From assembly GCF_009688945.1 (NCBI RefSeq), contig NZ_AP021874.1, positions 2,542,001-2,606,000 on the forward strand: a DNA stretch of 64,000 bases, read 5' to 3'. The notes under the pieces are model-generated. The model was not told the DNA's origin, made no database searches, and worked only from the letters and a program-made list of their open reading frames with translations. Both the position numbers and the translations under genes were made by a program. This document shows positions 1 to 64,000 of this stretch, piece after piece; within the stretch, counting starts at the first letter, position 1; each line of letters begins with the position of its first letter. The DNA comes from Desulfosarcina alkanivorans. GTDB taxonomy: Bacteria > Desulfobacterota > Desulfobacteria > Desulfobacterales > Desulfosarcinaceae.

Positions 1-439
1 GAAGTACATCCCCGGCCTCAGGCATCAATGCATATGGATTTTGGAACATGACAACGTCGGAAAGGTCGGGCATCGCAGGTTCCTGTTCGGGCGGGAAAAC
101 GGTTATGGTCTCCCCGATCAATGTGATGTTGCCGCTGATGCATAGATCCTGACGGGTGCTGAAAACAGAATAATCGAGGAACAGGTCCCCATTTACGAAA
201 ATATGGCAAGCGTCACCAGGGACCGTTGGGTCGGTAGTGTCCGGCACGCTGGAATCACCGTCGGTCAATACGAGGCCGTCTTCGAGGGTTGTCAGCCCAT
301 CACCGCCGGTCAAAATGATCCCGGTGCCGGACGTCGTCGACAAGTCGCCGGCATCGCCAATGGCCAGCATACCGGCTGTGGCTGGGGGAACAAAAAATAA
401 AAAAGCGACGACCATCAGGATGGTCCGGAGCGGTTTCAT
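1..439 (-). CDS. Secreted protein, N-terminal part (runs off the left edge)
   Basis: I read an open frame from an ATG at 439 to the window edge with no stop, giving at least 146 residues. It starts MKPLRTILMVVAFLFFVPPATAG, a good signal peptide with a likely cleavage after ATA. The mature part is rich in Gly, Asp and Thr, with two cysteines about 25 residues apart (DACHIF and DLCISG). The start lies one base after the stop of the STN-like gene, so the two are probably translationally coupled and this is the next gene of the same operon. I do not recognise the family; the beta-rich, low-complexity start would suit a surface adhesin. The C-terminus, and any sorting tail, is outside the window. 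Confidence 0.75.
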   Translation of the reverse strand, partial: MKPLRTILMVVAFLFFVPPATAGMLAIGDAGDLSTTSGTGIILTGGDGLTTLEDGLVLTDGDSSVPDTTDPTVPGDACHIFVNGDLFLDYSVFSTRQDLCISGNITLIGETITVFPPEQEPAMPDLSDVVMFQNPYALMPEAGDVL

Positions 440-440
440 G

Positions 441-1262
441 TCAATCATCCAACAATTCCAATCGTTCCTGAAGCCGTTCGAGTTCGTCGAAATGGCTGTA
501 GATGTATTTGGGGTCTTTGATCTGGCTCCAGCGGTCGTAAAACGCATCCGCCGCCCCGCTGTCGATCTCCTCCTGGATCCGGGCAATCTGATATTGCAGC
601 CGCTCCTGCTCACCGGCGGCAACGGAACGGTCAGGGTTCTCCACGATGGCGCCCTCCTGCCCGTCCGCCGCATCGGTTGCCGCCGATGCACCGACGGTGC
701 CGCTCTCCTGCGACAGCACTGAACCGCCTGAGAGGTGGTGGGGTTGCTGTGGACGGGCTGAGGTGGCGTCCCTCCCGTGAATACGGCCGGTCCCGCGCCG
801 GCCCCCTTGCGCCCGGGCCTGCTTCATGCGGGACGCGGGCCGGTCGTTTCCGGCGGCCACCGGCTTCATATCCGACGTCGGCAAGGATCGCCCCGAGGCC
901 ACAGAAGGGGTGACCGCCGCTCCCGGGTGCGGTTTTTCAAAACTGCTGTAGGAGTGCGACGGATCATTGAAAATGACCGCATAGCTGTATCCCTTGAGGA
1001 CCGATTTGAGGTTGTCCATGGGCGACCGGTTGGCGAGGTCGACAACAACACGCGCCGCCCCCAGTTCTGCGAGGATGGTGATATGGGCGTTCAGTTGGTC
1101 GGCAAGCAGATCGACCGCCCGGCCGATGGGCATGGACCGGGCCGATGGCGTGGCGGCAGGTCCGGGGAGCCCCCCGTCCACGGCCGCCGCACCCCCGGCG
1201 GGGACGAGCAGTACCAACAGGATCAGGGGCCAGCACCAGGTTGTCAACCGGACGGTCCTCAT
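441..1262 (-). CDS. Secreted protein with an STN-like (secretin/TonB short N-terminal) domain
   Basis: A 273-residue protein with a signal peptide (about residues 1-28, LLVLLVPAGGAAA). Residues about 44-100 resemble the STN fold found at the N-terminus of secretins and signalling TonB receptors: PIGRAVDLLADQLNAHITI, then VVVDLANRSPMDNLKSVLKGY. The middle (about 110-195) is low-complexity, rich in Gly, Arg and Ser. The C-terminus (about 205-273) is charged and probably alpha-helical or coiled coil. No barrel follows, so it is not itself a receptor or secretin. Its ATG overlaps the stop of the MauE-thioredoxin gene (ATGA). In a locus with TonB, ExbB and ExbD, an STN-bearing periplasmic protein could contact the energising complex; that is inference. 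Confidence 0.65.
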   Translation of the reverse strand: MRTVRLTTWCWPLILLVLLVPAGGAAAVDGGLPGPAATPSARSMPIGRAVDLLADQLNAHITILAELGAARVVVDLANRSPMDNLKSVLKGYSYAVIFNDPSHSYSSFEKPHPGAAVTPSVASGRSLPTSDMKPVAAGNDRPASRMKQARAQGGRRGTGRIHGRDATSARPQQPHHLSGGSVLSQESGTVGASAATDAADGQEGAIVENPDRSVAAGEQERLQYQIARIQEEIDSGAADAFYDRWSQIKDPKYIYSHFDELERLQERLELLDD

Positions 1263-2212
1263 GCGCCTTTCTCCTCTCTTTCAATAACGTCGACCAGCGC
1301 CCTTCGTTCCGGCACCTTATCCTGCCACCGTGCGAGGGTCCGGCCGTTCTGGATCAACAGGTATTGCGGCAGCGGATCATCCTTCATCAGGGCCAGCAGG
1401 CTTTTTTCGGTGACCGGCAGCACCGGATAAAAGGCGAAATTCTCCTCGACGAAGCGGTCGATCGCCGCCTGGTCATCGGCTGCCAGGGCATAGACCGTGA
1501 GGGCATTTCCGGCCTCGGCCACCATCTCATTGAGCAGGGGCACCGACTGGCGGCAATGCATGCAGTCGGTGGCCATCAGGGCCACCAGACAGGTGCCGGT
1601 GTTCAGGTCGACCTGTCCGCCGGACGGGGTTTGCAGGACCATGCCGGCCGCTTGGCCGGACGCCTGGGACGCCGACGCCGATTGGCGTGCTTGCAGGGTG
1701 CCAAGAGCCAGTGGCAGGGTCATGGCGATGACGGCGGTGGTGGCAACGGCCAGCGATTTCATCGGGTGCCGGTAGTAAATCGCCCGGTCCTTGAGCTTCC
1801 AGGCGGAGAAGGCGAAAACAAGCAGCAGGCCATCCTCGATCATCGCCTCCGTCGGGCTCCTGCGGGCGGCCGGGCCAAAGCAGCCGCAATCGGAGACACC
1901 GCCATGGACCATGGCCCAGGAGAGCGCCCCCATGAAGAACAGCAGGAGCAGGATGACCCCGGAAAGGGAGGCTTTAGGCCGCCAGTTGGCCACCAGGGCG
2001 GCCCCGAGGATCACTTCAACGACCACCATGAACCAGGCCGCGGCAACGGCCGGCCGGGCATCGTCGGGCAGGATGCCGTACTGCCGGATCTGCAGGGCGA
2101 ACTGGTCCAGGTCGACGCCTTTGAATGCGCCGGCCGCCAGCAGGATGGCGCCTAAAACAATGGTGATGAAGCGATAGCCCAGAAGGCGGGTGTCGGGTGC
2201 TGTCCGGTTCAT
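1259..2212 (-). CDS. MauE/DoxX-like membrane protein fused to a thioredoxin-like domain
   Basis: 317 residues. The first ~145 form a four-helix membrane domain like MauE/DoxX, with a conserved cysteine pair DCGCFG near residues 105-110. After a fifth membrane segment (about 148-168), a thioredoxin-like domain faces the periplasm with a CxxC active site in TDCMHC near residue 215 and a cis-Pro-like DPLPQYLLI near residue 285. MauE-type proteins are known to support disulfide formation in exported proteins; the fusion resembles VKOR- or ScsB-type redox relays. GAGGA lies a few bases upstream of the ATG, seven bases after the preceding gene. It may serve the cysteine-containing exported proteins of this operon. 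Confidence 0.8.
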   Translation of the reverse strand: MNRTAPDTRLLGYRFITIVLGAILLAAGAFKGVDLDQFALQIRQYGILPDDARPAVAAAWFMVVVEVILGAALVANWRPKASLSGVILLLLFFMGALSWAMVHGGVSDCGCFGPAARRSPTEAMIEDGLLLVFAFSAWKLKDRAIYYRHPMKSLAVATTAVIAMTLPLALGTLQARQSASASQASGQAAGMVLQTPSGGQVDLNTGTCLVALMATDCMHCRQSVPLLNEMVAEAGNALTVYALAADDQAAIDRFVEENFAFYPVLPVTEKSLLALMKDDPLPQYLLIQNGRTLARWQDKVPERRALVDVIEREEKGA

Positions 2213-2219
2213 GATACGA

Positions 2220-2924
2220 TTATTCCTCGTCCCGAAGGGTGTGGTCGTCGATGTTGTCCAGGTAGCCCTGGATCAACTGCTCCAGTTCCACTTTCTTGAT
2301 CTGGGTGAACGGTTCGGTGTGCAGGATGGTGTTGGCGAACACCCCGTCTTCGTCATACCGGACGAGGATCGACTGGGCGGTCGCAGCCATCTGGCGGTTC
2401 TCGTCCAGGTAGCGGTCCCGGGTCCGCGTGGCGAATTGAAGATCGGATTCCAGCTGCCGGGTATTTTCCGTCATCGCCGCGATGGCGGCGTCGCGCTCAC
2501 TGATGGTTGCCCTGGCCTGGCGGTGGGCGTCGGTCAATTTGGCATGGCTTTCCTTCCATTGGGCGATCGCCTCATCTTTTTTGGCCAGGCGGCCCTCAAG
2601 GGCCCGTATCTTCCCGGCGTTTTTCTTCTCCAGGGCGGCCATTTCGGCAACCTGCGCGGCCACCTGTTCGGCCAGGGCTTCGGCCTTCATTTCCGCCTGC
2701 CGCTTCAATCCCTCAACGGTCAGCCTGGCCCGCTGAAAGGCGGCGGCCTGGGCCTTCTGCTCGGCGTATTTGCGCTGCAGCAGCTCGGCCCGGTGGGCCG
2801 TCTTTTCAAGGTCCTGCCCCAGCGCCGCGTGTGCCTTGCCCAACGCATTCAGGCGATAGCCAAGGTAGCCGCTCAAACCGACGCTAAGAAAAAGCACCAG
2901 GCCGATGATGATCTTCTTACCCAA
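2220..2924 (-). CDS. Membrane-anchored coiled-coil protein
   Basis: About 234 residues from a proposed TTG start, which has AAGGTG five bases upstream and lies 19 bases after the porin stop. Upstream ATGs would overlap the porin gene and add a non-hydrophobic leader. A single membrane segment (KIIIGLVLFLSVGLSGYLGY) at residues 3-22 is followed by about 150 residues of continuous Ala/Glu/Lys/Gln-rich heptads (coiled coil). The last ~50 residues (SILVRYDEDGVFANTILHTEPFTQIKKVELEQLIQGYLDNID) form a compact conserved-looking tail. It is not a recognised family. The topology, inner-membrane anchor plus long periplasmic rod, resembles adaptors that span from an inner-membrane machine to the outer membrane. 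Confidence 0.75.
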   Translation of the reverse strand: MGKKIIIGLVLFLSVGLSGYLGYRLNALGKAHAALGQDLEKTAHRAELLQRKYAEQKAQAAAFQRARLTVEGLKRQAEMKAEALAEQVAAQVAEMAALEKKNAGKIRALEGRLAKKDEAIAQWKESHAKLTDAHRQARATISERDAAIAAMTENTRQLESDLQFATRTRDRYLDENRQMAATAQSILVRYDEDGVFANTILHTEPFTQIKKVELEQLIQGYLDNIDDHTLRDEE

Positions 2925-2943
2925 TGGTGCACCTTTATAATCG

Positions 2944-4623
2944 TTAGAAGCGGGCATTGACATCCACCTGCAACGTATCCACCCCAAACTGCGGCCCTTC
3001 GATCTCATCCGAAGAGAGCCACCGGGTGGTCAGCCAGACGTTGCGGTACAGGCCGTACTCCCCCTTAAGGATCCAGCCTTTGGCGTTGGTGCCGCCCAGG
3101 TGGAAATCGGAATCCGTGAATGCGTCCAGCACCGCATCCGCGCCCAGGTACTTGTATTTCAGGCCCACGTTCCATTCCCCATGATTGGTGATCACGGGGT
3201 AGCCGATGGTGGCGCCCACCATGTAGCCGTCCGTGTCCTCCACCGGGTTGTCATTCCCGGTGACCTCGGCAACGTGGTCCCGGTCAAATCCGAGATTCTT
3301 GACATACTGGGCTTCAAGAATCATTTGCACCGGATAGAAAATACCCAAATTGGCGTTAAAATATATATCCAGGATATCGTAATCGGTTGCCAGCGCAGAT
3401 TTAAGAGAACCGGTCGGATCGATATCCATCAAGGTGTTTCCCATCTGCATGAAGATCGGCGCGGTAAAATCATAATAATTGGGACGATCAATATCGTTCT
3501 GGATGCCTTCGATATTCTGGTAATCATAGTAGGCTGTGCTCAAGGTAAACAGCATGTCGTAGCTGGGCCTGTATTCAAAACCGACCTGCCCCCCCCAGAA
3601 CCATTTGTCCCGGCTCTGCAATTCTTCCTCTTGAAGGGGAAAAATGCCGGCGGTGAAAAACAGGTTGAACGGCTGCATCTGCTCCGTATCGGTCTCGTAG
3701 CCGACGGCGGCGCCCTCGAAGTTCAGATCGGAATCCCACACCAGATCGCTGGAGAACCACGGGTTGGCAAACCGGCCGCCCACGAGGCTGACCTGGGGCA
3801 TGCGGTCCCACACCGGATCGATGGGGTGCCACTTCCACTTAAGGTAGGCGCGATCGAAGACAAAACTGTCGCGGTTCATGTAATCGCCCATGGTTTCGTT
3901 GGTGGAAACCGGCTCTTCTTCATTTCCGGTGGTCATGCGGAAGCCGGCCTCCACCTTGCCGATGTTGGTCTCCCGGAAGTCCAGCAATTTGGCCTTCATT
4001 CCCAGGCGTGCACGATAGCGGAAACGATGGCGATCCGTGTTGTTATACTTCACATCGTCATCCCCGGGGTTGTCCGGGTCGGAAATGGAATCGTTATTCA
4101 ACAAGATATCGTTCCCTTCAGCAAAATAATCGCCCTGGTAGCGAAGTCGGACGTCGCCGCTGAGGGTAATCCGCTGAGCCCATTCGGATTTGATGGCCTT
4201 GTCCATCAGCGGGTCCAGGGTGTTGGCCTGCATGTCGTCGATGCGCCGCACCAGCAGCCGCTGGTCGTTTATCGTCGCGTCGCTGGTTCGTCGGGTATCC
4301 TCCCGCAGGGCCTTCACATCCGCCCTGGTGGCCGGCTCCGGCCGGGTGTCGGCGGCAACCGGGATTGCGGCCCCGCCGGCGTCCGGAGTCTCCGCCGGTG
4401 GCGTCGTTTCGGCGACTTCCTTCGCTGGTTGTCCGCTGACCCGTTCCATGAAGGCCGCGGCCTCGTCGCCGGTGATGATGCCCTTGTCCTCCAGCAGTTC
4501 GATAATCGCCCGGGTCTGGTCGTCGGACAGGCCGGGAGAGGGGTCGCCGGCAAAAAGGGACCCCGCCGAGGAAAATATTAAAATGCCGGCCATCAACACG
4601 GCCACTCCGTTTCGCATGTGCAT
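2944..4623 (-). CDS. Putative porin with N-terminal coiled-coil segment
   Basis: About 559 residues from the ATG at 4623, chosen because GGGAG lies six bases upstream; an earlier ATG at 4641 lacks this. It has a signal peptide (to about residue 26, GSLFAG), a short helical region LSDDQTRAIIELLEDKGIITGDEAAAF, a Pro/Ala linker and a helix (ADVKALREDTRRTSDATIN...RRIDDMQ) likely to trimerise. A beta-barrel of about 400 residues follows, with alternating aromatic strands and the C-terminal Phe (DVNARF) needed for Bam-dependent insertion. It matches the general plan of the bacterial putative-porin family (Porin_5-like). It lies directly downstream of the TonB-like gene and could be a TonB-driven or passive outer-membrane channel of this locus. 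Confidence 0.8.
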   Translation of the reverse strand: MHMRNGVAVLMAGILIFSSAGSLFAGDPSPGLSDDQTRAIIELLEDKGIITGDEAAAFMERVSGQPAKEVAETTPPAETPDAGGAAIPVAADTRPEPATRADVKALREDTRRTSDATINDQRLLVRRIDDMQANTLDPLMDKAIKSEWAQRITLSGDVRLRYQGDYFAEGNDILLNNDSISDPDNPGDDDVKYNNTDRHRFRYRARLGMKAKLLDFRETNIGKVEAGFRMTTGNEEEPVSTNETMGDYMNRDSFVFDRAYLKWKWHPIDPVWDRMPQVSLVGGRFANPWFSSDLVWDSDLNFEGAAVGYETDTEQMQPFNLFFTAGIFPLQEEELQSRDKWFWGGQVGFEYRPSYDMLFTLSTAYYDYQNIEGIQNDIDRPNYYDFTAPIFMQMGNTLMDIDPTGSLKSALATDYDILDIYFNANLGIFYPVQMILEAQYVKNLGFDRDHVAEVTGNDNPVEDTDGYMVGATIGYPVITNHGEWNVGLKYKYLGADAVLDAFTDSDFHLGGTNAKGWILKGEYGLYRNVWLTTRWLSSDEIEGPQFGVDTLQVDVNARF

Positions 4624-4791
4624 GTAACACTCCCGCTTCAATTGAGTTTGTCTTGTTTTGTTTTTTGGATATCGTCCGAATGTTGAAAACGTCTGCGGAT
4701 CTCGTGCGCAACCGGTCGGGGAAATGGCCCTGGCTGGTCCACGCCCGGTCCGACGACAGCCAGGCAGGTAAAACCCGTCAGGCGCGTCCGT

Positions 4792-5490
4792 CTACCCCTT
4801 TGCAGAGATCTTGAGTTTGATAATCCGTGGCATGCCCCGGGGAGGCGGTTCGCTGATCGTGGCCAGCTTCAATGCATTGACCACCGCGTCGTCCATCAAG
4901 GGGTTTCCGGAGGACCGGGAAATATCGAAATTGACGATCTTGCCGAGATCATCGAGGGTGATTTGGACCTGCGTCTTGAGATTGCCGTCGGGGATGCCCC
5001 CGTTCTCTTCCATGTGGCGGTTCATCCGCTTGCGCAGCTCCTCCTGGATAATGCGGGTATACCAGCCGTAGCGGCGCATCATGGATGCATCACTGAGCGT
5101 ACCGCCGATCAGCGCCCGCCCCCCTTTCCTGGCCTTGAGCCCGAAGCCGTCCGAACCGGCCGTGCCGTCGGCATCCAGGCCCAGGTCCTCGCCGGGCGGG
5201 GTATCGTCTTCAGCCATGTCGTCTGCGGGTTCAGGCGGCGTCTCCTCCGGCTCAGGCTCGATCATCTCCTCTTTTTTCTTGATTTCCGGCTCCGGGGGTT
5301 TTTCCTTTATTTTGGGCGGCGGCGGCGGCTTGACGACGGTCACCATCTGAATCCGGCGCTTGCGGCGCTGGGAGTCGTCCTTCAACAGGTACTTGAGAGC
5401 GAAGACGGCGCCGGCGACAAACAACACCACCAGGCAGGCGGCCACGCCACCGATGATGAACCTGGTTTTTCCTTTTTTATGCTTACCCAT
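4792..5490 (-). CDS. TonB-like energy transducer
   Basis: 232 residues. The N-terminal anchor GGVAACLVVLFVAGAVFAL spans residues about 13-33. The periplasmic linker is rich in Pro, Glu and Lys (VVKPPPPPKIKEKPPEPEIKKKEEMIEPEPEETPPEP, residues ~50-90). The C-terminal domain (about 135-232) has the TonB-family pattern: VQITLDDLGKIVNFDISRSSGNPLMDDAVVNAL, then a Pro-rich IS-EPPPRG turn. It is the usual size for TonB. With ExbD (6901-7308) and the ExbB-fusion (7309-9099) encoded nearby, a complete ExbB-ExbD-TonB motor can be assembled from this operon. Its outer-membrane partner is not obvious; no plug-barrel receptor is in the window. Confidence 0.88.
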   Translation of the reverse strand: MGKHKKGKTRFIIGGVAACLVVLFVAGAVFALKYLLKDDSQRRKRRIQMVTVVKPPPPPKIKEKPPEPEIKKKEEMIEPEPEETPPEPADDMAEDDTPPGEDLGLDADGTAGSDGFGLKARKGGRALIGGTLSDASMMRRYGWYTRIIQEELRKRMNRHMEENGGIPDGNLKTQVQITLDDLGKIVNFDISRSSGNPLMDDAVVNALKLATISEPPPRGMPRIIKLKISAKG

Positions 5491-5712
5491 GATTGGTTTC
5501 TTTTCTCGCGTGCTAAAACGGTGCAGTGGTTATTTACTGATTATCGCCATCTACATCCGCAATGTTTGAAATATATTAGCGACGAATAAAAATCGTTGCA
5601 CAACGGAGGTTCTTGGCGACGCATCGTGACGACCAGGAGGGAAAAGAGGTGAAAAAAACTTGCGCCTGGCTCCGGCACCTGTAAAGCATTAATCAGACCA
5701 AAACGCTTGTCC
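5491..5712. other. Spacer between exosortase and TonB-like genes
   Basis: 222 bases without a convincing gene on either strand and no clear terminator. It could hold a secondary promoter for the TonB-like gene, but I see no decisive motif. Confidence 0.4.
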
Positions 5713-6723
5713 TCAGCCAGCAGGCTCCCGCTGCCCCCGGACGTTGACCAGAAACCCCAGGGCGACGGCCAGGGGAAGCGCGCGGACGCAGATATTGTAA
5801 ACCAGTTGGGACAGAGGAGCCAGCCATTCGAACCCGAACGCCGTGATCCATACATTGCACAGCCGGAAAGCCGCCTGAAACAGGGTCAGGGCCACCAGGC
5901 CAAGGGCCAGCCATCGCAGGCGCATGACCGGGCCGGCGCCCCTGACCGCCATCAGCAGGCCGCCCAGGGCGATCAGGCTGAAGGTCTGGTAGTAGAGATG
6001 GTGGGTCCGGGGGATCACCAGCTGGAGGCCGTTCAAGCGAAAGAACGCGCCGATGAGGGTGTCGATGGCACCGACATACAGACGGTTGAGGTGTATCCAG
6101 AAAAGAAACGGCAGGCTGGAAAAAATCAAAAACCGCAGGCAGAAAGCAGCCGGTCCGTTCAGGCGGTCCGCATGGGATTGCCATCGGCACCACAGCAGGC
6201 AGACGGCGATGGTCGCCACCAGCATGCCCAGCTGGCCGAAGTAGACATGGGCCGTTTCGAACCAGTCAGGAAACTGCCGGCCGACCAGGGTGACCGCGGC
6301 AATCCGGATGATGTTGACGGTAAACAGCAGGACCGTCCCCGCTGCCCATCCGATCCATTTCCCGGCACGGGGCGCCGGAAAGGCTGCGGTAAAGGCGGCG
6401 TACAGGACCATGAGCTGGACGGCCGAACATTCGGCGATCACATTGACGCTGAAGCCGCCGGTGCTGATGCGGGTGCCCCGCACCACCGGTTCCAGACCCG
6501 TCAACCGGATCAGGTCGCCGACCAGAAGGGCGGTGAGCCGGTTGAGCGGCTGGAAAACGGTTTCGGGAACCAGACTGACGGCAAGTATGCCAACCACGGT
6601 GGCCAGCAGGAATTTTCGGGTGAACGGCAGCAACAGGGACCGCCGCCCGACGGCCCGGCGGCCGGCACCCGCCGACACCTGACGTTCTGCCCTCCTGATG
6701 CCTTTTGCCCGTTTTGCCCGCAT
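5713..6723 (-). CDS. Exosortase/archaeosortase-family transpeptidase (not XrtD)
   Basis: 336 residues with about eight membrane segments. The catalytic triad of the family is present: Cys in NVIAECSAVQLMVLYAAF (about residue 118), Arg in FTVNIIRIA (about residue 156) and His in WFETAHVYFGQ (about residue 178). Exosortases are membrane cysteine transpeptidases that cleave C-terminal sorting tails and are thought to attach proteins to the surface matrix. The single domain followed by extra helices, without EpsI, resembles short exosortases such as XrtH rather than XrtD. I cannot assign the subtype. None of the complete proteins of this operon carries a classical sorting tail. It follows ExbD, with a MITE-like insertion between. 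The ATG at 6723 has only a weak ribosome site, so a later start is possible. Confidence 0.8.
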   Translation of the reverse strand: MRAKRAKGIRRAERQVSAGAGRRAVGRRSLLLPFTRKFLLATVVGILAVSLVPETVFQPLNRLTALLVGDLIRLTGLEPVVRGTRISTGGFSVNVIAECSAVQLMVLYAAFTAAFPAPRAGKWIGWAAGTVLLFTVNIIRIAAVTLVGRQFPDWFETAHVYFGQLGMLVATIAVCLLWCRWQSHADRLNGPAAFCLRFLIFSSLPFLFWIHLNRLYVGAIDTLIGAFFRLNGLQLVIPRTHHLYYQTFSLIALGGLLMAVRGAGPVMRLRWLALGLVALTLFQAAFRLCNVWITAFGFEWLAPLSQLVYNICVRALPLAVALGFLVNVRGQREPAG

Positions 6724-6760
6724 GATGGTTCAGTACTCAGGTATGAGCTCCCCACTATTT

Positions 6761-6903
6761 TAGTGTTCGTCCAGAAATAGGCAAATTTGGCCGAGATCAA
6801 GGCGCGCGAAAAATTTTACCGCAGGCATAGGGTTGATCCCGAGGATAAAATGTTGAGCGCAACGCAGATATCGGGCAAATTGGCCATTTATGGATAGGCA
6901 CTA
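6761..6903. mobile_element. MITE-like element with TAGTG-ended inverted repeats
   Basis: About 143 bp bounded by imperfect ~37-bp terminal inverted repeats. The left end begins TAGTGTTCGTCCAGAAAT; the reverse complement of the right end begins TAGTGCCTATCCATAAAT. Both then share AATTTG, CCGA and ATC. TTT flanks both ends, which may be a target duplication. It has no coding capacity. The right-hand terminal base triplet supplies the TAG stop codon of exbD (6901-6903). Confidence 0.75.
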
Positions 6904-7308
6904 TTTAACCAGTTTCTGGGTCACCAGCCCCATCTGGGTGATCTCCAGTTCCTGCATCAGGTCCAGCACCGCCACCACCCGTTCGTAGTAGATTTTGGCA
7001 TCCCCTTTGATGACCACGGGGAAATCGGGGTCCACCGCCTTGAACTGGCGCAGGCGCGTCTCCAGCTCGGCGATGGTCACCGGATAGGCGTCCAGGTAGA
7101 GCTGGCCGTTGGCGTGGATGGTGATGGCCTTGGTCTTGGGTTTGACCAGGCTGGGCGTGTTGCTGGCTTTGGGCAGATTGACTTTTATGCCCTGAACCGA
7201 TGCGGTCACGGCGATGATGAACACCACCAGCAACGTCCAGGCAACGTCAAGCAAAGGGGTAACGTTGATTTCATCAAACCCCTTCATCTCATACAGGTCA
7301 CGTCGCAT
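6901..7308 (-). CDS. exbD: ExbD/TolR-family proton-channel subunit
   Basis: 135 residues. The N-terminus has the family signature DEINVTPLLDVAWTLLVVFIIAV, with the proton-path Asp at residue 21 inside the single membrane helix. The periplasmic domain (about 45-135) has the usual KAITIHANGQLYLDAYPVTIAELETRL and DAKIYYERVVAVLDLMQELEI pattern. The length is typical. The ATG follows the TAA stop of the ExbB-fusion gene with no gap, so the two are coupled and presumably form one complex. The stop codon lies in the terminal repeat of a MITE-like element, so the last residues may have been altered by the insertion. Confidence 0.93.
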   Translation of the reverse strand: MRRDLYEMKGFDEINVTPLLDVAWTLLVVFIIAVTASVQGIKVNLPKASNTPSLVKPKTKAITIHANGQLYLDAYPVTIAELETRLRQFKAVDPDFPVVIKGDAKIYYERVVAVLDLMQELEITQMGLVTQKLVK

Positions 7309-9099
7309 TTATTCTCCATTTTCTACTTTTAGCGCAAACTCATCGATGAACACGGTCAGATCGGCCGTGATATTTTTTATCTGGGAGGTCAGAAAATTGT
7401 ATCCAAAAAGGGCGGGTATGGCCACGAGGAGCCCCACGACCGTCGTGGCAAGCGCCGAGGCCACGCCCGGTGCGATGGCCATGATGTTGGCTTCGCCCGC
7501 TTCGGCCATGGCGGCAAAGGTGTTCATGACCCCCCAGATCGTCCCCAGAAGCCCCAGGAAGGGCCCCCCGGTAATGGCCATGGTCAGCACCGTCAGGTTG
7601 CCGTTGAGGCGTTTGGTTTCGTTGACATACCATTTATCGAGCTCAGTTTTGAACGTTTTCAGGGTTTTGGATGTCACCCGAGGCGTTTTCCGGTCAACCG
7701 TCTCTTCGGCCGCACTTCCGTTGTGGATCACCCGGCATCCGGCCCGATAGACCCGGTACAGGTTGGAACTGCTGTACTCATCCCCGTTGTCAATCTCCAT
7801 GGCCGTAGGATCGGCCTTGGATTCAAATGTGCTGAGAAATTTTCGGTTGTCCCTTTTGGCCATAAATAGAAAAGCCGCTTTACCGAGAAAGGCAAACCAG
7901 CTGACCGCGGAAAGAATCACCAGCAGACCGATGACCACCAGGCCGTCCAAAGTGACGTTCTTTAAAATGGTGCCCAGGTAGAATACCGGCATACTGCCGC
8001 CGCCGCCCATGAGTTCCTCGCCGAAGGTCAGAAACAGGCCGTCGGGGCCCTGGGTGGCGAAGGCGGCACGGATACGGTCTCTGGACAGCGCCTGGGTGAA
8101 GATGCCGATCTCGTCCAGGTCCCCGATGAAGCTGCGGCCGCCCTGCCCGTCGTCGCCGACGACAAGATCGCCGGTGAGCGCAGGCAACGTGGCCGGCAGA
8201 TTGCCCCAGGTCATCTCCATGCCATCCAGGTAAATGGCCAGCCGGCTGCCGGGACTGCCGGTGACGGTGACCAGGTGCCAGGAACCCACCGGCAGGTCGG
8301 CGCTCCGGTCGGTGGCGATCGGGTCGCCGTCCCCGCTGCCGATGGCGGCGTAGATTTTGGTGTCGTCGATTCCCACCACCAGGGAGCCCCCATCTCCCTG
8401 CCGGGAGAAAATCATGGCGTCCGCCTGTGCCATGTTGATCCGGATCCAGGCGGAAAGGGTGAAACCGGATGAGAAATCCAGGGCGGGGGTGGCGGCAACG
8501 GTCAGGCGATCGCCGGCGCCGTTCAGGGAGACACCGTTGCCGATCACGCCAGGGAGCCCCTGGCCGCCGGAAAAAAAGGCGGCGTGGTTGTCGTTGGCCG
8601 TTGCATCCCGGGGCATGCCTTCCACCTCACCCAGGTGATAGGCGGCCACCTGGGCCATATCGAACGTTCCGCCGGAATCCTGCCCCCCCAGGGCATTTTC
8701 GTTTCCGTAGTACATGTTCATATATCCCTGGTCGGTCGCCCCGGCAATGCGCGGCACACGCACCCACACCAGGGCGATTTCGTCCAGGGTATCGATTTTC
8801 TCGATATGATGCTTGAGCAGGGTCGCGTCGTCAGCGGCCACAAAGCGGATGTCTCCGCCGTCTTCCCGGGCGCTGGTAAAATCGAAATTCCCGGAATGCA
8901 GCCGCACCAGCACCGGCACCTCGCTGAGATTCTCCTTGATGTCCGCACCGGTTTCGGTCGTATTGAAAGCGATCTTCTTGCGGTATTGCCAGCCGTCATT
9001 CCACCACCCCTCGCCGGCCGGCGACAGGCCCGGCAGCAAAAGCCCGCCGATGATAATCAATGCCACTGCACGCACATGCACAATCCATCTGTTTTTCAC
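7309..9099 (-). CDS. DUF2341-LamG-ExbB/TolQ fusion (proton channel with a large exported sensor or binding head)
   Basis: About 596 residues from a GTG at 9099, chosen because GGAGG lies five bases upstream and a signal/anchor sequence follows directly (AVALIIIGGLLLPGLSPAGEG). Residues ~35-130 match DUF2341 (WWNDGWQYRKKIAFNTT ... VLVRLHSGNFDF). Residues ~165-340 form a LamG/concanavalin-like domain (FTLSAWIRI ... GSWHLVTVTGSPGSRLAIYLDG ... FIGDLDEIGIFTQALS). From ~365 comes a MotA/TolQ/ExbB channel: a first membrane helix, a cytoplasmic loop, then LTMAITGGPFLGLLGTIWGVMNTFAAMA and ALATTVVGLLVAIPALFGYNFL. ExbB is normally ~220-240 residues without such a head. It is directly coupled to exbD and follows tpsA by 85 bases. 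The head probably faces the periplasm and binds glycan or protein. Confidence 0.9.
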   Translation of the reverse strand: MKNRWIVHVRAVALIIIGGLLLPGLSPAGEGWWNDGWQYRKKIAFNTTETGADIKENLSEVPVLVRLHSGNFDFTSAREDGGDIRFVAADDATLLKHHIEKIDTLDEIALVWVRVPRIAGATDQGYMNMYYGNENALGGQDSGGTFDMAQVAAYHLGEVEGMPRDATANDNHAAFFSGGQGLPGVIGNGVSLNGAGDRLTVAATPALDFSSGFTLSAWIRINMAQADAMIFSRQGDGGSLVVGIDDTKIYAAIGSGDGDPIATDRSADLPVGSWHLVTVTGSPGSRLAIYLDGMEMTWGNLPATLPALTGDLVVGDDGQGGRSFIGDLDEIGIFTQALSRDRIRAAFATQGPDGLFLTFGEELMGGGGSMPVFYLGTILKNVTLDGLVVIGLLVILSAVSWFAFLGKAAFLFMAKRDNRKFLSTFESKADPTAMEIDNGDEYSSSNLYRVYRAGCRVIHNGSAAEETVDRKTPRVTSKTLKTFKTELDKWYVNETKRLNGNLTVLTMAITGGPFLGLLGTIWGVMNTFAAMAEAGEANIMAIAPGVASALATTVVGLLVAIPALFGYNFLTSQIKNITADLTVFIDEFALKVENGE

Positions 9100-9104
9100 A
9101 AACG

Positions 9105-9109
9105 CCTCC
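9105..9109 (-). promoter_or_regulatory. Ribosome binding site that fixes the GTG start of the ExbB fusion
   Basis: GGAGG on the minus strand, five bases before GTG at 9099-9097. The longer frame starting at 9177 has no such site and would place a 26-residue polar extension before the signal sequence. Confidence 0.7.
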
Positions 9110-9184
9110 ACGATGATGTATAACTTAAAACCAATTGAACCTGCCTGCCTCTCACCAGCTGCTTCATTCCTCAGCACTCAGCCC

Positions 9185-12100
9185 TCATTTTTTTTCTTTC
9201 TCCCCTTCTTGATCCACCGGCACCTCCCGGGTAACGGCAGAATCCGAGGGCTCACCGAAACCGACGACCTCAACGGCCAGCCATTTGGGGACCAGTGTCT
9301 CGGTCAGGTCGGCCACATATTCGGAAAAACGCTCCTTGGCATTACCCAGTGCCGTCTGTTCACCGGCAATGTTGCTGGTTTCCGAAACGGCACCGGAGCC
9401 GGCCAGGGCCCCGATGCTGGCAGCAGACGCAGAAACATCCGGCACACCGACGGATGAACCGCCGACCTCAATGTTTTGGACGTTGACCACTTTCGTTGCA
9501 GCCAGGATAATGTTCTTTCCGGCAATGCCGGCTTCACCGGCATCGATCTCTCCCTGGGGTGCAAAAATATATATATCACCAATCTCGGGCTGTTCTTCTG
9601 GTCCTTCAACACCGTCCGGATCATAGGTCAGCGCCCGGACACCGCTGCCTACGGCCGGAGGCGTAAATACGATTTTGGGTTCGTCTCCCGAGAGGTCAAC
9701 CGTTGCCTCGGACACACTGATGGCCGTCTTGGAACCGCGACCGGCATTGATATTGCCATCCTGGGACCAGGCCGTAATGTCGCCCCCCATGAAGGTCATC
9801 AAACGGGATTCGTTGACATTCAGATCATCGTCGACGTACACGTTGATGCTGCCGCCCGACGTCGTGTAGATGCCCGAATTGTCGCTCTGGTCAGTCGCCT
9901 GCCGAAAGGTTGACTTGCCCACATTGATTTCTCCGGTGGCCAGGATATAAATGTCTCCTGCGTTGCCGCTGGTATAAATCTGCGAATTGACCATATCGAT
10001 ATCCCCGCCGCCTTTTGCAACGCCGTCAAAAAATGGATCGATAGTATCGCTGTTGATTTCGTCAAGAATTTGCTGAGCGGCCTCCGTGTCTCCTTCAGCC
10101 AAGGCAGCGCTGTATTCCTGGCCCTGCTCCCGGAGGTCGTCGAAAAAGCCCTCCGTTTGGTCCAGCTTGCCGGAACTTTCAGTCACATCAATCTCTACGC
10201 CTGAATAAACAGCCAATCGCATCGCAGGCTCGTCCAATTCTTCGTCTGGTGTCGGTAATACCTGATTATACAAATTACCCACTGCTTGGATCCCGCTGGT
10301 CGTTCCCAAATCAATGGAATTGCCCGCGGTGACAATTATGCTACCAGGCCCTCCGATTTCAATGCCGGCCTGATATGTGGTCCCGATACCGGTGCTGAAG
10401 CGAATATCGTTGCCGGCAGCAATCACGGTGACATCATCCAGATTCACATTCTGAGTATGGTAGAAAATATCGGCGATATCACCCCCGGCGATCAACGAGG
10501 AGGCTTTAGGGATATACAGCAGCACGTCTCGGACATCCCCTGTAGCGGTAATGGTGGCCGCCACGGGATCATCCTTATGCAGCAACGCGTCGCTGTGTGC
10601 GTAGGTGTCAGTGATGAGTTGATATGCTGCCCGGCCATCCTCAGCAAGACCATATACCAGTGATGGGTCCACGTCTGACATGGCCAGGATGTAACGGTTT
10701 TGCGAGTCCGAATCGACAGACATGCTGCGAATGTCTCCACCAGCTGTCAACGCCAGGTTTCCCGCTTCACTGGGGGCCAGATAGAAGGACTGCCCTATAA
10801 GGATATCCGTTGCCGCATCTATGATCAATGTACCTGGCAGGATGCGTATCCTGGATTTCTGATCCGCCAGATTGTCATAAAACCGCGTACTGCCTGTGAG
10901 CATTACGCTACCTGTGATAGCCCTCAGAGCAACCGAAGAAGCCTCAGTATACCGTAAATCCCAGTCGCTGGGCCCAGAATAATCGTAGTTGGCGATGGTT
11001 GGGTTCAATATCGTACCCAACTCGATACTTCCTTGAGCCACCAACTCAATTTGGGTATCGAAAGCTTCAATAGGTTGGTTGTCGAAACTTGTAAGTGTGC
11101 CGAAGTTCTCGTAGGAGTTCAAATCGATTTGGCCGTCATAGACCAGGAACCGGCCGTCGAGATCCTGTTTAGCTGTTAGGTCAAGGTCTCCCATACCAAA
11201 AAGGCCAACCGCACAGGTCACACGTCCGCCTGCATTGAGTGTGATATCACCACCGGCCATAGTAACAATGCCCCTGCTGCCCCCATTGCTATACTCGGCG
11301 TGATAGAATGCCCCATTGTATGAGGATGCATCCCAGCAATCTATTGCAAATGGCTGGCCAATGACATCGCCCTGAACCTCTAAATCGATATCGCCGCCGT
11401 CAGCGTATGACCAGTACCTATTCAAGAGGTTTCTGAGCTCATTCGCATTAGTATAAGGGTCCGGATCGGGCGCCTCGCCGATGGTACGTATCGCCCCAAT
11501 GGTATTTTCTTCCCTAATGAAGTTCAGGTCGCCTGTAATCTCGATGCGAATGTCCCCGGTCGCGGTCTGAATTCCGCCATCCTTCATATTGAGATCGCCG
11601 CCAACCAGACCGAAGACCGTACCGTTGAAAGAACCGATGTTGTACTGCATACGGTTGTTCGTCATGGGTTCGTCCTGTGACCCCACAACCCCCAACTGTG
11701 TATTTCCGGCAGAGGCGAATTGAATGGTCGCATTTTCCGTGTACACCCGGACGCCATCTTCGAAGAGGATACGCCCCGGCAGCGAACCCGAAGACCGATC
11801 GATCGCCATGAAGTCGCTGCCGGCAAAATTGGCACCGGCAACCAGATTGATGCCCCAGGATTCCTGGGCCGTGTTTTCCCTCAGGGTCAATACGTCAGTA
11901 CGCGCATCTATGATATCGGCGCCGATGATCAGATCGCCGGCGCTGCGCAAGGTCAACACGCCGTATGCCATGTCCTCTGCGTAACCGGCAAGGTCAATCT
12001 CCTCAGTGACCGCCAGGTTCTCTGCCGACCGGATTTCGATGCCCGCAAGAACGGTCAGGATATTTTCAACAGCAGGTGTCGTATCATTATCGAGACGGAG

Positions 12101-15100
12101 ATGTGCGGTCCAGTCGGCGGCCTGGTCAACGAGGCCGTCCAGGTAGTCAGCGGTGACTGTGTTGTTTTCGTATATGCCCACGCCCTCTGCGATAACCGCC
12201 GACGCGCCGACAATCTCTCCCTTGAGCACCATGTTCATCCCGGTGGTACCGGTAATTCCATTTTCGTTCCTGATGGCCCGAAGATAAACGGCACCGTTTG
12301 AGAAGTCGGTACCGCTTCCACTCACATTTATCTTCGCACCTTCGTGGAAATCGATGGTTCCGCTGGCAGCCGCCAGTAAAACCTGGCCACCGTCACCGGC
12401 TTCTGTAGCGGAGGCATCCAGAACGCTTCCATCGAGCAGATTGATGTCGTCGGAAGCATAGATTTCAAGGGTGCCGCCGCCTTCCGTCCCGGACGCATCC
12501 AGTTCACCTTCAATCACCACACTACCACCGTCCGTCAAAAGGGTGATGCTATCGGCAGTCATTTCGTCTGTTTCGTTGACCGTGATGTTGCCCTGTCTGG
12601 CCAGCAGTTCAACCTTCCCTTCAAAGTCACTCTCCGCAAGCAGTTCGGCAATGGTCGCAAAATCATTGATGGACAGGGTCTCCAGATAGAAACTGCCCCC
12701 GCCCCCCCCTTCCCCGGCCTGGCCATAGAGGTCTCCCTCGATGCTGACATTCTTTTCCGGTGCAAAGATTGAAACCGCGCCGGCGTCCCCCTGTCCTCCG
12801 GCTGAAACATCGACGATTGCGCCGGCGGCAATCTCAATACTGCCATGTTCGGTTTCCAGGAAAACGGTTCCTGAAGTGGCGTAGTCGCTGCCCCTGGCAT
12901 CAATCGAGGAGCCCTCGCGCAAATAAATGCCATCGCCGTCGGTTGTACCCGTGGCAACCAGTTGAACCGATCCGGCAGGGCTGAGGATCAGGCCGGAATG
13001 GTCGACAGCCCTGCCCTTCAAGGTCAATTCTCCGCCGTAGCTGTCTGGAGGTGTCCAGGTGTTTCCATTGGCTTGGGTGAACACCGTTCCTGAACTGGAT
13101 ATCATCCCAGCATCGGCGGTCGCGTATGTGACAGCACCATTGTCATCCACCGACGCTGTCAAAGCCGTCATGATGGCGGCGGATTCGATGGATAGATCGC
13201 CCTGTGTAACCAAATTGCCCGTGCCTGAAACGACCAGTTCGTTGGCTGCCTGGATTGTCATTGCTCCGGCACCGATAATGCTCAGGTCGTTGGCCGCATC
13301 GTCTGCGCCCCCCTGGTCTGTCATGGCACCGAAAACGATGGTCATGTCGTCGGATTGAAAGAAAAGGGATCCTGCCGGCCCGTTCGTTGGATTATCGATT
13401 TCGGCGAACACCTCCCCCTTGAGGCTTGTGTTCTGCAATTGGATTTGGGATGCTTCAACGGTTACGTCAACCCCGGTGCTCAGGACAATACGATCACTGT
13501 CAAGGGTGAGGATATCGGCAGCCTGCATCCGGAAGTCGCTGAGGAAAGTGATGTCCGAATGACTGCACAGGTTGATGGAGTCAATGCCTTCAACCTTGGC
13601 CCACATCGCCTCATCGATGAAAAGCCCGTTGGATATGGACGCGATGTCATGGTTGGCAGTGATAAATATACTCTCGTTGATCAAGGTAAGAGAGCTGTTG
13701 TCGACCTCAAGATTTCCATCCAGGTTTAAATTGATCGTATCGAGTCTAATATCGTGCGTGGCATGAAGGGTCGCGGACGGTTCGATGGATATCATCCCTT
13801 CTGGAGAAATCAGGCTGAGGATGCCGCCCGCCTCTCCTGAAGCGCTGAGCATAGAGTCGGACGCCACCACAATACGGTCCGAGGCCGCGACGGTAAGGTT
13901 AACCGCTTCGAGTATCGATCCCGCGTCAAAAACCACCTGTTCGGTAATGGCTGTATCGCCAAGGGTTACCGTTTCGAAGGCGCTGTTGCTTATGGCGGTT
14001 GCATTGACAATCAGTTGGTCCATCAGTTCATCCGGGATCGGGCTGTCGGCAGAAAAATCAGCCGGCAACTGGGCGCCCGCAGTGTTGGCGATAACTTTTT
14101 TGCTGGCGAGCGAAAGCGTACCTCCGGTATAGCCTTCAAGTGCCGTAGATTGCACCGTTGCGTTAAAAATGGTCGTGTTCGCCTGGACGGACAACGAACC
14201 GGCATCACCGGTAGTTATCTGCTCTATGGTAAAGTTCCCTTCTGCCAGAACATCCGACGATTCACGCACGCTGAAGTAGTGTGGTTGAGAGGTGGCATAT
14301 GTGGCACCGGTTTCCGACCCAACTGTCGTGTAGCCGGCACTGATTGGGTAGCCCTCGCTGGTCAACGAATTGTCTCCATACGTGCCAGCTGCCGCGCCGA
14401 GGTCTTCGACGATCATGGCCCCATCAGAAAACGCGAAGGATTCATCAAGTATGGTATAAAAACCTTCATCAACCAGAGCATTGCCTTCCAGGTAGATCGT
14501 CTCGCCTGAATTTCCTGCCCCAGGCACGATAACGTACGTCTCCTCCAATGGATCAGTGGAGCCCTCTACCCCCGGTAGGAAACCATAGGCGAAGATTTCA
14601 CCACCTCCTGAAAGATCCACGAGGGCACCGTCCTGCATGACAACTTCATCACCGGACAGGGAAACCGTACTTTCCAACGCCCCTTCAAATTCTACATATT
14701 TATTGGAAGCTTTATCAAGTACCTGCCAGACAACGGCCTCATCGTCCATCATACCGTAGTTGACCCGGGCACCTCCTGCCACGGATAAGATACTGCCATT
14801 TTCCAGGTAAATGCGGCCGTCTTGGCTGTCCACCGTGAATTGAAGCTGGCCTGCAGGCGCATACCATTTGCCGGTATGTGTTATGTTGGCGGCATTAACT
14901 GCCAGGCTGCCACCGGCGGACATGACCGGTGCGGCCGTCGAATTGTCGGTTGTGGACCGGGTGGTAAGGTCACCGCCGGAACTGAGAATAAAAACAGTTT
15001 GAGTGGTTGGATAAAGCCGGTCGGCATCGATGAGCAAGTCCGCAGCAGTTTCGAGGCTGCCACTCCATACGACAGGCAATGAGTCTTTGGTATCATAAAA

Positions 15101-18100
15101 ATAATCCGCCAGCGTGATATCACGGTTGGCATGGAGGCTAATGGTCTCAAATCCTGACAGAGCGATATCGCCTGCGATGTCAATCCAGTCTGCGGTAAGC
15201 TTCAGGTTGCCACCCTGCAGGGCGGGGGATTCTTCTCCTGGCCAATAGGTATTGGTCAGAACGATCCATGGCGCACTCAGGGAAACAGAATGGTCATCAG
15301 TTGAGATAATCGGCGCATCCAGTGTCAGTTTACCGTCAACGTGGGTTGTCAATTCATCCGCAAACTGGATTTCTCCGTAACTTGATATGGTAATATTGTC
15401 AAAACCCGAATGAATATAGGTTTGCATGTCTTCGGATCCCACGGAAAGGGCTGTAAATGAATCGGTTCGTGTCAACGACAGCGTGCCTCCGATCATTCCG
15501 TCCAGCCGGGCATCCGCTTTGATCACGCCATCAAGTTGCAACTCTTTGGAGTACTCAAATTCAAGGGTACCCGGTGAACCGGCAGTTGTTTCCCCGGTGT
15601 AGCTTCCATTCGGAGTCAAAAGCAAGTGTTCAATGCGATCGGTGCCGGACACATCCAAAACCGCGTCGGGTTCTACGAATAGATTAAACGCCGAAAGGCT
15701 GATAGCGCCGCCATCCAATGGCTTGTAGGCGACAGCGACGCCCGTATCCGCAAGTAAATCGGCAGGCATCAGGTATGCTGCTGCTGATACCAAGGATCCA
15801 GATTCGATGGCCAATGCTGCTCCACTCAAGTCGGAAGTCGACTCCAACCCTATGCTTCCCGCTGGCGCCGAAACTGTGCCCGCAATCTCAACCGAAGGCC
15901 CTGATACAGATATGTTTCCCATTGGAGAAACAATGACCGAAGCATCGGAATCCACTCGTGCCGTCGCCCGTTGGTTGAGAGCATCAATTTCTCCCGGAAT
16001 CACATAGTGACCACCAAGGGATTTTCCGGCGGTGAGCGTAATGGAGGACTTCTGGATTTCATTGGTATCTGCACGTATGTATTCTCCGTTGTTGTATACA
16101 TCCTCTGCAGAGGTATAGTTTGCAATATTCCCGTTGGAATCCACTGCACCAGAGCCTGGGCCTGAAATTTTCAAGGTAGACGGTTCAAGCTTTACCCCGT
16201 CCTCGACAGCTATATCAGTCACACTGGTCAAAACGATGTTTGAAGCTCCGGTCAAATCGATCTGGTCGTCACTGATCATCAAATGGGTTGCCACCCCTTC
16301 GAGAAGCGGATCTGTAGCGCCCAGATCGGTGATAATCGAATTCGGTTCCGGCTGTTGTGCCGCAACGGTTACCTGCTGGGCATGGAGATCAAGCGTACCG
16401 CCATTGGCGCCGGAGAGCGAATGGGTGTAAAGGTCCCCTTCCAGAGCAATGGACGATCCGGCGACCTGGATAGATCCGCCGTCACCACAGTCAACCTCAC
16501 CACTTTCGTCGATCCGCCATCCGCCGCTGGCATCGATGGCGGCTCCGGGCATGATTATTACACCTTCACCGGCCAGGGTTCCGTCTACAAGGCTGACATC
16601 GCCACCCTCAATACGACTGTAGTCGGAAATCAAACCTTCCAGGCTTGCTGTCGTTGAAAGGTCGACCTGCTGCCCTGAAACGTCGATGATGCTTCCCGTA
16701 GCCAGATAGATGCGTTCATAGCCCAAATCGGCGCTGCTGACGTATTCGGGGTTGGGTTCGCTGCCCACAAATTCATCGGTTGTCAGGTTGCTTGCCAGTT
16801 CCATGGAAACGCTGCCTTCGGGAATAACGATTGTTCCGTGATGTTCGATGTGCCTCCCGAACAGGGTCAAAGAACTGGTTGGATCCATCGCGATGCGTGC
16901 ATCGGCATCCACGACGATGCCTTCCCGCACCGCCAGGGTGACATTTTTCAAACTGGAATCGTTCAAAATTTCTTCCGAAATCATCGACACCCCAGCCAAC
17001 GCATCGGGAAGATCACTGGTGGCACTGAAATCATCCGGCAGGATAAATTTTTGGGCACTCACAAGGATCTCTTCAACAATCGGATCCACATCCTCATACC
17101 TGCTGTCGGTGAGCTTTTTTCCTATGTTAAAAGTTCCCGCCGAGGGTCTGACGGTTCCAAGGGTAGACTGGTAGCCGTTTTCATCCTGGGTCTCGGTTTC
17201 CTCGACCTGGTAGACACCCGGTAGCACTGAACCGTCCAAAGTGGCATTGAGCAGCACCACTGGTGCATTGACATTAAGTATGCCAGCGTCGGCGCCTTCC
17301 TGATACCCCGCGTGGTAGTTCAGGATGGGATTTGCAGATCCCACGTAAAACCCGCCACCGTAGCTCGTCGTAATACCGAAGCGCTCATTGGTGTCGCTGA
17401 TCGGATTGTCCGGCCCGATAATGGCGTCATAGGCGACGTTTTCGGGCGCATCCTCGATACGATAAACTTGGTTTCCCGAAATCAGCAGGGTCGTTTCGAC
17501 ATGCCCCTCCTCGTAGATGATTCCGCCGCCGGAAAAATCGAGCATCGATCCCGAACGGGCAACCACATCGCCTCCGGAATCGATCTGGATTATGCCCCCT
17601 TGTGTGCTGAATTCCAGAGCGGTTTTCTCTTCTGAATTCAAGGCTCCGGAAACGTCTCCAATCCCTGAGCCCTCAACCTGGTAAAAATAGATCGTTTCTC
17701 CCTGGAGGGTCCCATCTTTCTGTGCATAGTCATCTTTAAGCTCCACACTATTGAGTTGGAGGCTGGCCACTGAGGACCCTGCGGGCAAAATCACCCAATT
17801 GCCGCTGACATCAATGAGGCTTTCGGAATCAAGGTAAACCCGGCTGTCAGCGTTCAGGGAAACACTGCCTGAGGGTGCGACGATGGAGCCCTTGACATCA
17901 ATCAAACCTCCGCTGCTGATATCGATTTCGCCGCCTCCGAATTCAAAAGACTCATGCACCGTTTCGCTGGACGTGGAAATCGGGCTTTCTGTCCGGCTTT
18001 GCTCGCCAAGGGTAACCGTTTCGGAGGCCTTGAGTTCGATCTGCCCGTTGCTTTTGACGGCCGTTACCGCCCGAATCAGGCCTTCCTGGTTGACGACCCG

Positions 18101-18919
18101 TCCGTACATCCCGACGTTGCCCAGTTCGGCCTCCAAACGACCACTATCATAGTTGACGGCCAGACTGGAATCGCCGCCGGCGTTGACCACGGTCTTGTTG
18201 TTGGATGCCTGAATCTGATTTTCCATTGTAACCGTGGTTCCGGAGGCCAGAATGATGTTGCCCAGCGGCGCAGTGATGGAACCGCTGTTCTCTACAGTCG
18301 GCCCCAGTAAAATCACCGACCCGTTTTCATCCGTCTGGATCGTTCCATGATTGGCAACCACTGCGGCAGCGCCATCGTACATGGACGCATCCATATAATT
18401 TTGCGTTTCGAAAGCCCGCGTGCCAGCCAGAAAATCATCATTGGTCAGGTTCAGTGAAGAGGCCACCAAAGAATGAATATTTACCGAGGCTCCCGGGCTG
18501 AAGAGCATTCCGTTCTGGTTGATCAGGTATACCGTACCGTCGGCGGTGAGTTTGCCGAAGATCTGGCTGGGGTTCTGGTCATAGATGCGGTTGAGCGCAC
18601 TCCAGTTGGTATTTCCCTGCTGGTCGAAGTGGGTCCATGCGTTGACGCCTATATCGAAGGATTTCCAGTCTACAATCGCCTTTTCCTGATCCTGATGGAC
18701 AATGAGGCCGTTGTTACTCACCTGTTCAAGACCAGCAACCCCCTGAACGATGTTCTGAATCTGCGGAATCTGGTTGGCTGCCGGCGCTACCAGATTACCG
18801 ACACCACCATAATAGCCCGGAATGCTTGCTGCGAAAACCGGCGTCGCAGGGCAGCAGGCAAGTGCCAGCGCAAGGTAAAGGGCCATCATTCGATTAACGG
18901 ATCGTAAACGTCTCATCAT
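9185..18919 (-). CDS. Giant filamentous-haemagglutinin-like TpsA exoprotein
   Basis: 3244 residues. Signal peptide to about residue 30 (ALALACCPATPVFA), then a haemagglutination/TPS secretion domain at about 35-290, with NPSQIFGKL (116-124), YLINQNGMLFSPGASVNIHS (131-150) and ANHGTI. The rest is a beta-helical filament of degenerate ~20-residue repeats (GxLxIxAxxxIxxxG and DVSGxG types). Near residues 2920-2970 there is a helical, charged break (FFDDLREQGQEYSAALAEGDTEAAQQILDEIN). The C-terminus is acidic/lysine-rich (DQEGEKEKK) with no sorting tail. GAGG precedes the ATG. Its partner TpsB is encoded 168 bases upstream. It is probably a surface adhesin or matrix protein. TpsA/TpsB pairs normally need no ExbB-ExbD-TonB, which makes the gene order here unusual. 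Confidence 0.93.
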   Translation of the reverse strand: MMRRLRSVNRMMALYLALALACCPATPVFAASIPGYYGGVGNLVAPAANQIPQIQNIVQGVAGLEQVSNNGLIVHQDQEKAIVDWKSFDIGVNAWTHFDQQGNTNWSALNRIYDQNPSQIFGKLTADGTVYLINQNGMLFSPGASVNIHSLVASSLNLTNDDFLAGTRAFETQNYMDASMYDGAAAVVANHGTIQTDENGSVILLGPTVENSGSITAPLGNIILASGTTVTMENQIQASNNKTVVNAGGDSSLAVNYDSGRLEAELGNVGMYGRVVNQEGLIRAVTAVKSNGQIELKASETVTLGEQSRTESPISTSSETVHESFEFGGGEIDISSGGLIDVKGSIVAPSGSVSLNADSRVYLDSESLIDVSGNWVILPAGSSVASLQLNSVELKDDYAQKDGTLQGETIYFYQVEGSGIGDVSGALNSEEKTALEFSTQGGIIQIDSGGDVVARSGSMLDFSGGGIIYEEGHVETTLLISGNQVYRIEDAPENVAYDAIIGPDNPISDTNERFGITTSYGGGFYVGSANPILNYHAGYQEGADAGILNVNAPVVLLNATLDGSVLPGVYQVEETETQDENGYQSTLGTVRPSAGTFNIGKKLTDSRYEDVDPIVEEILVSAQKFILPDDFSATSDLPDALAGVSMISEEILNDSSLKNVTLAVREGIVVDADARIAMDPTSSLTLFGRHIEHHGTIVIPEGSVSMELASNLTTDEFVGSEPNPEYVSSADLGYERIYLATGSIIDVSGQQVDLSTTASLEGLISDYSRIEGGDVSLVDGTLAGEGVIIMPGAAIDASGGWRIDESGEVDCGDGGSIQVAGSSIALEGDLYTHSLSGANGGTLDLHAQQVTVAAQQPEPNSIITDLGATDPLLEGVATHLMISDDQIDLTGASNIVLTSVTDIAVEDGVKLEPSTLKISGPGSGAVDSNGNIANYTSAEDVYNNGEYIRADTNEIQKSSITLTAGKSLGGHYVIPGEIDALNQRATARVDSDASVIVSPMGNISVSGPSVEIAGTVSAPAGSIGLESTSDLSGAALAIESGSLVSAAAYLMPADLLADTGVAVAYKPLDGGAISLSAFNLFVEPDAVLDVSGTDRIEHLLLTPNGSYTGETTAGSPGTLEFEYSKELQLDGVIKADARLDGMIGGTLSLTRTDSFTALSVGSEDMQTYIHSGFDNITISSYGEIQFADELTTHVDGKLTLDAPIISTDDHSVSLSAPWIVLTNTYWPGEESPALQGGNLKLTADWIDIAGDIALSGFETISLHANRDITLADYFYDTKDSLPVVWSGSLETAADLLIDADRLYPTTQTVFILSSGGDLTTRSTTDNSTAAPVMSAGGSLAVNAANITHTGKWYAPAGQLQFTVDSQDGRIYLENGSILSVAGGARVNYGMMDDEAVVWQVLDKASNKYVEFEGALESTVSLSGDEVVMQDGALVDLSGGGEIFAYGFLPGVEGSTDPLEETYVIVPGAGNSGETIYLEGNALVDEGFYTILDESFAFSDGAMIVEDLGAAAGTYGDNSLTSEGYPISAGYTTVGSETGATYATSQPHYFSVRESSDVLAEGNFTIEQITTGDAGSLSVQANTTIFNATVQSTALEGYTGGTLSLASKKVIANTAGAQLPADFSADSPIPDELMDQLIVNATAISNSAFETVTLGDTAITEQVVFDAGSILEAVNLTVAASDRIVVASDSMLSASGEAGGILSLISPEGMISIEPSATLHATHDIRLDTINLNLDGNLEVDNSSLTLINESIFITANHDIASISNGLFIDEAMWAKVEGIDSINLCSHSDITFLSDFRMQAADILTLDSDRIVLSTGVDVTVEASQIQLQNTSLKGEVFAEIDNPTNGPAGSLFFQSDDMTIVFGAMTDQGGADDAANDLSIIGAGAMTIQAANELVVSGTGNLVTQGDLSIESAAIMTALTASVDDNGAVTYATADAGMISSSGTVFTQANGNTWTPPDSYGGELTLKGRAVDHSGLILSPAGSVQLVATGTTDGDGIYLREGSSIDARGSDYATSGTVFLETEHGSIEIAAGAIVDVSAGGQGDAGAVSIFAPEKNVSIEGDLYGQAGEGGGGGSFYLETLSINDFATIAELLAESDFEGKVELLARQGNITVNETDEMTADSITLLTDGGSVVIEGELDASGTEGGGTLEIYASDDINLLDGSVLDASATEAGDGGQVLLAAASGTIDFHEGAKINVSGSGTDFSNGAVYLRAIRNENGITGTTGMNMVLKGEIVGASAVIAEGVGIYENNTVTADYLDGLVDQAADWTAHLRLDNDTTPAVENILTVLAGIEIRSAENLAVTEEIDLAGYAEDMAYGVLTLRSAGDLIIGADIIDARTDVLTLRENTAQESWGINLVAGANFAGSDFMAIDRSSGSLPGRILFEDGVRVYTENATIQFASAGNTQLGVVGSQDEPMTNNRMQYNIGSFNGTVFGLVGGDLNMKDGGIQTATGDIRIEITGDLNFIREENTIGAIRTIGEAPDPDPYTNANELRNLLNRYWSYADGGDIDLEVQGDVIGQPFAIDCWDASSYNGAFYHAEYSNGGSRGIVTMAGGDITLNAGGRVTCAVGLFGMGDLDLTAKQDLDGRFLVYDGQIDLNSYENFGTLTSFDNQPIEAFDTQIELVAQGSIELGTILNPTIANYDYSGPSDWDLRYTEASSVALRAITGSVMLTGSTRFYDNLADQKSRIRILPGTLIIDAATDILIGQSFYLAPSEAGNLALTAGGDIRSMSVDSDSQNRYILAMSDVDPSLVYGLAEDGRAAYQLITDTYAHSDALLHKDDPVAATITATGDVRDVLLYIPKASSLIAGGDIADIFYHTQNVNLDDVTVIAAGNDIRFSTGIGTTYQAGIEIGGPGSIIVTAGNSIDLGTTSGIQAVGNLYNQVLPTPDEELDEPAMRLAVYSGVEIDVTESSGKLDQTEGFFDDLREQGQEYSAALAEGDTEAAQQILDEINSDTIDPFFDGVAKGGGDIDMVNSQIYTSGNAGDIYILATGEINVGKSTFRQATDQSDNSGIYTTSGGSINVYVDDDLNVNESRLMTFMGGDITAWSQDGNINAGRGSKTAISVSEATVDLSGDEPKIVFTPPAVGSGVRALTYDPDGVEGPEEQPEIGDIYIFAPQGEIDAGEAGIAGKNIILAATKVVNVQNIEVGGSSVGVPDVSASAASIGALAGSGAVSETSNIAGEQTALGNAKERFSEYVADLTETLVPKWLAVEVVGFGEPSDSAVTREVPVDQEGEKEKK

Positions 18920-19087
18920 AAAATCCTCATGCCGATTATCGTTCAGCCGATAAAGACAAATGAGTCGGAATTTTAAAAAAAATTAGAAGGCGATGCTGGC
19001 GTGGGTCAAGCATCTGCCGTTTCTCATTCAAAGCAGGTATTGGGATACAGCAAATACCCCAACACAAATTGAGAAATATAAGCTGGC

Positions 19088-20716
19088 TTAAAATTGGAAC
19101 TTGGTCAGAAAATAGACAACGTTGTCGCCGCTATCGGTATCGGTGGTGGCTTCAAGGGCCAGGCCCCAGTCCACCACGACTTCGATGCGGTTATCCCATG
19201 TCCCCCGAATCCCGACGCCCGTTCCTTGAAGCGTGGTCTCCTCATCTTCACCGGGAAGTGGATCGTTCACCGTGAGATAGGCTGCGTCGTAATAAGCTCT
19301 CAGGTTGATTTTCAGCCGGTCCCCCCATTTGAAAAGGTCCGCCAGATTTGGGCTGGAGAACGTGAAATTGCCATGCAGCGCGTTGTCGCCGCTGGCCTCG
19401 CTCTCTTTGTAACCGTGAAGGCTCATCATCCCCCCCACTGTGTATTGCTCGTTGGAAATCAGAGGTTGGTCCGCCAACTGACCGTTGATTTTGGCCAACA
19501 GGCTCATGCCCAGGGGCAAATTTTGCTCCCGATCCACCCCTGCCCCAAAAATGATATAGTTGCCCCTTGCGTTGTAGCGTTTGTTAACAAATTCGGACTC
19601 GCTGCTCACCAGCCCCCTCAGGGCCAGATCCAGCCCGGTGCTAAAGCGGGTCACGCCTGATTCACTGCGCAGCGAAGAGCTGTATGATACACTTAACGGA
19701 ACATAGGTCACCGGCGTCTCCTCCACGTCGTCGCCAAATCCAAGGTCTTCGTCGAAATCCTTGTAGTCGACGCCAAGCGTAAGGTTATGGGCGTAGTCAT
19801 TTAACCGCGGTAGCGGCATAATTTCGCGATAACCGACGATATAGCCTTTCCCGAGCACCGTAAACCCGCTGCCGAATGCGGTATCACTGTCGGAAATGAC
19901 GCCGTATAAGACACTCATGTTGTCCTCTCCGAAAAAGGACGGCCACACATAGGAGCCGGATATCAGCTTGACCTCCTGGGTATCCTCAGGAGATGTCTGA
20001 AACTGAAACGAAATGGCATGGTCCTTCTGCCAGAGGTTGTCGTAGCGAAGCATGCCGTTGAGCCGCAGATCGGTCGTGGTGTGGGTATTGCGGTTGTTGA
20101 GTTCCAGGCTGCCATGCAGGGGCAGTTTGTCCTTGACCTTGAGTTCGACATCGATGGTGCCCAGTTCCTTGCCCGGCATGAGCACCGGAGCCACCTTAAG
20201 GTCGGGATTGCGGTTGATTACCGCCAGTTCACTCTGCACGTTGGGCACATAGAGCATTTTGCCTTCCCTGAAGGTCGGCAGGGCGTTCAATATCTTCTCC
20301 ATAGTAAAATATCGGTTGCCCGTAATTCTCACCCTGCGGATCTTGCTTTCGATCACCTCCAGACGCACAATGCCGCCTTCCACTGTCTGTTCGGGGATGT
20401 TGACCAGTGCGGTGGGGTATCCTTTCTCGTGGTAGTAACGCTCAAGGGCAAAGCGAGCCTTTTCAACGTCGTCAGCGGTTTTACCGCTGCCCAGGTATCC
20501 GCTCAACACTTCCAATAAGATCTCTTGTGGGAAAACCGAGTTTCCGCTGACCTCAAATTCATCAATCTCGAAAGTGACCAACGTGTCATCGGACCCGGCC
20601 AGGGCAACACCATGACAAAAAAGGATTGAAAAAATCAGCAGTACGAATAGCAGACGCACGATTACCGTTGGGATTGGCCTGTCTGACGACGGCACGTTCG
20701 AATGATTGTTTTCCAT
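19088..20716 (-). CDS. TpsB outer-membrane transporter (ShlB/FhaC/HecB family)
   Basis: 542 residues with signal peptide to about residue 41 (FCHGVALAG). There are POTRA-type domains at about 46-200: FEIDEFEVSGNSVFPQEILLEVLSGYLG, KARFALERYYHEKGYPTALVNIPEQTVEGGIVRLEVIE and ITGNRYF. The barrel domain follows (GSLELNNRNTHTTTDLRLNGMLRYDNLW ... LYGVISDSD ... VDREQNLPLGMSLLAKINGQ ... QYTVGGMMSLHGYKESEASGDNALHGN), ending in Phe (FLTKFQF). It secretes its TpsA partner (9185-18919), the next gene of the operon. The start is supported by GGAG four bases upstream. The VGGxxSxHGYxE motif is the conserved FhaC-type VRGY/F loop region in slightly divergent form. Confidence 0.92.
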   Translation of the reverse strand: MENNHSNVPSSDRPIPTVIVRLLFVLLIFSILFCHGVALAGSDDTLVTFEIDEFEVSGNSVFPQEILLEVLSGYLGSGKTADDVEKARFALERYYHEKGYPTALVNIPEQTVEGGIVRLEVIESKIRRVRITGNRYFTMEKILNALPTFREGKMLYVPNVQSELAVINRNPDLKVAPVLMPGKELGTIDVELKVKDKLPLHGSLELNNRNTHTTTDLRLNGMLRYDNLWQKDHAISFQFQTSPEDTQEVKLISGSYVWPSFFGEDNMSVLYGVISDSDTAFGSGFTVLGKGYIVGYREIMPLPRLNDYAHNLTLGVDYKDFDEDLGFGDDVEETPVTYVPLSVSYSSSLRSESGVTRFSTGLDLALRGLVSSESEFVNKRYNARGNYIIFGAGVDREQNLPLGMSLLAKINGQLADQPLISNEQYTVGGMMSLHGYKESEASGDNALHGNFTFSSPNLADLFKWGDRLKINLRAYYDAAYLTVNDPLPGEDEETTLQGTGVGIRGTWDNRIEVVVDWGLALEATTDTDSGDNVVYFLTKFQF

Positions 20717-20771
20717 GGAACTCCGCTTCTGAATATCTGCATACCAGCTATTCTTTTAGGATCTTTGATCT

Positions 20772-22115
20772 TCATTCTTCGTCTTCTACCTTCGACGCCG
20801 CCCCAACATGTTTAATCGCGTGCGCCGCTTGCTGCATTCCGGGACCTTCCCCGAGCACCTTATTCAGCGCCAGGGCCAGAGTCCCGCCATCCTGAAATCC
20901 ACCCATTTTTTTGACGATCTCGCCGTGTGGATCCATCAGTACGACCATTGGAAACCCATCCTGCTCGAAAACCTCCTTGAAGACCCGTTCTTTATCCGAA
21001 TCGATTTTCAACCATACAAAACGGTCATGGTAGCGCTTGATACGCGGATCATTAAAGGTGTGGGTAAGCAGCCGCTGGCTCCACTGGCACCATTCAGCGT
21101 AAAGCACCAGCACCAGGGGTTTTCCGGTGGTCGCCGCCTGTTCCATGGCTGTGTCGTGGTCCTCGATCCAGGGCATCTCGATCTTCTCGAAAACGCTGAA
21201 CTTTTTCAGGTCATTCACGGACACCTCAAAGGTCAGATTCTTACCGGCCAGGGGGTGGTTATAGTCCACGGTGAAATGGGTTTCATCCTTGCCGCTGACG
21301 ACCCCCTTTTTCTCGTTGGCATCAAAGGAAGCACCGATGGTCGGATCCAGGGTAAGTACGATGCGATCCGTTTCCACCGCGAGCGTGGCCCGGCCAAATG
21401 GTTCCTCTACGGTTTCGCCGTCCGCAGCGAGGTTATCCAGGGTGACCATCCCGGCTTTAACGCCATTCACCCTTGAAGGAAAATAGGGAGACAATCGCAC
21501 AATCTTGCCGGTTTCCGGCGCGGTGTCGAAGTTTTTCAGAAAAGCGCTGACCGGGAGCACGGTGGTTTTGGGCAGGTTCCGCCGGCGGGGATAGGTCTCG
21601 ATCTTGCTCTCATCGGCGGGTCCGAATCCCTTTTCCGATGATACCGTGACCGTACGCCGCTGGCCCGGCTGCATTCCCAGCACGGCATGGCCGGCTCCGG
21701 GAAAAAGGCCGGATAGGCCGGCAAGCAGGGTTTCGGGACCGGTGGCCGCCCCGGCTTGGGCGAAGAAAACCCGGTAGCGGGCGTCGATGCGTGCAAACAT
21801 CTCCGGCCGGGTGGAATATACAACGCGCCCTTGCGGGTCGAGGACCGTGTATTCCGCAGTCACCAGATCCGCCGGCTGAACGGTGTCCGCATCCTCTTTA
21901 AGGTGAATGTAGACATCCTTTTGTCCCCTGGTTTCAGCAGCCTCAATGGACTGATTGATCAATTGCTGAAAGGACTCGTAGTCATTGACAGCAGCTTCGA
22001 TGGGGCTGTCCGCTTTGGATCCGTCACCCGCATGGCAGGCAACACCGGCCACCATCAATACTGCAGTGCAAAGAGTGGCCAGCGCCTTGAAATACATCTG
22101 GGCAGAAACATTCAT
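20772..22115 (-). CDS. FKBP/SlyD-like domain fused to a thioredoxin-like domain
   Basis: About 447 residues from the ATG at 22115, which gives a signal peptide (ALATLCTAVLMVAGVACHAG); earlier frame extensions are polar. Two FKBP-like parts can be seen: DLVTAEYTVLDPQGRVVYSTRPEM ... HAVLGMQPGQRRTVTV (about 80-180) and FTVDYNHPLAGKNLTFEVSVNDLKKF (about 295-325), the latter close to the SlyD/FKBP signature. The C-terminal 120 residues are thioredoxin-like with VLYAEWCQWSQRLLTHTF. This site is CxxS rather than CxxC, as in isomerase-type or mixed-disulfide-trapping domains. It would act in the periplasm on exported proteins, plausibly the unfolded TpsA substrate. The pairing with the next FKBP-like lipoprotein is notable. 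Confidence 0.8.
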   Translation of the reverse strand: MNVSAQMYFKALATLCTAVLMVAGVACHAGDGSKADSPIEAAVNDYESFQQLINQSIEAAETRGQKDVYIHLKEDADTVQPADLVTAEYTVLDPQGRVVYSTRPEMFARIDARYRVFFAQAGAATGPETLLAGLSGLFPGAGHAVLGMQPGQRRTVTVSSEKGFGPADESKIETYPRRRNLPKTTVLPVSAFLKNFDTAPETGKIVRLSPYFPSRVNGVKAGMVTLDNLAADGETVEEPFGRATLAVETDRIVLTLDPTIGASFDANEKKGVVSGKDETHFTVDYNHPLAGKNLTFEVSVNDLKKFSVFEKIEMPWIEDHDTAMEQAATTGKPLVLVLYAEWCQWSQRLLTHTFNDPRIKRYHDRFVWLKIDSDKERVFKEVFEQDGFPMVVLMDPHGEIVKKMGGFQDGGTLALALNKVLGEGPGMQQAAHAIKHVGAASKVEDEE

Positions 22116-22197
22116 TTGGGATTGCGTCCTTTTTTTTGAAGAAAGGCGTGGATGCAGTCTTTCTCCAGTTGCAACCATTTTTTTGGGGTGTCGACGC

Positions 22198-23043
22198 TTA
22201 TTCGGTATCTTGTTCCAAGGGATGGGCCGTCACCTCGCACGCCAGTTCACGCCCGCCGAAAGGATGGTCGAAGTCAACGGTAAACAACCGGTCATCGATT
22301 TTGCTGATGCGTCCGATGTACGGCCCGACGCGCACCAACCCCCCCAGCCGGACGTCGATCTCAAAGTCGTAGTGATCGCCCCGATCGCGTACCACTGCTT
22401 CGCCGTAGTGCATCATTACTTTTTTGCCGTCTTCGATCAGATATCGGACCTCCACAGTATCTTCTTTTACGGCAATCACCTGCCACTGCATGACCTGGTC
22501 AGGGAAGAGCACCTGGCCGGCAGACGGCTCCTGCCCTGTGTTGGCCACGAACTGCTCCTTGGGGACGCTGCGCTGCTTGGGACGCTGCATGGTACGGGCA
22601 AACTGAATGAAGCGTGCCATGTCAGACAGTCCTTCGATGGCCTCGGCGCCTACGGTCATGGCGTGGGTTTCTTCATATGTCTGTCCGGTGAGCTGGTGTG
22701 AGACCTGGTAGGCAATTTCAGGCATAAGCGGAAGAATGTCCGGCGGCGCCGGCAGACGTCTTTCGGCACCCGCTGTTATGGGTATCGCGGCGTAGGCTTT
22801 CGTGGGCATGAAGGCATGGGAAAGTTGCGTCCCATCGGCAAAGGCATCGGCCCTGCTGGTGGTGGCCAAAATGGCACCGTCCTCGAGGCGGCAGGTGTAG
22901 TCCAGCAGCACCTTGTCATCGCCGGCGATCGGCGGTGGCGGCGGCGAAATCGTTGCGCATCCGGCCAACAGGGCCGCAAAAAGGGCGGCCATCAACGGAC
23001 GCCAATTGTTCACAACGGTCAGGTTTCGTCGCATCGGCAGCAT
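22198..23043 (-). CDS. FKBP/SlyD-like peptidyl-prolyl isomerase-type lipoprotein
   Basis: 281 residues with lipobox ALLAGC at about residues 24-29, then a Pro-rich spacer (ATISPPPPPIAGDD). The start of an FKBP-like fold is visible in KVLLDYTCRLEDGAILATTSRADAF, and its end in LFTVDFDHPFGGRELACEVTAHPLE. About 150 residues are inserted between. The same FKBP terminal motif occurs in the next gene, so the two are likely diverged relatives. GGAG lies nine bases before the ATG. It is the first gene of the operon reading toward 1, so the main promoter should lie in 23044-23150. Likely an outer-membrane-anchored periplasmic chaperone; the isomerase activity is inferred from fold similarity only. Confidence 0.78.
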   Translation of the reverse strand: MLPMRRNLTVVNNWRPLMAALFAALLAGCATISPPPPPIAGDDKVLLDYTCRLEDGAILATTSRADAFADGTQLSHAFMPTKAYAAIPITAGAERRLPAPPDILPLMPEIAYQVSHQLTGQTYEETHAMTVGAEAIEGLSDMARFIQFARTMQRPKQRSVPKEQFVANTGQEPSAGQVLFPDQVMQWQVIAVKEDTVEVRYLIEDGKKVMMHYGEAVVRDRGDHYDFEIDVRLGGLVRVGPYIGRISKIDDRLFTVDFDHPFGGRELACEVTAHPLEQDTE

Positions 23044-23146
23044 GGTCGAGTACTCCTTTTTAATCGGGCAATCATCGGTTATGGTCGGCTTGCAATCTAA
23101 ACCGTTTTTTCACTCATTTTTGTTAGGCCCGCGTTAATCGGACTAC

Positions 23147-23185
23147 AAAAAAATAAAAAGGACGGGCCCGCGAAGGGGCCCGTCC
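23147..23185 (-). terminator. Intrinsic terminator of the PstS-like gene
   Basis: On the minus strand GGACGGGCCC and GGGCCCGTCC form a perfect 10-bp stem (23176-23185 with 23160-23169) around a 6-base loop, followed by TTTTTATTTTTTTG. It lies 30 bases past the stop of the gene ending at 23215 and separates it from the operon starting at 23043. Confidence 0.93.
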
Positions 23186-23214
23186 GCAGCTCTGCGAACA
23201 ATGGTGCGATATGA

Positions 23215-24513
23215 CTACTTCCAGCTCGGGAAGGCGAAGTCGGTACTCTTCGTCACCTTCATGTCGCCTTCGGCAGCCCAGAAACCAGCCTTGCTGGCGG
23301 GAATGTTGGCGCCGATGGAGGCATAATTGCACAGTTCGACAACCTTGGCTTTGACGGTTGGATCTTCGTCGGCACGGTAGTACAGCCACTGGGCGCTCCA
23401 GAAGTCGTAGATGCCGTTGGAAATGGTGTCGACGGTGGCGTCGGCGCCCATGTACTTCAAGCGCTGGATGCGGTCGGCCTTTTTAGGTTCGGCCGGGTCG
23501 AAATCGGCGCCGTTCTTGTCGGCGTCGGCGTAGCCCACGGCGCCGAAACCGGCATCACCGGCGTCACGCACGCATTTGACCTCGTCAGAGGAGCCTTTGT
23601 TGAAATAGGTCACCGGCACGTAACCCATAAAAACGGGGAAGGAACCCGGAAGGGCCTCATCCTTGAGCAGCGGGGAGTCGCCGCGCATGACGGCCGCATC
23701 CAGGGTGGCATGGGTGCCGGAACCGGCGTGACGCAGGCAGGCTGCGACGGGCAAGGAACTGTAGCCCATGTCACTCCAGTTGGTGACCTGGCCGGAAAAA
23801 ATGGAGACGGCCTGCAGGCGGGTCAGGTTGCCCTGGGCACCGGCCGGGATGACCGGCAGGTTGTCGCTACCGAAGAAGGCAAAGGGCACGACGATGGGGC
23901 GGCACTCGTCCAGGCCAGTGGTATCTTCGGGAGTGGCGTAGGAATCGTACCAGTCACCGCCAGCGGGTCCGTACAGCGCACCGTGGGATTCCTGGTTGAA
24001 GGTCTCGCCGGCCACGTCGGAGGCGCCGATGACGATATCCTGGCATTCCAGGTCATCCACAGAACCGGCGGTTCCCGGGTAGGGCCCCCAGGTCACGCCG
24101 TTGCCGTCACCGTCCAGGTCCTGCCAGTCGGGGACCCCGGCTTCGCCGGCCGGGCAGCCGTCGAAGGTGGCGGAGCCCTTCACCGCCTGGATGCCTTTAA
24201 CGGAGGAAAAGGTGGTGTAGGTGATGACGACTTCCTCACCGACGCCCTGGCAGTTCAGGCCGCGGGCGGCACCGGCGTCACGTTCGTCCATGGTGGCTTC
24301 GTTGTCGGTGACATCGCCGGATGCGGCGTGCTGAACAGTTCCCAGGCAAGCGGCGCCAGCAGGGTCGGACAGGAACTTGGGCGCAGCATCAATCCAGAAG
24401 GTGTACTGGGCGGATGCGCCGAAAAGGTGAACTTCGGTCAAGGCGTGGGCCGGTACGGCCATGGCCAGCGCTGCTGCGCCAATCAGGGCTCCCCTTGCGA
24501 TTTTTTTAAACAT
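23215..24513 (-). CDS. PstS-like periplasmic substrate-binding protein
   Basis: About 432 residues from the ATG at 24513, which has AGGAGAG five bases upstream. The signal peptide is KKIARGALIGAAALAMAVPAHA. The mature protein begins EVHLFGASAQYTFW and contains motifs of PstS/PBP-like proteins: LTRLQAVSIFSGQVTNWSDMG and RHAGSGTHATLDAAVM (phosphate-type oxyanion loop GSGTH). Several cysteines occur in pairs, probably disulfides. It is longer than typical PstS (~340). No PstCAB permease genes are nearby; it is flanked by its own terminator and a hairpin, so it looks monocistronic. It may be a scavenging or sensing protein. Phosphate is the best guess for the ligand but is not shown. Confidence 0.75.
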   Translation of the reverse strand: MFKKIARGALIGAAALAMAVPAHALTEVHLFGASAQYTFWIDAAPKFLSDPAGAACLGTVQHAASGDVTDNEATMDERDAGAARGLNCQGVGEEVVITYTTFSSVKGIQAVKGSATFDGCPAGEAGVPDWQDLDGDGNGVTWGPYPGTAGSVDDLECQDIVIGASDVAGETFNQESHGALYGPAGGDWYDSYATPEDTTGLDECRPIVVPFAFFGSDNLPVIPAGAQGNLTRLQAVSIFSGQVTNWSDMGYSSLPVAACLRHAGSGTHATLDAAVMRGDSPLLKDEALPGSFPVFMGYVPVTYFNKGSSDEVKCVRDAGDAGFGAVGYADADKNGADFDPAEPKKADRIQRLKYMGADATVDTISNGIYDFWSAQWLYYRADEDPTVKAKVVELCNYASIGANIPASKAGFWAAEGDMKVTKSTDFAFPSWK

Positions 24514-24551
24514 TGTTTCTCTCCTCATAAAATTCGATTTGATGGATTAAT

Positions 24552-24571
24552 CCGCCACCCCAATGTGGCGG
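24552..24571 (-). terminator. Weak hairpin after the VPLPA-CTERM gene
   Basis: On the minus strand, CCGCCAC and GTGGCGG can pair (7 bp, 6-base loop) just after the stop at 24593. Only ATTAATCC follows, without a T run, so this is at best a partial terminator or an mRNA 3' end stabiliser. Confidence 0.35.
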
Positions 24572-24592
24572 GCGTGAGATGCATTGTGCGAA

Positions 24593-25300
24593 CTAAGCGT
24601 TCTTTCTGCGGATTCCGATGAGGCCGAGCAGTCCGGAACCCAGCAGCCAGACGGCTGCAGGAACAGGAACGGCACTAGGGGCATTGAGTACAACATCGCC
24701 ATTGTCGAATATGGATACCATGGCGGCGTAGTCGGTGGCAGCGTCGAAACCGGTGTTCAGCGTGTTGCCGTCGTACTGATACAGGTAGATGTCGACCTGA
24801 CCGTCGATGGCAAGAGAAGCCAGCGAGGCCATGCCGTATCCGCCAGTGAGGAGACCAGCGTAGGCGCCATCTGCGAAATAATTGGAAGCGGTTTTCCCGC
24901 CGTTAGCGGTTCCCGCCACAGTCGCAGGAGACACATCGCCGTATGTTGCAAAGATTTCGCGGGTCGCACCCTGCATAAGAATAATTCCGGACCCGGAGAT
25001 AACCGGAGCATATTCGTTGTTCGTTCCGACGAAGCTCTGCCAGGTGCTGTTAGAGGAATACAGAGCTACACCCATTGCAGGATCAGAAGTATCAATGTTG
25101 CCCAGGAGCAGGTCCTGATCGGCCAGGGTGAAGTCCACGCCGAGAAGACCCAGGTCGTAACCGATCTCCTCGTTGGAATCTAAGTTATAGGTAGACAAGC
25201 CCAGAGAACTTTCAGAAGCATAGGTAAAAGCCGCGGCGGCGTTGCCGGCAACGGCGAACACGAGACAGACAGCTGCTAAAACAGAAAAAAGCTTTTTCAT
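24593..25300 (-). CDS. VPLPA-CTERM surface protein
   Basis: About 235 residues from the ATG at 25300, with GGAGG eight bases upstream. Signal peptide KKLFSVLAAVCLVFAVAGNAAAA. A beta-rich domain spans about 25-205 (FTYASESSLGLSTYNLDSNEEIGYDLGLLGVDFTL ... VDIYLYQYDGNTLNTGFDAATDYAAMVSI). It ends in the sorting tail VPVPAAVWLLGSGLLGLIGIRRKNA, matching the VPLPA-CTERM class processed by exosortase XrtD. The N-terminal domain is shared with the next two upstream proteins (25893-29936 and 30163-31212). The long leader (25301-25632) carries a piece identical to the riboswitch aptamers found further right. Function beyond surface exposure is unknown. Confidence 0.88.
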   Translation of the reverse strand: MKKLFSVLAAVCLVFAVAGNAAAAFTYASESSLGLSTYNLDSNEEIGYDLGLLGVDFTLADQDLLLGNIDTSDPAMGVALYSSNSTWQSFVGTNNEYAPVISGSGIILMQGATREIFATYGDVSPATVAGTANGGKTASNYFADGAYAGLLTGGYGMASLASLAIDGQVDIYLYQYDGNTLNTGFDAATDYAAMVSIFDNGDVVLNAPSAVPVPAAVWLLGSGLLGLIGIRRKNA

Positions 25301-25469
25301 CGAAATAACCTCCAAAAATAAAATGCTTGGTTTGTTTTCCAGGCGGATCAGCCGTCCTGCGCGAGTGAATGATTTCGGGTCCTCGTCTTCTTGTTTTCAA
25401 AGCGTATCCGATGCCATCCGGATCATTGTTAAAAACGTTCCTGAAAATACACTCTAACCGGACCTGTTT

Positions 25470-25500
25470 CTTTCCGTCCCCCGGTCACCCGGGGTTTGGC
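25470..25500 (-). promoter_or_regulatory. Partial c-di-GMP-I-like aptamer segment in the leader of the VPLPA gene
   Basis: On the minus strand these 31 bases match exactly the 5' half of the aptamer at 35015-35048: GCCAAACC, then a CCCCGG-GTGA-CCGGGG tetraloop hairpin, then GACGGAAAG. After that the sequence diverges and I cannot find the conserved 3' half (GATCGCCGGGTTGCC type). It may be a degenerate or rearranged riboswitch. Confidence 0.5.
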
Positions 25501-25631
25501 TTTTTCTGGAGGCTGGTTCCGGCGCCATGGCCGGATCTATTTAAACAAGTTGACCTTCGTTTACTTTTTTTGCGCACAGCCTGCTTGCGCTTTCTGCGAT
25601 CACCCCCTTTGGCGTTGGAATGGATAAGAAT

Positions 25632-25674
25632 AAAAAAAGCCCGGAGGACGAAGTATCTTTTCGTGCTCCGGGCT
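25632..25674 (-). terminator. Intrinsic terminator between the multidomain protein and the VPLPA gene
   Basis: On the minus strand AGCCCGGAG (25674-25666) pairs with CTCCGGGCT (25646-25638), with the stem extended by CACGAA/TTCGTC, followed by TTTTTTT. It is 220 bases past the stop at 25893. The bases just before it (GGGGTCCTTTGCTGGCC) resemble the segments between aptamer and terminator in the two plus-strand riboswitch leaders, so it may be an old riboswitch terminator rather than a simple gene end. Confidence 0.85.
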
Positions 25675-25892
25675 TTCTGGTACCTGATGGTTGATCCAGG
25701 CCAGCAAAGGACCCCTGCTGTCTGTACTGATTGTTTTTTCCGCCGGATTTCATGACCGTCGGTCGGCTGGAACCCGGTGTCGCTCACTCAGTTGCCCTGA
25801 ACCTACGCGACCAATATTAGCGATTTATTAGGGCTGGGTTTGAAGTCCGTTAGGCATTGACAAAAAAACTTATTAATTTTTATTTCAAATAG

Positions 25893-28800
25893 TTATAATT
25901 GTTTCAACCATACGTTTCGTATGCAGACCCAGCATGCAGACACCAGCGCAGCAGAGATCGCGAGAATGCCGGGGCGCAGGCCCGGTGCCGCAGTTGCGGG
26001 CCCGGCGATCGCCGAAATGAAACAGCCGCCCCCCCCACCACCACCGCTTCCTGAGGCGTCGATGGACGGGCTACCGGCGGCGCCCACCGCATAGAGGGAA
26101 AAGTGCTCCAGCTGGCAAACCAGCACCTGGTTGGCCGTATCCACCGAGGCAATGGGGATTTCCACCCAGTGATTTTCAGTTTCGTCATAGGTGTAGACAC
26201 GCAACACATCCGGGGAATCCAGACCGGCCGTCGCCAACGCTTCGGGATCGTAGGGTATCCGCACTTGCACCGGCGTATTGAACGCGAGGCCGGAGGGGCC
26301 GAATTCGATTACCGCGCCCACACCCAGCGTTTCCTCCGGCATGGAGGGCGCCCGGGTCGCCTCACCGATAAAAATCGTGGTATTTTCCTCCAGCGCTCCG
26401 GCCGGGATGGTCACCTGTACGCCGTCCAGGTTACCGCCGTCGTCCACAACCACAACGGTGTCATTGGGTGAATCGGCGGACACCGACGCAGACTGCACAA
26501 CCGTAATGTCCACCTCCGTATCGTCGCCGTCCAGGTCGACCCGGAAACTTGCGGTGCCGGTCCAGCTGCTGTTGTGGACGCCGTCCGTGGCCCGGGCCCG
26601 CCAGTAATAGGTGGTATTGTCGGTCAACGCCGGTTCGACCGTCCATGTGGTCGTAGCGTCTCCCTGTACGGTTTCGTGGTCGGCCACGTAATCGCTCAGA
26701 TTCTCATCCCCGTAAAGCTCGAACACGATGTTGACCTCGTCACCGTCTTCGTCTTCGGGGGTGATCACACCGAGGACAGGATTCAGGGTGTCCACGGTAC
26801 CCCCGTCGTATGGCTGGTTGATCGTCGGCACGTTCGGAATATAATTGTTGGCTGTTATGGTGAAGGCCGAATAGAAGGACCAGTCGCTGTTTGTCTCACC
26901 ATCAGAAGCCCGCGCCTGCCAGAGGTACCTCCGGTGGTTTTGGAGATCGGCTCCGTTCGGCGTCCAGGAGGTTGTTTCCTCCCCGCTTTCTTCGGCCAGG
27001 GGCGTGGTGAGGTCGCTTTCCGCATAAAGCCGATAGTCGTAGGCAATCTCTTCTTCATTGTCATCGGGATCCGTGACCGGCAACACCACCAGGGTGGGTG
27101 CGTAGGTGCTGACTGCGGCCCCGTCCTCCGGCGAGAAGACCTGGGGAACAGACGGCGGATCGTTTTCCAGGTTCACGAAGAACGAACCCAGGGCCCAGTC
27201 GCTGTAGGCTTGTCCGTCATGGGCACGTACCCGCCAGTAATAAAGGGTGTTGTCATCCAGATCATCTTCCGGCTGCCAGGCGGTCGAGCCGTCAGTCTCC
27301 CCGGCAACGGGCGCAGAGAGTATCTCCTCACCGCTGTTGAACGTGTTCAGGGTGTCAATTTCGAAATAGTAATTCAATGGATCCCCGTCGCTGTCATCGG
27401 CGTTGCCGGCAACCAGTTCCGGGCGAAGGTTCTGTATATCCGAGCCGTCGGCAACCGACTGCGGGGTGGGGGTAGAAGGTACGTAGTTGTAGCTGTTTAC
27501 CAGAAAGCTGACCATCGGACTCCAGTCGCCGGCCAGGCCGGTGTCGTCAGTGGCCCGGGTGCGCCACCAGTAGGTCCTGTCCTCTTCCAGGTCCCCTGCC
27601 AACCGCCAGGCGGTGGTGCCGTCGGATTCCTCGACAACGGGGTTGGGACTGTTGAGGAAGGAATCGTCGACGGTTGCATCATCGTTCAAATAGAGGCGGA
27701 ATTCATAAGTCAGGGCATCCCCGTCCGGGTCCGTGGTGTTTGTCACCTCCAGCAGCGGGTTAATCGAATCCACCGTGGAACCGTCGGGCGGTGAGGAAAC
27801 GGCAGGGACGCCCGGCGCCTCCTGGCTGGCATTGACCAGAAATTCCGCCTTCGCCATCCAGTCGCTGGTATCGATACCGTCGGATGCCCGGGCGCGCCAG
27901 TAATAAGTCTTGTTTTCAGTCAGGTTACCGGGAACCTGCCAGGCGGTTGTATTGCCACCGGAGTCGGCCACGGATTCCTGATACAGCAGATCCGTGAGGT
28001 CCAGGTCCCCATACAGTTCGAAAGTAAAGGTCAACTCATGGCCGTCATCGTCGCCGGCATTGTTCACCGAAAGCGTCGGCGTCGGGCTGTCCACTTCACT
28101 GCCATCGGGCGGTGCGTTGACGCTGGGCGCCGGGGGGGCGTGGTTTTCCCAGACGGTGATGGTGACCGTATCCGTAGGAACGAATTCCGCATCGGAGACA
28201 GTCAACTGAAAGGTCAACTGGATTTCTTCGTCGACGTCCGGTGACGTAAAGGTCGGCTGGATACCATTATCGTTGGAAAGCGTTACCGGCACCCCTCCCG
28301 TTTGTTCCCACAGGTAGGTCAGTTCATCCCCATCGTCGTCGGTCGTCCCACTGGCGTCCAGAGTGACCGGGGTGCGCTCGAACACCGTCTGGTCCTCCCC
28401 GGCGTGGGGTACCGGCGGACTATTATCGCCCATGGTGACATTGACGATACAAGTATCCGCGTGGCTGCCGCCATGGCTGTCGGTCACGGTAAGCTGGAAG
28501 GTCAGGGTGACGTTGACGGCCGGCGCCGTGAAGGACACCGATGCGGAGTCTGCCGACGGCAGGAGGGCCACGGCCGGGCTGCCGCCGACCTGTTCCCACG
28601 AATACGTGGCGATGGTGTCGCCGCCGTCCGGATCATGGGAGCCGGATCCATCAAGGGTCACGGTCTCTTCGGCGATAACATTCTGGGTCTCCGGTGCGGC
28701 CAGCGCCACCGGATTTTGGTTGACGAACCGCACCGTGACGGCCATCTCATCGGAAGATGAAGCACCGGCGCCGTCTGTTGCTGTCAATCGAAAATAGAGG

Positions 28801-29936
28801 GTTTCATCGGCGTCGACGGGCGGCGCGGTAAAGGTGGGGGAAACGACCGACGCATCCGACAGGGTGACGGTCGCATTTTCGATATTGATCTGTTCCCACA
28901 GGTAGACGAGGTCGTCCCCATCCGGGTCGCTGGTGCCGCTTCCGTCCAAAGTGACCGTTTCGCCTTCATCGACGGCAAGATCGGCGCCGGCGGACGCGAC
29001 AGGCGGTTGGTTGACGTTGGCGACCGTAACGGTGACCGTATCTTCTTCGGATACATTATCGGCGCTGTCCGTAACCGTCAGGCCGAAAATCAACTCAACG
29101 CCACCACCTCCAACCTCAGGTGCGGTAAAAGTGGGATTTACGGCTGTTTCATCGGAAAGTGTCACTGTAACAGGCTCATCGTCTTTACGCACCCATGCGT
29201 AGGTAATATTATCGCCATCTGGATCGCTCGAAGCACTGCCGTCCAGGGAGATCGAAGCATTCTCGTCAACCGTCTGATCGGCACCGGCGTTGGCCGTTGG
29301 CGGCCGATTGCCTGGTGGCGGATTCAAAACCACGCTGCCGTCGCTGTTGATCCTGAAGACGGCCGCATAATCGGAAGATGGATCCAGAAGTCCCTTATTC
29401 AGGGTACCGCCATCATACTGGTACAGGTAGATGTCGATGTGGCTTTCGGTGGTCAAAGGGGATAGTGCAGGTTGTCCACCGTTGCCGGTGACAAAATTGG
29501 CATAGCTGCCGTCTGCAAAGTAAGTATTGGCGCTTTTTAACCCGGAAGCTGCAACCGATGCCGGCGAAACGTCACCGTAATTCAGCCAAATGTCACGGCA
29601 GGCGTTCTGCTGACTGGCAATATTCCTGGTAGAGATAAGCGGTGCGGTCTCGACAGTAGTGCCGACAAAAGTCTGCCAGGCCGAGGTGGCCGAGTACAAA
29701 GCCACACCGGCACCAAGATCGGAGACGTCCACGGTTCCAAGGTTCAAATTTTCCTGATCCAATGTGAAATCGACGCCGATAAGCCCCAGATCGTATCCCA
29801 CCTCGACGTTGGTCGCTTCGTTGAAGATAGACAGGGTCAGCGAACTGTTGGCGCCGTATGTGAAATCGGCCACGGCGTTGCCGGCGGCGGTAAACAAGAA
29901 ACATAGAACAGCCAGACCAGCAAGAACTTTATTCAT
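25893..29936 (-). CDS. Large surface protein: shared N-domain, PKD-like and FN3-like repeats, ZU5-like domain, Gly-Cys tail
   Basis: About 1347 residues from the ATG at 29936 (GGGAGG six bases upstream). Signal peptide to about residue 24. The domain shared with its neighbours spans ~25-205. Four PKD/Ig-like repeats follow (PPTANAGADQTVDENASISLDGSASSDPDGD and variants; ~210-580). Then come about five FN3-like repeats (PDGSTVD ... YYWRARASDG...W; ~585-1100) and a ZU5-like domain (VTIPAGALEENTTIFIG ... LEHFSLYAV; ~1150-1275). The C-terminus is GGGGGGCFISAIAG, a hydrophobic stretch and a final basic segment. This is a glycine-cysteine tail seen in several delta-proteobacterial surface proteins and different from VPLPA. 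It probably extends a binding domain away from the cell surface. Confidence 0.88.
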   Translation of the reverse strand: MNKVLAGLAVLCFLFTAAGNAVADFTYGANSSLTLSIFNEATNVEVGYDLGLIGVDFTLDQENLNLGTVDVSDLGAGVALYSATSAWQTFVGTTVETAPLISTRNIASQQNACRDIWLNYGDVSPASVAASGLKSANTYFADGSYANFVTGNGGQPALSPLTTESHIDIYLYQYDGGTLNKGLLDPSSDYAAVFRINSDGSVVLNPPPGNRPPTANAGADQTVDENASISLDGSASSDPDGDNITYAWVRKDDEPVTVTLSDETAVNPTFTAPEVGGGGVELIFGLTVTDSADNVSEEDTVTVTVANVNQPPVASAGADLAVDEGETVTLDGSGTSDPDGDDLVYLWEQINIENATVTLSDASVVSPTFTAPPVDADETLYFRLTATDGAGASSSDEMAVTVRFVNQNPVALAAPETQNVIAEETVTLDGSGSHDPDGGDTIATYSWEQVGGSPAVALLPSADSASVSFTAPAVNVTLTFQLTVTDSHGGSHADTCIVNVTMGDNSPPVPHAGEDQTVFERTPVTLDASGTTDDDGDELTYLWEQTGGVPVTLSNDNGIQPTFTSPDVDEEIQLTFQLTVSDAEFVPTDTVTITVWENHAPPAPSVNAPPDGSEVDSPTPTLSVNNAGDDDGHELTFTFELYGDLDLTDLLYQESVADSGGNTTAWQVPGNLTENKTYYWRARASDGIDTSDWMAKAEFLVNASQEAPGVPAVSSPPDGSTVDSINPLLEVTNTTDPDGDALTYEFRLYLNDDATVDDSFLNSPNPVVEESDGTTAWRLAGDLEEDRTYWWRTRATDDTGLAGDWSPMVSFLVNSYNYVPSTPTPQSVADGSDIQNLRPELVAGNADDSDGDPLNYYFEIDTLNTFNSGEEILSAPVAGETDGSTAWQPEDDLDDNTLYYWRVRAHDGQAYSDWALGSFFVNLENDPPSVPQVFSPEDGAAVSTYAPTLVVLPVTDPDDNEEEIAYDYRLYAESDLTTPLAEESGEETTSWTPNGADLQNHRRYLWQARASDGETNSDWSFYSAFTITANNYIPNVPTINQPYDGGTVDTLNPVLGVITPEDEDGDEVNIVFELYGDENLSDYVADHETVQGDATTTWTVEPALTDNTTYYWRARATDGVHNSSWTGTASFRVDLDGDDTEVDITVVQSASVSADSPNDTVVVVDDGGNLDGVQVTIPAGALEENTTIFIGEATRAPSMPEETLGVGAVIEFGPSGLAFNTPVQVRIPYDPEALATAGLDSPDVLRVYTYDETENHWVEIPIASVDTANQVLVCQLEHFSLYAVGAAGSPSIDASGSGGGGGGGCFISAIAGPATAAPGLRPGILAISAALVSACWVCIRNVWLKQL

Positions 29937-30162
29937 CGAAGACCTCCCAAAAGAAATCAGTGCCGGGATCAAAACCCTTGTTCAGGTGGAGCATCTGAAG
30001 GTGCTGTAAAAGGCAAATGCACAAGTTCCCCGGGTCCGCCAGGGAGGTGCGCGGTTGGTTTCTGATTTTTCGTCATAACCCTCTGCCGACTGTAACGACA
30101 GCAGATCAATCCTATCGGTTCGGAGTACACAATAATTTCCAAATGCTATTTGACGGCTATTG

Positions 30163-31212
30163 TCAGTCCAGTAGCAGTAAGTTTAAAAAGGGCAATTTTG
30201 GACGATTTGATACGATTGGATCCGTTTCACCATCGTCCAATGCACCGTTGTGATTCGAATCTTCTTCTCCATCGGAGATCCCGTCATCGTCGCTGTCCCC
30301 ATCCAGAGGGTCTGTCCTGGTATCAGGGTCAGCATCCTCTATAAAAACAGTTAAATTCGTATCCGGCCCCACATCATTTGCGGTTATGCCGATTTCCGTC
30401 CCATCCTGCAATCCGTCATCGTCACTATCCATGTCGCATGGATCGGTCTCACCGTCATCCACCGTGCCATTATGATTGGCGTCCTCCGCACCGTCTGTAA
30501 TTCCGTCATCGTCACTGTCGGCATCGTTAAAAAGGGTACACATTGCTGCTTCTTGTTCGTCGCTCAGCCCATCGTTGTCGGTGTCTACCGGTGCGGGATT
30601 CAACACCACACTCCCACCGTCGGTAATTCTGATGACGGCCGCATAATCGGAAGACGGATCCAGAAGTCCCTTATTCAGTGTACCGCCGTCATACTGGTAG
30701 AGGTAGATGTCGATGTGGCTTTCGGTGGTCAGGGGGGCCAGTGCAGGTTGCCCTCCGTTGCCGGTGACAAAGTTGGCATAGCTGCCGTCGGCAAAGTAAG
30801 TGTTGGCGGTTTTTAATCCGGAAGCGGCAACCGATGCCGGCGAAACGTCACCGTAATTAAGCCAAATGTCACGGCAGGCATTCTGCTGACTGGCAATATT
30901 CCTGGTAGAGATAAGCGGTGCGGTCTCGACAGTGGTGCCGACAAAAGTCTGCCAGGCCGAGGTGGCCGAATACAAAGCCACACCGGCACCAAGATCGGAG
31001 ACGTCCACGGTTCCCAGGATCAAATTTTCTTGGTTCAATGTGAAATCGACGCCGATAAGCCCCAGGTCGTATCCAGCCTCGACGTTGGTCGCTTCGTTGA
31101 AGACAGACAGGGTCAGCGAACTGTTGGCGCCGTATGTGAAATCGGCCACGGCGTTACCGGCGACGGTAACCACTAAAAATAATGCAGCTAAACCAACAAG
31201 GTATCTTATCAT
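30163..31212 (-). CDS. Secreted protein: shared N-domain with calcium-binding TSP3-like repeats, no sorting tail
   Basis: About 349 residues from the ATG at 31212 (GGAGG six bases upstream). Signal peptide RYLVGLAALFLVVTVAGNAVA. The N-domain (~25-205) is nearly identical to that of the 25893-29936 protein over long runs (for example the region IASQQNACRDIWLNYGDVSP). The rest consists of Asp-rich thrombospondin-type-3/dockerin-like calcium loops (DTDNDGLSDEQE, DSDDDGITDGAEDANHNGTVDDGETDP, DSDDDGLQDG, DSDDDGISDGEEDSNHNGALDDGE). It ends RPKLPFLNLLLLD without a basic anchor. The ~100-base leaders of the two genes also align, so the pair arose by duplication including the upstream region, followed by replacement of the C-terminal part. 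Confidence 0.87.
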   Translation of the reverse strand: MIRYLVGLAALFLVVTVAGNAVADFTYGANSSLTLSVFNEATNVEAGYDLGLIGVDFTLNQENLILGTVDVSDLGAGVALYSATSAWQTFVGTTVETAPLISTRNIASQQNACRDIWLNYGDVSPASVAASGLKTANTYFADGSYANFVTGNGGQPALAPLTTESHIDIYLYQYDGGTLNKGLLDPSSDYAAVIRITDGGSVVLNPAPVDTDNDGLSDEQEAAMCTLFNDADSDDDGITDGAEDANHNGTVDDGETDPCDMDSDDDGLQDGTEIGITANDVGPDTNLTVFIEDADPDTRTDPLDGDSDDDGISDGEEDSNHNGALDDGETDPIVSNRPKLPFLNLLLLD

Positions 31213-31486
31213 TGAAAACCTCCAGAAAATAATCGGCACCGGGATTAGACCCCTTTTATACAAGGAGTAGTTGCAGGTACTGGACAAGGTGCATGCCCGC
31301 ACGCCCCATGTCCGTCAGGGAGGTACGATTTCATCCGTAATGGCTGTTTTTAAGCCTCATTCGTGTCGCTGGTGTCTATTTTCATTAAAGGCGCTACAGA
31401 TAAATTGCAGCCATCGTTTTTGCAGGCAACGGCTGGTTCCAAAGGTAACCTGTATACGTATAGCGTATGAATGGCTAAAGGACTCA
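31213..31486. other. Leader and AT-richer spacer
   Basis: The part next to 31212 aligns with the leader of the 25893-29936 gene (shared ACCTCCCTG, CGGAC, GGGG and GTAC blocks on the minus strand), consistent with duplication. I see no complete riboswitch here. The remainder holds nothing I can identify. Confidence 0.4.
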
Positions 31487-31660
31487 TCATTTCTTCAATA
31501 TTTCTTCAAATTTCTCCACACGCCCGATATTCCCCTGTGTAAAATTAACTTTGATATATCCGGTAAAGTTCTCCTTTCGGATACTCGCCAGATAATCATT
31601 TAACTGCTTCAATTTATCCGTTTTTTTTGTTTTTGGTTTTAAAAGCACTTTGGCGGACAT
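31487..31660 (-). CDS. Small basic protein (57 aa), unknown family
   Basis: I read this directly. An ATG at 31660 with AAGGG six bases upstream opens a frame of 57 codons ending in TGA (followed by another TGA): MSAKVLLKPKTKKTDKLKQL, then NDYLASIRKENFTGYIKVNF, then TQGNIGRVEKFEEILKK. The basic N-terminus is followed by a helix and a GYIKVNFTQGNIGRVEK beta-hairpin-like segment, resembling small DUF2292/YezD-like proteins (IRxxxFGxIxIxxxxGxIxxIE). This is a pattern-level resemblance only. There is an A8 run within codons 12-14. It is too short for usual ORF cut-offs but the start signals are good. Confidence 0.65.
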   Translation of the reverse strand: MSAKVLLKPKTKKTDKLKQLNDYLASIRKENFTGYIKVNFTQGNIGRVEKFEEILKK

Positions 31661-31982
31661 ACGCAACCCTTACCTTAATGAATTTCTCCGCCGCAAACGG
31701 AGTGGGTGTCAGAAATAAACAACAGAAAAGTCGCCAACTGCAAATTTGCATTCCAACACAAATCCGATTCGCCTCAGGCACATCAAGCCAAAAGGCTGTA
31801 AAAAAGACTATGGTCTTATCTCAATTAGTTATATCAATCGGGTTTTTCGGGCCGTCAGCTGTTCATCATACCCTGGGCCCTAGGTTGGCAGCCCCATCGG
31901 AAAGTCGTTTATTAGATTGACCATGTTAGGCTTTGATTAGAGACGTGCAAATTTTAGGAAAAATTGTTTTAAGTTGTTGAAA
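31661..31982. other. AT-rich spacer
   Basis: 322 bases. Frames here on the plus strand lack ribosome sites and protein-like composition. A short inverted repeat (AGCC-AAAA-GGCT followed by an A run) and a palindrome CCTGGGCCCTAGG are visible; neither points to a function. Confidence 0.35.
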
Positions 31983-32474
31983 TTATTTTATGACATTATC
32001 AAGGATATATTTCATTTCGCCGGAATTTAGTTTGCTATAATAGCGCAACATGACCGTAGTCCCCTCCGGCTTCCAGACCATCATTTTAATGGAGGAATTA
32101 TTTATCGTCGGCACCCCAAAAGCGTCCTTCAAGTCACGAATAAGGAGGCTGAGGTTTTTATAACCGGAGAAATCAACATCGACACCGGCAAACGCATCGT
32201 CGATGAAAATGTACTCGATTTTATCCACCGGCACCTGGCCGACCATGAGTGGATCCTTGTCACGAACAGCCCATTTCCACTGCCCCCCTCCTTTGGGCAA
32301 TAGGGACAGGTCCTTAACACCTGAAAGCGGTGCTTGCCAGGCAATGTCTCCGAAACCACTAACCGGGTGTATGTCGGGATGAGTTGTTGCGCATCCACAC
32401 ACAAAGAGAGTTATAAGAATCCAAAAAGCATATAGCGGTTTGCCGTATGTGCTTGCGAGAAAACCAACCCGCAT
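31983..32474 (-). CDS. Small lipoprotein, unknown function
   Basis: 163 residues with AGGAGG six bases before the ATG. An N-terminal hydrophobic segment (LYAFWILITLFVCGC) ends in a lipobox-like VCGC at about residue 28, followed by ATTHPDIHP. The mature part has a repeated hydrophobic/charged pattern (VDKIEYIFIDDAFAGVDVDFSGYKNLSLLIRDLKDAFG ... MVWKPEGTTVMLRYYSKLNSGEMKYIL). The phrase IFIDDAFAGVDVDFSGYKN ... LKDAFG resembles small proteins that model a calcium- or ion-free alpha/beta fold, but I do not recognise the family. It stands alone between AT-rich spacers. Confidence 0.78.
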   Translation of the reverse strand: MRVGFLASTYGKPLYAFWILITLFVCGCATTHPDIHPVSGFGDIAWQAPLSGVKDLSLLPKGGGQWKWAVRDKDPLMVGQVPVDKIEYIFIDDAFAGVDVDFSGYKNLSLLIRDLKDAFGVPTINNSSIKMMVWKPEGTTVMLRYYSKLNSGEMKYILDNVIK

Positions 32475-32728
32475 GAACGCCCTCCTTTTAAGGCCTAACC
32501 CTATCCCGCCAGGCTATAACGACCAAAGTTAAATACCGTCTGAATATTAGCAAACCATTAGCAGTTGCTTGAAGTTGAGGAGAAACCATTATTGTTTCCG
32601 ACATGGCATAGGCATTCAGTCCCGCCTGCTCATCTATTTTTAACTCAACGTTAACACACCCTGAACAGAGGTTGTCCATTTTCAATCGAATCAATAGGGA
32701 AATCCCTCATGTCAAAAAAGAGAGGCCG

Positions 32729-34570
32729 ATGCAAATGACAACCACTGGCAAGCTCATTGATTTACAACGCAGGTTCAGCCTTCCCGTGCCGCGCCCCGTG
32801 TCCGACTGGACGTGCAGGCCGGTTGAGCGGCTGCTGGCAATCGACCGGATCAACGCCATCCATGACCGCCTCATGCAGTCACCGGCAACCGGCGACGCCT
32901 TCAACCGGCTCTTGCAGCTGCTTGGGACAACCTATTTGATCGGCTCCGACGACCTTGCCAAAATACCCGGCCACGGCCCCCTGGTGGTGGTGGCCAACCA
33001 CCCCTTCGGCGGTATCGAGGGCATCATCCTGGGCGACCTGATGCAGCGGGTCCGCCCGGACACGAAAATACTGGGCAACTATCTGCTCGGGCAAATCGGA
33101 CCGATCAGCGATTCGATCATCCCCGTCGATCCCTTCGGCCGCGCGTCGTCGGTCGCGTCCAATGCAGGCGGTTTCAGAAGCTGCCTGCGATGGTTGAAAA
33201 AGGGCAACTGCCTGGTCACCTTTCCCGCCGGCGAGGTCGCCCATTACTGCCATGGGAAACGCCGCGTCGTCGACCCGCCCTGGAGTTCCCATGTGGCCGC
33301 GCTGGTGCGCATGAGCGGCGCCCGGGTCCTGCCCGTCTTTTTCCCGGGACGCAACAGCATCCTGTTCAACCTGATGGGCTTGATTCATCCGCGCCTTCGC
33401 ACCGTCATGCTGGGCCGGGAACTGGTCGCCCGTCAGGCGTCCCGGGTCAGGCTCTTCGTGGGTGCAGGCATCCCGCCCGCCCGCATGAAAGCCTTCCCGA
33501 AGGATCAGGCCCTGATCCGCTGGCTGCGCTTCAGGACCTATTTCCTGGCCAACCGCATGGAAAAAAACGATCGATCCGTCATCCGTGAGAAAAAGCAGGT
33601 CAGGATTAAAAAGGAAACGCCGGAAGCCCTGATCCCCCCGGTCCCCGGGGCCCTGCTGGCCGCCGAGGTGGCCGCGCTGCCGGAAAACGCCCGCCTGGTG
33701 GCCCACAAGCACCTGAGCGTCTTCATTGCCGACAGTGAAAGGATCCCCCATCTTCTCCGGGAAATCGGCCGGCTGAGGGAAAAAACCTTCCGGGAGGTGG
33801 GAGAAGGAACCGGGCGGTCCATGGACGTGGATCTGTTCGACAGCTATTACCGCCATCTGATCCTCTGGAACACGGACAAATCCGAGGTCGTGGGCGCCTA
33901 TCGCATAGGGGACACCCGCGCCGTCCTCTCACGATTCGGCCCAAAAGGCCTCTACACCCACTCCCTGTTCCGGTTCAAACCCGGCCTCCTGCGCTACCTG
34001 TCCGACTCACTGGAACTGGGCCGGTCCTTCATCCGCTCAACGTACCAGCGCCAGCCCAACTGCCTGGCCCTTTTGTGGAAGGGGATCGGCGCCTACCTGG
34101 TGAGGCATCCCGAATACCGGATCCTGTTCGGGCCGGTGAGCATCAGCGACAGCTATCACCGGGTGTCCAAACAGATCATGATCCGTTTTCTCAAAAAAAG
34201 CTGCACCTCGGGTAAGCTCAGCGCACAGGTGACCCCGCGTTGCCCGGTCCGGTTGTCCGCCGGTGGCCGGTTGAGCGACCTGGATGCCCGGCTGTCCACC
34301 GGCTCCATCGACGACGTCTCCATGATGATTTCCGAAATCGAGTCCGACGGCAAACGGGTCCCCGTGCTGGTCAAGCATTACCTCAAGATGAACGGGCAGT
34401 TTGTGGCCTTTAACGTCGACCGCGATTTCGGCCACGCCATCGACGGCCTGGTGGTGGTGGACCTGATGAAAACCAAAACCAGACTGCTGGAACGGTTCAT
34501 GGGAGTGGACGGCTGCGCCAGTTACCGGGGGTACTGGGCGGAAGGGCGGGAACAACGGTCGGAGGGGTGA
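32729..34570 (+). CDS. Two-domain acyltransferase: PlsC-like plus GNAT-like (OlsF-type)
   Basis: About 613 residues from the ATG at 32729 (GAGAGG just upstream; the ATG six bases later is an alternative). Residues ~40-290 form a PlsC/LPLAT-type acyltransferase with HPFGG in VVANHPFGGIEG and FPAGE in LVTFPAGEVAHYCHG. Residues ~325-590 resemble the OlsB/Acetyltransf_5 GNAT-like fold (VFIADSERIPHLLREIGRLREKTFREVGEGTG ... LWNTDKSEVVGAYRIG ... LELGRSFIRSTYQRQPNCLALLWKGIGAYL). This order matches bifunctional OlsF, which makes ornithine lipids by N- and O-acylation. It could help replace phospholipids under phosphate limitation. It stands alone; stop-proximal heptad repeats follow. Confidence 0.82.
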   Translation: MQMTTTGKLIDLQRRFSLPVPRPVSDWTCRPVERLLAIDRINAIHDRLMQSPATGDAFNRLLQLLGTTYLIGSDDLAKIPGHGPLVVVANHPFGGIEGIILGDLMQRVRPDTKILGNYLLGQIGPISDSIIPVDPFGRASSVASNAGGFRSCLRWLKKGNCLVTFPAGEVAHYCHGKRRVVDPPWSSHVAALVRMSGARVLPVFFPGRNSILFNLMGLIHPRLRTVMLGRELVARQASRVRLFVGAGIPPARMKAFPKDQALIRWLRFRTYFLANRMEKNDRSVIREKKQVRIKKETPEALIPPVPGALLAAEVAALPENARLVAHKHLSVFIADSERIPHLLREIGRLREKTFREVGEGTGRSMDVDLFDSYYRHLILWNTDKSEVVGAYRIGDTRAVLSRFGPKGLYTHSLFRFKPGLLRYLSDSLELGRSFIRSTYQRQPNCLALLWKGIGAYLVRHPEYRILFGPVSISDSYHRVSKQIMIRFLKKSCTSGKLSAQVTPRCPVRLSAGGRLSDLDARLSTGSIDDVSMMISEIESDGKRVPVLVKHYLKMNGQFVAFNVDRDFGHAIDGLVVVDLMKTKTRLLERFMGVDGCASYRGYWAEGREQRSEG

Positions 34571-34576
34571 AAGAAT

Positions 34577-34940
34577 AAGCTCATGGCTCGTAGCTGATAG
34601 TTTACAGTCGGTAAACGGGTAAGCGAAAAAGCTGTTGGTTGGTTTAATTGGTTCTATGGGTTGCATTGGTTTTGAGGACACTAAGTAGTTTTACGTTTTA
34701 GGTTTTAGGTCGAGGATGGGGATCGTTCTCCGAACTGCGTTCGGGTTCCGGGTTCTCGGTTCCCAGTTCACTGATCACCGTTCACTGATCACCGTGGTCA
34801 ACGACCACCGTTTCCGGTTGACAGCCAAACCTTCTTCTGATTTCCCCCTTTGACCTTTGACCTTTGACCTTTGACCTTTGACCTTTGACCTTTGACCTTT
34901 GAGCCATGAGCGATCAGCTATCAGCTTTGAGCTATCAGCT
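34577..34940 (+). repeat. Composite intergenic repeat with 7-bp tandem tracts downstream of the acyltransferase
   Basis: Starting six bases after the stop, AGCTCATGGCTCGTAGCTGATAG-type heptads run for about 25 bases. Next come AAGCTGTTGGTTGGTTTAATTGG, several TTCACTGATCACCG units, and eight copies of CTTTGAC (34848-34903, last unit CTTTGAG). More GAGCGATCAGCTATCAGCT heptads continue to about 34945. No gene is visible between 34571 and 35000. Confidence 0.85.
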
Positions 34941-35009
34941 CAGCTAATAACGTTTTTCTCACCGCATCCTTATCCAGGCCTAACAAAAGACAATTATTAA
35001 TTCGCCAAA

Positions 35010-35082
35010 CGACAACGCCAAACCCCGGGTGACCGGGGGACGGAAAGCCACGGGTCTCAAAGAGATCGCCGGGTTGCCAGGT
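35010..35082 (+). promoter_or_regulatory. c-di-GMP-I (GEMM)-like riboswitch aptamer, copy 1
   Basis: Contains GCCAAACC, a CCCCGG-GTGA-CCGGGG hairpin with a GNRA loop, GACGGAAAGCCACGGG, a GTCTC-AAA-GAGAT stem and CGCCGGGTTGCC. These match the ordered landmarks of GEMM-I aptamers (GCAAACC, GNRA tetraloop, GACGCAAAGCCnCGGG, GCGGGGTTACC). It sits 120-190 bases upstream of a VPLPA-CTERM gene and is followed by an intrinsic terminator. The ligand could be c-di-GMP or cGAMP; the base before CAAACC differs from both standard types. Confidence 0.82.
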
Positions 35083-35119
35083 ACGAGGGGTACTTTGCTG
35101 ACCCGGCAGGGGAACAGGA

Positions 35120-35159
35120 AGCCCGGTTATTGAGATTATTCTTGAACCGGGCTTTTTTT
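35120..35159 (+). terminator. Riboswitch-associated intrinsic terminator, copy 1
   Basis: AGCCCGGTT (35120-35128) pairs with AACCGGGCT (35145-35153), followed by seven T. It lies between the aptamer and the ATG at 35202, so ligand-dependent transcription termination is likely. Confidence 0.85.
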
Positions 35160-35201
35160 GCGCCCACAGGCAACCGGATCCATGGGATCACAGGAGGAAC
35201 A

Positions 35202-35720
35202 ATGAATCGGTCGCGGCTTTTCGTTCTTTTCACGATGTTGGTATTGGGGCTGTTGCTGGGCTCGTCGTCGGCGTTAGCGCATTCGGTGACCATAGACGAT
35301 GCTTTTGAAATGGGATTGGGAGACACCGGGACGATTGGGCATAAAGACGAACCGGATTGGAAAGGCACCCTCACCTTAACCGTCACCAATACCGGCGATG
35401 ATCCCTGGGGTGATTTTCATTTCTATCTGCAACAGGATGGCCCGGTGGTTTTCGGAACAACCGACACCATTTTCCCGACCATCATGGCCGGTGTTTCGGG
35501 TTACACCTACGATATCAGTGATTATGCCCTCGATTTCTATTTTTATAGTGATCCGGTCGAAAACGGCCAGAGTGCAACATTCCTGCTCTACACGGACAAT
35601 ACGGAAGAAAAATTAGGTCTCTTCAGCATCTCCATGGAAGCCAGCCCCGTGCCCCTTCCGGCGGCCGCCTGGCTCCTGGGTTCCGGTTTGGTCGGCATGA
35701 TCGCCATGCGCCGGAAATAA
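35202..35720 (+). CDS. VPLPA-CTERM surface protein
   Basis: 172 residues from the ATG at 35202, placed by AGGAGG six bases upstream. Signal peptide LFVLFTMLVLGLLLGSSSALA. The mature domain is ~120 residues, beta-rich (WKGTLTLTVTNTGDDPWGDFHFYLQQDGPVVFG ... SGYTYDISDYALDFYFY). The tail VPLPAAAWLLGSGLVGMIAMRRK is the textbook VPLPA-CTERM signal for XrtD. Expression is expected to depend on the riboswitch and terminator in the leader. Function is unknown; the small beta-sandwich suggests a matrix or appendage component. Confidence 0.9.
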   Translation: MNRSRLFVLFTMLVLGLLLGSSSALAHSVTIDDAFEMGLGDTGTIGHKDEPDWKGTLTLTVTNTGDDPWGDFHFYLQQDGPVVFGTTDTIFPTIMAGVSGYTYDISDYALDFYFYSDPVENGQSATFLLYTDNTEEKLGLFSISMEASPVPLPAAAWLLGSGLVGMIAMRRK

Positions 35721-35799
35721 CAACGGGCCTGCAGGACGGAACGGGTTTTTTACCGAAACCTTATCGAATGCAAACAACGCCTCACTAAAGAAATCGGTC

Positions 35800-35910
35800 C
35801 AACGACAACGCCAAACCCCGGGCGACCGGGGGACGGAAAGCCACGGGTCTTAAAAACAGCCTGAAAACATTGGATCAGGCTTTCAATAGAGATCGCCGGG
35901 TTGCCGAAGG
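35800..35910 (+). promoter_or_regulatory. c-di-GMP-I (GEMM)-like riboswitch aptamer, copy 2
   Basis: Same landmarks as copy 1 (GCCAAACC, GGACGGAAAGCCACGGGTCT, GAGATCGCCGGGTTGCC). The tetraloop is GCGA instead of GTGA, and the P3 arm is longer (35855-35890, containing AGCCTGA ... TCAGGCT). It lies 115-225 bases upstream of the gene at 36025. Confidence 0.82.
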
Positions 35911-35952
35911 AATAGACATCAGGGTCCTTCGCTGACCATAACGGCATCAGGA

Positions 35953-35993
35953 AGCCCGAATCCGGAGCATACGCTCCTGGTTCGGGTTTTTTA
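35953..35993 (+). terminator. Riboswitch-associated intrinsic terminator, copy 2
   Basis: AGCCCGAATCCGGAGC pairs with GCTCCTGGTTCGGGTT around ATAC, with one mismatch and G-U pairs, followed by TTTTTATTTTT. It is placed between the aptamer and the next gene, as in copy 1. Confidence 0.85.
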
Positions 35994-36024
35994 TTTTTAT
36001 CCCTATTAATGAAAGGAGTTTAAC

Positions 36025-36750
36025 GTGAAACGAGTATTTCTGGCAATCTTGGTGGTTGTTTTTTTATCAGGTGCTGCAAACGCAGACATCATTTTATTTG
36101 AGGATTTTGAGGATACGGACGTTGCTTACACGACTTCAGTTCCGGAGTTTACGGATAACTATTATGATTTTTTTCTCCGAACCGATGGGTCAGATCATAA
36201 TAGTAGTATAACTTACGACAATGTTCAGGGCGATTATTATTTTGCTGGAATGGATCTCGATGGTGAAGGTGCGACCCTGCCTCTTACGATGACCTTTGCA
36301 GGTATAGATATCAGTGGCTATTCTGACCTTACCTTTTCGAGCTTGTTCGCAGAAGATACTGCCTCTGATGATGTTGAGGACTGGGATTTGCCTGATTCCT
36401 TCAAGGTGGAATACCGGATCGATGGTGGCGCGTACCAGAACTTGCTGGCCTTTGAATCGATCCCCGATGGCGACAATTTCAACGCAGTGCCGGCTTTGGA
36501 TACCGACTTCGATGGAAATGGCGACGGTACTGAGTTAACAGATGTACTTAGCCTTTTTTCGGCGAGTATCGTCGGAACAGGAGATGTGCTTGATGTTCGA
36601 TTCACATTCGATTTGGATTCCGGTGATGAAGATATCGCCATTGACAATGTGCAGATAAATGGCGTCAGTGCCGTCCCCGTCCCCGCCGCCGTCTGGCTGC
36701 TGGGCTCCGGCCTGGTCGGCCTGATCGGCATCCGCAGAAAAACGGCTTAA
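36025..36750 (+). CDS. VPLPA-CTERM surface protein
   Basis: 241 residues; AAAGGAG lies nine bases before the start. Signal peptide RVFLAILVVVFLSGAANA. The single domain (DIILFEDFEDTDVAYTTSVPEFTDNYYDFFLRTDG ... VEYRIDGGAYQNLLAFES ... DIAIDNVQINGV) has the jelly-roll pattern of extracellular carbohydrate- or surface-binding domains, with acidic loops (DTDFDGNGDGTE) likely to bind calcium. It ends VPVPAAVWLLGSGLVGLIGIRRKTA, a VPLPA-CTERM tail. It is lower in GC than its neighbours except in the tail, hinting at a mosaic origin. A strong terminator follows, so riboswitch, gene and terminator form one unit. Confidence 0.9.
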   Translation: MKRVFLAILVVVFLSGAANADIILFEDFEDTDVAYTTSVPEFTDNYYDFFLRTDGSDHNSSITYDNVQGDYYFAGMDLDGEGATLPLTMTFAGIDISGYSDLTFSSLFAEDTASDDVEDWDLPDSFKVEYRIDGGAYQNLLAFESIPDGDNFNAVPALDTDFDGNGDGTELTDVLSLFSASIVGTGDVLDVRFTFDLDSGDEDIAIDNVQINGVSAVPVPAAVWLLGSGLVGLIGIRRKTA

Positions 36751-36781
36751 TCGGGTTATCGTATACCTCCTTAACGCCCGA

Positions 36782-36820
36782 CGGGCCGGCGGCCGTCCGT
36801 TTTCCGCCGGCCCGGTTTTT
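36782..36820 (+). terminator. Intrinsic terminator after the VPLPA-CTERM gene
   Basis: CGGGCCGGCGG (36782-36792) and CCGCCGGCCCG (36804-36814) pair perfectly over 11 bp and are followed by GTTTTT. Confidence 0.93.
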
Positions 36821-36836
36821 AAAGGACCCTTTAGCA

Positions 36837-37040
36837 ACCCCCTCACCCGGTCCCTCTCCCCCACAGGGGCGAGGGGACGAAACCCGTACCATCGTTCACT
36901 GGTGAAAAAATCAAAGAGTGCCCCTCCACCATGGAGAGGCCATATGCGTCAGCCACCCATTTTCGATCCAATTGGAAGAAAAACCGCCCAGCCCCATACG
37001 GCCTGGCCCCTCCGGGGAGAGGGCCGGGGTGAGGGGTGTC
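36837..37040. repeat. MITE/REP-like element with CCCCTCACCC inverted ends
   Basis: About 200 bp. The left end reads CCCCCTCACCCGGTCCCTCT (36837 onward); the right end (37011-37038) is its imperfect inverse, GGAGAGGGCCGGGGTGAGGGG. Each end also folds on itself. There is no gene inside. A second element with the same ends lies at 41325-41488, on the other side of the next gene. Confidence 0.7.
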
Positions 37041-37083
37041 CATACGTAAACCGATCAAAACGTCTACCGTTCGAGGTAATGCC

Positions 37084-40000
37084 ATGCGTCGATACCAACT
37101 GATTGTCCTCTTTTCGATCTTCTATCTGTTAATTTTTTCACTCACCGCCCATGCCGGCGTGGTGGACATCGGTTCCTCCGAAGACGCCCAGGTGGTGGAA
37201 GCGTCGCCGACCTCCAACTACGGTACCAGCAACAATCTTTACGTGGCCAGCGCCGACGGCGGTTCCTACCTGAACGAACGGGCCTGGGTCAAATTTGACA
37301 TCAGCAGCCAGGTTCCGCCAGGCGCCGTCATCAACTCGGCCAAGCTCCGGCTCTACTGCTTCAAGGCCGACGATGCCGACGACATGGTCGCCGCCGTTCA
37401 TGGGAGCACGGACGATACCTGGACGGAAACGGGCATCACCTGGGACAACCAGCCCGGGTTTGATGCCACGGCCCTGGGTCAGACAACCATGACGGCCGGC
37501 CAGACCTACTACTGGGTGGAGTGGGACGTGACCGCTTTCGTCCGGACCGAGTTCACCACCAACGGTGACTTCGTGGTCAGCTTCGTGGTCAAGCCCGCCA
37601 CCGAAGGCCAGGATCCCTGGCGCACCTGCGCCTTCGACGCCAGGGAGTACGGCGCCGCCCTGGCCCCTCGCCTGCGCATCGACTACACCGGCGACTGGCC
37701 CACCGACGGCGCCTTTAAGATCTTCCACATGAACGACATGCACTCGCGCCTGCTGCCCCACGAATTCGACGTGCCGGAGGTCGACGATGTGCCGGGGATG
37801 GAAATGGTCGGCGGTGCATCCTGCTTCGCCACCAAAATGCTGGAATTGAAAACGGCCAACCCGGATTCCCTGATCATGGACGCCGGCGACATCTCCGAGG
37901 GCAACCCCCTGGGCGACCTGCGGGGCAACGGCGGCATGATCGATTTCTACAACCTGCTGGACAGCAAGCTCAAGGCCCTGGGCGGTCGGGGCATCGACGC
38001 CGTGGTGGTGGGCAACCACGATGTCAACTCGGCCTTGATGCTCAACAACATGAAAAACAAAGCCAATTTCCCGGCCATCTCCATGAATATTTACGATGCG
38101 GTCAACGGGACGCCCTATTTCCCCGAATTCGTCACGGTGACCGTCAACGGCACCAAGGTGGGGATTCTCGGCTACACCACTGATTCGTCCTCCTTCCTGG
38201 GAGACGATCTGGTGGGGGTGGTGGAAGTGAGAAAGTGCGTATGGGAGGATGAGGATAACGACACCATCAATATCAAGGACATGGTCAATGAACTGCGTAC
38301 CACCGAAGGCTGCGACGTGGTCATCCTGCTCTCCCACGTGGGCCAGAGCCGTGTCACCGCCGGTGAGGACGCACTCATCGCCGACAGCGGCGGGGTGCTG
38401 CCACCGGAAGTGGTGATCTCCGGCCACTGGCACACCTGGACCGAGCGGGTCTGGCAGCCGAGCAACATGAACGGCAAGACCCTCGTGGCCGAGGCCGCCT
38501 CCTACATGCAGTACATCGGTGAACTTGAAGTCACCGGCAGCGGTAAATACGTCCAGGCCCAGAAGCACGTTATCCGTAACAGCGACATCCTTCCCGATGC
38601 GGACATGGAAAACCTCATCGCCGGGCTGATCACCGAGTACAACAACCAGAGTCCGGCCCCACCCCACGGCATCCATGATGTCATCGGCTACTCGGCGGTG
38701 GACCTGACCCTGGACAAGGACAAGTGGTGGACGGTCAGCGAGTACCCCTGGGCCGCCACCAATGCCGCCGGGGCCTGGATCTGTGACGCCATGGTCTGGA
38801 AGGCCGGCCAGCTCGGATACCCCGTGGATCTGGCCCTGCAGTCCGGCGGCGGCATCCGCCGGGACGTGGCCGCCGGCGAGATCACCTACATCGAGATCTA
38901 CGAGGCCTATCCCTGGTCGGACGACAACATGGTGCGGGTGCAGATGACCGGCCAGGAGATCTGGGACTGGATCCAGTCCGACTACGTGGGCACCTCCATT
39001 TCCGCCGGCTGGCACGTGACCGCCCACGACGGTCAGATCACCGCCATCACCTATCAGGAAAATCCAATCAACATGACCGGCACCTACGAGGTCGCCATCA
39101 GCGAGTACATGTTCGTAAACCCCGAGAATCCCCTCTCCGGCACCACATCAGAGGATATGGACTACTCCATCCGGGAAGGCGTGGTGGACTTTACGGCCCA
39201 GTACAACACGCCGGAAAACCCCATGTACGCCGACGGCATCGCCCCGCGCTACGACCTCAACACCGAGTTCGCCGGCGGCTTCAGGGCCGTGGTGACCATG
39301 GTGGCCGACAGCGAGAGCCAGCCCTACTTCGAAGATGCCTTCATCCGCCTCATCGAAGCCACCCCGGCGACCCTGGCCCGGCGCACCGGCTACGGCCTCT
39401 CCGAACTGGTCAGATCCGACGGCGCCATCGACCTGGGCCACCGCTTCTCCGAGATCATGCTCTATCGCAGCCACCTGGGGCTCACCGACGGCCTGCTCAA
39501 GACCGGCGACGTCATCGAGGTGTGGGGCGAGGGCGGCTTTTTCGACGGCACGCCGGAGTTCATCGACCAGGAGGGAATTTCCGAAGCGGGCGACACCATC
39601 ACCATCCTCAACCGCGACGAGGCCCTGGCCCGGCCCGAGTACCATGCCGCCATCGCCTCCTTCTGGGACGAGGACCACGAAAACCATTACGTGAAGTTCT
39701 ACGCCGAGAAAACCGGCGATACCACGGTTCAGGATTCGGCCGGCCAGGCGCTCACCGTTTACAAAGAGGGCGCCTACTACACCAAAACCCTGCCAGGCAC
39801 GGTGGGCGACATCCTGGAACTGACCGGGATCAACACCTATGAAGGAGACAAAGGCCGGCGATTTCGATGCAACAACGCGGTGGTGGCGTCGACCGTGCCG
39901 GTGATCGGCTATCCGGCCACCTCGGCGGTGGACGCTGTCGAACCATATAATCAGTCGGGTGCATCCATCATTCTGACAGCTACGGCCGGCGACTACCAGG

Positions 40001-41277
40001 CCGGGCCCCCGATAAGCGGTACGACCATTTCACAAACCGGATTTGAAGAACCCACGGCTGGATCCAGCGGGGTTAAATATGTCGCCACAAACACATCCCC
40101 CGGCATTCTTTCAAACAATGGCGGCGATCAGCCGACGGTTTCATACAACGGTGCATCCGAACTTGGTTTTGAGACTTACTACAATGGCATCGAAGGGCCG
40201 ACCACAGCCTCCGAAGACAATGGTGATTATATCGGGGTTGTGAATTACTACAACCGAACCGGGAGTGGTTCCTTTGAGATAGAAGATGCGGACCCTGAAG
40301 TCGAACTGCGGCTCTCACCCGTCGATCTGACCGGATATAACAGTGTGCAGGTGAGCGCCTTCCTGAAAATTCTTGGAGGAGCCTACGAAAGTGGAGACGC
40401 GGTAAGGCTGTGGGCAGATACTGATGTTGGTGAATTTGACCTTTTCAGCATGGCTGGAGATGACCTGGACACCTATCACGCCTCCAACGGGTACAACTAT
40501 GTTCAATATAGCGCAATGCTTCCAGACACCGCGACGACATGCCAGCTCAAGCTGACCGTCACATCAGACGGTGGCAGTGAAGGAGCGCAACTGGATGACG
40601 TACTTTTTCTTGGTGACACGACCGGTGGTTCCGGCAATACCATCGATCCTGTCTCGGTAGAATTTTTCTACCGCCATGCCGCCGACGGTCTCGCCTGGGG
40701 CGCCTGGACCACCATAGGCACGGATACCAACCCCGCCGACGGCTGGAGCCTGGGATTCTCCTACCCGGACGGCCAGGGGTATTACGAATTCTACTCCGTT
40801 TCCACGGACGCCGACGGCAACGAAGAAGACGCGCCGATTCGAGCAGATGCCAGGGTTCTGTTCAACAATGCACCGACCGCCCCCGCCGATCCGGATCCGA
40901 GCATTGCCAACGGTGCCACCGGCGTCTCACGTAACCCCTCTTTGAGTGTAACCGTTTCCGATACGGACGGGACTGCCGTGGATGTGTGCTTTTATGGCGG
41001 CACCGGCGGGGATTTCGAGTTGATCGAGTGCATTGGCGGGGTCGCCCCCGACGGAACCGCTTCCGTCGACTGGAGCGGCCTGGCGCCGGGGACCACCTAT
41101 GACTGGTATGTGGTTGTCGACGACGGGCTCGGTTCCGACCAGTCGGCCACCTGGTCCTTTACCACCGCCGCGTCGACAGCCGTTCCGGTTCCGGCCATGG
41201 ACGCCACAGGAATCATTGCGGCGTTGTCGAGCCTGCTGCTGACCGGCATGGCAATGATGCGTCGCAGGCACGTGTAG
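37084..41277 (+). CDS. Secreted 5'-nucleotidase-like protein with N-terminal DNRLRE domain and VPA-type tail
   Basis: About 1397 residues from the ATG at 37084 (GAGG seven bases upstream). Signal peptide to ~residue 25. Residues ~28-200 are a DNRLRE/CBM96-like domain (VVDIGSSEDAQVVEASPTSNYG ... LRLYCF ... WDVTAFV). Residues ~215-740 are a 5'-nucleotidase: IFHMNDMHSRL, IMDAGDISEGN, VVVGNHDVNS, ILLSHVG and VISGHWHTW supply the metal ligands, followed by the substrate-binding domain (LALQSGGGIRRDVAAGEITYIEIYEAYPW). Large beta domains follow. The tail is VPVPAMDATGIIAALSSLLLTGMAMMRRRHV, hydrophobic and then basic, but not VPLPA; it loosely fits IPTLxxWG. Probably releases phosphate from nucleotides at the cell surface. 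It is flanked by two like repeats. Confidence 0.9.
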   Translation: MRRYQLIVLFSIFYLLIFSLTAHAGVVDIGSSEDAQVVEASPTSNYGTSNNLYVASADGGSYLNERAWVKFDISSQVPPGAVINSAKLRLYCFKADDADDMVAAVHGSTDDTWTETGITWDNQPGFDATALGQTTMTAGQTYYWVEWDVTAFVRTEFTTNGDFVVSFVVKPATEGQDPWRTCAFDAREYGAALAPRLRIDYTGDWPTDGAFKIFHMNDMHSRLLPHEFDVPEVDDVPGMEMVGGASCFATKMLELKTANPDSLIMDAGDISEGNPLGDLRGNGGMIDFYNLLDSKLKALGGRGIDAVVVGNHDVNSALMLNNMKNKANFPAISMNIYDAVNGTPYFPEFVTVTVNGTKVGILGYTTDSSSFLGDDLVGVVEVRKCVWEDEDNDTINIKDMVNELRTTEGCDVVILLSHVGQSRVTAGEDALIADSGGVLPPEVVISGHWHTWTERVWQPSNMNGKTLVAEAASYMQYIGELEVTGSGKYVQAQKHVIRNSDILPDADMENLIAGLITEYNNQSPAPPHGIHDVIGYSAVDLTLDKDKWWTVSEYPWAATNAAGAWICDAMVWKAGQLGYPVDLALQSGGGIRRDVAAGEITYIEIYEAYPWSDDNMVRVQMTGQEIWDWIQSDYVGTSISAGWHVTAHDGQITAITYQENPINMTGTYEVAISEYMFVNPENPLSGTTSEDMDYSIREGVVDFTAQYNTPENPMYADGIAPRYDLNTEFAGGFRAVVTMVADSESQPYFEDAFIRLIEATPATLARRTGYGLSELVRSDGAIDLGHRFSEIMLYRSHLGLTDGLLKTGDVIEVWGEGGFFDGTPEFIDQEGISEAGDTITILNRDEALARPEYHAAIASFWDEDHENHYVKFYAEKTGDTTVQDSAGQALTVYKEGAYYTKTLPGTVGDILELTGINTYEGDKGRRFRCNNAVVASTVPVIGYPATSAVDAVEPYNQSGASIILTATAGDYQAGPPISGTTISQTGFEEPTAGSSGVKYVATNTSPGILSNNGGDQPTVSYNGASELGFETYYNGIEGPTTASEDNGDYIGVVNYYNRTGSGSFEIEDADPEVELRLSPVDLTGYNSVQVSAFLKILGGAYESGDAVRLWADTDVGEFDLFSMAGDDLDTYHASNGYNYVQYSAMLPDTATTCQLKLTVTSDGGSEGAQLDDVLFLGDTTGGSGNTIDPVSVEFFYRHAADGLAWGAWTTIGTDTNPADGWSLGFSYPDGQGYYEFYSVSTDADGNEEDAPIRADARVLFNNAPTAPADPDPSIANGATGVSRNPSLSVTVSDTDGTAVDVCFYGGTGGDFELIECIGGVAPDGTASVDWSGLAPGTTYDWYVVVDDGLGSDQSATWSFTTAASTAVPVPAMDATGIIAALSSLLLTGMAMMRRRHV

Positions 41278-41324
41278 ACTCCATCTCGAAGATCCCTTTT
41301 TTGAGACTCCGCGCCCCTGTATAG

Positions 41325-41488
41325 CCCCCTCACCCCGGCCCTCTCCCCTGGGGGAGAGGGAGGTGGTGCAGGTCCTTCCTCTTTTAGCGGGCGGCGATGG
41401 TGGAACATCGATAAATCTGCCTCGATTGACCGCCGGTTGGACTGGCGTCCCCTTGCCCCTCTGGGGAGAAGGGACAGGGTGAGGGGGC
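41325..41488. repeat. MITE/REP-like element, second copy
   Basis: The left end CCCCCTCACCCCGGCCCTCT starts at ~41325. The right end (GGGGAGAAGGGACAGGGTGAGGGGG, ending ~41488) is its inverse. It shares the end sequences of the 36837-37040 element but has an unrelated middle. The remaining bases to 41619 hold only the leader of the next gene. Confidence 0.7.
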
Positions 41489-41619
41489 AGCAATTGTAAT
41501 TTTGTATGCTGTTTGCCCTTTGGGCAGGAGGCGTTCCAATAAAACTGCTGTCACGGCGCATGATGACAATTCGTGGTGATGGGGAAATGAGAGGTCAACA
41601 GCTATCAATGGAGGTGCAT

Positions 41620-42600
41620 ATGCGTGCGATTTTTAAAATCTCTATGTTATGTTTTGCCTTGCTCTGCCTGTCGATCCTTCCAACCCAGGCCGCCGGGCCG
41701 ATCATCATCGATCACAACCACACCGGCATCTCCCGGATTCCCCAATCGGCTATCGAACAGGCCCGGGCCAATCTGCACATCGCCTACGGCCACACCTCCC
41801 ACGGCAGTCAATTGACCGACGGCATGACCGGGCTGGTCGATTTCGCCAACGGCGGGGGGCTGGGGCTGTCACTGCCGGCCGACATTTTCGAGTGGAACAA
41901 CGGCGGGACCGGCGGGGCGCTGGACCTGCATGACTACGCCATGGGCGGCGATGTGGGGTACTACCCCCAATGGGTCAACAACACCCGCGCTTACCTGGAC
42001 AATCCGGCCAATGCGGATGTCAACGTGATCATCTGGTCGTGGTGCGGTCAGGCCTCGGGGTACACGGAGCAGCAGATGATCGACAGGTATCTGGCACCGA
42101 TGGCTCAGCTGGAGCAGGAATATCCGCAAGTCACCTTCGTTTACATGACGGGCCATGCCGACGGAAGTGGAGAAACCGGAAATCTTCATCTCAGAAATCA
42201 GCAAATCCGAAACCATTGTCTGACCAGCGATAAGGTGCTGTACGACTTTTATGATATCGAGTGCTATGATCCGGACGGCAATTACTACGGAGATAAATTG
42301 GTAAGCGATGGTTGCGATTACGACAGCGACGGCAACGGGTCCCGCGACGCCAACTGGGCCACCGAATGGCAGGATTCCCACACCCGAGGCGTGGACTGGT
42401 ACAGCTGTGGATCCGCCCACAGCCAGCCCCTCAACGCCAACCGGAAAGCCTACGCCGCCTGGTGGCTGTGGGCCAGGATAGGAGGGTGGGACGGCCCGGG
42501 CACCCCGAGCGTTCCGGCAACGAATGTCTCCATCCTCGCACCGGCCATGCTGATCCTGACCGGTGCGGCGTATTTCTCTTTGAAAAAAATGAAATCGTAA
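41620..42600 (+). CDS. Secreted protein of unknown family with sorting-type tail
   Basis: About 326 residues from the ATG at 41620 (GGAGG five bases upstream). Signal peptide ISMLCFALLCLSILPTQAAG. The mature part opens IIIDHNHTGISRIPQSAIEQARANLHIAYGHTSHGSQLTDGM and later has VNVIIWSWCGQASG, VTFVYMTGHADG, a calcium-loop-like DYDSDGNGSRDANW and SCGSAHSQPLNANRKAYAAWWLWARI. The conserved His/Gly/Ser/Asp motifs suggest a hydrolase with an SGNH-like arrangement; I cannot name it. The end, VPATNVSILAPAMLILTGAAYFSLKKMKS, is a hydrophobic helix plus lysines, a CTERM-like tail. It is the second gene of a run of four secreted proteins. Confidence 0.82.
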   Translation: MRAIFKISMLCFALLCLSILPTQAAGPIIIDHNHTGISRIPQSAIEQARANLHIAYGHTSHGSQLTDGMTGLVDFANGGGLGLSLPADIFEWNNGGTGGALDLHDYAMGGDVGYYPQWVNNTRAYLDNPANADVNVIIWSWCGQASGYTEQQMIDRYLAPMAQLEQEYPQVTFVYMTGHADGSGETGNLHLRNQQIRNHCLTSDKVLYDFYDIECYDPDGNYYGDKLVSDGCDYDSDGNGSRDANWATEWQDSHTRGVDWYSCGSAHSQPLNANRKAYAAWWLWARIGGWDGPGTPSVPATNVSILAPAMLILTGAAYFSLKKMKS

Positions 42601-42622
42601 AGAAAACCAAATAAGTGATCAC

Positions 42623-44527
42623 ATGCCCGGTCCCCAAAAAGCATCCTGGAAACTCCGATTCATCGTCCTTGCGGCAACCGTTCTGCTGTGGCTGGCTGCA
42701 CCGCTGCAGGCCGCCAGCTACAGGGACGACATCGGCTACACCGGGCTGGAAGATGAACGGGGAACCGATATCCCGGACGGCACCGGTGTTGGCATCACCC
42801 AGGTGGAAGCGGAAGTACCGGTGGTGGTGGACGAGGAAACGGGAGAGACCGCCGGCACCTGGACTCCAGATAGAGAAAACGATGAATTCGCAGGTAAAAC
42901 CATTTCCTTCAAGTCATCATCCGACACGACTGCTGCATCGGGCCACGCGACATCCGTCGGCCGGCAATTCTACGGCAATTCCAGCTCCATGGCACCGGCG
43001 ATAGTTGATATCGACGCCTACGAGACCAATGACTGGCTGACCAGCGGATTTCTCGCCTGCGGCCTGTCACTGTATGGAAATCCGGTTCAGCCCCACTATG
43101 AATGGTACGTCCAGCTCTCATCTCCCAGCCGAGTCGCCAACCACAGCTGGGTGGGGACCACAGATGACGATACGGCAGACAGCGAATTGTTAAAACGCCT
43201 CGATTTCGTGGTCGACACCGACGAGTTCATTCAGATCACAGCCGTAAATAACGGCAGCACCCAGAAATCCCTGCTCAGCGGCGCGTTCAACGCCATCACC
43301 GTGGGGCGCACCGATGCCTGTCATCCCATCGGCACAATCGCAATTGACAGTTTGTACACTCCCGGCCGCACCTGCCCCCTGCTGGTGGCGCCCATGTCCA
43401 CCACCAGCAGTGCCAGCCCTATCGTGGCCTCGGCGGCGGCCCTCCTGGTGCAAACCGGTCAGGATGCTGCGCTTTCCACCGACCCGTCCGAACAAAGCAC
43501 ACAAAACCGCGATGGCGACGCGATCACCAATGCCGAGCGGTCGGAAGTGATCAAGGCCGCATTGCTGGCCGGTGCGGACCGCGTCACCCGCAACACCTGG
43601 TCCGCCGACCAGATTGCCGATTACCGCCAGGACGGCGACAACGGCCTGGACCGCCGCTTCGGCGCCGGGCAGGTCAACATCACCAACAGCCATCACATCA
43701 TCGCCGCCGGCGAACAGAACAGCGATGAAGATGACCCGGCCGGACACGGCCAGATCGGCACCGAAGGATTCGATGTCGATCCGGCTTTCGGGGGAAGTGG
43801 CGGCAGCAACGCCACGGCATCGTACTTTTTTACCGCCGATCAGGACCGTAGCATGCTCTATGCCTCGCTGGTCTGGAATCTCCACATCGACGGCGGGGTC
43901 TTCTACCATTATGACGATACCGCGACCCTGTACGACTTTGACCTGACGCTTTATGATGTGACCGACGCGGACCATCCCACCGAGGTGGCCGCCTCCGCCA
44001 GTTCGGTCGACAACACCGAAAACCTTTGGGTACCGCTGACTTCCGGACGAACGTATCGGTTGCTGGTGCATCTGGGACCGGAGCAGGCCGATTGCCGGTG
44101 GGACTATGCCCTGGCCTGGCGGATCGCCACCCCGCCCGATACCGACGGTGACACCCTGCCCGATGACTGGGAGGTTTACCATGGAATGGATCACACCAGC
44201 ATCGATACCGACGCCGACGGCATGGCCGATGGATGGGAGGAGGGCTATTCACTCGACCCGCTGACCGATGACGGCTCCCTGGACACGGATGACGACGGGC
44301 TCGACAACCTGGACGAATTCACGCTGGGCACCGCGCCCGACGACCCGGATACGGACGGGGACGGCTACACCGACGGCATGGAGGTGGCCGCAGGCACCGA
44401 TCCCCTCGACGCTGAAGATTTCCCACAGATCAGCGCCGTACCGGCCGTGGCCGGAAACGGCCTTCTGGCCGCCATGGCCGCCTTGATGGTGGCCGGTAGC
44501 GTGACCATCTGCAATCGAAAAAAATGA
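42623..44527 (+). CDS. Subtilase (S8)-like secreted protein with Asp-to-Glu change and TSP3-like repeats
   Basis: 634 residues. Signal peptide WKLRFIVLAATVLLWLAAPLQA. A peptidase S8-like core can be traced: GTGVGITQVEAEV (~53-65) at the catalytic Asp block, with Glu62 in place of Asp; SGHATSVGRQFYG with His108; NHSW (Asn173, oxyanion); and STTSSASPIVASAAALL with Ser262. A C-terminal beta domain (~380-500) follows, then Asp-rich calcium repeats (DTDGDTLPDDWE, DTDADGMADGWEE, DTDDDGLDNLDE, DPDTDGDGYTDGMEVAAGTDP). It ends VPAVAGNGLLAAMAALMVAGSVTICNRKK, a CTERM-like tail. The missing Asp suggests altered or lost protease activity. The start has only a weak ribosome site. Confidence 0.83.
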   Translation: MPGPQKASWKLRFIVLAATVLLWLAAPLQAASYRDDIGYTGLEDERGTDIPDGTGVGITQVEAEVPVVVDEETGETAGTWTPDRENDEFAGKTISFKSSSDTTAASGHATSVGRQFYGNSSSMAPAIVDIDAYETNDWLTSGFLACGLSLYGNPVQPHYEWYVQLSSPSRVANHSWVGTTDDDTADSELLKRLDFVVDTDEFIQITAVNNGSTQKSLLSGAFNAITVGRTDACHPIGTIAIDSLYTPGRTCPLLVAPMSTTSSASPIVASAAALLVQTGQDAALSTDPSEQSTQNRDGDAITNAERSEVIKAALLAGADRVTRNTWSADQIADYRQDGDNGLDRRFGAGQVNITNSHHIIAAGEQNSDEDDPAGHGQIGTEGFDVDPAFGGSGGSNATASYFFTADQDRSMLYASLVWNLHIDGGVFYHYDDTATLYDFDLTLYDVTDADHPTEVAASASSVDNTENLWVPLTSGRTYRLLVHLGPEQADCRWDYALAWRIATPPDTDGDTLPDDWEVYHGMDHTSIDTDADGMADGWEEGYSLDPLTDDGSLDTDDDGLDNLDEFTLGTAPDDPDTDGDGYTDGMEVAAGTDPLDAEDFPQISAVPAVAGNGLLAAMAALMVAGSVTICNRKK

Positions 44528-44744
44528 CGCGTTCATTTTTTCGATGCATACCTAACGGCCAGCAAACAAAACCCTGTCAAAATTTTTTCGATCCTGAAAA
44601 AACCGCATGCCGTTCCACCGGTCCCCATTGGCCGTGGCGGACCGCACCGTTTTCCCGGATTCGACCTCAGGCACTGCAGGCCATCAGCGGCATGCCCGTC
44701 TGCCTGCCGAATGTTTACCCCCCAACCCAACCAGGAGGACCCCG
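44528..44744. other. Spacer before the metallophosphatase gene
   Basis: 217 bases. No gene, repeat or clear terminator is visible apart from the ribosome site AGGAGG at its right end. A frame that begins at 44607 in phase with the next gene lacks a signal peptide and is not used here. Confidence 0.4.
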
Positions 44745-47612
44745 ATGAACCGACGCCCGTTGTATACCACCATGGCAACCCTGTTGCTTTTCACGCTTTT
44801 TTCGGCCCCGGCATTGGCCGCGACCCGTTTCGCGGTCTTTGCCGATCCCCACTACTACGACAGCGACCTGGGCACGGCGGGCGCCGCCTTCGAGGCCTAC
44901 CTCGCCCAGGATCGCAAACTGATCCGCGAAAGCGAAGCCCTGGTGCAGGCCGTGGTGGATGGAATCATCACGGCCCACGCCGCCGACCCCCTGGACTTTG
45001 TCATCGTTCCCGGTGACCTGACCAAGGACGGTGCGTTGACCAGCCATGAGGAATTTGCCGGTTACCTGGAATTGATTGAGGCCGCCGGCATTCCGGTTTT
45101 CGTCGCTCCCGGCAATCACGACATCAACAATCCCCATGCCGTCGCCTACGACGGGGAGGCGACGGTGTCGGTCGACAACGTGTCCCCCGATACGTTCTCA
45201 TCCATTTACGGGCCTTTTGGCTATGACGAGGCGCTGGCGCATGATCCGGAGTCCCTGAGTTACGCCGCGGAGCCGGTACCGGGCGTCGTTCTGCTTGCCC
45301 TGGATTCCTGCAAGTACGATGATAATCTCTTCACGGGCCATCCGGAGACCGGCGGCGCGCTGGAAGACGCCACCGTGGAATGGGCCATGAGGATCATCAG
45401 GCATGCCAATGCGGCCGGCAAACAGGTGGTCGCCTTCCTGCACCACGGGTTGACCGAACACTACACCGGCCAGAGCCAGGCCTTCGCCGAGTACGTCATC
45501 GATGACTGGGAAACCGTATCTGCGACCCTGGCCGATGCCGGGCTGAAGCTGGCCTTCACCGGCCACTACCACGCCAACGACATCACCATGGCCACCGGCA
45601 GCGTCGATGGCGCCAGGCTGTACGACATCGAAACCGGCTCCCTGGTCACGGCCCCGTGCCCCTACCGCATCGTCACGTTGCACGGGGACAATGCTGCCCG
45701 GGTCGAAACCCGCCATATCACCGGGATCGACTACGATACCGGCGGCGTTCCGTTTCCCGAATATGCCATGGACTTTCTCTACGAGGGCCTGCTGGGTATT
45801 GCCCAGTACTCCCTGGTTTATCAGTACGGTCTTCCCGAAGCGCAGGCAACGGCCCTGGCCCCCATCGTGGCCAATGCCTTCGCCGCCCACTATGCCGGCG
45901 ACGAACAGCCGGATGCGGACACCATGGCCATGATCATCGGTTTTGCGAACGATCCGGACCCGACAACCCAGTTCCTGGGACAGATGCTCTACGCCCTGTG
46001 GACCGATCTGGAACCGGCCGACGGCCGGGCGCTGCTGACCCTTGATCCGGCGATCCGGTTGAGCGCGCTGGGGACATATGCCAGTGGCGTTTTTGACGAC
46101 GGGGCGGCCGAAATCGTGGCCTTCGATGCCAACACCCGCCGCCTGTTCGTCTCCAATGCCAACGACAACACGCTGGATGCCTTGTCTATCGCCGATCCGG
46201 CGGCTCCCGTGAAATCGTTCACCATCGATCTGTCCCCCTACGGCGCGGGCGTCAACAGCGTGGCCGTTGAAAACGGCATTGTGGCCGCAGCCGTCGAAGC
46301 CGATCCCAAACAGGACCCGGGCAAGGTGGTCTTTTTCGATACTGACGGTGCCTATCTGAGCCAGGTAACCGTCGGTGCCCTGCCGGACATGCTGACCTTC
46401 ACCCCCGACGGCCGCAAGGTGCTGGTGGCCAACGAGGGGGAACCCAGCGACGACTACACCGTGGATCCGGAAGGCTCGGTGTCGGTCATCGACATCTCCC
46501 GGGGGGTTCACCGGGCCAGGGTGAAAACCGCCGATTTCCAAAAATTCAACCGATGCAAGGACAAGCTGGTTGCCGACGGTGTACGCATTTTCGGCCCCAA
46601 CGCCACGGTGGCCCGGGACCTTGAGCCCGAATACATCGCCGTTGCCCCCGGTTCGCGGTATGCGTGGGTCAGCCTGCAGGAGAACAACGCCATCGCTCGA
46701 CTGAACCTGCGCAGCGGTCGCATGGAAGCTGTGCTGCCCCTGGGCGTCAAGGACCACGGCATGGCCGGCAACGGTATCGACGCCTCCAACAAGGACGATG
46801 CCATCAACATCACCGCCTACGACAACGTCTTCGGCATGTTCCAGCCGGATGCCGTCGCGGCCTACCGCAGCCGGGGAGGCCAGTACCTGGTGACGGCCAA
46901 TGAGGGCGATGCCCGCGACTACGACGCCTTTTCCGAAGAGGCCAGGGTCGGCGACGACGACATTCGTCTGGACCCGGACATGTTTCCCGATGCCGAAGCA
47001 CTTCAGGAGAATGCCGCCCTGGGCCGCCTGAAAATCACCACGACCGCAGGCGACCTGGACAACGACGGCGATTACGACGAGCTCTATTCCTACGGTGGCC
47101 GCTCGTTCAGCATTTTTCAACCGACGAAAAAAGGCCTGAAGCTGGTTTTCGACAGCGGCGACCAGTTGGAGCAGCTTACCGCCACGGCCCTGCCTGCGGA
47201 CTTCAACAGCACCAACGACGAAAACGACACCTTCGACAACCGCAGCGACGACAAGGGACCGGAACCGGAAGGGCTGGCCATTGGGGAGGTCCACGGCCGC
47301 ACCTACCTGTTTCTCGGCCTGGAACGCATCGGCGGCATCATGGTGTACGACATCACCCTGCCCCGCCGCCCCGAATTCGTTCAATACATCAACAACCGTG
47401 ACTTCAGCGGCGATCCCGAAACCGGCAGCGCCGGCGACCTGGCCCCCGAAGGCCTGGCCTTCATCCCAGCTCGCCAAAGCCCCACCGGCGAAAATCTGCT
47501 GGCGGTGGCCAACGAAGTCAGCGGCACCACCACCGTGTACCGCATCGACGTCAAACAGCCATGGAAACGGTGCGATGGCAAGCGTTGGGGGCATTTCGCC
47601 TGGGCCAGATAG
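44745..47612 (+). CDS. Metallophosphatase fused to a choice-of-anchor-I beta-propeller
   Basis: About 955 residues from the ATG at 44745 (AGGAGG six bases upstream). Signal peptide MATLLLFTLFSAPALA. Residues ~28-330 are a calcineurin-like phosphoesterase: FAVFADPHYYD, VIVPGDLTKDG, VAPGNHDINN, AFLHHGLTEHY, AFTGHYHANDI. Residues ~440-950 match the choice-of-anchor-I family, often seen next to or fused with phosphatases: VFDDGAAEIVAFDANTRRLFVSNAN, FTPDGRKVLVANEGEPSDDY and EGLAIGEVHGRTYLFLGLERIGGIMVYD. That family usually carries a sorting tail, but this protein ends KRWGHFAWAR without a hydrophobic anchor, so it is probably released or held non-covalently. Likely a surface or secreted phosphate-releasing enzyme. 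Confidence 0.9.
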   Translation: MNRRPLYTTMATLLLFTLFSAPALAATRFAVFADPHYYDSDLGTAGAAFEAYLAQDRKLIRESEALVQAVVDGIITAHAADPLDFVIVPGDLTKDGALTSHEEFAGYLELIEAAGIPVFVAPGNHDINNPHAVAYDGEATVSVDNVSPDTFSSIYGPFGYDEALAHDPESLSYAAEPVPGVVLLALDSCKYDDNLFTGHPETGGALEDATVEWAMRIIRHANAAGKQVVAFLHHGLTEHYTGQSQAFAEYVIDDWETVSATLADAGLKLAFTGHYHANDITMATGSVDGARLYDIETGSLVTAPCPYRIVTLHGDNAARVETRHITGIDYDTGGVPFPEYAMDFLYEGLLGIAQYSLVYQYGLPEAQATALAPIVANAFAAHYAGDEQPDADTMAMIIGFANDPDPTTQFLGQMLYALWTDLEPADGRALLTLDPAIRLSALGTYASGVFDDGAAEIVAFDANTRRLFVSNANDNTLDALSIADPAAPVKSFTIDLSPYGAGVNSVAVENGIVAAAVEADPKQDPGKVVFFDTDGAYLSQVTVGALPDMLTFTPDGRKVLVANEGEPSDDYTVDPEGSVSVIDISRGVHRARVKTADFQKFNRCKDKLVADGVRIFGPNATVARDLEPEYIAVAPGSRYAWVSLQENNAIARLNLRSGRMEAVLPLGVKDHGMAGNGIDASNKDDAINITAYDNVFGMFQPDAVAAYRSRGGQYLVTANEGDARDYDAFSEEARVGDDDIRLDPDMFPDAEALQENAALGRLKITTTAGDLDNDGDYDELYSYGGRSFSIFQPTKKGLKLVFDSGDQLEQLTATALPADFNSTNDENDTFDNRSDDKGPEPEGLAIGEVHGRTYLFLGLERIGGIMVYDITLPRRPEFVQYINNRDFSGDPETGSAGDLAPEGLAFIPARQSPTGENLLAVANEVSGTTTVYRIDVKQPWKRCDGKRWGHFAWAR

Positions 47613-47677
47613 TCTGGCAAAATCCGCAAAACGGCAGGCAGGACCCTACCGGGCCCTGCCTGTTCAACTCATACCAA

Positions 47678-47705
47678 GCCGTTATACGGCTTTAGCCGTT
47701 TTTTT
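47678..47705 (+). terminator. Intrinsic terminator after the metallophosphatase gene
   Basis: ACGGC-TTTA-GCCGT followed by TTTTTT (47687-47705). An overlapping alternative hairpin AGCCGT-TAT-ACGGCT (47678-47692) competes for the same strand. A further stem CAGGCAGG/CCTGCCTG lies just upstream (47633-47663). Confidence 0.75.
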
Positions 47706-47845
47706 ATGCAACGCCGGAGTTAATACAATCCTAACCACTACCTAATCCTGCCAAAACCCGCCCTTGTCAGATTGAACTCGCTGGCAGGAACCAAACCAAT
47801 GATCGTTGTAAACCTCAACCTTGCACCAGACAGGGAGTACGGACA

Positions 47846-48154
47846 ATGTATTCAAACGGCGGTGGTCTTGGAATCGGTGAGCAGAAGAAAAGAATCGGGA
47901 AAATCTGGCAGCCGGGCAGTGAATCGATCGGGCAGTCATTCAGGAACGGGAAGTGCTTTGTGTGCTGCATCTGCCCGAAATGCGGCGATCGCCACAATGT
48001 CTATATGCTGTGGACCGGGCGCGGGGTGCCGCGCAAGTACTGCGGGAACTGCAAGCCCATGATTTCCGGGTACGACGACGCGGCCTTTTACGAAGCCGCC
48101 ATCAGCGCTCCCGGCCATTCCAAGAAGAAGGGCCGGCGGCATGAGGGGGAGTGA
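47846..48154 (+). CDS. Small putative zinc-ribbon protein
   Basis: 102 residues; GGGAG is eight bases before the ATG. No signal peptide. The centre holds clustered cysteines: CFVCCICPKCGDRHNVYMLW and, 20 residues on, RKYCGNCKP, giving a CPKC...CGNC zinc-ribbon pattern. The C-terminus is basic (HSKKKGRRHEGE). Likely a nucleic-acid- or protein-binding small zinc protein. It is monocistronic between a terminator and a long heptad repeat that starts two bases after its stop. Family unknown; it could also be a chance frame, but the paired CxxC motifs argue against that. Confidence 0.6.
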   Translation: MYSNGGGLGIGEQKKRIGKIWQPGSESIGQSFRNGKCFVCCICPKCGDRHNVYMLWTGRGVPRKYCGNCKPMISGYDDAAFYEAAISAPGHSKKKGRRHEGE

Positions 48155-48156
48155 AG

Positions 48157-48251
48157 ATAGCTCATAGCTCATAGCTCATAGCTCATAGCTCATAGCTCAT
48201 AGCTCATAGCTCATAGCTCATAGCTCATAGCTCATAGCTCATAGCTCATAG
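48157..48251 (+). repeat. 7-bp tandem repeat (ATAGCTC), 13.6 units
   Basis: Perfect heptads from two bases after the stop of the zinc-ribbon gene to 48251. Each unit carries TAG, and because seven is not a multiple of three the stops fall in every frame. Confidence 0.97.
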
Positions 48252-48401
48252 AGCGAGAACCAGAAGACGGTGGAACTGTCAACCGGAAACGGTGGCAAGT
48301 GGCCACAGTGAATAGTGAGTAGTGAACGGTGATGTGGGATATACCTAAAACTTAAAACAGGCCCTGCCAACCAATCGAACCAATTCAACCGTCAGATTAA
48401 A

Positions 48402-48444
48402 ATAAAAAAGGCCGAACGACCGCGTCTGCGGTCTGTCCGGCCTT
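48402..48444 (-). terminator. Intrinsic terminator at the end of the EPS operon
   Basis: On the minus strand AAGGCCGGACAGACCGC and GCGGTCGTTCGGCCTT pair (one bulge) around AGAC, followed by TTTTTTATTTT. It is about 290 bases past the stop of the ATPase gene and lacks a T run on the plus side. Confidence 0.88.
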
Positions 48445-48499
48445 GTCGTTTCCGGTTGGGGCAACCTTAGAAATTGCCTTTATTTTACCATCGGTCAGG

Positions 48500-48722
48500 C
48501 ATTGACGGGTTCCATTTATCCCCGGCGGTGCAATCGCCTGAGCGCGCCAGCGCCGAGGCGGCAGGGGTGACGCCGTAGTGTTTTACTGCGAACCCGTGGC
48601 AACAAGGGCGATGAAGGGCTCAGGCGTTCCCGTAGGGTAAAGAATTGAGGGAGCCTGACATTTTCACTGAATGGACCGGTGGTGATGTCCTGACCGGGGT
48701 GTAAGCAGGCACCACAAAATCA
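48500..48722. ncRNA. Structured non-coding element, possible group II intron domain I remnant
   Basis: No gene is present, but the plus strand has strong nested pairing. GGCG...CGCC at ~48521-48537; GCCTGAGC (48536-48543) with GCTCAGGC (48617-48624); CGTAGT-GTTTT-ACTGCG; a CCCGTG-GCAA-CAAGGG GNRA hairpin; and an alternative CAGGC-TTCCC/GGGA-GCCTG stem that competes with the first long pairing. The style (GAACCCGTGGCAACAAGGGCGATGAA) recalls the 5' region of group II intron RNAs, but no reverse transcriptase is nearby. Strand assignment is uncertain. Confidence 0.4.
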
Positions 48723-48729
48723 TGGGCCG

Positions 48730-49869
48730 TTAAGCATGTTCTTTCTGCACCGCCGGGGTTTTTTTCATGGTTCTCACCACCGACGGATGGTTCTGCCGTC
48801 TGGCCAATTGCTCGAAGAGCCGGCTCAGGGTCGCCAGCCGCTTTTCCAGGTCGACGACCTTCTGCTCCAGCCGGTCGTTTTTGCGGCGCTCTTCGTCCAG
48901 GAGCGCTTCCAGCTGTTTCATCAGGCGGTCGTGGTGGGCTGCCAGTTCCGCTTCGAGCTGCCCGACCCGCCCCTTGACCTCCATGCGGATGTTCTCGAGA
49001 GCCTCCGCCGACGGGACCGGGTCGTCGTCCTCGTCGGATGCCACAGCAGCCGGCTCCGCCTGGATCCCCACACCGATCCGGTCCCGGGTGATCTGCCGGA
49101 CGATATCCTGGGTGATCCGCGGGGCTTCATCGGCAAATCCGTATACCAGGGCCGCCTGGCAGATCAGGTTGATGGACCGGGGAACGCCCTCGGAGAGCTC
49201 ATAGATCATTTGAATCGCAGCGTCGGTGAACAGCCCTTCCGGCCCGCCGGCCGTGCGGATGCGATGGGCGATGTATGCCGCGGTCTCCGTGCGATCGAGG
49301 GCGGTCAGGTGAAAATGGACAGCCACCCGCTGGCTGAACTGGCGCATCTCCGGCTTCTTGAGGGTGCGCAGCAGTTCGGGCTGCCCGATCAGGAGGATCT
49401 GCAGCAGGGCGTATTGATCGCTTTGCAGGTTCGAGAGCATGCGGACCTCTTCCAGCGCCTGGGGGGAGAGGTTCTGGGCCTCGTCGATGACCAGCAGGGT
49501 TCGACGGTCCGCCTCGTACTGCCCGATCAGGTGGCGGTTCAACGATTCGATCACCTTGGCCTTGTCCGCCGCCCCCGCATCGAGTTCAAACTCGGCCTGC
49601 ACCATGCGCAGCATCTGCCCGGCGGAGACGTTGGTGTTGGCGATCATCGCCGTGTCAAACCCGTCGCCCAGCTGTCTCAGGATGTACTGGGCGGTGGTGG
49701 TTTTCCCGGAGCCCACTTCCCCGGTCAGCACGATGATGCCCACATTCTCGGTCAGCCCGTATTCCATGTAGGTCAGGGCGTGCTGATGCTTTTCGCTTTC
49801 GTACAGAAAGTCCGGATTCGGGGCCAGCTGGAATGGCTTTTCCCGGAATTGGTAGAATTGCTCAAACAT
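48730..49869 (-). CDS. XrtA/PEP-CTERM-type EPS locus ATPase (ExeA-like AAA)
   Basis: About 379 residues from the ATG at 49869, where the family-typical MFEQFYQFREKPFQLAPNPDFLYES begins. Walker A GEVGSGKTT (about 46-54), Walker B LLVIDEAQNL (about 120), sensor region QILLIGQPELLRTL, and an arginine-rich lid. The C-terminal ~110 residues form a coiled coil (LEALLDEERRKNDRLEQKVVDLEKRLATLSRLFEQL). This is the AAA ATPase regularly encoded with exosortase-linked EPS genes (TIGR03015-like). It ends the minus-strand EPS operon, 90 bases after the autokinase gene, with heptad repeats in between. Its role in EPS export is not established. Confidence 0.9.
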   Translation of the reverse strand: MFEQFYQFREKPFQLAPNPDFLYESEKHQHALTYMEYGLTENVGIIVLTGEVGSGKTTTAQYILRQLGDGFDTAMIANTNVSAGQMLRMVQAEFELDAGAADKAKVIESLNRHLIGQYEADRRTLLVIDEAQNLSPQALEEVRMLSNLQSDQYALLQILLIGQPELLRTLKKPEMRQFSQRVAVHFHLTALDRTETAAYIAHRIRTAGGPEGLFTDAAIQMIYELSEGVPRSINLICQAALVYGFADEAPRITQDIVRQITRDRIGVGIQAEPAAVASDEDDDPVPSAEALENIRMEVKGRVGQLEAELAAHHDRLMKQLEALLDEERRKNDRLEQKVVDLEKRLATLSRLFEQLARRQNHPSVVRTMKKTPAVQKEHA

Positions 49870-49927
49870 GGTCAGTCCCGTCGTTCTCGGTTCTCGGTTC
49901 ACTGCTCACCAGATCACCAGCTTTTAG

Positions 49928-49962
49928 GCTATCAGCTATGAGCTATGAGCTGCGACCTTTCA
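49928..49962 (-). repeat. Stop-proximal heptads after the autokinase gene
   Basis: On the minus strand the TGA stop is followed within ten bases by GCAGCTCATAGCTCATAGCTGATAGCC, about three AGCTCAT/AGCTGAT units. Confidence 0.8.
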
Positions 49963-50799
49963 CCGCCGCCCCCCATACCGCCCGTACAGGGCGGTCGCCC
50001 CATTGTATCGGTTCAGGACGAAACCGGCAATTTTCTCCCGGGGCAGCAGGTCCAGGGCATTCTTGAGATCCTGCTGGCGGGTGATCCCCTCGCCGATCAC
50101 CAGGACAATGCAGTCCACCAGGGGGGCGAACGCCAGGGCATCCGCCCCGCCCAGCACCGGCGGCACATCGAATATCACATAGCGGTCGTCGTAACGGGTT
50201 TTCAGGTCGGTGACCAGGTCCTGCATGCGGGGCGACCCCATCAGTTCGGAGCTGTCCTCGATCATCCGGCCGCCGGAAATGAGTGTAAACTTCTCGATGC
50301 CCGGCCAGGCGATGATATCGTGCAGGGGCACGTCGCCTTCGAGGTAGTCCAGCAGGCCCACCTGGCTCGGGTATCCCAGGTAGCGGTGGATCGACTGCAT
50401 CTGCAGGTCCGCATCCACCAGCAGCACGGTCTGGCTGTACTCGCGGGCAAAGGTCGCCGACAGGTTGATGGCGGTCACGGTTTTGCCTTCACCGGGCGAG
50501 ACGCTGGTGACCATCATCGTGTTCCAGTCTTTCTTCTTGCCGATGTGGCGCAGCTGGGTGCGCAGTACCTTGTAGTACTCCACCTCGGGAAAATCTGCGG
50601 ACAGGGCCACGCAGTGGTTTCTTACCGCCGTCTCCACATCGATGGAAACGGTTTTCGACTCGGAGTAGACCGGCGGCTGCCAGGCCGGTGCGGCGGTAGC
50701 CGCAGCCTTGGCGGGTTGACGGGCAGCCGGTGCGGGGACGGGGCCGGATTGCGCCGCCCGCTCCCGCTTGGCCTTGTCCAGTGCTTTTCTCAGATTCAT
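49960..50799 (-). CDS. Tyrosine autokinase of the exosortase-linked EPS system (BY-kinase)
   Basis: 279 residues. AAAGGA lies eight bases before the ATG. After an Ala/Pro-rich N-terminal segment, the ATPase core shows Walker A TSVSPGEGKTVTAINLS (about 170 bases into the core), Walker A' VLLVDADLQ and Walker B VIFDVPP. The C-terminus has the Tyr cluster YNGATALYGRYGG expected for autophosphorylation. It matches the TIGR03018-type kinase that pairs with a separate Wzz protein, whose gene ends 11 bases upstream. It should control polymer length and export through cycles of phosphorylation, acting at the inner membrane. Confidence 0.92.
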   Translation of the reverse strand: MNLRKALDKAKRERAAQSGPVPAPAARQPAKAAATAAPAWQPPVYSESKTVSIDVETAVRNHCVALSADFPEVEYYKVLRTQLRHIGKKKDWNTMMVTSVSPGEGKTVTAINLSATFAREYSQTVLLVDADLQMQSIHRYLGYPSQVGLLDYLEGDVPLHDIIAWPGIEKFTLISGGRMIEDSSELMGSPRMQDLVTDLKTRYDDRYVIFDVPPVLGGADALAFAPLVDCIVLVIGEGITRQQDLKNALDLLPREKIAGFVLNRYNGATALYGRYGGRR

Positions 50800-50810
50800 G
50801 GGGATATCCT

Positions 50811-52385
50811 TTACATTGGTGGCATTTTTCTCATCAACTTCGCCCAGAACACATCCAGATCCATCACCAGGGTGTGAAATGCCAGCACACCGATGCCGAC
50901 CAGCACGATGCCGGCCACGCCCCAGGAGATCCGTTTCAAGCGCCGGTTGCGCCGGTCCCCCGGGGTGACGATCGTGGGGACGCTGACCAGCAGCGGCAGG
51001 GACGAGACTTTGGCCAGGTCAAGGGGGGTGTGGATGGACTGGTCGGAAAACTCCCGTACGGCGGCAACCCCCACACCGGCTCCGACGCCCAGCACCAGGC
51101 CGATCAGGGCGATGGCCAGGCGGTTGGGCTTGAAGGGCTTTTCGGGCAGCGGCGCCGGGTCGATCAGGGTGAAGCGCTCCCCCTTCTGCTCTTTCTCCAG
51201 GCCAAGGGCCACGTTGGACTCCATGACCTTGCGCGACAGGTCCTCGTATTTGGCCCGGGTGTTGTTGCGGTCCACCATCAGGGAATTGTACTCCTGTTCG
51301 ATCTTCGGTGTGGTTTCGATGCGCTGCCGGTAGACCTCCACCTTGGCCGCGCTGTCCGCTTTCTGCTGCAGGAGCGATCTGATCTCCGCGCGGGTGCTGG
51401 CCAGCTGGGACGCCAGGGTGATGTAGGCCGCATTGTCCGGCTGCTCCCGCTGTCCGTCCGGCGCATTCGCCTTCGCGGCCATACGGTTTTTCAATTCGGC
51501 GATTTCGCCGCGCATTTTTTTGACGTCGGGGTAGTCGTCGGTAAACTGGCTTTTCAGATTGACCAGTTCGAGTTCCAGCATCTTGAGGCGATCCTTCTCC
51601 GGGTCTTCCATCTCCGGGATGCTGGCCAGCTGGGTTTCCAGGTATCCCTCGCGCTCCCGCAGGGACCGGATCTGGTCGTCGAGGCGCTGGATGCCCGACT
51701 CCGCGCTGTTGAGCGACTGCAGGTTGACCTGCAGCATCTCGGGCAGTGAATTGATGTGCCGCGCCTTGAACACGGTGATTTTTTCCTCCAGTTCGTCGAG
51801 CTGCCCCTTGAGCCGCCCGGTTTCCTCTTCGAGGAATTCGGTGGTCTCGGTGGTCTGGCGCCGGCGCACCTGCAGGTTCTCGCTCAAAAAGAGGGAGACC
51901 AGCGTGTCGGCCACCCGCTGCACGGTGGCGGCCTGTTTGCCCTCGTAGGAAAGCGTGAAGGCGATGGTGGCGGCCGTGGGCCGTCCGGTGCGGCGGTCGA
52001 TGGTCTCCACGCTGATCAGGTCCAGGTGGATGTCCTCGCGCATCTTGTCGACAATCTCTTCGGTGGTCCAGCGATCCTTGTACTCGGGGTAGAGATTGAA
52101 GCGGTTGATGATCTCCACCAGCCGGGTCGTGCTCATGATGCGCTGCTGGGTGGACTGGATGCGCTGCTCGGCGTACCCGGTGACCGTGCTCATGACAAAA
52201 TCGGCCGGGATGTCCTGCTCTTCGATCAGGATCGTGGCGCTGGATTTGTATATGGACGGCAGCAGCAGCGCCACCGCCCCGGCCACCAGCATCACCAGCA
52301 CGGCCGGAACGATCAGGTGCCACTTGCGCCGGTTGAGGATATCGACATACTGCCCGATCTCCAGGGGTTGTTCTTCCATGTTCAA
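50811..52385 (-). CDS. Wzz-type polysaccharide chain-length determinant
   Basis: 524 residues. A TTG at 52385 has GAAAGG seven bases upstream; the ATG six bases further in is an alternative. The Wzz domain starts at residue ~5 (LEIGQYVDILNRRKWHLIVPAVLVMLVAGAVALLLP, first membrane helix), followed by a long periplasmic coiled coil (about 160-400) and the conserved Pro-rich PAPLPEKPFKPNRLAIALIGLVLG second helix (~420-445). An extra C-terminal membrane helix (GVAGIVLVGIGVLAF, ~490) is typical of the exosortase-linked version (TIGR03007-like). It lacks its own kinase domain and should work with the adjacent autokinase. Confidence 0.93.
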   Translation of the reverse strand: MNMEEQPLEIGQYVDILNRRKWHLIVPAVLVMLVAGAVALLLPSIYKSSATILIEEQDIPADFVMSTVTGYAEQRIQSTQQRIMSTTRLVEIINRFNLYPEYKDRWTTEEIVDKMREDIHLDLISVETIDRRTGRPTAATIAFTLSYEGKQAATVQRVADTLVSLFLSENLQVRRRQTTETTEFLEEETGRLKGQLDELEEKITVFKARHINSLPEMLQVNLQSLNSAESGIQRLDDQIRSLREREGYLETQLASIPEMEDPEKDRLKMLELELVNLKSQFTDDYPDVKKMRGEIAELKNRMAAKANAPDGQREQPDNAAYITLASQLASTRAEIRSLLQQKADSAAKVEVYRQRIETTPKIEQEYNSLMVDRNNTRAKYEDLSRKVMESNVALGLEKEQKGERFTLIDPAPLPEKPFKPNRLAIALIGLVLGVGAGVGVAAVREFSDQSIHTPLDLAKVSSLPLLVSVPTIVTPGDRRNRRLKRISWGVAGIVLVGIGVLAFHTLVMDLDVFWAKLMRKMPPM

Positions 52386-52441
52386 TGCGTTGCCTTTCGT
52401 TTAAATCGTTGAGCGTTGGGATCGAAAAAACGGTTTGGTTT

Positions 52442-52533
52442 GCTATGGGCTATGGGCTATGGGCTATGGGCTATGGGCTATGGGCTATGGGCTATGGGCT
52501 ATGGGCTATGGGCTATGGGCTATGGGCTATGGG
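52442..52533 (+). repeat. 7-bp tandem repeat (GCTATGG), about 13 units
   Basis: Perfect heptads just upstream of the Wzz gene (it is transcribed leftward). The same repeat with about seven units occurs at 55260-55310, in both cases next to an identical 145-bp core. Confidence 0.96.
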
Positions 52534-52675
52534 CCGGCAATCACAGGGCCGTTGTTCCGTCAACAGTAAAACAGTGAACGGTGAACAATCTGAAAGCGAT
52601 ACCGCAAACCAATCGGACCAATAAAACAAATTAAACCAACCAACAATTTTTAGCTTATTAACTGCTTCGCCCCTC
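52531..52675. repeat. 145-bp intergenic core, copy 1
   Basis: Runs from GGGCCGGCAATCACAGGGCC to ACTGCTTCGCCCCTC. By eye I find no difference from 55306-55450. It contains GTGAACGGTGAAC, AACCAATCGGACCAAT and AAACCAACCAAC motifs that recur in other spacers of the locus. No gene is visible. Confidence 0.93.
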
Positions 52676-52735
52676 GCCCCTCGCCATCAGCTATCAGCTA
52701 TCAGCAATGAGCTATGAGCCATCAGCTCTCAGCTA
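52676..52735 (-). repeat. Stop-proximal heptads after the outer-membrane barrel gene
   Basis: On the minus strand the TAG stop is part of TAGCTGAGAGCTGATGGCTCATAGCTCATTGCTGATAGCTGATAGCTGATGG, then GCGAGGG units. Confidence 0.9.
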
Positions 52736-54073
52736 CTCCAGCCAGTCGTGCGCGGCGGTCAGCTGCAGCAGGAACTTGTTCCGGCAGGCCGTCGTGTCGC
52801 CGTCCCGATCCTCGTAGACCGTGTAGACGTAATCGGCGGTCAGGTCAAAGTCATCGGTCAGGGACCAGGTCAGCCCGCCCCGCAGGTTCCAGGTCTGGGT
52901 GTCGACGTCGTCCTGGGTGGGGTCGTCCTGGTCGCTTTCGTTGCGGTACCATTGGACGGCCAGGTTGGCGCGCAGCCGTTCCAGCAGGCGCATCTGCCCG
53001 CTCAGGCGCACCGTGGTGCGGTTGGCAGTGCTGTTCTGGCCGCTCACCGGCTGCAGGTCGTGGGAGAAAAACAGTGCGCACGAGGAGCGCTCGCCACGGT
53101 ACTCGGCCGTCAGGCTGCCCACGAAGCCCCAGCTGTCGTAGCTGTCGCTGCTGGTGACCGGGGATTGCACGATCAGGGGCGGATCGTAGGTTCGCGCGAC
53201 CCCCTGGTCGCTTTCGGAACGGGCGTAGCGACCGCCCAGGTCAACGGTGAGATCCAGCCTTTCGGTCAGGGCCGTCTCGGTGCCGGCGGTCAGGGAGTAG
53301 CTGTCCACCTCCGAGTCGTCGGAAATGGCGGTGGTGATGTCAAAAAAGCCGTCGGTGCCCGTCAGGGTATAATCCCGCTCGAATTCATAGTGGCTGTAGC
53401 CCAGGTTCAGCCGCCCGGTGGTGCGGGCCAGCCCCCCCTCCAGGCTGCGATTCAGGTACAGCACGGCGTGGTAGTCCCTGCGGTCCGAGGTCTGGTCGTC
53501 GTCGTAGTTCTCGCGGTTGAACTCCACGAACAGCCCGCCGGACGTCATCTCTGAAAACACGTAGGCCGCCGAGGCGCCGGCATTGGAGCGCTTGCGGCGG
53601 ATGTTGCCCAAGACGACGCCGGTGGTTTCGATGTCCCGGTCGGGCCGGTTGTCGTCGCTCAGGTGGCCTTCCAGCCCCAGTTGCCAGCGCTCGGTGGCCT
53701 GGTAGCTGGCCTCGGCGTTGTACCACTGGTCCGTATCGTCGAAGTCGTCGTAGTCCCCGTAGCGGTAGAATTCGGCCATGGCGTCGGCCCGGGCGCTGAG
53801 GCGCTCGCCCTCCCGCACCAGCGCCAGCCTGGGGGCAATGGTATAGATGCTGTCGGCCAGTTCCCCGCGGTCATCCAGGCGAATGTTGTCGTTGTATTCG
53901 TAGCTTGCCGCCACGGAGGTGACCAGCTGGTTGTCGGCGCCCAGCGCGCAGTATGGACAGAGAAGTTTGAGCACAAGTACTATCAATAATACGGACGGTT
54001 TAAAAAATTTCGAGTCAGTAATGCGCGCTGGAGCTGGAAGCTGAAAGCTGAAAGCTGAAAGGTCAGGAACCAT
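52733..54073 (-). CDS. Outer-membrane beta-barrel protein of the EPS locus
   Basis: About 446 residues if the ATG at 54073 is used; it overlaps the preceding gene by 11 bases, and the first ~20 codons run through a heptad repeat (SAFSFQLPA), so the true start may be further in, near FKPSVLLIVLVLKLLCPYCALGADN, which is the signal peptide. The mature protein is a chain of amphipathic strands with aromatic girdles (VASYEYNDNIRLDD, RLNLGYSHYEFERDYTLTG, LRGGLTWSLTDDFDLTADYVYTVYEDRDGD), ending AHDWLE. It matches the barrel regularly encoded with exosortase-linked EPS genes (TIGR03016-like). Probable role: export or retention of the polysaccharide at the outer membrane. Confidence 0.85.
   Translation of the reverse strand: MVPDLSAFSFQLPAPARITDSKFFKPSVLLIVLVLKLLCPYCALGADNQLVTSVAASYEYNDNIRLDDRGELADSIYTIAPRLALVREGERLSARADAMAEFYRYGDYDDFDDTDQWYNAEASYQATERWQLGLEGHLSDDNRPDRDIETTGVVLGNIRRKRSNAGASAAYVFSEMTSGGLFVEFNRENYDDDQTSDRRDYHAVLYLNRSLEGGLARTTGRLNLGYSHYEFERDYTLTGTDGFFDITTAISDDSEVDSYSLTAGTETALTERLDLTVDLGGRYARSESDQGVARTYDPPLIVQSPVTSSDSYDSWGFVGSLTAEYRGERSSCALFFSHDLQPVSGQNSTANRTTVRLSGQMRLLERLRANLAVQWYRNESDQDDPTQDDVDTQTWNLRGGLTWSLTDDFDLTADYVYTVYEDRDGDTTACRNKFLLQLTAAHDWLE
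54036..54065 (-). repeat. Stop-proximal heptads after the four-helix-bundle gene
   Basis: On the minus strand TGACCTTTCAGCTTTCAGCTTTCAGC: the TGA stop is followed by about three TTTCAGC units, which are also read as the start of the overlapping barrel frame. Confidence 0.85.
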
Positions 54074-54431
54074 CTTTACTGATCGCATTTATGAGTCCTT
54101 TCAGCATTGCTGCGATTTCTAAACCGTCTTGCTCCAACTGGCTCAGTTCGTTGGCGTCTATCCATCCTTTTCGGTGAAAAATCTCTAGCAATGTCATGGT
54201 TTCGTATAGGGATCCTCTGGAAATATACAAGTACTGCCGGAACTCCTTTTTGGAGAGTCGACCTTTGCCTTCGGCGATATTCATGGCAATACTGGTTGAA
54301 CTTGCCTCTATCTGTTCCATTAGGCGAAAATGCGTCCGTTCCGCAAAAACCCTTTCGACGGTATTGATGACCCGGACAGCAAATGCAACCGCCTTTTGCC
54401 ACACATCCAATTGTTTATAAGCAAATTGCAT
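54063..54431 (-). CDS. Four-helix-bundle protein (S23/IVP family)
   Basis: 122 residues, MQFAYKQLDVWQKAVAFAVRVINTVERV ... QIEASSTSIAMNIAEGKGRLSKKEFRQYLYISRGSLYETMTLLEIFHRKGWI. The LDVWQKA start and SIAMNIAEGxGR motif identify the 23S-rRNA-intervening-sequence/four-helix-bundle family (TIGR02436). Members form pentameric barrels; the family also includes Avd of diversity-generating retroelements, but no retroelement is here. Heptad repeats (AGCTTTC on the minus strand) follow its stop directly. A second member lies at 60583-60942. Such genes are frequent hitch-hikers in polysaccharide loci; the function is not known. Confidence 0.9.
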   Translation of the reverse strand: MQFAYKQLDVWQKAVAFAVRVINTVERVFAERTHFRLMEQIEASSTSIAMNIAEGKGRLSKKEFRQYLYISRGSLYETMTLLEIFHRKGWIDANELSQLEQDGLEIAAMLKGLINAISKDGS

Positions 54432-54537
54432 CCTCCCCCTTTCCTTTCCGTTTTTCTTGCTTTCAGCCTTAAGCTTCTTTCAGCTTTGAACTTTCAGCTT
54501 TGAGCTTCATCCGCTACCAGCTACCAGCTACGAGCTA
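54432..54537 (-). repeat. Heptad-type spacer after the Wza-like gene
   Basis: On the minus strand the TAG stop (54537-54535) lies in GTAGCTCGTAGCTGGTAGCTGGTAGC, followed by AAGCTCAAAGCTGAAAGTTCAAAGCTGAAAG, that is further seven-base units. Confidence 0.85.
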
Positions 54538-55191
54538 CTTAACAACAATCACATCCCCCCGCTCCAGCCATATATTCTCCGCAACCCGATTTTCCTCGGT
54601 CACGGCCTGGTAGTTGAACGGGATCACCATGGTCCGGTCGGCGGTCTTTCGGAAGATGCGGATGTCTTCCCGATTGGCGAAGACGTTGAGGCCGCCGGCC
54701 ATGGCCAGGGCCTGGAGCACATCGATCCGGCGGTTCAGGGGCAGGTGTCCGGGGCGGTTGACCTTGCCGATCACGTAGACCACCTGGCTGTTGACCTGCT
54801 GGACGATCACGCTCAGGTCCGGCTCCGGGATGTAGCGCACCAGCTTTTTCTCCATGGCGGCCTTGAGCTGCGCCACCGTGCTGCCGGCCGCAGAGAACTG
54901 GCCGATCAGCGGAAAGGAGATGGTGCCGTCGGGAAGGACCACCATCTGGCGGGTCAGGGCCGGGTCTTTCCAGACGCTGATCTCCAGAAGGTCGCCGGCG
55001 CCAACCACATAGTCCGCCACCTCCCCGGCCAGCGGCCGGACAATCATTGCGGCCGGGGCGGCGACCGTCGCTACCGGGGGCGCAGCGCCGCCCTGGTGGG
55101 CGCACCCTGCGGTCATCAGGAGGTAAAGGGCCATGCCCGTGATGAGAATGTGTATCCGACCGGTCCGCTGCCTCGATGTTTCCTGTTTCAT
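54535..55191 (-). CDS. Wza-like polysaccharide export lipoprotein
   Basis: About 218 residues from the ATG at 55191 (AGAGG six bases upstream; the ATG six bases earlier overlaps the ribosome site). Lipobox MTAGC gives a lipoprotein. Residues ~50-135 are a Poly_export domain (ADYVVGAGDLLEISVWKDPALTRQMVVLPDGTISFPLIGQFSAAGSTVAQLKAAMEKKLVRYI). Residues ~140-215 are a SLBB domain (VYVIGKVNRPGHLPLNRRIDVLQALAMAGGLNVFANREDIRIFRK). It is short, as usual for exosortase-linked loci, and lacks the C-terminal helix that forms the outer-membrane pore in E. coli Wza, so pore formation may fall to the barrel protein. Confidence 0.92.
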   Translation of the reverse strand: MKQETSRQRTGRIHILITGMALYLLMTAGCAHQGGAAPPVATVAAPAAMIVRPLAGEVADYVVGAGDLLEISVWKDPALTRQMVVLPDGTISFPLIGQFSAAGSTVAQLKAAMEKKLVRYIPEPDLSVIVQQVNSQVVYVIGKVNRPGHLPLNRRIDVLQALAMAGGLNVFANREDIRIFRKTADRTMVIPFNYQAVTEENRVAENIWLERGDVIVVK

Positions 55192-55259
55192 GTTCATCCT
55201 CTGGGTTGAGCTCGTTGAGAGCGTTATGATCGTCTGGAGCGAAAAGACGGTTTGGTTTA

Positions 55260-55310
55260 CTATGGGCTATGGGCTATGGGCTATGGGCTATGGGCTATGG
55301 GCTATGGGCC
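55260..55310 (+). repeat. 7-bp tandem repeat (CTATGGG), about 7 units
   Basis: Same unit as 52442-52533 but about half the copy number, and likewise joined to the 145-bp core. Confidence 0.96.
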
Positions 55311-55450
55311 GGCAATCACAGGGCCGTTGTTCCGTCAACAGTAAAACAGTGAACGGTGAACAATCTGAAAGCGATACCGCAAACCAATCGGACCAATAAA
55401 ACAAATTAAACCAACCAACAATTTTTAGCTTATTAACTGCTTCGCCCCTC
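55306..55450. repeat. 145-bp intergenic core, copy 2
   Basis: By eye identical to 52531-52675 from GGGCCGGCAATCACA to CTTCGCCCCTC. The flanks also share TTTGGTTT(G/A)CTATGGG. Confidence 0.93.
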
Positions 55451-55594
55451 AGCACTCAGCACTCAGCACTCAGCACTCAGCACTCAGCACTCAGCCATCA
55501 GCCATCAGCCATCAGCTATGAGCTATGAGCTATCAGCTATCAGCTATCAGCTATCAGCTATCAGCTATGAGCTATCAGCTACGAGCTATCAGCT
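55450..55594 (-). repeat. Heptad array of about 20 units ending inside the TPR gene's stop codon
   Basis: Six CAGCACT, three CAGCCAT, then CAGCTAT/GAGCTAT units (plus-strand reading). The array runs into the 3' end of the TPR gene, whose TGA stop (55591-55589) is part of the last unit. Confidence 0.95.
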
Positions 55595-57994
55595 TCCTAT
55601 CTTCTCCAAAAGCGCCTTGGCCGCGGCCCGCTCCGGGTAGCTGCCCTCGGCCGCCAGGGCTTTCTCCAGCCGTTCCCGGGCTTCGTCCAGGCGGTCGCTG
55701 TCCACGAGCACGCGGGCCAGGTGGTAGTTGATCACGCCGCTGTCGCCGTTTTTCTCCACGGCTTTTTCAAGCGCGTCCACGGCCATATGGCGGTTGCCCT
55801 GCCTGTAATAGATCCAGCCCAGGGTATCCAGCACGGTGGGCTCGCCGGGATTGAGCGTCTCGGCCTGCCGGGCCAGGTCCAGGGCACGGTCCAGATCGGC
55901 GGCGCTGTCGGGATGCTCGGCCAGCAGGAAGGCCAGGTTGTTGGCGGCGGCCCAGCGTCGGGGATCGGCGGCCAGGGCTTTTTCGTACACCGCCTTGGCC
56001 TGGTCGGCGGCGCCGCTTTTCTGATGCAGAAAGGCCAGGGTCATGTAAGCGGCGGTATTGTTCGGGCTGGCGGCAATGGCCGCCTCCAGGTTCTCGACGG
56101 CCTCATCGGTTTTGCCCTGGGACAGGTAGAGCCGGGCCAGGTTGTCGTGGGGGACGTTCCACTGGGGGCTGCGTTCGATGGCCTTCTTCAGGGTTGCTTC
56201 GGCAGCGATCGGCTTTTTGGCAGCCACCTGCACCTGGGCCAGCAGGTTGTAGGTAAAGGCGTTTTGCGGGTAGGCGGCGATCTTTTGATCGCACAGCATC
56301 CTGGCCCGGTCCAGCTGGCCGTCTGCCGTATACAGCTTCACCAGGGCCGCCAGCAGGGGCATGGAACCGGTGTTGCGGGCGTATCCTTTTTCCAGGATGC
56401 CGATGGCCGCATCACGGCTTCCCTTGACCTCGTGCAGGCGCGCCAGTTTCAGGTAGCCGCCGGGTACCTCGGGTGCCTGGTCCACGATGCGCTCATAAAG
56501 AACCCGGGCCGCATCGACCTGTCCCTGGGACATCTTGAAATCCCCCAGGTCGGACACGGCGCGCATGTCCGCGGGGTCGATCTCGGTAATCTTGACCAGC
56601 TGCGCCTCGGCTGCATCCGCATCCTTGTCGGCCAGGTAAAGCCGTGCCAGGGCCCGCCGCAGTTCCTTGGCGGCCGGCTTGTGCCGCAGTCCCTGGTTGA
56701 GGGCGTCGGTGGCCAGGGCCGTCTGCCTGTCTGCCAGGTGCGCCTGGGCCAGATAGAGATAGCCCTTGACGTTCTGCGGGTCTTCGGCGGTCACGGTCCG
56801 AAAGGCGGTCACGGCCCCGGCCCCGTTGCCGTCGGCCAGGCAGAGCTGCCCGCGGATGAAATGGGCGTCCACGCTCTTTGCATTTTCCGCCAGCACCTCG
56901 TCGACCAGGGCCTCGGCCCGGTCGGGCTCCCGCTGCGCCAGGTGGATGCGGGCCATATTGGTCTTGGCCGCCAGGATGCCCGGGTCGGCCGGGTCGCTGG
57001 ACAGTGACAGGCTCTCTTCAAGCGTTGCCATGGCCTTGTCCGGCGCCCCGATGCCGATAAAATAGTCGGCCAGGGCGTCCCTGAGCATGAAGCTGTCGGG
57101 GTTGGCGGCAATGCCGTCGCGCAGCATCTGCCCGGCGCGGTCGGTCTCTTTCTGCTTGAGGTAGAACCGGGCCGCGGCAATCGTATGCTTCTCCGTGTCC
57201 GGTTCCAGCGCCGCCAGCTCCGCCAGCACGCCGGCGGCCTTCTCCCGCTGGCCGGCCTTCCAGTAAAATTCAGCCAGGGCCAGGCGATGGCCGGCCACCT
57301 CCGGCTGCAGTTCGATGGTATCGCGCAGCACCATTTCGGCCTGGTCCGGCTTCGTGGACTTGAGGTAGTGGTTGGCCAGGATCATGCGAAGGTTGATCGC
57401 ATCGGGATTTTTGGCAATGCCCTCGATCAGAAGGGCCTCGACCCGGGCCGCATCCCCCTTCCGGCTGTGAATCGCGGCCAGCATCAGGTAGAGCTCCGGT
57501 GCGGTTTCCCCATCCCCGTGCAGGGCATCCAGAATAGACCGGGCCGCATCCGTCTTTTCTTCGTGCAGCAGCAGGGCCGCCTGCACCTGCCGGGCGTCCG
57601 GGTTCTGCGGCTCCCTGGCCAGCACCAGGTCCACTTTCTCACGGGCCCGGTCCGGGGCCTTGGCCGCCATGAAGAGCCGGGCCATTTCCACCTGGGCTCC
57701 CATGTGGTCCGGGTCGAGCTTGACCGCCTTGCCGAAGCTGCCGAAGGCACGCTTGTAATTTTTCTCCTTCATCTCCACCCGGCCGAGCATGTAGTAGGCG
57801 TCGGCATACTCGGGTTCGATCTGCAGGGCATTTTTGAACTCCAGCCGGGCACGCACGAAGTCACCCTGCTCGAAAAGGGTCCGGCCCTTTTCGTAGAATC
57901 TGGCCATCTTCTCTTCCTTCGAACCGCAGGAGACCGACACGGCCAGCATCGCGGCAACCAGGAAGATGGAAGCTGTTTTTTTTAGCATGGTCAT
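55589..57994 (-). CDS. TPR-repeat lipoprotein of the exosortase-linked EPS system (PrsT-like)
   Basis: About 801 residues from the ATG at 57994 (AAGGA five bases upstream). N-terminus KKTASIFLVAAMLAVSVSCGSKEE, a lipoprotein-type signal with Cys at ~23. The rest is about 22 tetratricopeptide repeats (ARLEFKNALQIEPEYADAYYMLGRVEMKEKNYKRAFGSFGKAVKLDPDH and onward to VLDTLGWIYYRQGNRHMAVDALEKAVEK). It matches the TIGR02917-type protein usually adjacent to exosortase EPS genes. Probable role: periplasmic scaffold for the polymer export machinery, comparable to AlgK. The gene precedes the Wza-like gene with a repeat-filled spacer between. Confidence 0.9.
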   Translation of the reverse strand: MTMLKKTASIFLVAAMLAVSVSCGSKEEKMARFYEKGRTLFEQGDFVRARLEFKNALQIEPEYADAYYMLGRVEMKEKNYKRAFGSFGKAVKLDPDHMGAQVEMARLFMAAKAPDRAREKVDLVLAREPQNPDARQVQAALLLHEEKTDAARSILDALHGDGETAPELYLMLAAIHSRKGDAARVEALLIEGIAKNPDAINLRMILANHYLKSTKPDQAEMVLRDTIELQPEVAGHRLALAEFYWKAGQREKAAGVLAELAALEPDTEKHTIAAARFYLKQKETDRAGQMLRDGIAANPDSFMLRDALADYFIGIGAPDKAMATLEESLSLSSDPADPGILAAKTNMARIHLAQREPDRAEALVDEVLAENAKSVDAHFIRGQLCLADGNGAGAVTAFRTVTAEDPQNVKGYLYLAQAHLADRQTALATDALNQGLRHKPAAKELRRALARLYLADKDADAAEAQLVKITEIDPADMRAVSDLGDFKMSQGQVDAARVLYERIVDQAPEVPGGYLKLARLHEVKGSRDAAIGILEKGYARNTGSMPLLAALVKLYTADGQLDRARMLCDQKIAAYPQNAFTYNLLAQVQVAAKKPIAAEATLKKAIERSPQWNVPHDNLARLYLSQGKTDEAVENLEAAIAASPNNTAAYMTLAFLHQKSGAADQAKAVYEKALAADPRRWAAANNLAFLLAEHPDSAADLDRALDLARQAETLNPGEPTVLDTLGWIYYRQGNRHMAVDALEKAVEKNGDSGVINYHLARVLVDSDRLDEARERLEKALAAEGSYPERAAAKALLEKIGS

Positions 57995-58221
57995 TCTTAT
58001 CCTTTCAGGGTAGGCGTTTTGAGCGTTATGATCGTTGAGAGCGAAAGAACAGTTGAATTGGTTTGATTGGTTCAGATCCATTCCCAAACCAATGCAACCA
58101 ACCAACAGCTTTTTCGCTTTGAGCATATTTGATAGTCAGCGCCCCAACTTGACCAACCTGGTCTGAATAGGTATATTTGGTTATATGAGGTTTGATTAGC
58201 TTCTTTTAAAGAGGATCCACC

Positions 58222-58458
58222 ATGAAAATTGTCAATATCTCAGAGGCCAAGACGAATCTTTCGAAACTGGTTGCCCTGGTTTACCGGGGCGAAAAGGTGG
58301 TCATCGCAAAAAACAACCTTCCCCTAGTGGATCTGGTCATTCACAAACCCGAAGGGAAACGCAAGCTTGGACTTCTGGCCGGCAAGTATACGGTACCGGA
58401 AACGATCATGGACGAGGACGCTGACATCAACGCCATGTTCTATGGAAACGGGCAATGA
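58222..58458 (+). CDS. Phd/YefM-type antitoxin
   Basis: 78 residues: MKIVNISEAKTNLSKLVALVYRGEKVVIAKNNLPLVDLVIHKPEGKRKLG. The start matches the Phd/YefM DNA-binding domain (ISEAKTNLSKLV...GEKVVIAKN.LPLVDLV). The C-terminal 25 residues (LAGKYTVPETIMDEDADINAMFYG) would wrap and inhibit the toxin. Its stop overlaps the start of the PIN toxin gene (ATGA at 58455-58458). Antitoxins of this kind repress their own promoter, here in the 58130-58220 spacer. The pair is divergent to the surrounding EPS genes. AGAGGATCC precedes the start. Confidence 0.93.
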   Translation: MKIVNISEAKTNLSKLVALVYRGEKVVIAKNNLPLVDLVIHKPEGKRKLGLLAGKYTVPETIMDEDADINAMFYGNGQ

Positions 58459-58826
58459 AGATTATCATTGACACGCACATCTATCTTTGGGCTTTGGCCG
58501 AACCTTTTAGACTGAGCGATCCGAAGCGGTCCGCGTTGGAAGATCTGGCCAATACGATTTACCTCAGCGCTGTCAGCATTGCCGAACTGATGATCAAGGC
58601 GTCCATCGGAAAAATCCAGATCGATTTCGATCCGGTTGCCAAGGCCAAGGAAAGCGGGTTTTCCCTCCTGGATTTCAGTTCGGATGCCGCGTTGATGCTT
58701 AAGGATTTGCCGTTTCACCATAAAGATCCGTTTGACCGCATGCTGATCGCCCAAAGCATTGCTACCCGATATCCTATCATGACGGAAGATTCAAAAATCA
58801 CGCAGTACGATTGCAGGGTCATTTAG
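58455..58826 (+). CDS. PIN-domain ribonuclease toxin (VapC-like)
   Basis: 123 residues. The acidic active-site residues of PIN nucleases are visible: Asp6 in MKIIIDTHIYLWAL, Glu44 in SVSIAELMIKASIG, Asp in KDPFDRMLIAQS (about 96) and a terminal acidic site in IMTEDSKI. The DTHIxLW start and KDPFDRMLIAQ motif are typical of the type II toxins paired with Phd-like antitoxins. It would cleave RNA when freed from the antitoxin encoded just upstream and overlapping by four bases. Confidence 0.93.
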   Translation: MKIIIDTHIYLWALAEPFRLSDPKRSALEDLANTIYLSAVSIAELMIKASIGKIQIDFDPVAKAKESGFSLLDFSSDAALMLKDLPFHHKDPFDRMLIAQSIATRYPIMTEDSKITQYDCRVI

Positions 58827-58863
58827 CGGCAAGAAAAATTTTCCAAACAGGTTCGAGCGGTTG

Positions 58864-59018
58864 AAACCGGTTGAATTGGTTTGATTGGTTCGATTGGTTC
58901 AGGTCCGTCCCCAAACTAATACAGCCAATAGAAAAAATTAAACCAACCAACAGCTTTTTAGCGTACCAGCTGTAAGCGATCAGTTATGAGCCATCAGCTA
59001 TGAGCTATGAGCTAACTA
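58864..59018 (-). repeat. Composite spacer repeat with heptads at the sugar-transferase stop
   Basis: On the minus strand, after the TAG stop at 59018-59016: GCTCATAGCTCATAGCTGATGGCTCATAACTGATCGC heptads, then AGCTAAAAAGCTGTTGGTTGGTTTAATT, then AACCAATCGAACCAATCAAACCAATTCAACC nine-base units. The order is the same as after the barrel and TPR genes. Confidence 0.9.
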
Positions 59019-60419
59019 AATCGCCCCCTTGCGCTGCAGCACCACCAGCACCGTCTTCAACAGGATTTTCAGGTCGTCCATGAAACGCCAGTTCTCCATG
59101 TAGCTGCAGTCCAGGTGGACCACCTGGTCGAAGTCGTTGATCTTGTTGCGGCCGGACACCTGCCACAGGCCGGTGAGGCCGGGCTTGAAGGAGATGCGCT
59201 TGAAGTGCTCGTCCCGATAGGCCGCCACCTCCTTGGGGGTGGGGGGCCGCGTGCCTACCAGGCTCATCTCGCCTTTGAGCACATTTAGAAACTGTGGGAA
59301 TTCATCCAGGGAGGTCTTGCGCAAAAAGCGGCCCACCCGGGTGATGCGCGGATCGTCTTTCATCTTGAACATGGCGCCGCCCATCTCGTTGCACCCGGCC
59401 AGGCCGGCCAGGCACTGCTCGGCGTCGTGGACCATGGAGCGGAACTTGTACAGCTTGAACGTGCGCCCGTTCTGCCCCACCCGCCGCTGGCTGAAAATCA
59501 CCGGCCCGGGGGAATCGAGCTTGATGGCCAGGGCCACCACGGGGAACATCAGGACGAAAAGCACGGTGCCGACCAGCCCGCCGGCGATGTCGAGAATGCG
59601 CTTGTAGAGCATGCCGGCGGCATTGAAGTTGTTGTTTCCGATGGTCAGAAAGGGCACCTTCTGGCAGATGTCGATGGAAAAATGCCCGCTGTCCGCGCAC
59701 CACAGGGACGGCAGGATGCGCACGAACACCCCCAGTGTCTTGCAGGTCGCGATATAGCCGGACAGGGTGATGCCGCGGTGCCCGTTGATGGCAAAGACCA
59801 CTTCGTCCACGGTGTGCCGCTTGATGATGTCAGCCAGTTCCTCGAGGGCCCCGATGGCATCGTCGCCCTCTTCCCGGCTGGGATCGATGGAGAGGCGGCC
59901 CACGATCTCATGCCCCCAGCTCAGCTGGGTTTCCAGCAGGCCGATCACGTAACTGCCGATTTCCCGGTCGCCCACCACCAGGATCCGGTGGCGGTTGAAA
60001 CGCCGTCCGGCGAACTTTTCGAAGTAGACCTGGACGATGGTGCGCGCACCGGCGATCAGGACTGCACACGATCCGGCAAAATAGAGCAGGAAGAGCCGTG
60101 AGTAGTCTTCTTGATGGGAAGCGAAAACGACAAACACCAGCATGAGAAAGGCCGGCACCAGCGCCTTGAAAATGGCGACATACAGGGCGAGGTAACCGGT
60201 CGGCCGCTGGTCGCTGTACAGCCTGAGCCGACCCATGGTGTAGTTGACCACCACCATCACAATCAACACGGAAACGGTGAACACGGAGATGTCCATGGAC
60301 CACAGCCATTGGCCCTGCACCAGCCGCAGGTAGTAGGCCACATAGCCCGCCGCGATCACGCACAGTCCGTCCAGTGCCATCAGCAGTGTTGTGATGATGT
60401 AAACTTCTTGTTGGAGCAT
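59016..60419 (-). CDS. Polyprenyl-phosphate hexose-1-phosphate transferase (EPS initiating enzyme)
   Basis: 467 residues. Four N-terminal membrane helices (about 8-115) and a NAD-binding-like middle (RILVVGDREIGSYVIGLLE ... VDEVVFAINGHRG). The catalytic bacterial sugar transferase domain starts at about 272 (YKRILDIAGGLVGTVLFVLMFPVVALAIKLDSPGPVIFSQRRVGQNGRTFKLYKFRSM). The catalytic Asp-Glu is in FLRKTSLDEFPQFLNVLKGEMSLVGTRPPTPKEV, with KPGLTGLWQVSGRN after. It transfers a sugar-1-phosphate to the undecaprenyl carrier and so starts the repeat unit. It heads the export gene group; heptad repeats follow its stop. Confidence 0.94.
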   Translation of the reverse strand: MLQQEVYIITTLLMALDGLCVIAAGYVAYYLRLVQGQWLWSMDISVFTVSVLIVMVVVNYTMGRLRLYSDQRPTGYLALYVAIFKALVPAFLMLVFVVFASHQEDYSRLFLLYFAGSCAVLIAGARTIVQVYFEKFAGRRFNRHRILVVGDREIGSYVIGLLETQLSWGHEIVGRLSIDPSREEGDDAIGALEELADIIKRHTVDEVVFAINGHRGITLSGYIATCKTLGVFVRILPSLWCADSGHFSIDICQKVPFLTIGNNNFNAAGMLYKRILDIAGGLVGTVLFVLMFPVVALAIKLDSPGPVIFSQRRVGQNGRTFKLYKFRSMVHDAEQCLAGLAGCNEMGGAMFKMKDDPRITRVGRFLRKTSLDEFPQFLNVLKGEMSLVGTRPPTPKEVAAYRDEHFKRISFKPGLTGLWQVSGRNKINDFDQVVHLDCSYMENWRFMDDLKILLKTVLVVLQRKGAI

Positions 60420-60423
60420 CAGG

Positions 60424-60585
60424 TCAGTTTGATTGGTTTGATTGGTTGGGTGGGAAAAACCGGTTTACGGTTCACTGTTCACTGTTCACTGTTCACTGTT
60501 AAGGGACTGGGAGGATTGGTTTTATTCAGCCTTCATCCTTAAGCTTCTTTTTGCTGTTTTTTCAACCGTCAACCGATAACAGTCA
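60424..60585 (-). repeat. Spacer with seven- and nine-base repeats
   Basis: Contains GGTTCACTGTTCACTGTTCACTGTTCACTG (four TTCACTG units, ~60469-60498), TTTGATTGGTTTGATTGGTT units near 60425, and GGTTGAC-type units around the stop of the four-helix-bundle gene (60583-60600). Confidence 0.85.
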
Positions 60586-60942
60586 ACCGTCAACGTGTTT
60601 TTTCAATGATTGATGCAAGGATTGAAGCATTTTGGATATTGATTTCAGCTCTTGAATTAATTCTTTTGCGTCCATATCAGAAAAAATATTAACTTCTTTT
60701 GAGATATAAATCTGTGTGCGCAGTTCTGCAGCCGACCCTTGGGCTATATTGAGAAAGCGTTGAAAGTCCGGAATGCTTTTTCTTTCGCTTCCTTCCGCAA
60801 TATTCGAGGGGATAGATATCGATGCGCGCAGCATTTGATCTTTCATTCCCCAGTCGCGACAATCTTTCAATAATCCATAGAGACGCACGGATAAACGGCA
60901 GGATTTTTTCCAAACTTCCAAATCTTCAAAGGAGGATCCCAA
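60583..60942 (-). CDS. Four-helix-bundle protein (S23/IVP family), second copy
   Basis: 119 residues from a TTG start with AGAGGG five bases upstream. GSSFEDLEVWKKSCRLSVRLYGLLKDCRDWGMKDQMLRASISIPSNIAEGSERKSIPDFQRFLNIAQGSAAELRTQIYISKEVNIF: the LEVWKKS start and SIPSNIAEGSER motif place it in the same family as 54063-54431, although the two differ widely. Between xrtD and the sugar-transferase gene. Its stop TGA is part of a GGTTGAC heptad run. Function unknown. Confidence 0.92.
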   Translation of the reverse strand: MGSSFEDLEVWKKSCRLSVRLYGLLKDCRDWGMKDQMLRASISIPSNIAEGSERKSIPDFQRFLNIAQGSAAELRTQIYISKEVNIFSDMDAKELIQELKSISKMLQSLHQSLKKHVDG

Positions 60943-61067
60943 AAGTTCCCTCTGCTTTCTGTTTTTTCAACCGTCAACGGTAAAATCCAGGTCCACGGTT
61001 TACGGTTCTCAGCCCTTTGACCTTCCTGTTGCTGTTATTAAAACCGTAAACATTTTTTTCCATTCTG

Positions 61068-62588
61068 TTACATCGGTACAAATTCCGGCAGCACCGCATA
61101 CACCCGCCCCACAAACTCCTCGAGCACCTTATACGCCTCCGCCATGCTCTGCCCGGGGGCCAGGGTCATTTCCGCGCGCACCAGGGCGCCGTCGGTGCGA
61201 TGCCGGGTAAATGCATCCACCATCAGCCAGTATTTGTTCCTCCAGGGGCTGATGATCGTGCGGCCGCGCTGGAAAAAAAAGTAGCTGCCCAGAATGCGCG
61301 TCCGGCCCTTTTCCCAGATGTTGGTCCTGAGGGGCAGCGGCTGGCCGGATTCGGTGTTTACCGTATGCTCGCGCGAGCCGATCAGGGCCCAGCCGCCGCC
61401 CAGCATGCACGACTGGGGTGCGTGGGCCGTGTGCCGGGTGCCCTGGTACTCGTAAAACGGGATCAGCAGGTAAATCGTGTTGGGAAAGCCCGGATGGTAA
61501 TAGGTCGCGCTGACATAGTCGTCGGCCCACAGGCTGTTGAGAATCTCATCGGAAAGGTAGCTGCGCCTGGCATGCCACCCGCCGATGGTCATGGGGAATG
61601 TCTCGAAGGAGGTGCGCGCCGGCAGGTTGGCCGCCGAGGGCAGCCGCTGCAGGGCATAGCCGCTGCCGGCGAACAGCAGGCAGAGGGCCACCGTTATGGC
61701 AAGTGGCTTTTGTAAACCGTTTTGAACGTTAGAAACCGTCAACCTGTTTTCTTTCTCATTAGAACGCTTGGTCGTCTGACGTAGTATCAATGAGACGCCG
61801 AACAATATTGCGCCCGCCAACATAAAGACCACCCATCCGGAAAAGTCGTGGAAGAAGTCCTCGGCCAGTTCGGGGTGCCCCCACATGTGCAGCATGCCGG
61901 TGGCGAAGATGCGCAGGCCGTTGACCAGAATGGAAAGCGGCAGCACCACTGCCAGCAGAACGCCCTTCTGCCACAGTCGCCGGCAGTAGAAATAGCCGAA
62001 CAGCAGGGCCATCAGGATCAGGGGAACGAAGTAGCGCAGCCCGCTGCAGGCATCCACGACCTGCAGCTGGGTGATGCCCAGATCGATGATGTTGCCGTCC
62101 TGCAGGACCGACACCCCGGCGATGCGCAGCAGCATCACCGAGAGGGTGCTGGCCGCCAGCTTGAGGTTGAAGGTCAGCATCTTATTAATGAATGGCGGCA
62201 AGGGCACCAAAAAGGATAGGATCAACAGCGGAAACAACAAGTGCCGCAAACGTAGGCCGTAGAGGATGAACAGGATACCGACGAAGCCGCCCCAGATGCC
62301 GATGTAGAGCAGGGTTTCCACCGATCCCAGTTCGCCGGCGATCATTACCAGGATGGAGAATAGCACCGGCACCAGCCCCCACAGGTTCCAGGAAAACTGA
62401 CCGAAATGAAAGTCGTTCTTCTTTTCCCAGCAAAGGTAGAGGAACAGAGGCACGATCAGGTAACAGTAGCTGTTGTCGCCGCTGTTCCAGCGAATTGCCA
62501 ATTTCTGAAAAAGGGGTATGAATGCAAGCACAAAGGCGGAGATCATTAACCCGGGCAGCCCAAATTTTACGGCATTTTGATTGGTCAT
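61068..62588 (-). CDS. xrtD: Exosortase XrtD (VPLPA-CTERM-specific) with C-terminal EpsI domain
   Basis: 506 residues. Eight to nine membrane helices in the first ~285 residues, with the exosortase triad: Cys in LQVVDACSGLRYFVPLI (~183), Arg in SILVNGLRIFATGMLHM (~221) and His in AEDFFHDFSGWVVFML (~246). Residues ~310-506 are an EpsI/DUF3485 domain (FPMTIGGWHARRSYLSDEILNSLWADDYVSATYYHPG ... HAPQSCMLGGGWALIGSREHTVN). This fusion is typical of the VPLPA-CTERM exosortase. Three VPLPA-tailed genes are in the window (24593-25300, 35202-35720, 36025-36750), which supports the assignment. Acts at the inner membrane on secreted proteins. Confidence 0.92.
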   Translation of the reverse strand: MTNQNAVKFGLPGLMISAFVLAFIPLFQKLAIRWNSGDNSYCYLIVPLFLYLCWEKKNDFHFGQFSWNLWGLVPVLFSILVMIAGELGSVETLLYIGIWGGFVGILFILYGLRLRHLLFPLLILSFLVPLPPFINKMLTFNLKLAASTLSVMLLRIAGVSVLQDGNIIDLGITQLQVVDACSGLRYFVPLILMALLFGYFYCRRLWQKGVLLAVVLPLSILVNGLRIFATGMLHMWGHPELAEDFFHDFSGWVVFMLAGAILFGVSLILRQTTKRSNEKENRLTVSNVQNGLQKPLAITVALCLLFAGSGYALQRLPSAANLPARTSFETFPMTIGGWHARRSYLSDEILNSLWADDYVSATYYHPGFPNTIYLLIPFYEYQGTRHTAHAPQSCMLGGGWALIGSREHTVNTESGQPLPLRTNIWEKGRTRILGSYFFFQRGRTIISPWRNKYWLMVDAFTRHRTDGALVRAEMTLAPGQSMAEAYKVLEEFVGRVYAVLPEFVPM

Positions 62589-62681
62589 GGTTTTACCGTT
62601 GGGTTTGTTGAGTGCGTTTAATGTGGTTTAAAGAAAACGAACACCCTGCTAAGAGCAATTATTCAGAAAGCGAGGTGTTCA

Positions 62682-62780
62682 ATGAGCAAGAAACGAAAAC
62701 GGCAAAATTACTCTAAAGAGTTCAAAACCGGATTCAAAGAATCAGTTTTTCATAAACGGCTAATGTCTGGTGAGCGATAA
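62682..62780 (+). pseudogene. Fragment of an IS3-type transposase orfA
   Basis: An ATG at 62682 opens MSKKRKRQNYSKEFKTGFKE, which resembles the first residues of IS3/IS911-type OrfA (KRKxYSxEFK), then the likeness stops and the frame ends at 62780. Just upstream GAACACC (62637-62643) and GGTGTTC (62674-62680) form an inverted pair. The remnant overlaps the 3' end of the glycosyltransferase gene on the other strand. Confidence 0.55.
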
Positions 62781-63834
62781 CATCCCAGTTGTACTTATCA
62801 GCCACTATTCCCTGAAAGGCTGCTCTTTTAACACCGCTAATAGGACGATCGATAAAGCTGCAAAGCTTTTTTCCCAAGGCCCTGACATCGCCGCATGGAA
62901 AGTAATATCTGGGGTCCAAGTCTACCGCACGGTTGGCTGGAATATCGGACACAAGGGGGGGGCACCCATAGCTCATGGCCTCCAACAGAGCAATCGGTAA
63001 TCCTTCATGGTAGGACGGCAAAACAAAGAGGGCTGCATTAGAATACAACTGGGAAAGATATTCACCGTTTACGTACCCTGTGAGTTTTATTCGCGGATCT
63101 TTTTGAACAAGTGATTTAAGGTGGTTGCTGTACGCAGTTTCGTGGTCCGCATCTCCTGCAATAACAAGTTTAAATTCACCTTGAACATGTTGAAATGCCT
63201 TTACCAGATCATGAAGCCCTTTTTCCGGCACAAATCTGGCTACAGCAAGAAAATAGTTGTTCTTCGAAACTCCAATGCCGTCGAGATGACATGTTTCAAC
63301 TCTTTTTTCAGGAATCGGTACGCCGTTGAATATCAAATTGGCATTTTTCCCACACCGTTTATGAACGATGTTTTCGATTATTTCTGATATTACAATCACT
63401 TCATGGGAAAACTTTCCGCCGAGATATTCTCCAGTTCTTAGGACCCATCTTGCCAGCGGGCCCCACTTCTGTCGATCATATTCCGGACCATGATTGGTCA
63501 TAACGACCTTGTATCCCATCAGTCGTGCCACCGGGACCAAAAGCGATGGACCGATCCCCTGGAAATGAATGACGTCTGGTTTGTGCCGGATTGCAACGGC
63601 CAAAGAAAAAAAGGTATGGCAAATGGTTTCTAAGCTCTTCCTCTTGGTCGCATATACATGGACCAAACCAACGCCTTTGAAGTAATTTTTCTTCTCTTTA
63701 ACGTAGGGTATTCTCGTGCAGATTTCGACGCAATGACCTTTCTGAACAATGCGGGGGTATAACTCCTGACAGTGTGTTTCCACTCCTCCTGGGATGTCAG
63801 GAATCCCCCGGCAACCGGTTACGTAAATTTTCAT
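62734..63834 (-). CDS. GT4-family glycosyltransferase
   Basis: About 366 residues from the ATG at 63834. The start MKIYVTGCRGIPDIPGGVETHCQELYPRIVQKGH is typical of rhamnosyl-/EPS GT4 enzymes with a GGxE acceptor loop. VIHFQGIGPSLL and VVMTNHGPEYDRQKWG follow. The donor-site motifs are FLAVARFVPEKGLHDLVKAF and ALFVLPSYHEGLPIALLEAMSYGCPPLVSDI, with the E-x7-E-type pair. GC content is lower than in the rest of the EPS locus, suggesting a cassette acquired separately. The last codons overlap an insertion-sequence remnant, so the extreme C-terminus may be altered, though the length is normal. No strong ribosome site is visible. Confidence 0.92.
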   Translation of the reverse strand: MKIYVTGCRGIPDIPGGVETHCQELYPRIVQKGHCVEICTRIPYVKEKKNYFKGVGLVHVYATKRKSLETICHTFFSLAVAIRHKPDVIHFQGIGPSLLVPVARLMGYKVVMTNHGPEYDRQKWGPLARWVLRTGEYLGGKFSHEVIVISEIIENIVHKRCGKNANLIFNGVPIPEKRVETCHLDGIGVSKNNYFLAVARFVPEKGLHDLVKAFQHVQGEFKLVIAGDADHETAYSNHLKSLVQKDPRIKLTGYVNGEYLSQLYSNAALFVLPSYHEGLPIALLEAMSYGCPPLVSDIPANRAVDLDPRYYFPCGDVRALGKKLCSFIDRPISGVKRAAFQGIVADKYNWDVIAHQTLAVYEKLIL

Positions 63835-64000
63835 AGGAATCAAAAAAATCTTTGGGCAAATTACTTCCGTTTAACTCAATCCGAGAGGCGGGTCAAACAA
63901 GATTGGGTCAAAATTCAAGGGAGTTGCTTACCAGCCACCACTACCACTACCAGTTCTTTCCCTTCTCGACGGCCATCATGATATTATGTTTTTGAGTAAC
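63835..64000. other. Right-edge spacer
   Basis: 166 bases without a complete gene. On the minus strand a frame enters from the right edge and ends MMAVEKGKNW-stop at ~63947, which could be the last codons of a gene beyond the window; too short to judge. Confidence 0.3.

Follow-up and report, generated by a model that had tools for sequence, protein, structure and literature searches.

Conserved linkage of a two-partner secretion pair to a Ton-type motor in Desulfosarcina alkanivorans and other bacteria

INTRODUCTION

Two-partner secretion (TPS) export, proton-driven work by Exb/TonB proteins and the pairing of exosortases with CTERM tails are each established for their families. The 64,000-nucleotide stretch of Desulfosarcina alkanivorans DNA analyzed here (the window) brings these parts together in one gene cluster and so raises the question of whether a Ton-type motor could serve a TPS pair. 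In the passages available, a 2017 review (PMC5422565) asks what drives TPS export, given that the outer membrane has no ATP or ion gradient, and describes export by other TPS systems as proceeding with no energy source, in vitro as well. In the literature, we found no published test of whether a motor energizes TPS export, and PMC4661593, considered as a report of TPS with ExbB and ExbD, proved to be unrelated. A TPS branch with its own Ton-type motor would permit a direct genetic test of whether TPS export is sometimes powered.

RESULTS

Gene content of the cluster

The open reading frame list and profile scans placed all named genes of positions 441 to 23043 on the minus strand, confirming that the cluster is real. 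The initial annotation had counted thirteen genes; these are present, but in 12 open frames, as one FKBP-like and one thioredoxin-like domain form a single 468-aa protein (20772..22178; thioredoxin-7 domain PF13899, E=2.6e-14; PF00254 below cut-off). The short gaps or overlaps described earlier correspond, for the longest frames, to overlaps of 4 and 65 bp in two pairs and gaps of 0 to 222 bp, the two largest (177 and 222 bp) lying on either side of the exosortase.

At the 5' end of the cluster stands a second FKBP-like protein, a 281-aa lipoprotein (22198..23043) recognized through its conserved position and its homology with relatives of the neighboring FKBP gene; it has no Pfam match over the cut-off, but an orthologue that matches FKBP_C below the cut-off supports the call. 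Next come the outer-membrane transporter TpsB (19088..20716, 542 aa; PF08479 E=1.2e-16, PF03865 E=2.8e-13) and TpsA (9185..18919, 3244 aa), composed of a TPS domain (PF05860 E=7.8e-22), a long middle, DUF3739 (PF12545) and a C-terminal tail motif. These are followed by a fusion of DUF2341 and LamG/ConA-like domains with an ExbB/TolQ channel (7309..9177, 622 aa; PF10102, PF13385, PF01618), ExbD (6901..7308, 135 aa; PF02472 E=1.4e-28), an XrtH-like exosortase (5713..6723, 336 aa), a TonB/TolA-like protein (4792..5490, 232 aa; PF13103 E=1.1e-11) and a Porin_5 outer-membrane porin (2944..4641, 565 aa; PF16930 E=4.9e-129). The remaining frames encode a membrane-anchored coiled-coil protein (2220..3008, 262 aa), a protein with a MauE membrane domain and a thioredoxin-like domain (1259..2212, 317 aa; PF07291 E=5.5e-23) and an STN-like periplasmic protein (441..1262, 273 aa).

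The accessory proteins named in the initial annotation proved unequally kept. An FKBP-type gene occurs in 28 of 31 upstream regions, whereas no homologue of the MauE-thioredoxin gene was found in the relatives' loci. The STN-like call holds as an open frame, but neither Pfam nor NCBIfam gave a match for the protein at E 0.1, and only 4 of 34 assessable loci have a homologue. Of 39 assessable loci, 25 have a homologue of the coiled-coil protein, which shows weak coiled-coil matches only and is replaced in one relative (G153) by a SurA-like protein.

Beyond position 23043, the conserved neighborhood continues, also on the minus strand, with a PstS-like binding protein (23215..24528, 437 aa) and a PEP-CTERM protein of the exosortase substrate family (24593..25315, 240 aa). 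A strong terminator-like hairpin (23185 to 23160; a 10-pair stem followed by a T run) stands between the PstS-like gene and the cluster.

Conservation and linkage across genomes

A genome scan recovered 50 further loci in which the DUF2341-LamG-ExbB fusion matches along nearly its whole length; these were chosen by the fusion alone. A TPS gene was present in all 48 loci having at least 1 kb of upstream sequence, ExbD in 49 of 49 assessable loci, TonB in 45 of 47 and Porin_5 in 43 of 44. Among 297 sampled genomes of the phylum (Desulfobacterota), one and the same set of five has the DUF3739 TpsA, the PstS-like protein and the fusion at full length; the chance of one such identity of sets is 5e-11 for independent genomes, an assumption that does not hold. 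Of the 148 genomes in the Nitrospirota sample, the three with the full fusion are also the three with strong DUF3739, five more genomes cluster an unfused ExbB with a divergent DUF3739-type TpsA, and a long PstS-like protein occurs in these eight. Taking both phylum samples, the motor is present in 10 of 10 genomes with over-cut-off DUF3739 (5/297 and 5/148).

The five minimal loci of the Nitrospirota sample keep TpsB, TpsA, ExbB, ExbD and TonB; the fused domains are absent, and no porin was found in any of the five. Of the outer-membrane proteins, TpsB is therefore the one invariably found next to the motor. By comparison, motor parts were found in 0 of 20 ordinary TPS loci, the controls fetched among non-motor TpsB loci, three of them from motor genomes and each covered over the fetched stretch. 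The linkage survives rearrangement in L044 and L067, and in L097 some 17 kb lie between TpsA and ExbB-ExbD-TonB. Among plasmid records, three have a DUF3739 TpsA without the full-length fusion and one shows the reverse; surroundings were examined for 4 of the 11 plasmid records that carry the full-length fusion. Two further groups of matches were rejected as relatives: Verrucomicrobia ExbB matches (L084-L089) share the ExbB part only and have an ExbD-like gene, with no TPS neighbor found, and Candidatus or candidate-division records (L090-L095) match the DUF2341/LamG part only.

The unit of TpsB/TpsA with ExbB-ExbD-TonB is thus a conserved module in Desulfobacterota, Nitrospirota and Pseudomonadota plasmids, and the joining of these genes proposed in the initial annotation, which scattered homologues would have contradicted, stands. 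Because the linkage is kept in the 50 other loci and absent from the fetched stretches of the 20 control TPS loci, a chance arrangement is excluded.

The TPS pair and the motor

The window encodes a type Vb pair, with an N-terminal TPS secretion domain in TpsA and POTRA domains plus a ShlB/FhaC barrel in TpsB. The distance from the signal-peptide core to POTRA1 is at most 31 residues in 24 of 33 motor TpsBs against 3 of 19 controls, and motor TpsBs mostly leave no room for a plug helix. Long N-terminal stretches nevertheless occur in 9 of the 33 and in 4 of 5 minimal-locus TpsBs, so a short N-terminus is not universal. This comparison used frames above 450 aa, left out split (L101, L130, L099) and partial TpsBs and control L138, and counted L044 and L117, the same gene, once; 2 of the 33 motor TpsBs come from plasmids. 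A candidate TonB box in the window TpsB, DTLVTF just before POTRA1, was rejected, as inspection by eye found nothing alike conserved among relatives.

The C-terminal tail of TpsA consists of a putative flexible linker, a helix and a conserved W-L-x-V-x-V-I-x-F motif, the motif being found in 43 of 49. A C-terminal alignment left out L080, L099, L064 and frames below 345 aa. In a model of the TpsA C-terminus, the tail is of low confidence.

The motor has the parts expected of the Ton/Tol class, namely a three-helix ExbB channel, an ExbD with a membrane Asp and a TonB/TolA-type periplasmic protein. The ExbD Asp motif was found in 49 of 49 loci and the ExbB helix-2 motif in 50 of 50 relatives, while a strict helix-3 pattern was found in only 33 of 50; the predicted proton-path residues of the channel are conserved. 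Of the TolQ and ExbB models, the motor channel matches TolQ with the higher score, and neither match reaches the cut-off. The only barrels in the cluster are TpsB and Porin_5. Porin_5 spans residues 42-565 of the porin, in which Pfam found no plug domain, and profile scans found no plug family in the cluster; a TonB-dependent transporter, that is, a barrel with a plug and a TonB box, was accordingly not found among its products.

Putative phosphate-related neighbors

The PstS-like protein is a constant companion of the motor, although in one of the five minimal loci its gene lies on another contig. Its best PDB match is PstS 1 (E=5.6e-10 over 59 residues), and the putative phosphate-loop pattern RxxGSGT is present in 26 of 26 relatives and in three of four in minimal loci. 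In 25 of 31 upstream regions, the PEP-CTERM gene stands together with the PstS-like gene; its domain (PF07589; family alignment of 27) scored 23.9 bits against a cut-off of 20.7 in the genome search and 19.6, below the cut-off, in the protein scan. Pho boxes were sought in the window and none stood above chance: three matches against 3.6 expected, with an E. coli-type consensus that may not be that of the host lineage. We infer a phosphate role of the system in this lineage.

The exosortase and its likely clients

The exosortase reaches 85.6 bits with TIGR04177 (cut-off 86), has a conserved C-terminal extension and retains Cys-Arg-His in its subfamily alignment, from which L034, L109 and L164 were left out and in which L162 is misaligned, its long frame being represented by the wrong half. 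An early view of it as a chance insertion, the ExbD-TonB gap being empty in 4 of the first 4 relatives, was dropped because the subfamily co-occurs with the motor at the genome level. The searches for co-occurrence covered 30 genomes, which hold those 31 of the 50 loci that have long contigs, and one search added the five phylum genomes. In the sample of 297 phylum genomes, the full-length extended subfamily is confined to four of the five motor genomes; of the 16 motor genomes that have it, 9 place it at most about 14 kb from the cluster or on one short contig with TpsB. Its place in the system, as initially annotated, is supported in part by its restriction to motor genomes in the phylum sample, but its position between ExbD and TonB was not encountered outside the window; in L034 the exosortase gene comes after ExbD before the contig ends, and L035 holds a remnant.

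The initial annotation further had the exosortase fixing TpsA, which the data do not favor: by its sequence, the C-terminus of the window TpsA has no membrane segment or CTERM-type tail, and PEP-CTERM and IPTL-like tailed proteins are likelier clients. One probable client is a secreted UshA-like 5'-nucleotidase with an IPTL-like C-terminal tail (37036..41277, plus strand), about 30 kb from the exosortase; a homologue lies within 8 kb of an exosortase copy in L155, L158, L159 and L162. One client-like tail matches TIGR04174 just under the cut-off.

DISCUSSION

The best reading of the locus, which we hold tentatively and at close to an even chance, is a Ton-powered TPS inside a surface program aimed at phosphate, or at an oxyanion similar to it. 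Sec would bring the 3244-residue TpsA into the periplasm, where the FKBP-like and thioredoxin proteins may hold it unfolded and reduced; passage across the outer membrane would be the task of TpsB. Drawing on the proton gradient, the ExbB-ExbD channel would make the TonB/TolA-like protein push or pull TpsB or the TpsA tail, either completing export of this very long surface protein or holding and loading it. The porin and coiled-coil rod may be auxiliaries, the PstS-like and PEP-CTERM proteins ligand-binding and surface partners, and the exosortase may anchor tailed enzymes, such as the 5'-nucleotidase. We infer both the action of the motor on TpsB/TpsA and these roles of the periplasmic proteins.

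Powered export is favored by the sharing of the same genomes by the fusion, DUF3739 and the PstS-like family, by the 50-locus linkage, which outlasts rearrangement and is matched by none in 20 controls, by the minimal cluster, in which TpsB is left as outer-membrane partner with no porin found, and by the conserved proton-path residues and TpsA tail motif together with motor TpsBs that mostly leave no room for a plug helix. It is also favored by a Pseudomonas aeruginosa locus, pdtA-phdA-pdtB-exbB2-exbD2-tonB4-PA0696..PA0701, which encodes the PdtA/PdtB TPS of the PUMA3/PhoB regulon: according to the published passages available, the locus is induced by phosphate starvation, pdtB is co-transcribed with exbB2-exbD2-tonB4, and one promoter serves phdA to PA0701. 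The same body of work, in the parts available, gives pdtA its own promoter, separate from pdtB and the motor, which weakens the case, as does the unchanged zebrafish virulence of transposon mutants in the tpsA, tpsB or tonB homologue. The export of other TPS systems without an energy source (PMC5422565, as excerpted) also counts against it, as do the failure of inspection by eye to show a conserved TonB box in TpsB, the non-universal short TpsB N-terminus, the incomplete helix-3 pattern, pho boxes at chance level, the plasmid exceptions (three plus one) and the low-confidence TpsA tail. Finally, since 43 of 44 assessable fusion loci retain the porin, this protein may itself be the target of the motor there.

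This last point opens the strongest rival, unlikely in our estimate and drawn by analogy, in which the motor would drive uptake of phosphate or another solute via Porin_5, with TpsA as a surface capture scaffold and the PstS-like protein as the binding protein. The near-constant porin, the PstS-like protein in the same genomes as the motor, the phosphate-starvation control in P. aeruginosa and the HxuCBA precedent of a TPS protein working with a TonB-dependent receptor (the latter two from partial sources) are consistent with it. However, the minimal loci retain the motor and the PstS-like protein with no porin found in any of the five, and the porin is a Porin_5 barrel over nearly its whole length in which Pfam detected no plug.

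Decidedly improbable is an account in which the genes are grouped as one starvation regulon and the motor serves other receptors without contacting the TPS. In the passages available, the PhoB/VreI regulon that includes the P. aeruginosa genes does also include a type II secretion system. This account is contradicted by the genome-level tie to a single TpsA type, by retention in the minimal cluster and by the 20 ordinary TPS loci in which no motor part was found. Least probable is a force-generating role, in which the motor would tug on TpsA tethered by its tail to give adhesion or surface movement, by comparison with the proposed action of Agl/Glt or Gld motors on surface adhesins; the TolQ-leaning channel, the low-confidence linker with its conserved end motif and the giant adhesin-like cargo fit this role, but profile scans recognized no gliding components in the cluster, and the phosphate theme is left unexplained.

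Returning to powered export, a broader version is less likely than not: a proton-motive-force-powered type Vb branch in several phyla, in which the DUF3739 end and tail would be a handle that lets the TonB/TolA-like arm, powered by ExbB-ExbD, draw the giant surface protein through TpsB, and in which the constant PstS-like partner would turn the product into a device for capturing phosphate at the surface. If powered export is true, exbB2-exbD2-tonB4 of P. aeruginosa, called "still uncharacterized" in the published text available, would gain a partner, DUF3739 and the DUF2341-ExbB fusion would acquire a function, and the tracking of motor genes by an exosortase subfamily would be explained.

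Comparison with known systems

The generic ion transporters with a DUF2341 A subunit (PMC12505986) likewise combine an ExbB-type subunit with DUF2341 at the N-terminus, which that paper lists as being of unknown function; the passages available give that subunit no partner or function, whereas the window fusion is tied to a DUF3739 TpsA. The window exosortase resembles the XrtH/IPTL-CTERM system in its TIGR04177 core and the TIGR04174 tail of a putative client, and differs in matching just under the curated cut-offs and in its conserved extension. With canonical TPS systems such as FhaB/FhaC and CdiA/CdiB, the window shares the TPS domain, POTRA and ShlB-type barrel; unlike them, it has a dedicated Ton-type motor, a DUF3739 C-terminus and, in this family, usually no plug-helix room. 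HxuCBA of Haemophilus influenzae, as described in the available part of PMC5422565, is similar in that a TPS pair works with a TonB-dependent step, but the window has no plugged TonB-dependent receptor and carries the motor itself in the cluster. The pdt locus, in the published passages available, likewise brings together TpsA, TpsB, ExbB, ExbD, TonB, a putative porin and a folding factor (a PPIase in pdt). The window locus differs from it in that FKBP/thioredoxin proteins stand in for PpiC, VreAIR genes were not seen, and an exosortase, a PEP-CTERM gene and a PstS-like gene are linked. The kinship of the window to the PAO1 locus rests on gene order and annotation; L096 and L098 come close to the pdt gene order, and a Klebsiella plasmid (L099) shows that order, with YbjN, PPIase and LysR genes in place, and has genes homologous to those of the window.

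Results

Twelve genes, all on the minus strand by ORF calls, occupy window positions 441-23043 of a 7.32 Mb, single-contig genome. In the direction of transcription, they encode an FKBP-like lipoprotein, an FKBP-like/thioredoxin fusion, the two-partner secretion (TPS) exporter TpsB, its giant surface protein TpsA (3244 residues, bearing a TPS domain at its N-terminus and DUF3739 at its C-terminus), an ExbB that carries fused DUF2341 and ConA-like domains, and ExbD. The genes that follow code for an exosortase, a TonB/TolA-like protein, a Porin_5 porin, a coiled coil anchored in the membrane, a MauE-thioredoxin protein, and an STN-like protein. The thirteenth gene counted in the initial annotation proved to be half of the FKBP-thioredoxin fusion; the strand and the clustered gene set stand, now as twelve genes. 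A strong terminator-like hairpin (23185-23160) lies immediately upstream of the cluster, and a weaker one, together with a promoter-like site, flanks the exosortase gene. In that flanking stretch, terminator-like sites exceeded chance (21 versus a mean of 9.1, sd 2.9), and promoter-like sites were near it (6 versus a mean of 3.4, sd 2.0).

The ExbB fusion (7309-9177) found a match at E 1e-25 in 23 of 297 sampled Desulfobacterota genomes, and along its full length in only five, including the window's own. The initial annotation had hinged on conserved linkage in related genomes, and this linkage was confirmed: the order FKBP-like, FKBP-Trx, TpsB, TpsA, ExbB fusion, ExbD, TonB, porin was kept in all three of the four other full-length-fusion genomes that offered long contigs, at a fusion identity of 44-45%. 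When two peptide patterns from the fusion were used to search more widely, across the 84,980 species of the genome_contigs collection, 62 loci emerged, 50 of which, from Desulfobacterota, Geobacter relatives, and Nitrospirota, carried a near-full-length match (locus L080 from residue 104 onward, L081 in two frames). Because these loci were picked by the fusion alone, its neighbors constitute an independent observation. Where at least 1 kb of upstream sequence was present, TpsA stood immediately upstream of the fusion in 46 of 48 loci and a TPS gene occurred somewhere in all 48; the two exceptions to adjacency (L044 and L067) are rearranged, with TPS genes still beside the motor. ExbD (49/49), TonB (45/47), and the porin (43/44) were nearly constant companions, followed by the coiled coil (25/39) and the STN-like gene (4/34); in one relative (G153), a SurA-like protein occupies the position of the absent coil. 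Separately, ExbB proteins at six Verrucomicrobia loci (L084-L089) carry the same WGVMNTF stretch as the fusion and have an ExbD-like neighbor, and no TPS gene was found near them.

Twenty TpsB loci from the 297 genomes, none at a DUF3739 site and three being second TPS loci of genomes with the motor cluster, served as controls. Relatives of the ExbB fusion, ExbD, TonB, and porin, as well as of the FKBP-type, PstS-like, and PEP-CTERM proteins, were found in none of the 20 fetched stretches, 12 of which were shorter than 20 kb owing to contig ends. Two controls (L147 and L150) possess a TpsB nearer the motor type than the others, also with a short N-terminus, and no motor; they are possibly motor-less cousins of the motor-associated TPS loci.

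Directly upstream of the cluster lies a PstS-like gene (23215-24528), whose family was detected at E 1e-10 in the same five of 297 genomes as the fusion and DUF3739. In the Nitrospirota sample, PstS-like matches (E 0.001) appeared in 17 of 148 genomes, with frames above 400 residues in eight, namely the three with full and the five with minimal motor clusters; the remaining nine frames spanned 254-339 residues. The upstream regions of 31 loci contained PstS-like (26), PEP-CTERM (25), both (25), and FKBP-type (28) genes. The six loci lacking the pair include one 3.6 kb stretch, the rearranged L117, L116 (PstS-like without PEP-CTERM), L129 (neither), and L042 and L078, in which the PstS-like gene sits on the opposite flank. 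The PEP-CTERM proteins are 24-48% identical to that of the window, with common residues outside the tail as well. Upstream of the PEP-CTERM gene is a 1359-residue PKD-repeat protein (25893-29972, minus strand), with relatives at the same position in L028, L101, L105, and L106. Two further PEP-CTERM proteins (35130-35720 and 36025-36750, both plus strand) were noted, and three of the genome's 10 PEP-CTERM matches fall within the 64-kb window.

DUF3739 occurred in five of the 297 genomes; these are the five with the full fusion, and the two features sit at the same locus. Among the 148 Nitrospirota genomes, it matched in seven, strongly in the three with the full fusion. Three weak matches (G411, G414, G443), along with two genomes with a similar ExbB (G453, G461), revealed minimal clusters of TpsB, TpsA, unfused ExbB, ExbD, and TonB; the remaining weak match (G333) was below the cut-off and had no ExbB of this kind. 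The minimal-cluster TpsA proteins measure 1418-1558 residues, and their ends match the profile of the window TpsA C-terminus. Neither a porin (profile search, E 0.01) nor a coil or exosortase was found in these stretches. In plasmids, compared by accession, the DUF3739 end was present in 13 records, the full-length fusion in 11, and both in 10; no TpsB or motor parts were found in the stretch seen of the three DUF3739-only records, where regulator genes reminiscent of VreAIR adjoin TpsA.

The window exosortase scored 85.6 bits against XrtH (cut-off 86) and retains the conserved Cys, Arg, and His, with a conserved extension of ~150 residues. Exosortase matches occurred in 23 of 297 genomes, full-length with the extension in only four, all motor genomes. 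The extended form was present in 16 of 35 motor genomes, one of them split (G297, which retains an exosortase remnant inside its cluster); in nine of the 16, it either lay no more than ~14 kb from the cluster or shared one short contig with TpsB. In L161 (9703-11001) and L162 (9229-11268), it runs in frame into secreted-type sequence with no intervening stop, either a fusion or a frame artefact. A tail consisting of VP[A/G], four residues, a G, a hydrophobic stretch, and a basic end was identified in six of 16 stretches examined (the window, ~30 kb from the exosortase, and L155, L158, L159, L162, and L163); L154 had a variant without the G, and the other nine yielded none. One such tail scored 20.2 against IPTL-CTERM (cut-off 20.5), the kind of match that an XrtH client should show. 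Within 8 kb of the extended exosortase, L155, L158, L159, and L162 carry relatives of the UshA-like 5'-nucleotidase encoded in the window, with the nucleotidase domain seen in L155 and L159 and the frames of L158 and L162 running past the stretch end. Near the 5'-nucleotidase, a calcineurin-like metallophosphoesterase with a choice-of-anchor I domain (44607-47612, plus strand) fits a phosphate-scavenging neighborhood. An exopolysaccharide locus (54535-63843, minus strand) encodes an SLBB export protein, a long TPR protein, a sugar transferase, a glycosyltransferase, and a second exosortase, EpsH-type with DUF3485.

Discussion

Linkage and co-occurrence indicate that the motor and TPS parts work together, and the minimal clusters define TpsB-TpsA plus ExbB-ExbD-TonB as the core, with the porin and fused domains dispensable. 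The initial annotation had envisaged an energized system that secretes, folds, and fixes a surface filament. Its motor-TPS tie is now better supported than could then have been known; the PstS-like protein had been omitted, and the exosortase can no longer be credited with fixing TpsA, whose C-terminal sequence carries no CTERM-like (VP[A/G]-type) tail, and is reassigned to other, likelier clients.

Both ExbD and helix 2 of ExbB conserve their proton-path residues. In motor-locus TpsB, POTRA1 usually begins soon after the signal peptide, leaving scant space for a plug helix: the spacing was at most 31 residues in 24 of 33 motor proteins versus 3 of 19 controls (p 0.001 by Mann-Whitney test, with no correction for relatedness), with nine motor and four of five minimal-cluster TpsB proteins departing from this pattern. 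A predicted model of the 345 C-terminal residues of TpsA (mean pLDDT 77) comprised a helical hairpin and a strand-rich part, which we read as a putative beta-solenoid end, followed by a stretch below 50 pLDDT, a helix, and a low-confidence end bearing a conserved W-L-x-V-x-V-I-x-F motif. A pattern search recovered this motif in 43 of 49 TpsA ends; of the six ends that it missed, three (L042, L050, L075) resemble variants. From the minimal-cluster core, the proton-path residues, the TpsB N-terminus, and the TpsA tail, we favor a mechanism in which the motor would act on TpsB or on the TpsA C-terminal tail.

A TPS review describes type V translocation as having no energy source, poses what drives it as a question, and does not mention ExbB (PMC5422565). 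In the open-licence literature, we found no paper joining TPS, ExbB, and exosortase, and no occurrence of DUF3739; among the matches listed, pairings of exosortase, TPS, and PEP-CTERM returned no TPS, and for TPS with ExbB and ExbD only two pdt papers appeared, judging by the listing, to treat the link. The published Pseudomonas aeruginosa order is pdtA-phdA-pdtB-exbB2-exbD2-tonB4-PA0696 (putative porin)-PA0697-PA0698-PA0699 (PpiC), with phdA to PA0701 on one promoter and pdtA on another, both controlled by PhoB and sigma-VreI in phosphate starvation, and the motor is termed still uncharacterised (PMC2729926, PMC7035377, PMC4971064). PdtA and PA0696 also increase in low phosphate in a proteome from a further study (PMC9769906). 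Trios of an STN or TonB-C protein, an ECF sigma factor, and a FecR/DUF4880 protein, similar to VreA-VreI-VreR, adjoin plasmid TPS genes in L096 (13058-15869), L151 (5772-8150), and L153 (6425-8752). The window gene set is a relative of the published but unexplained pdt locus.
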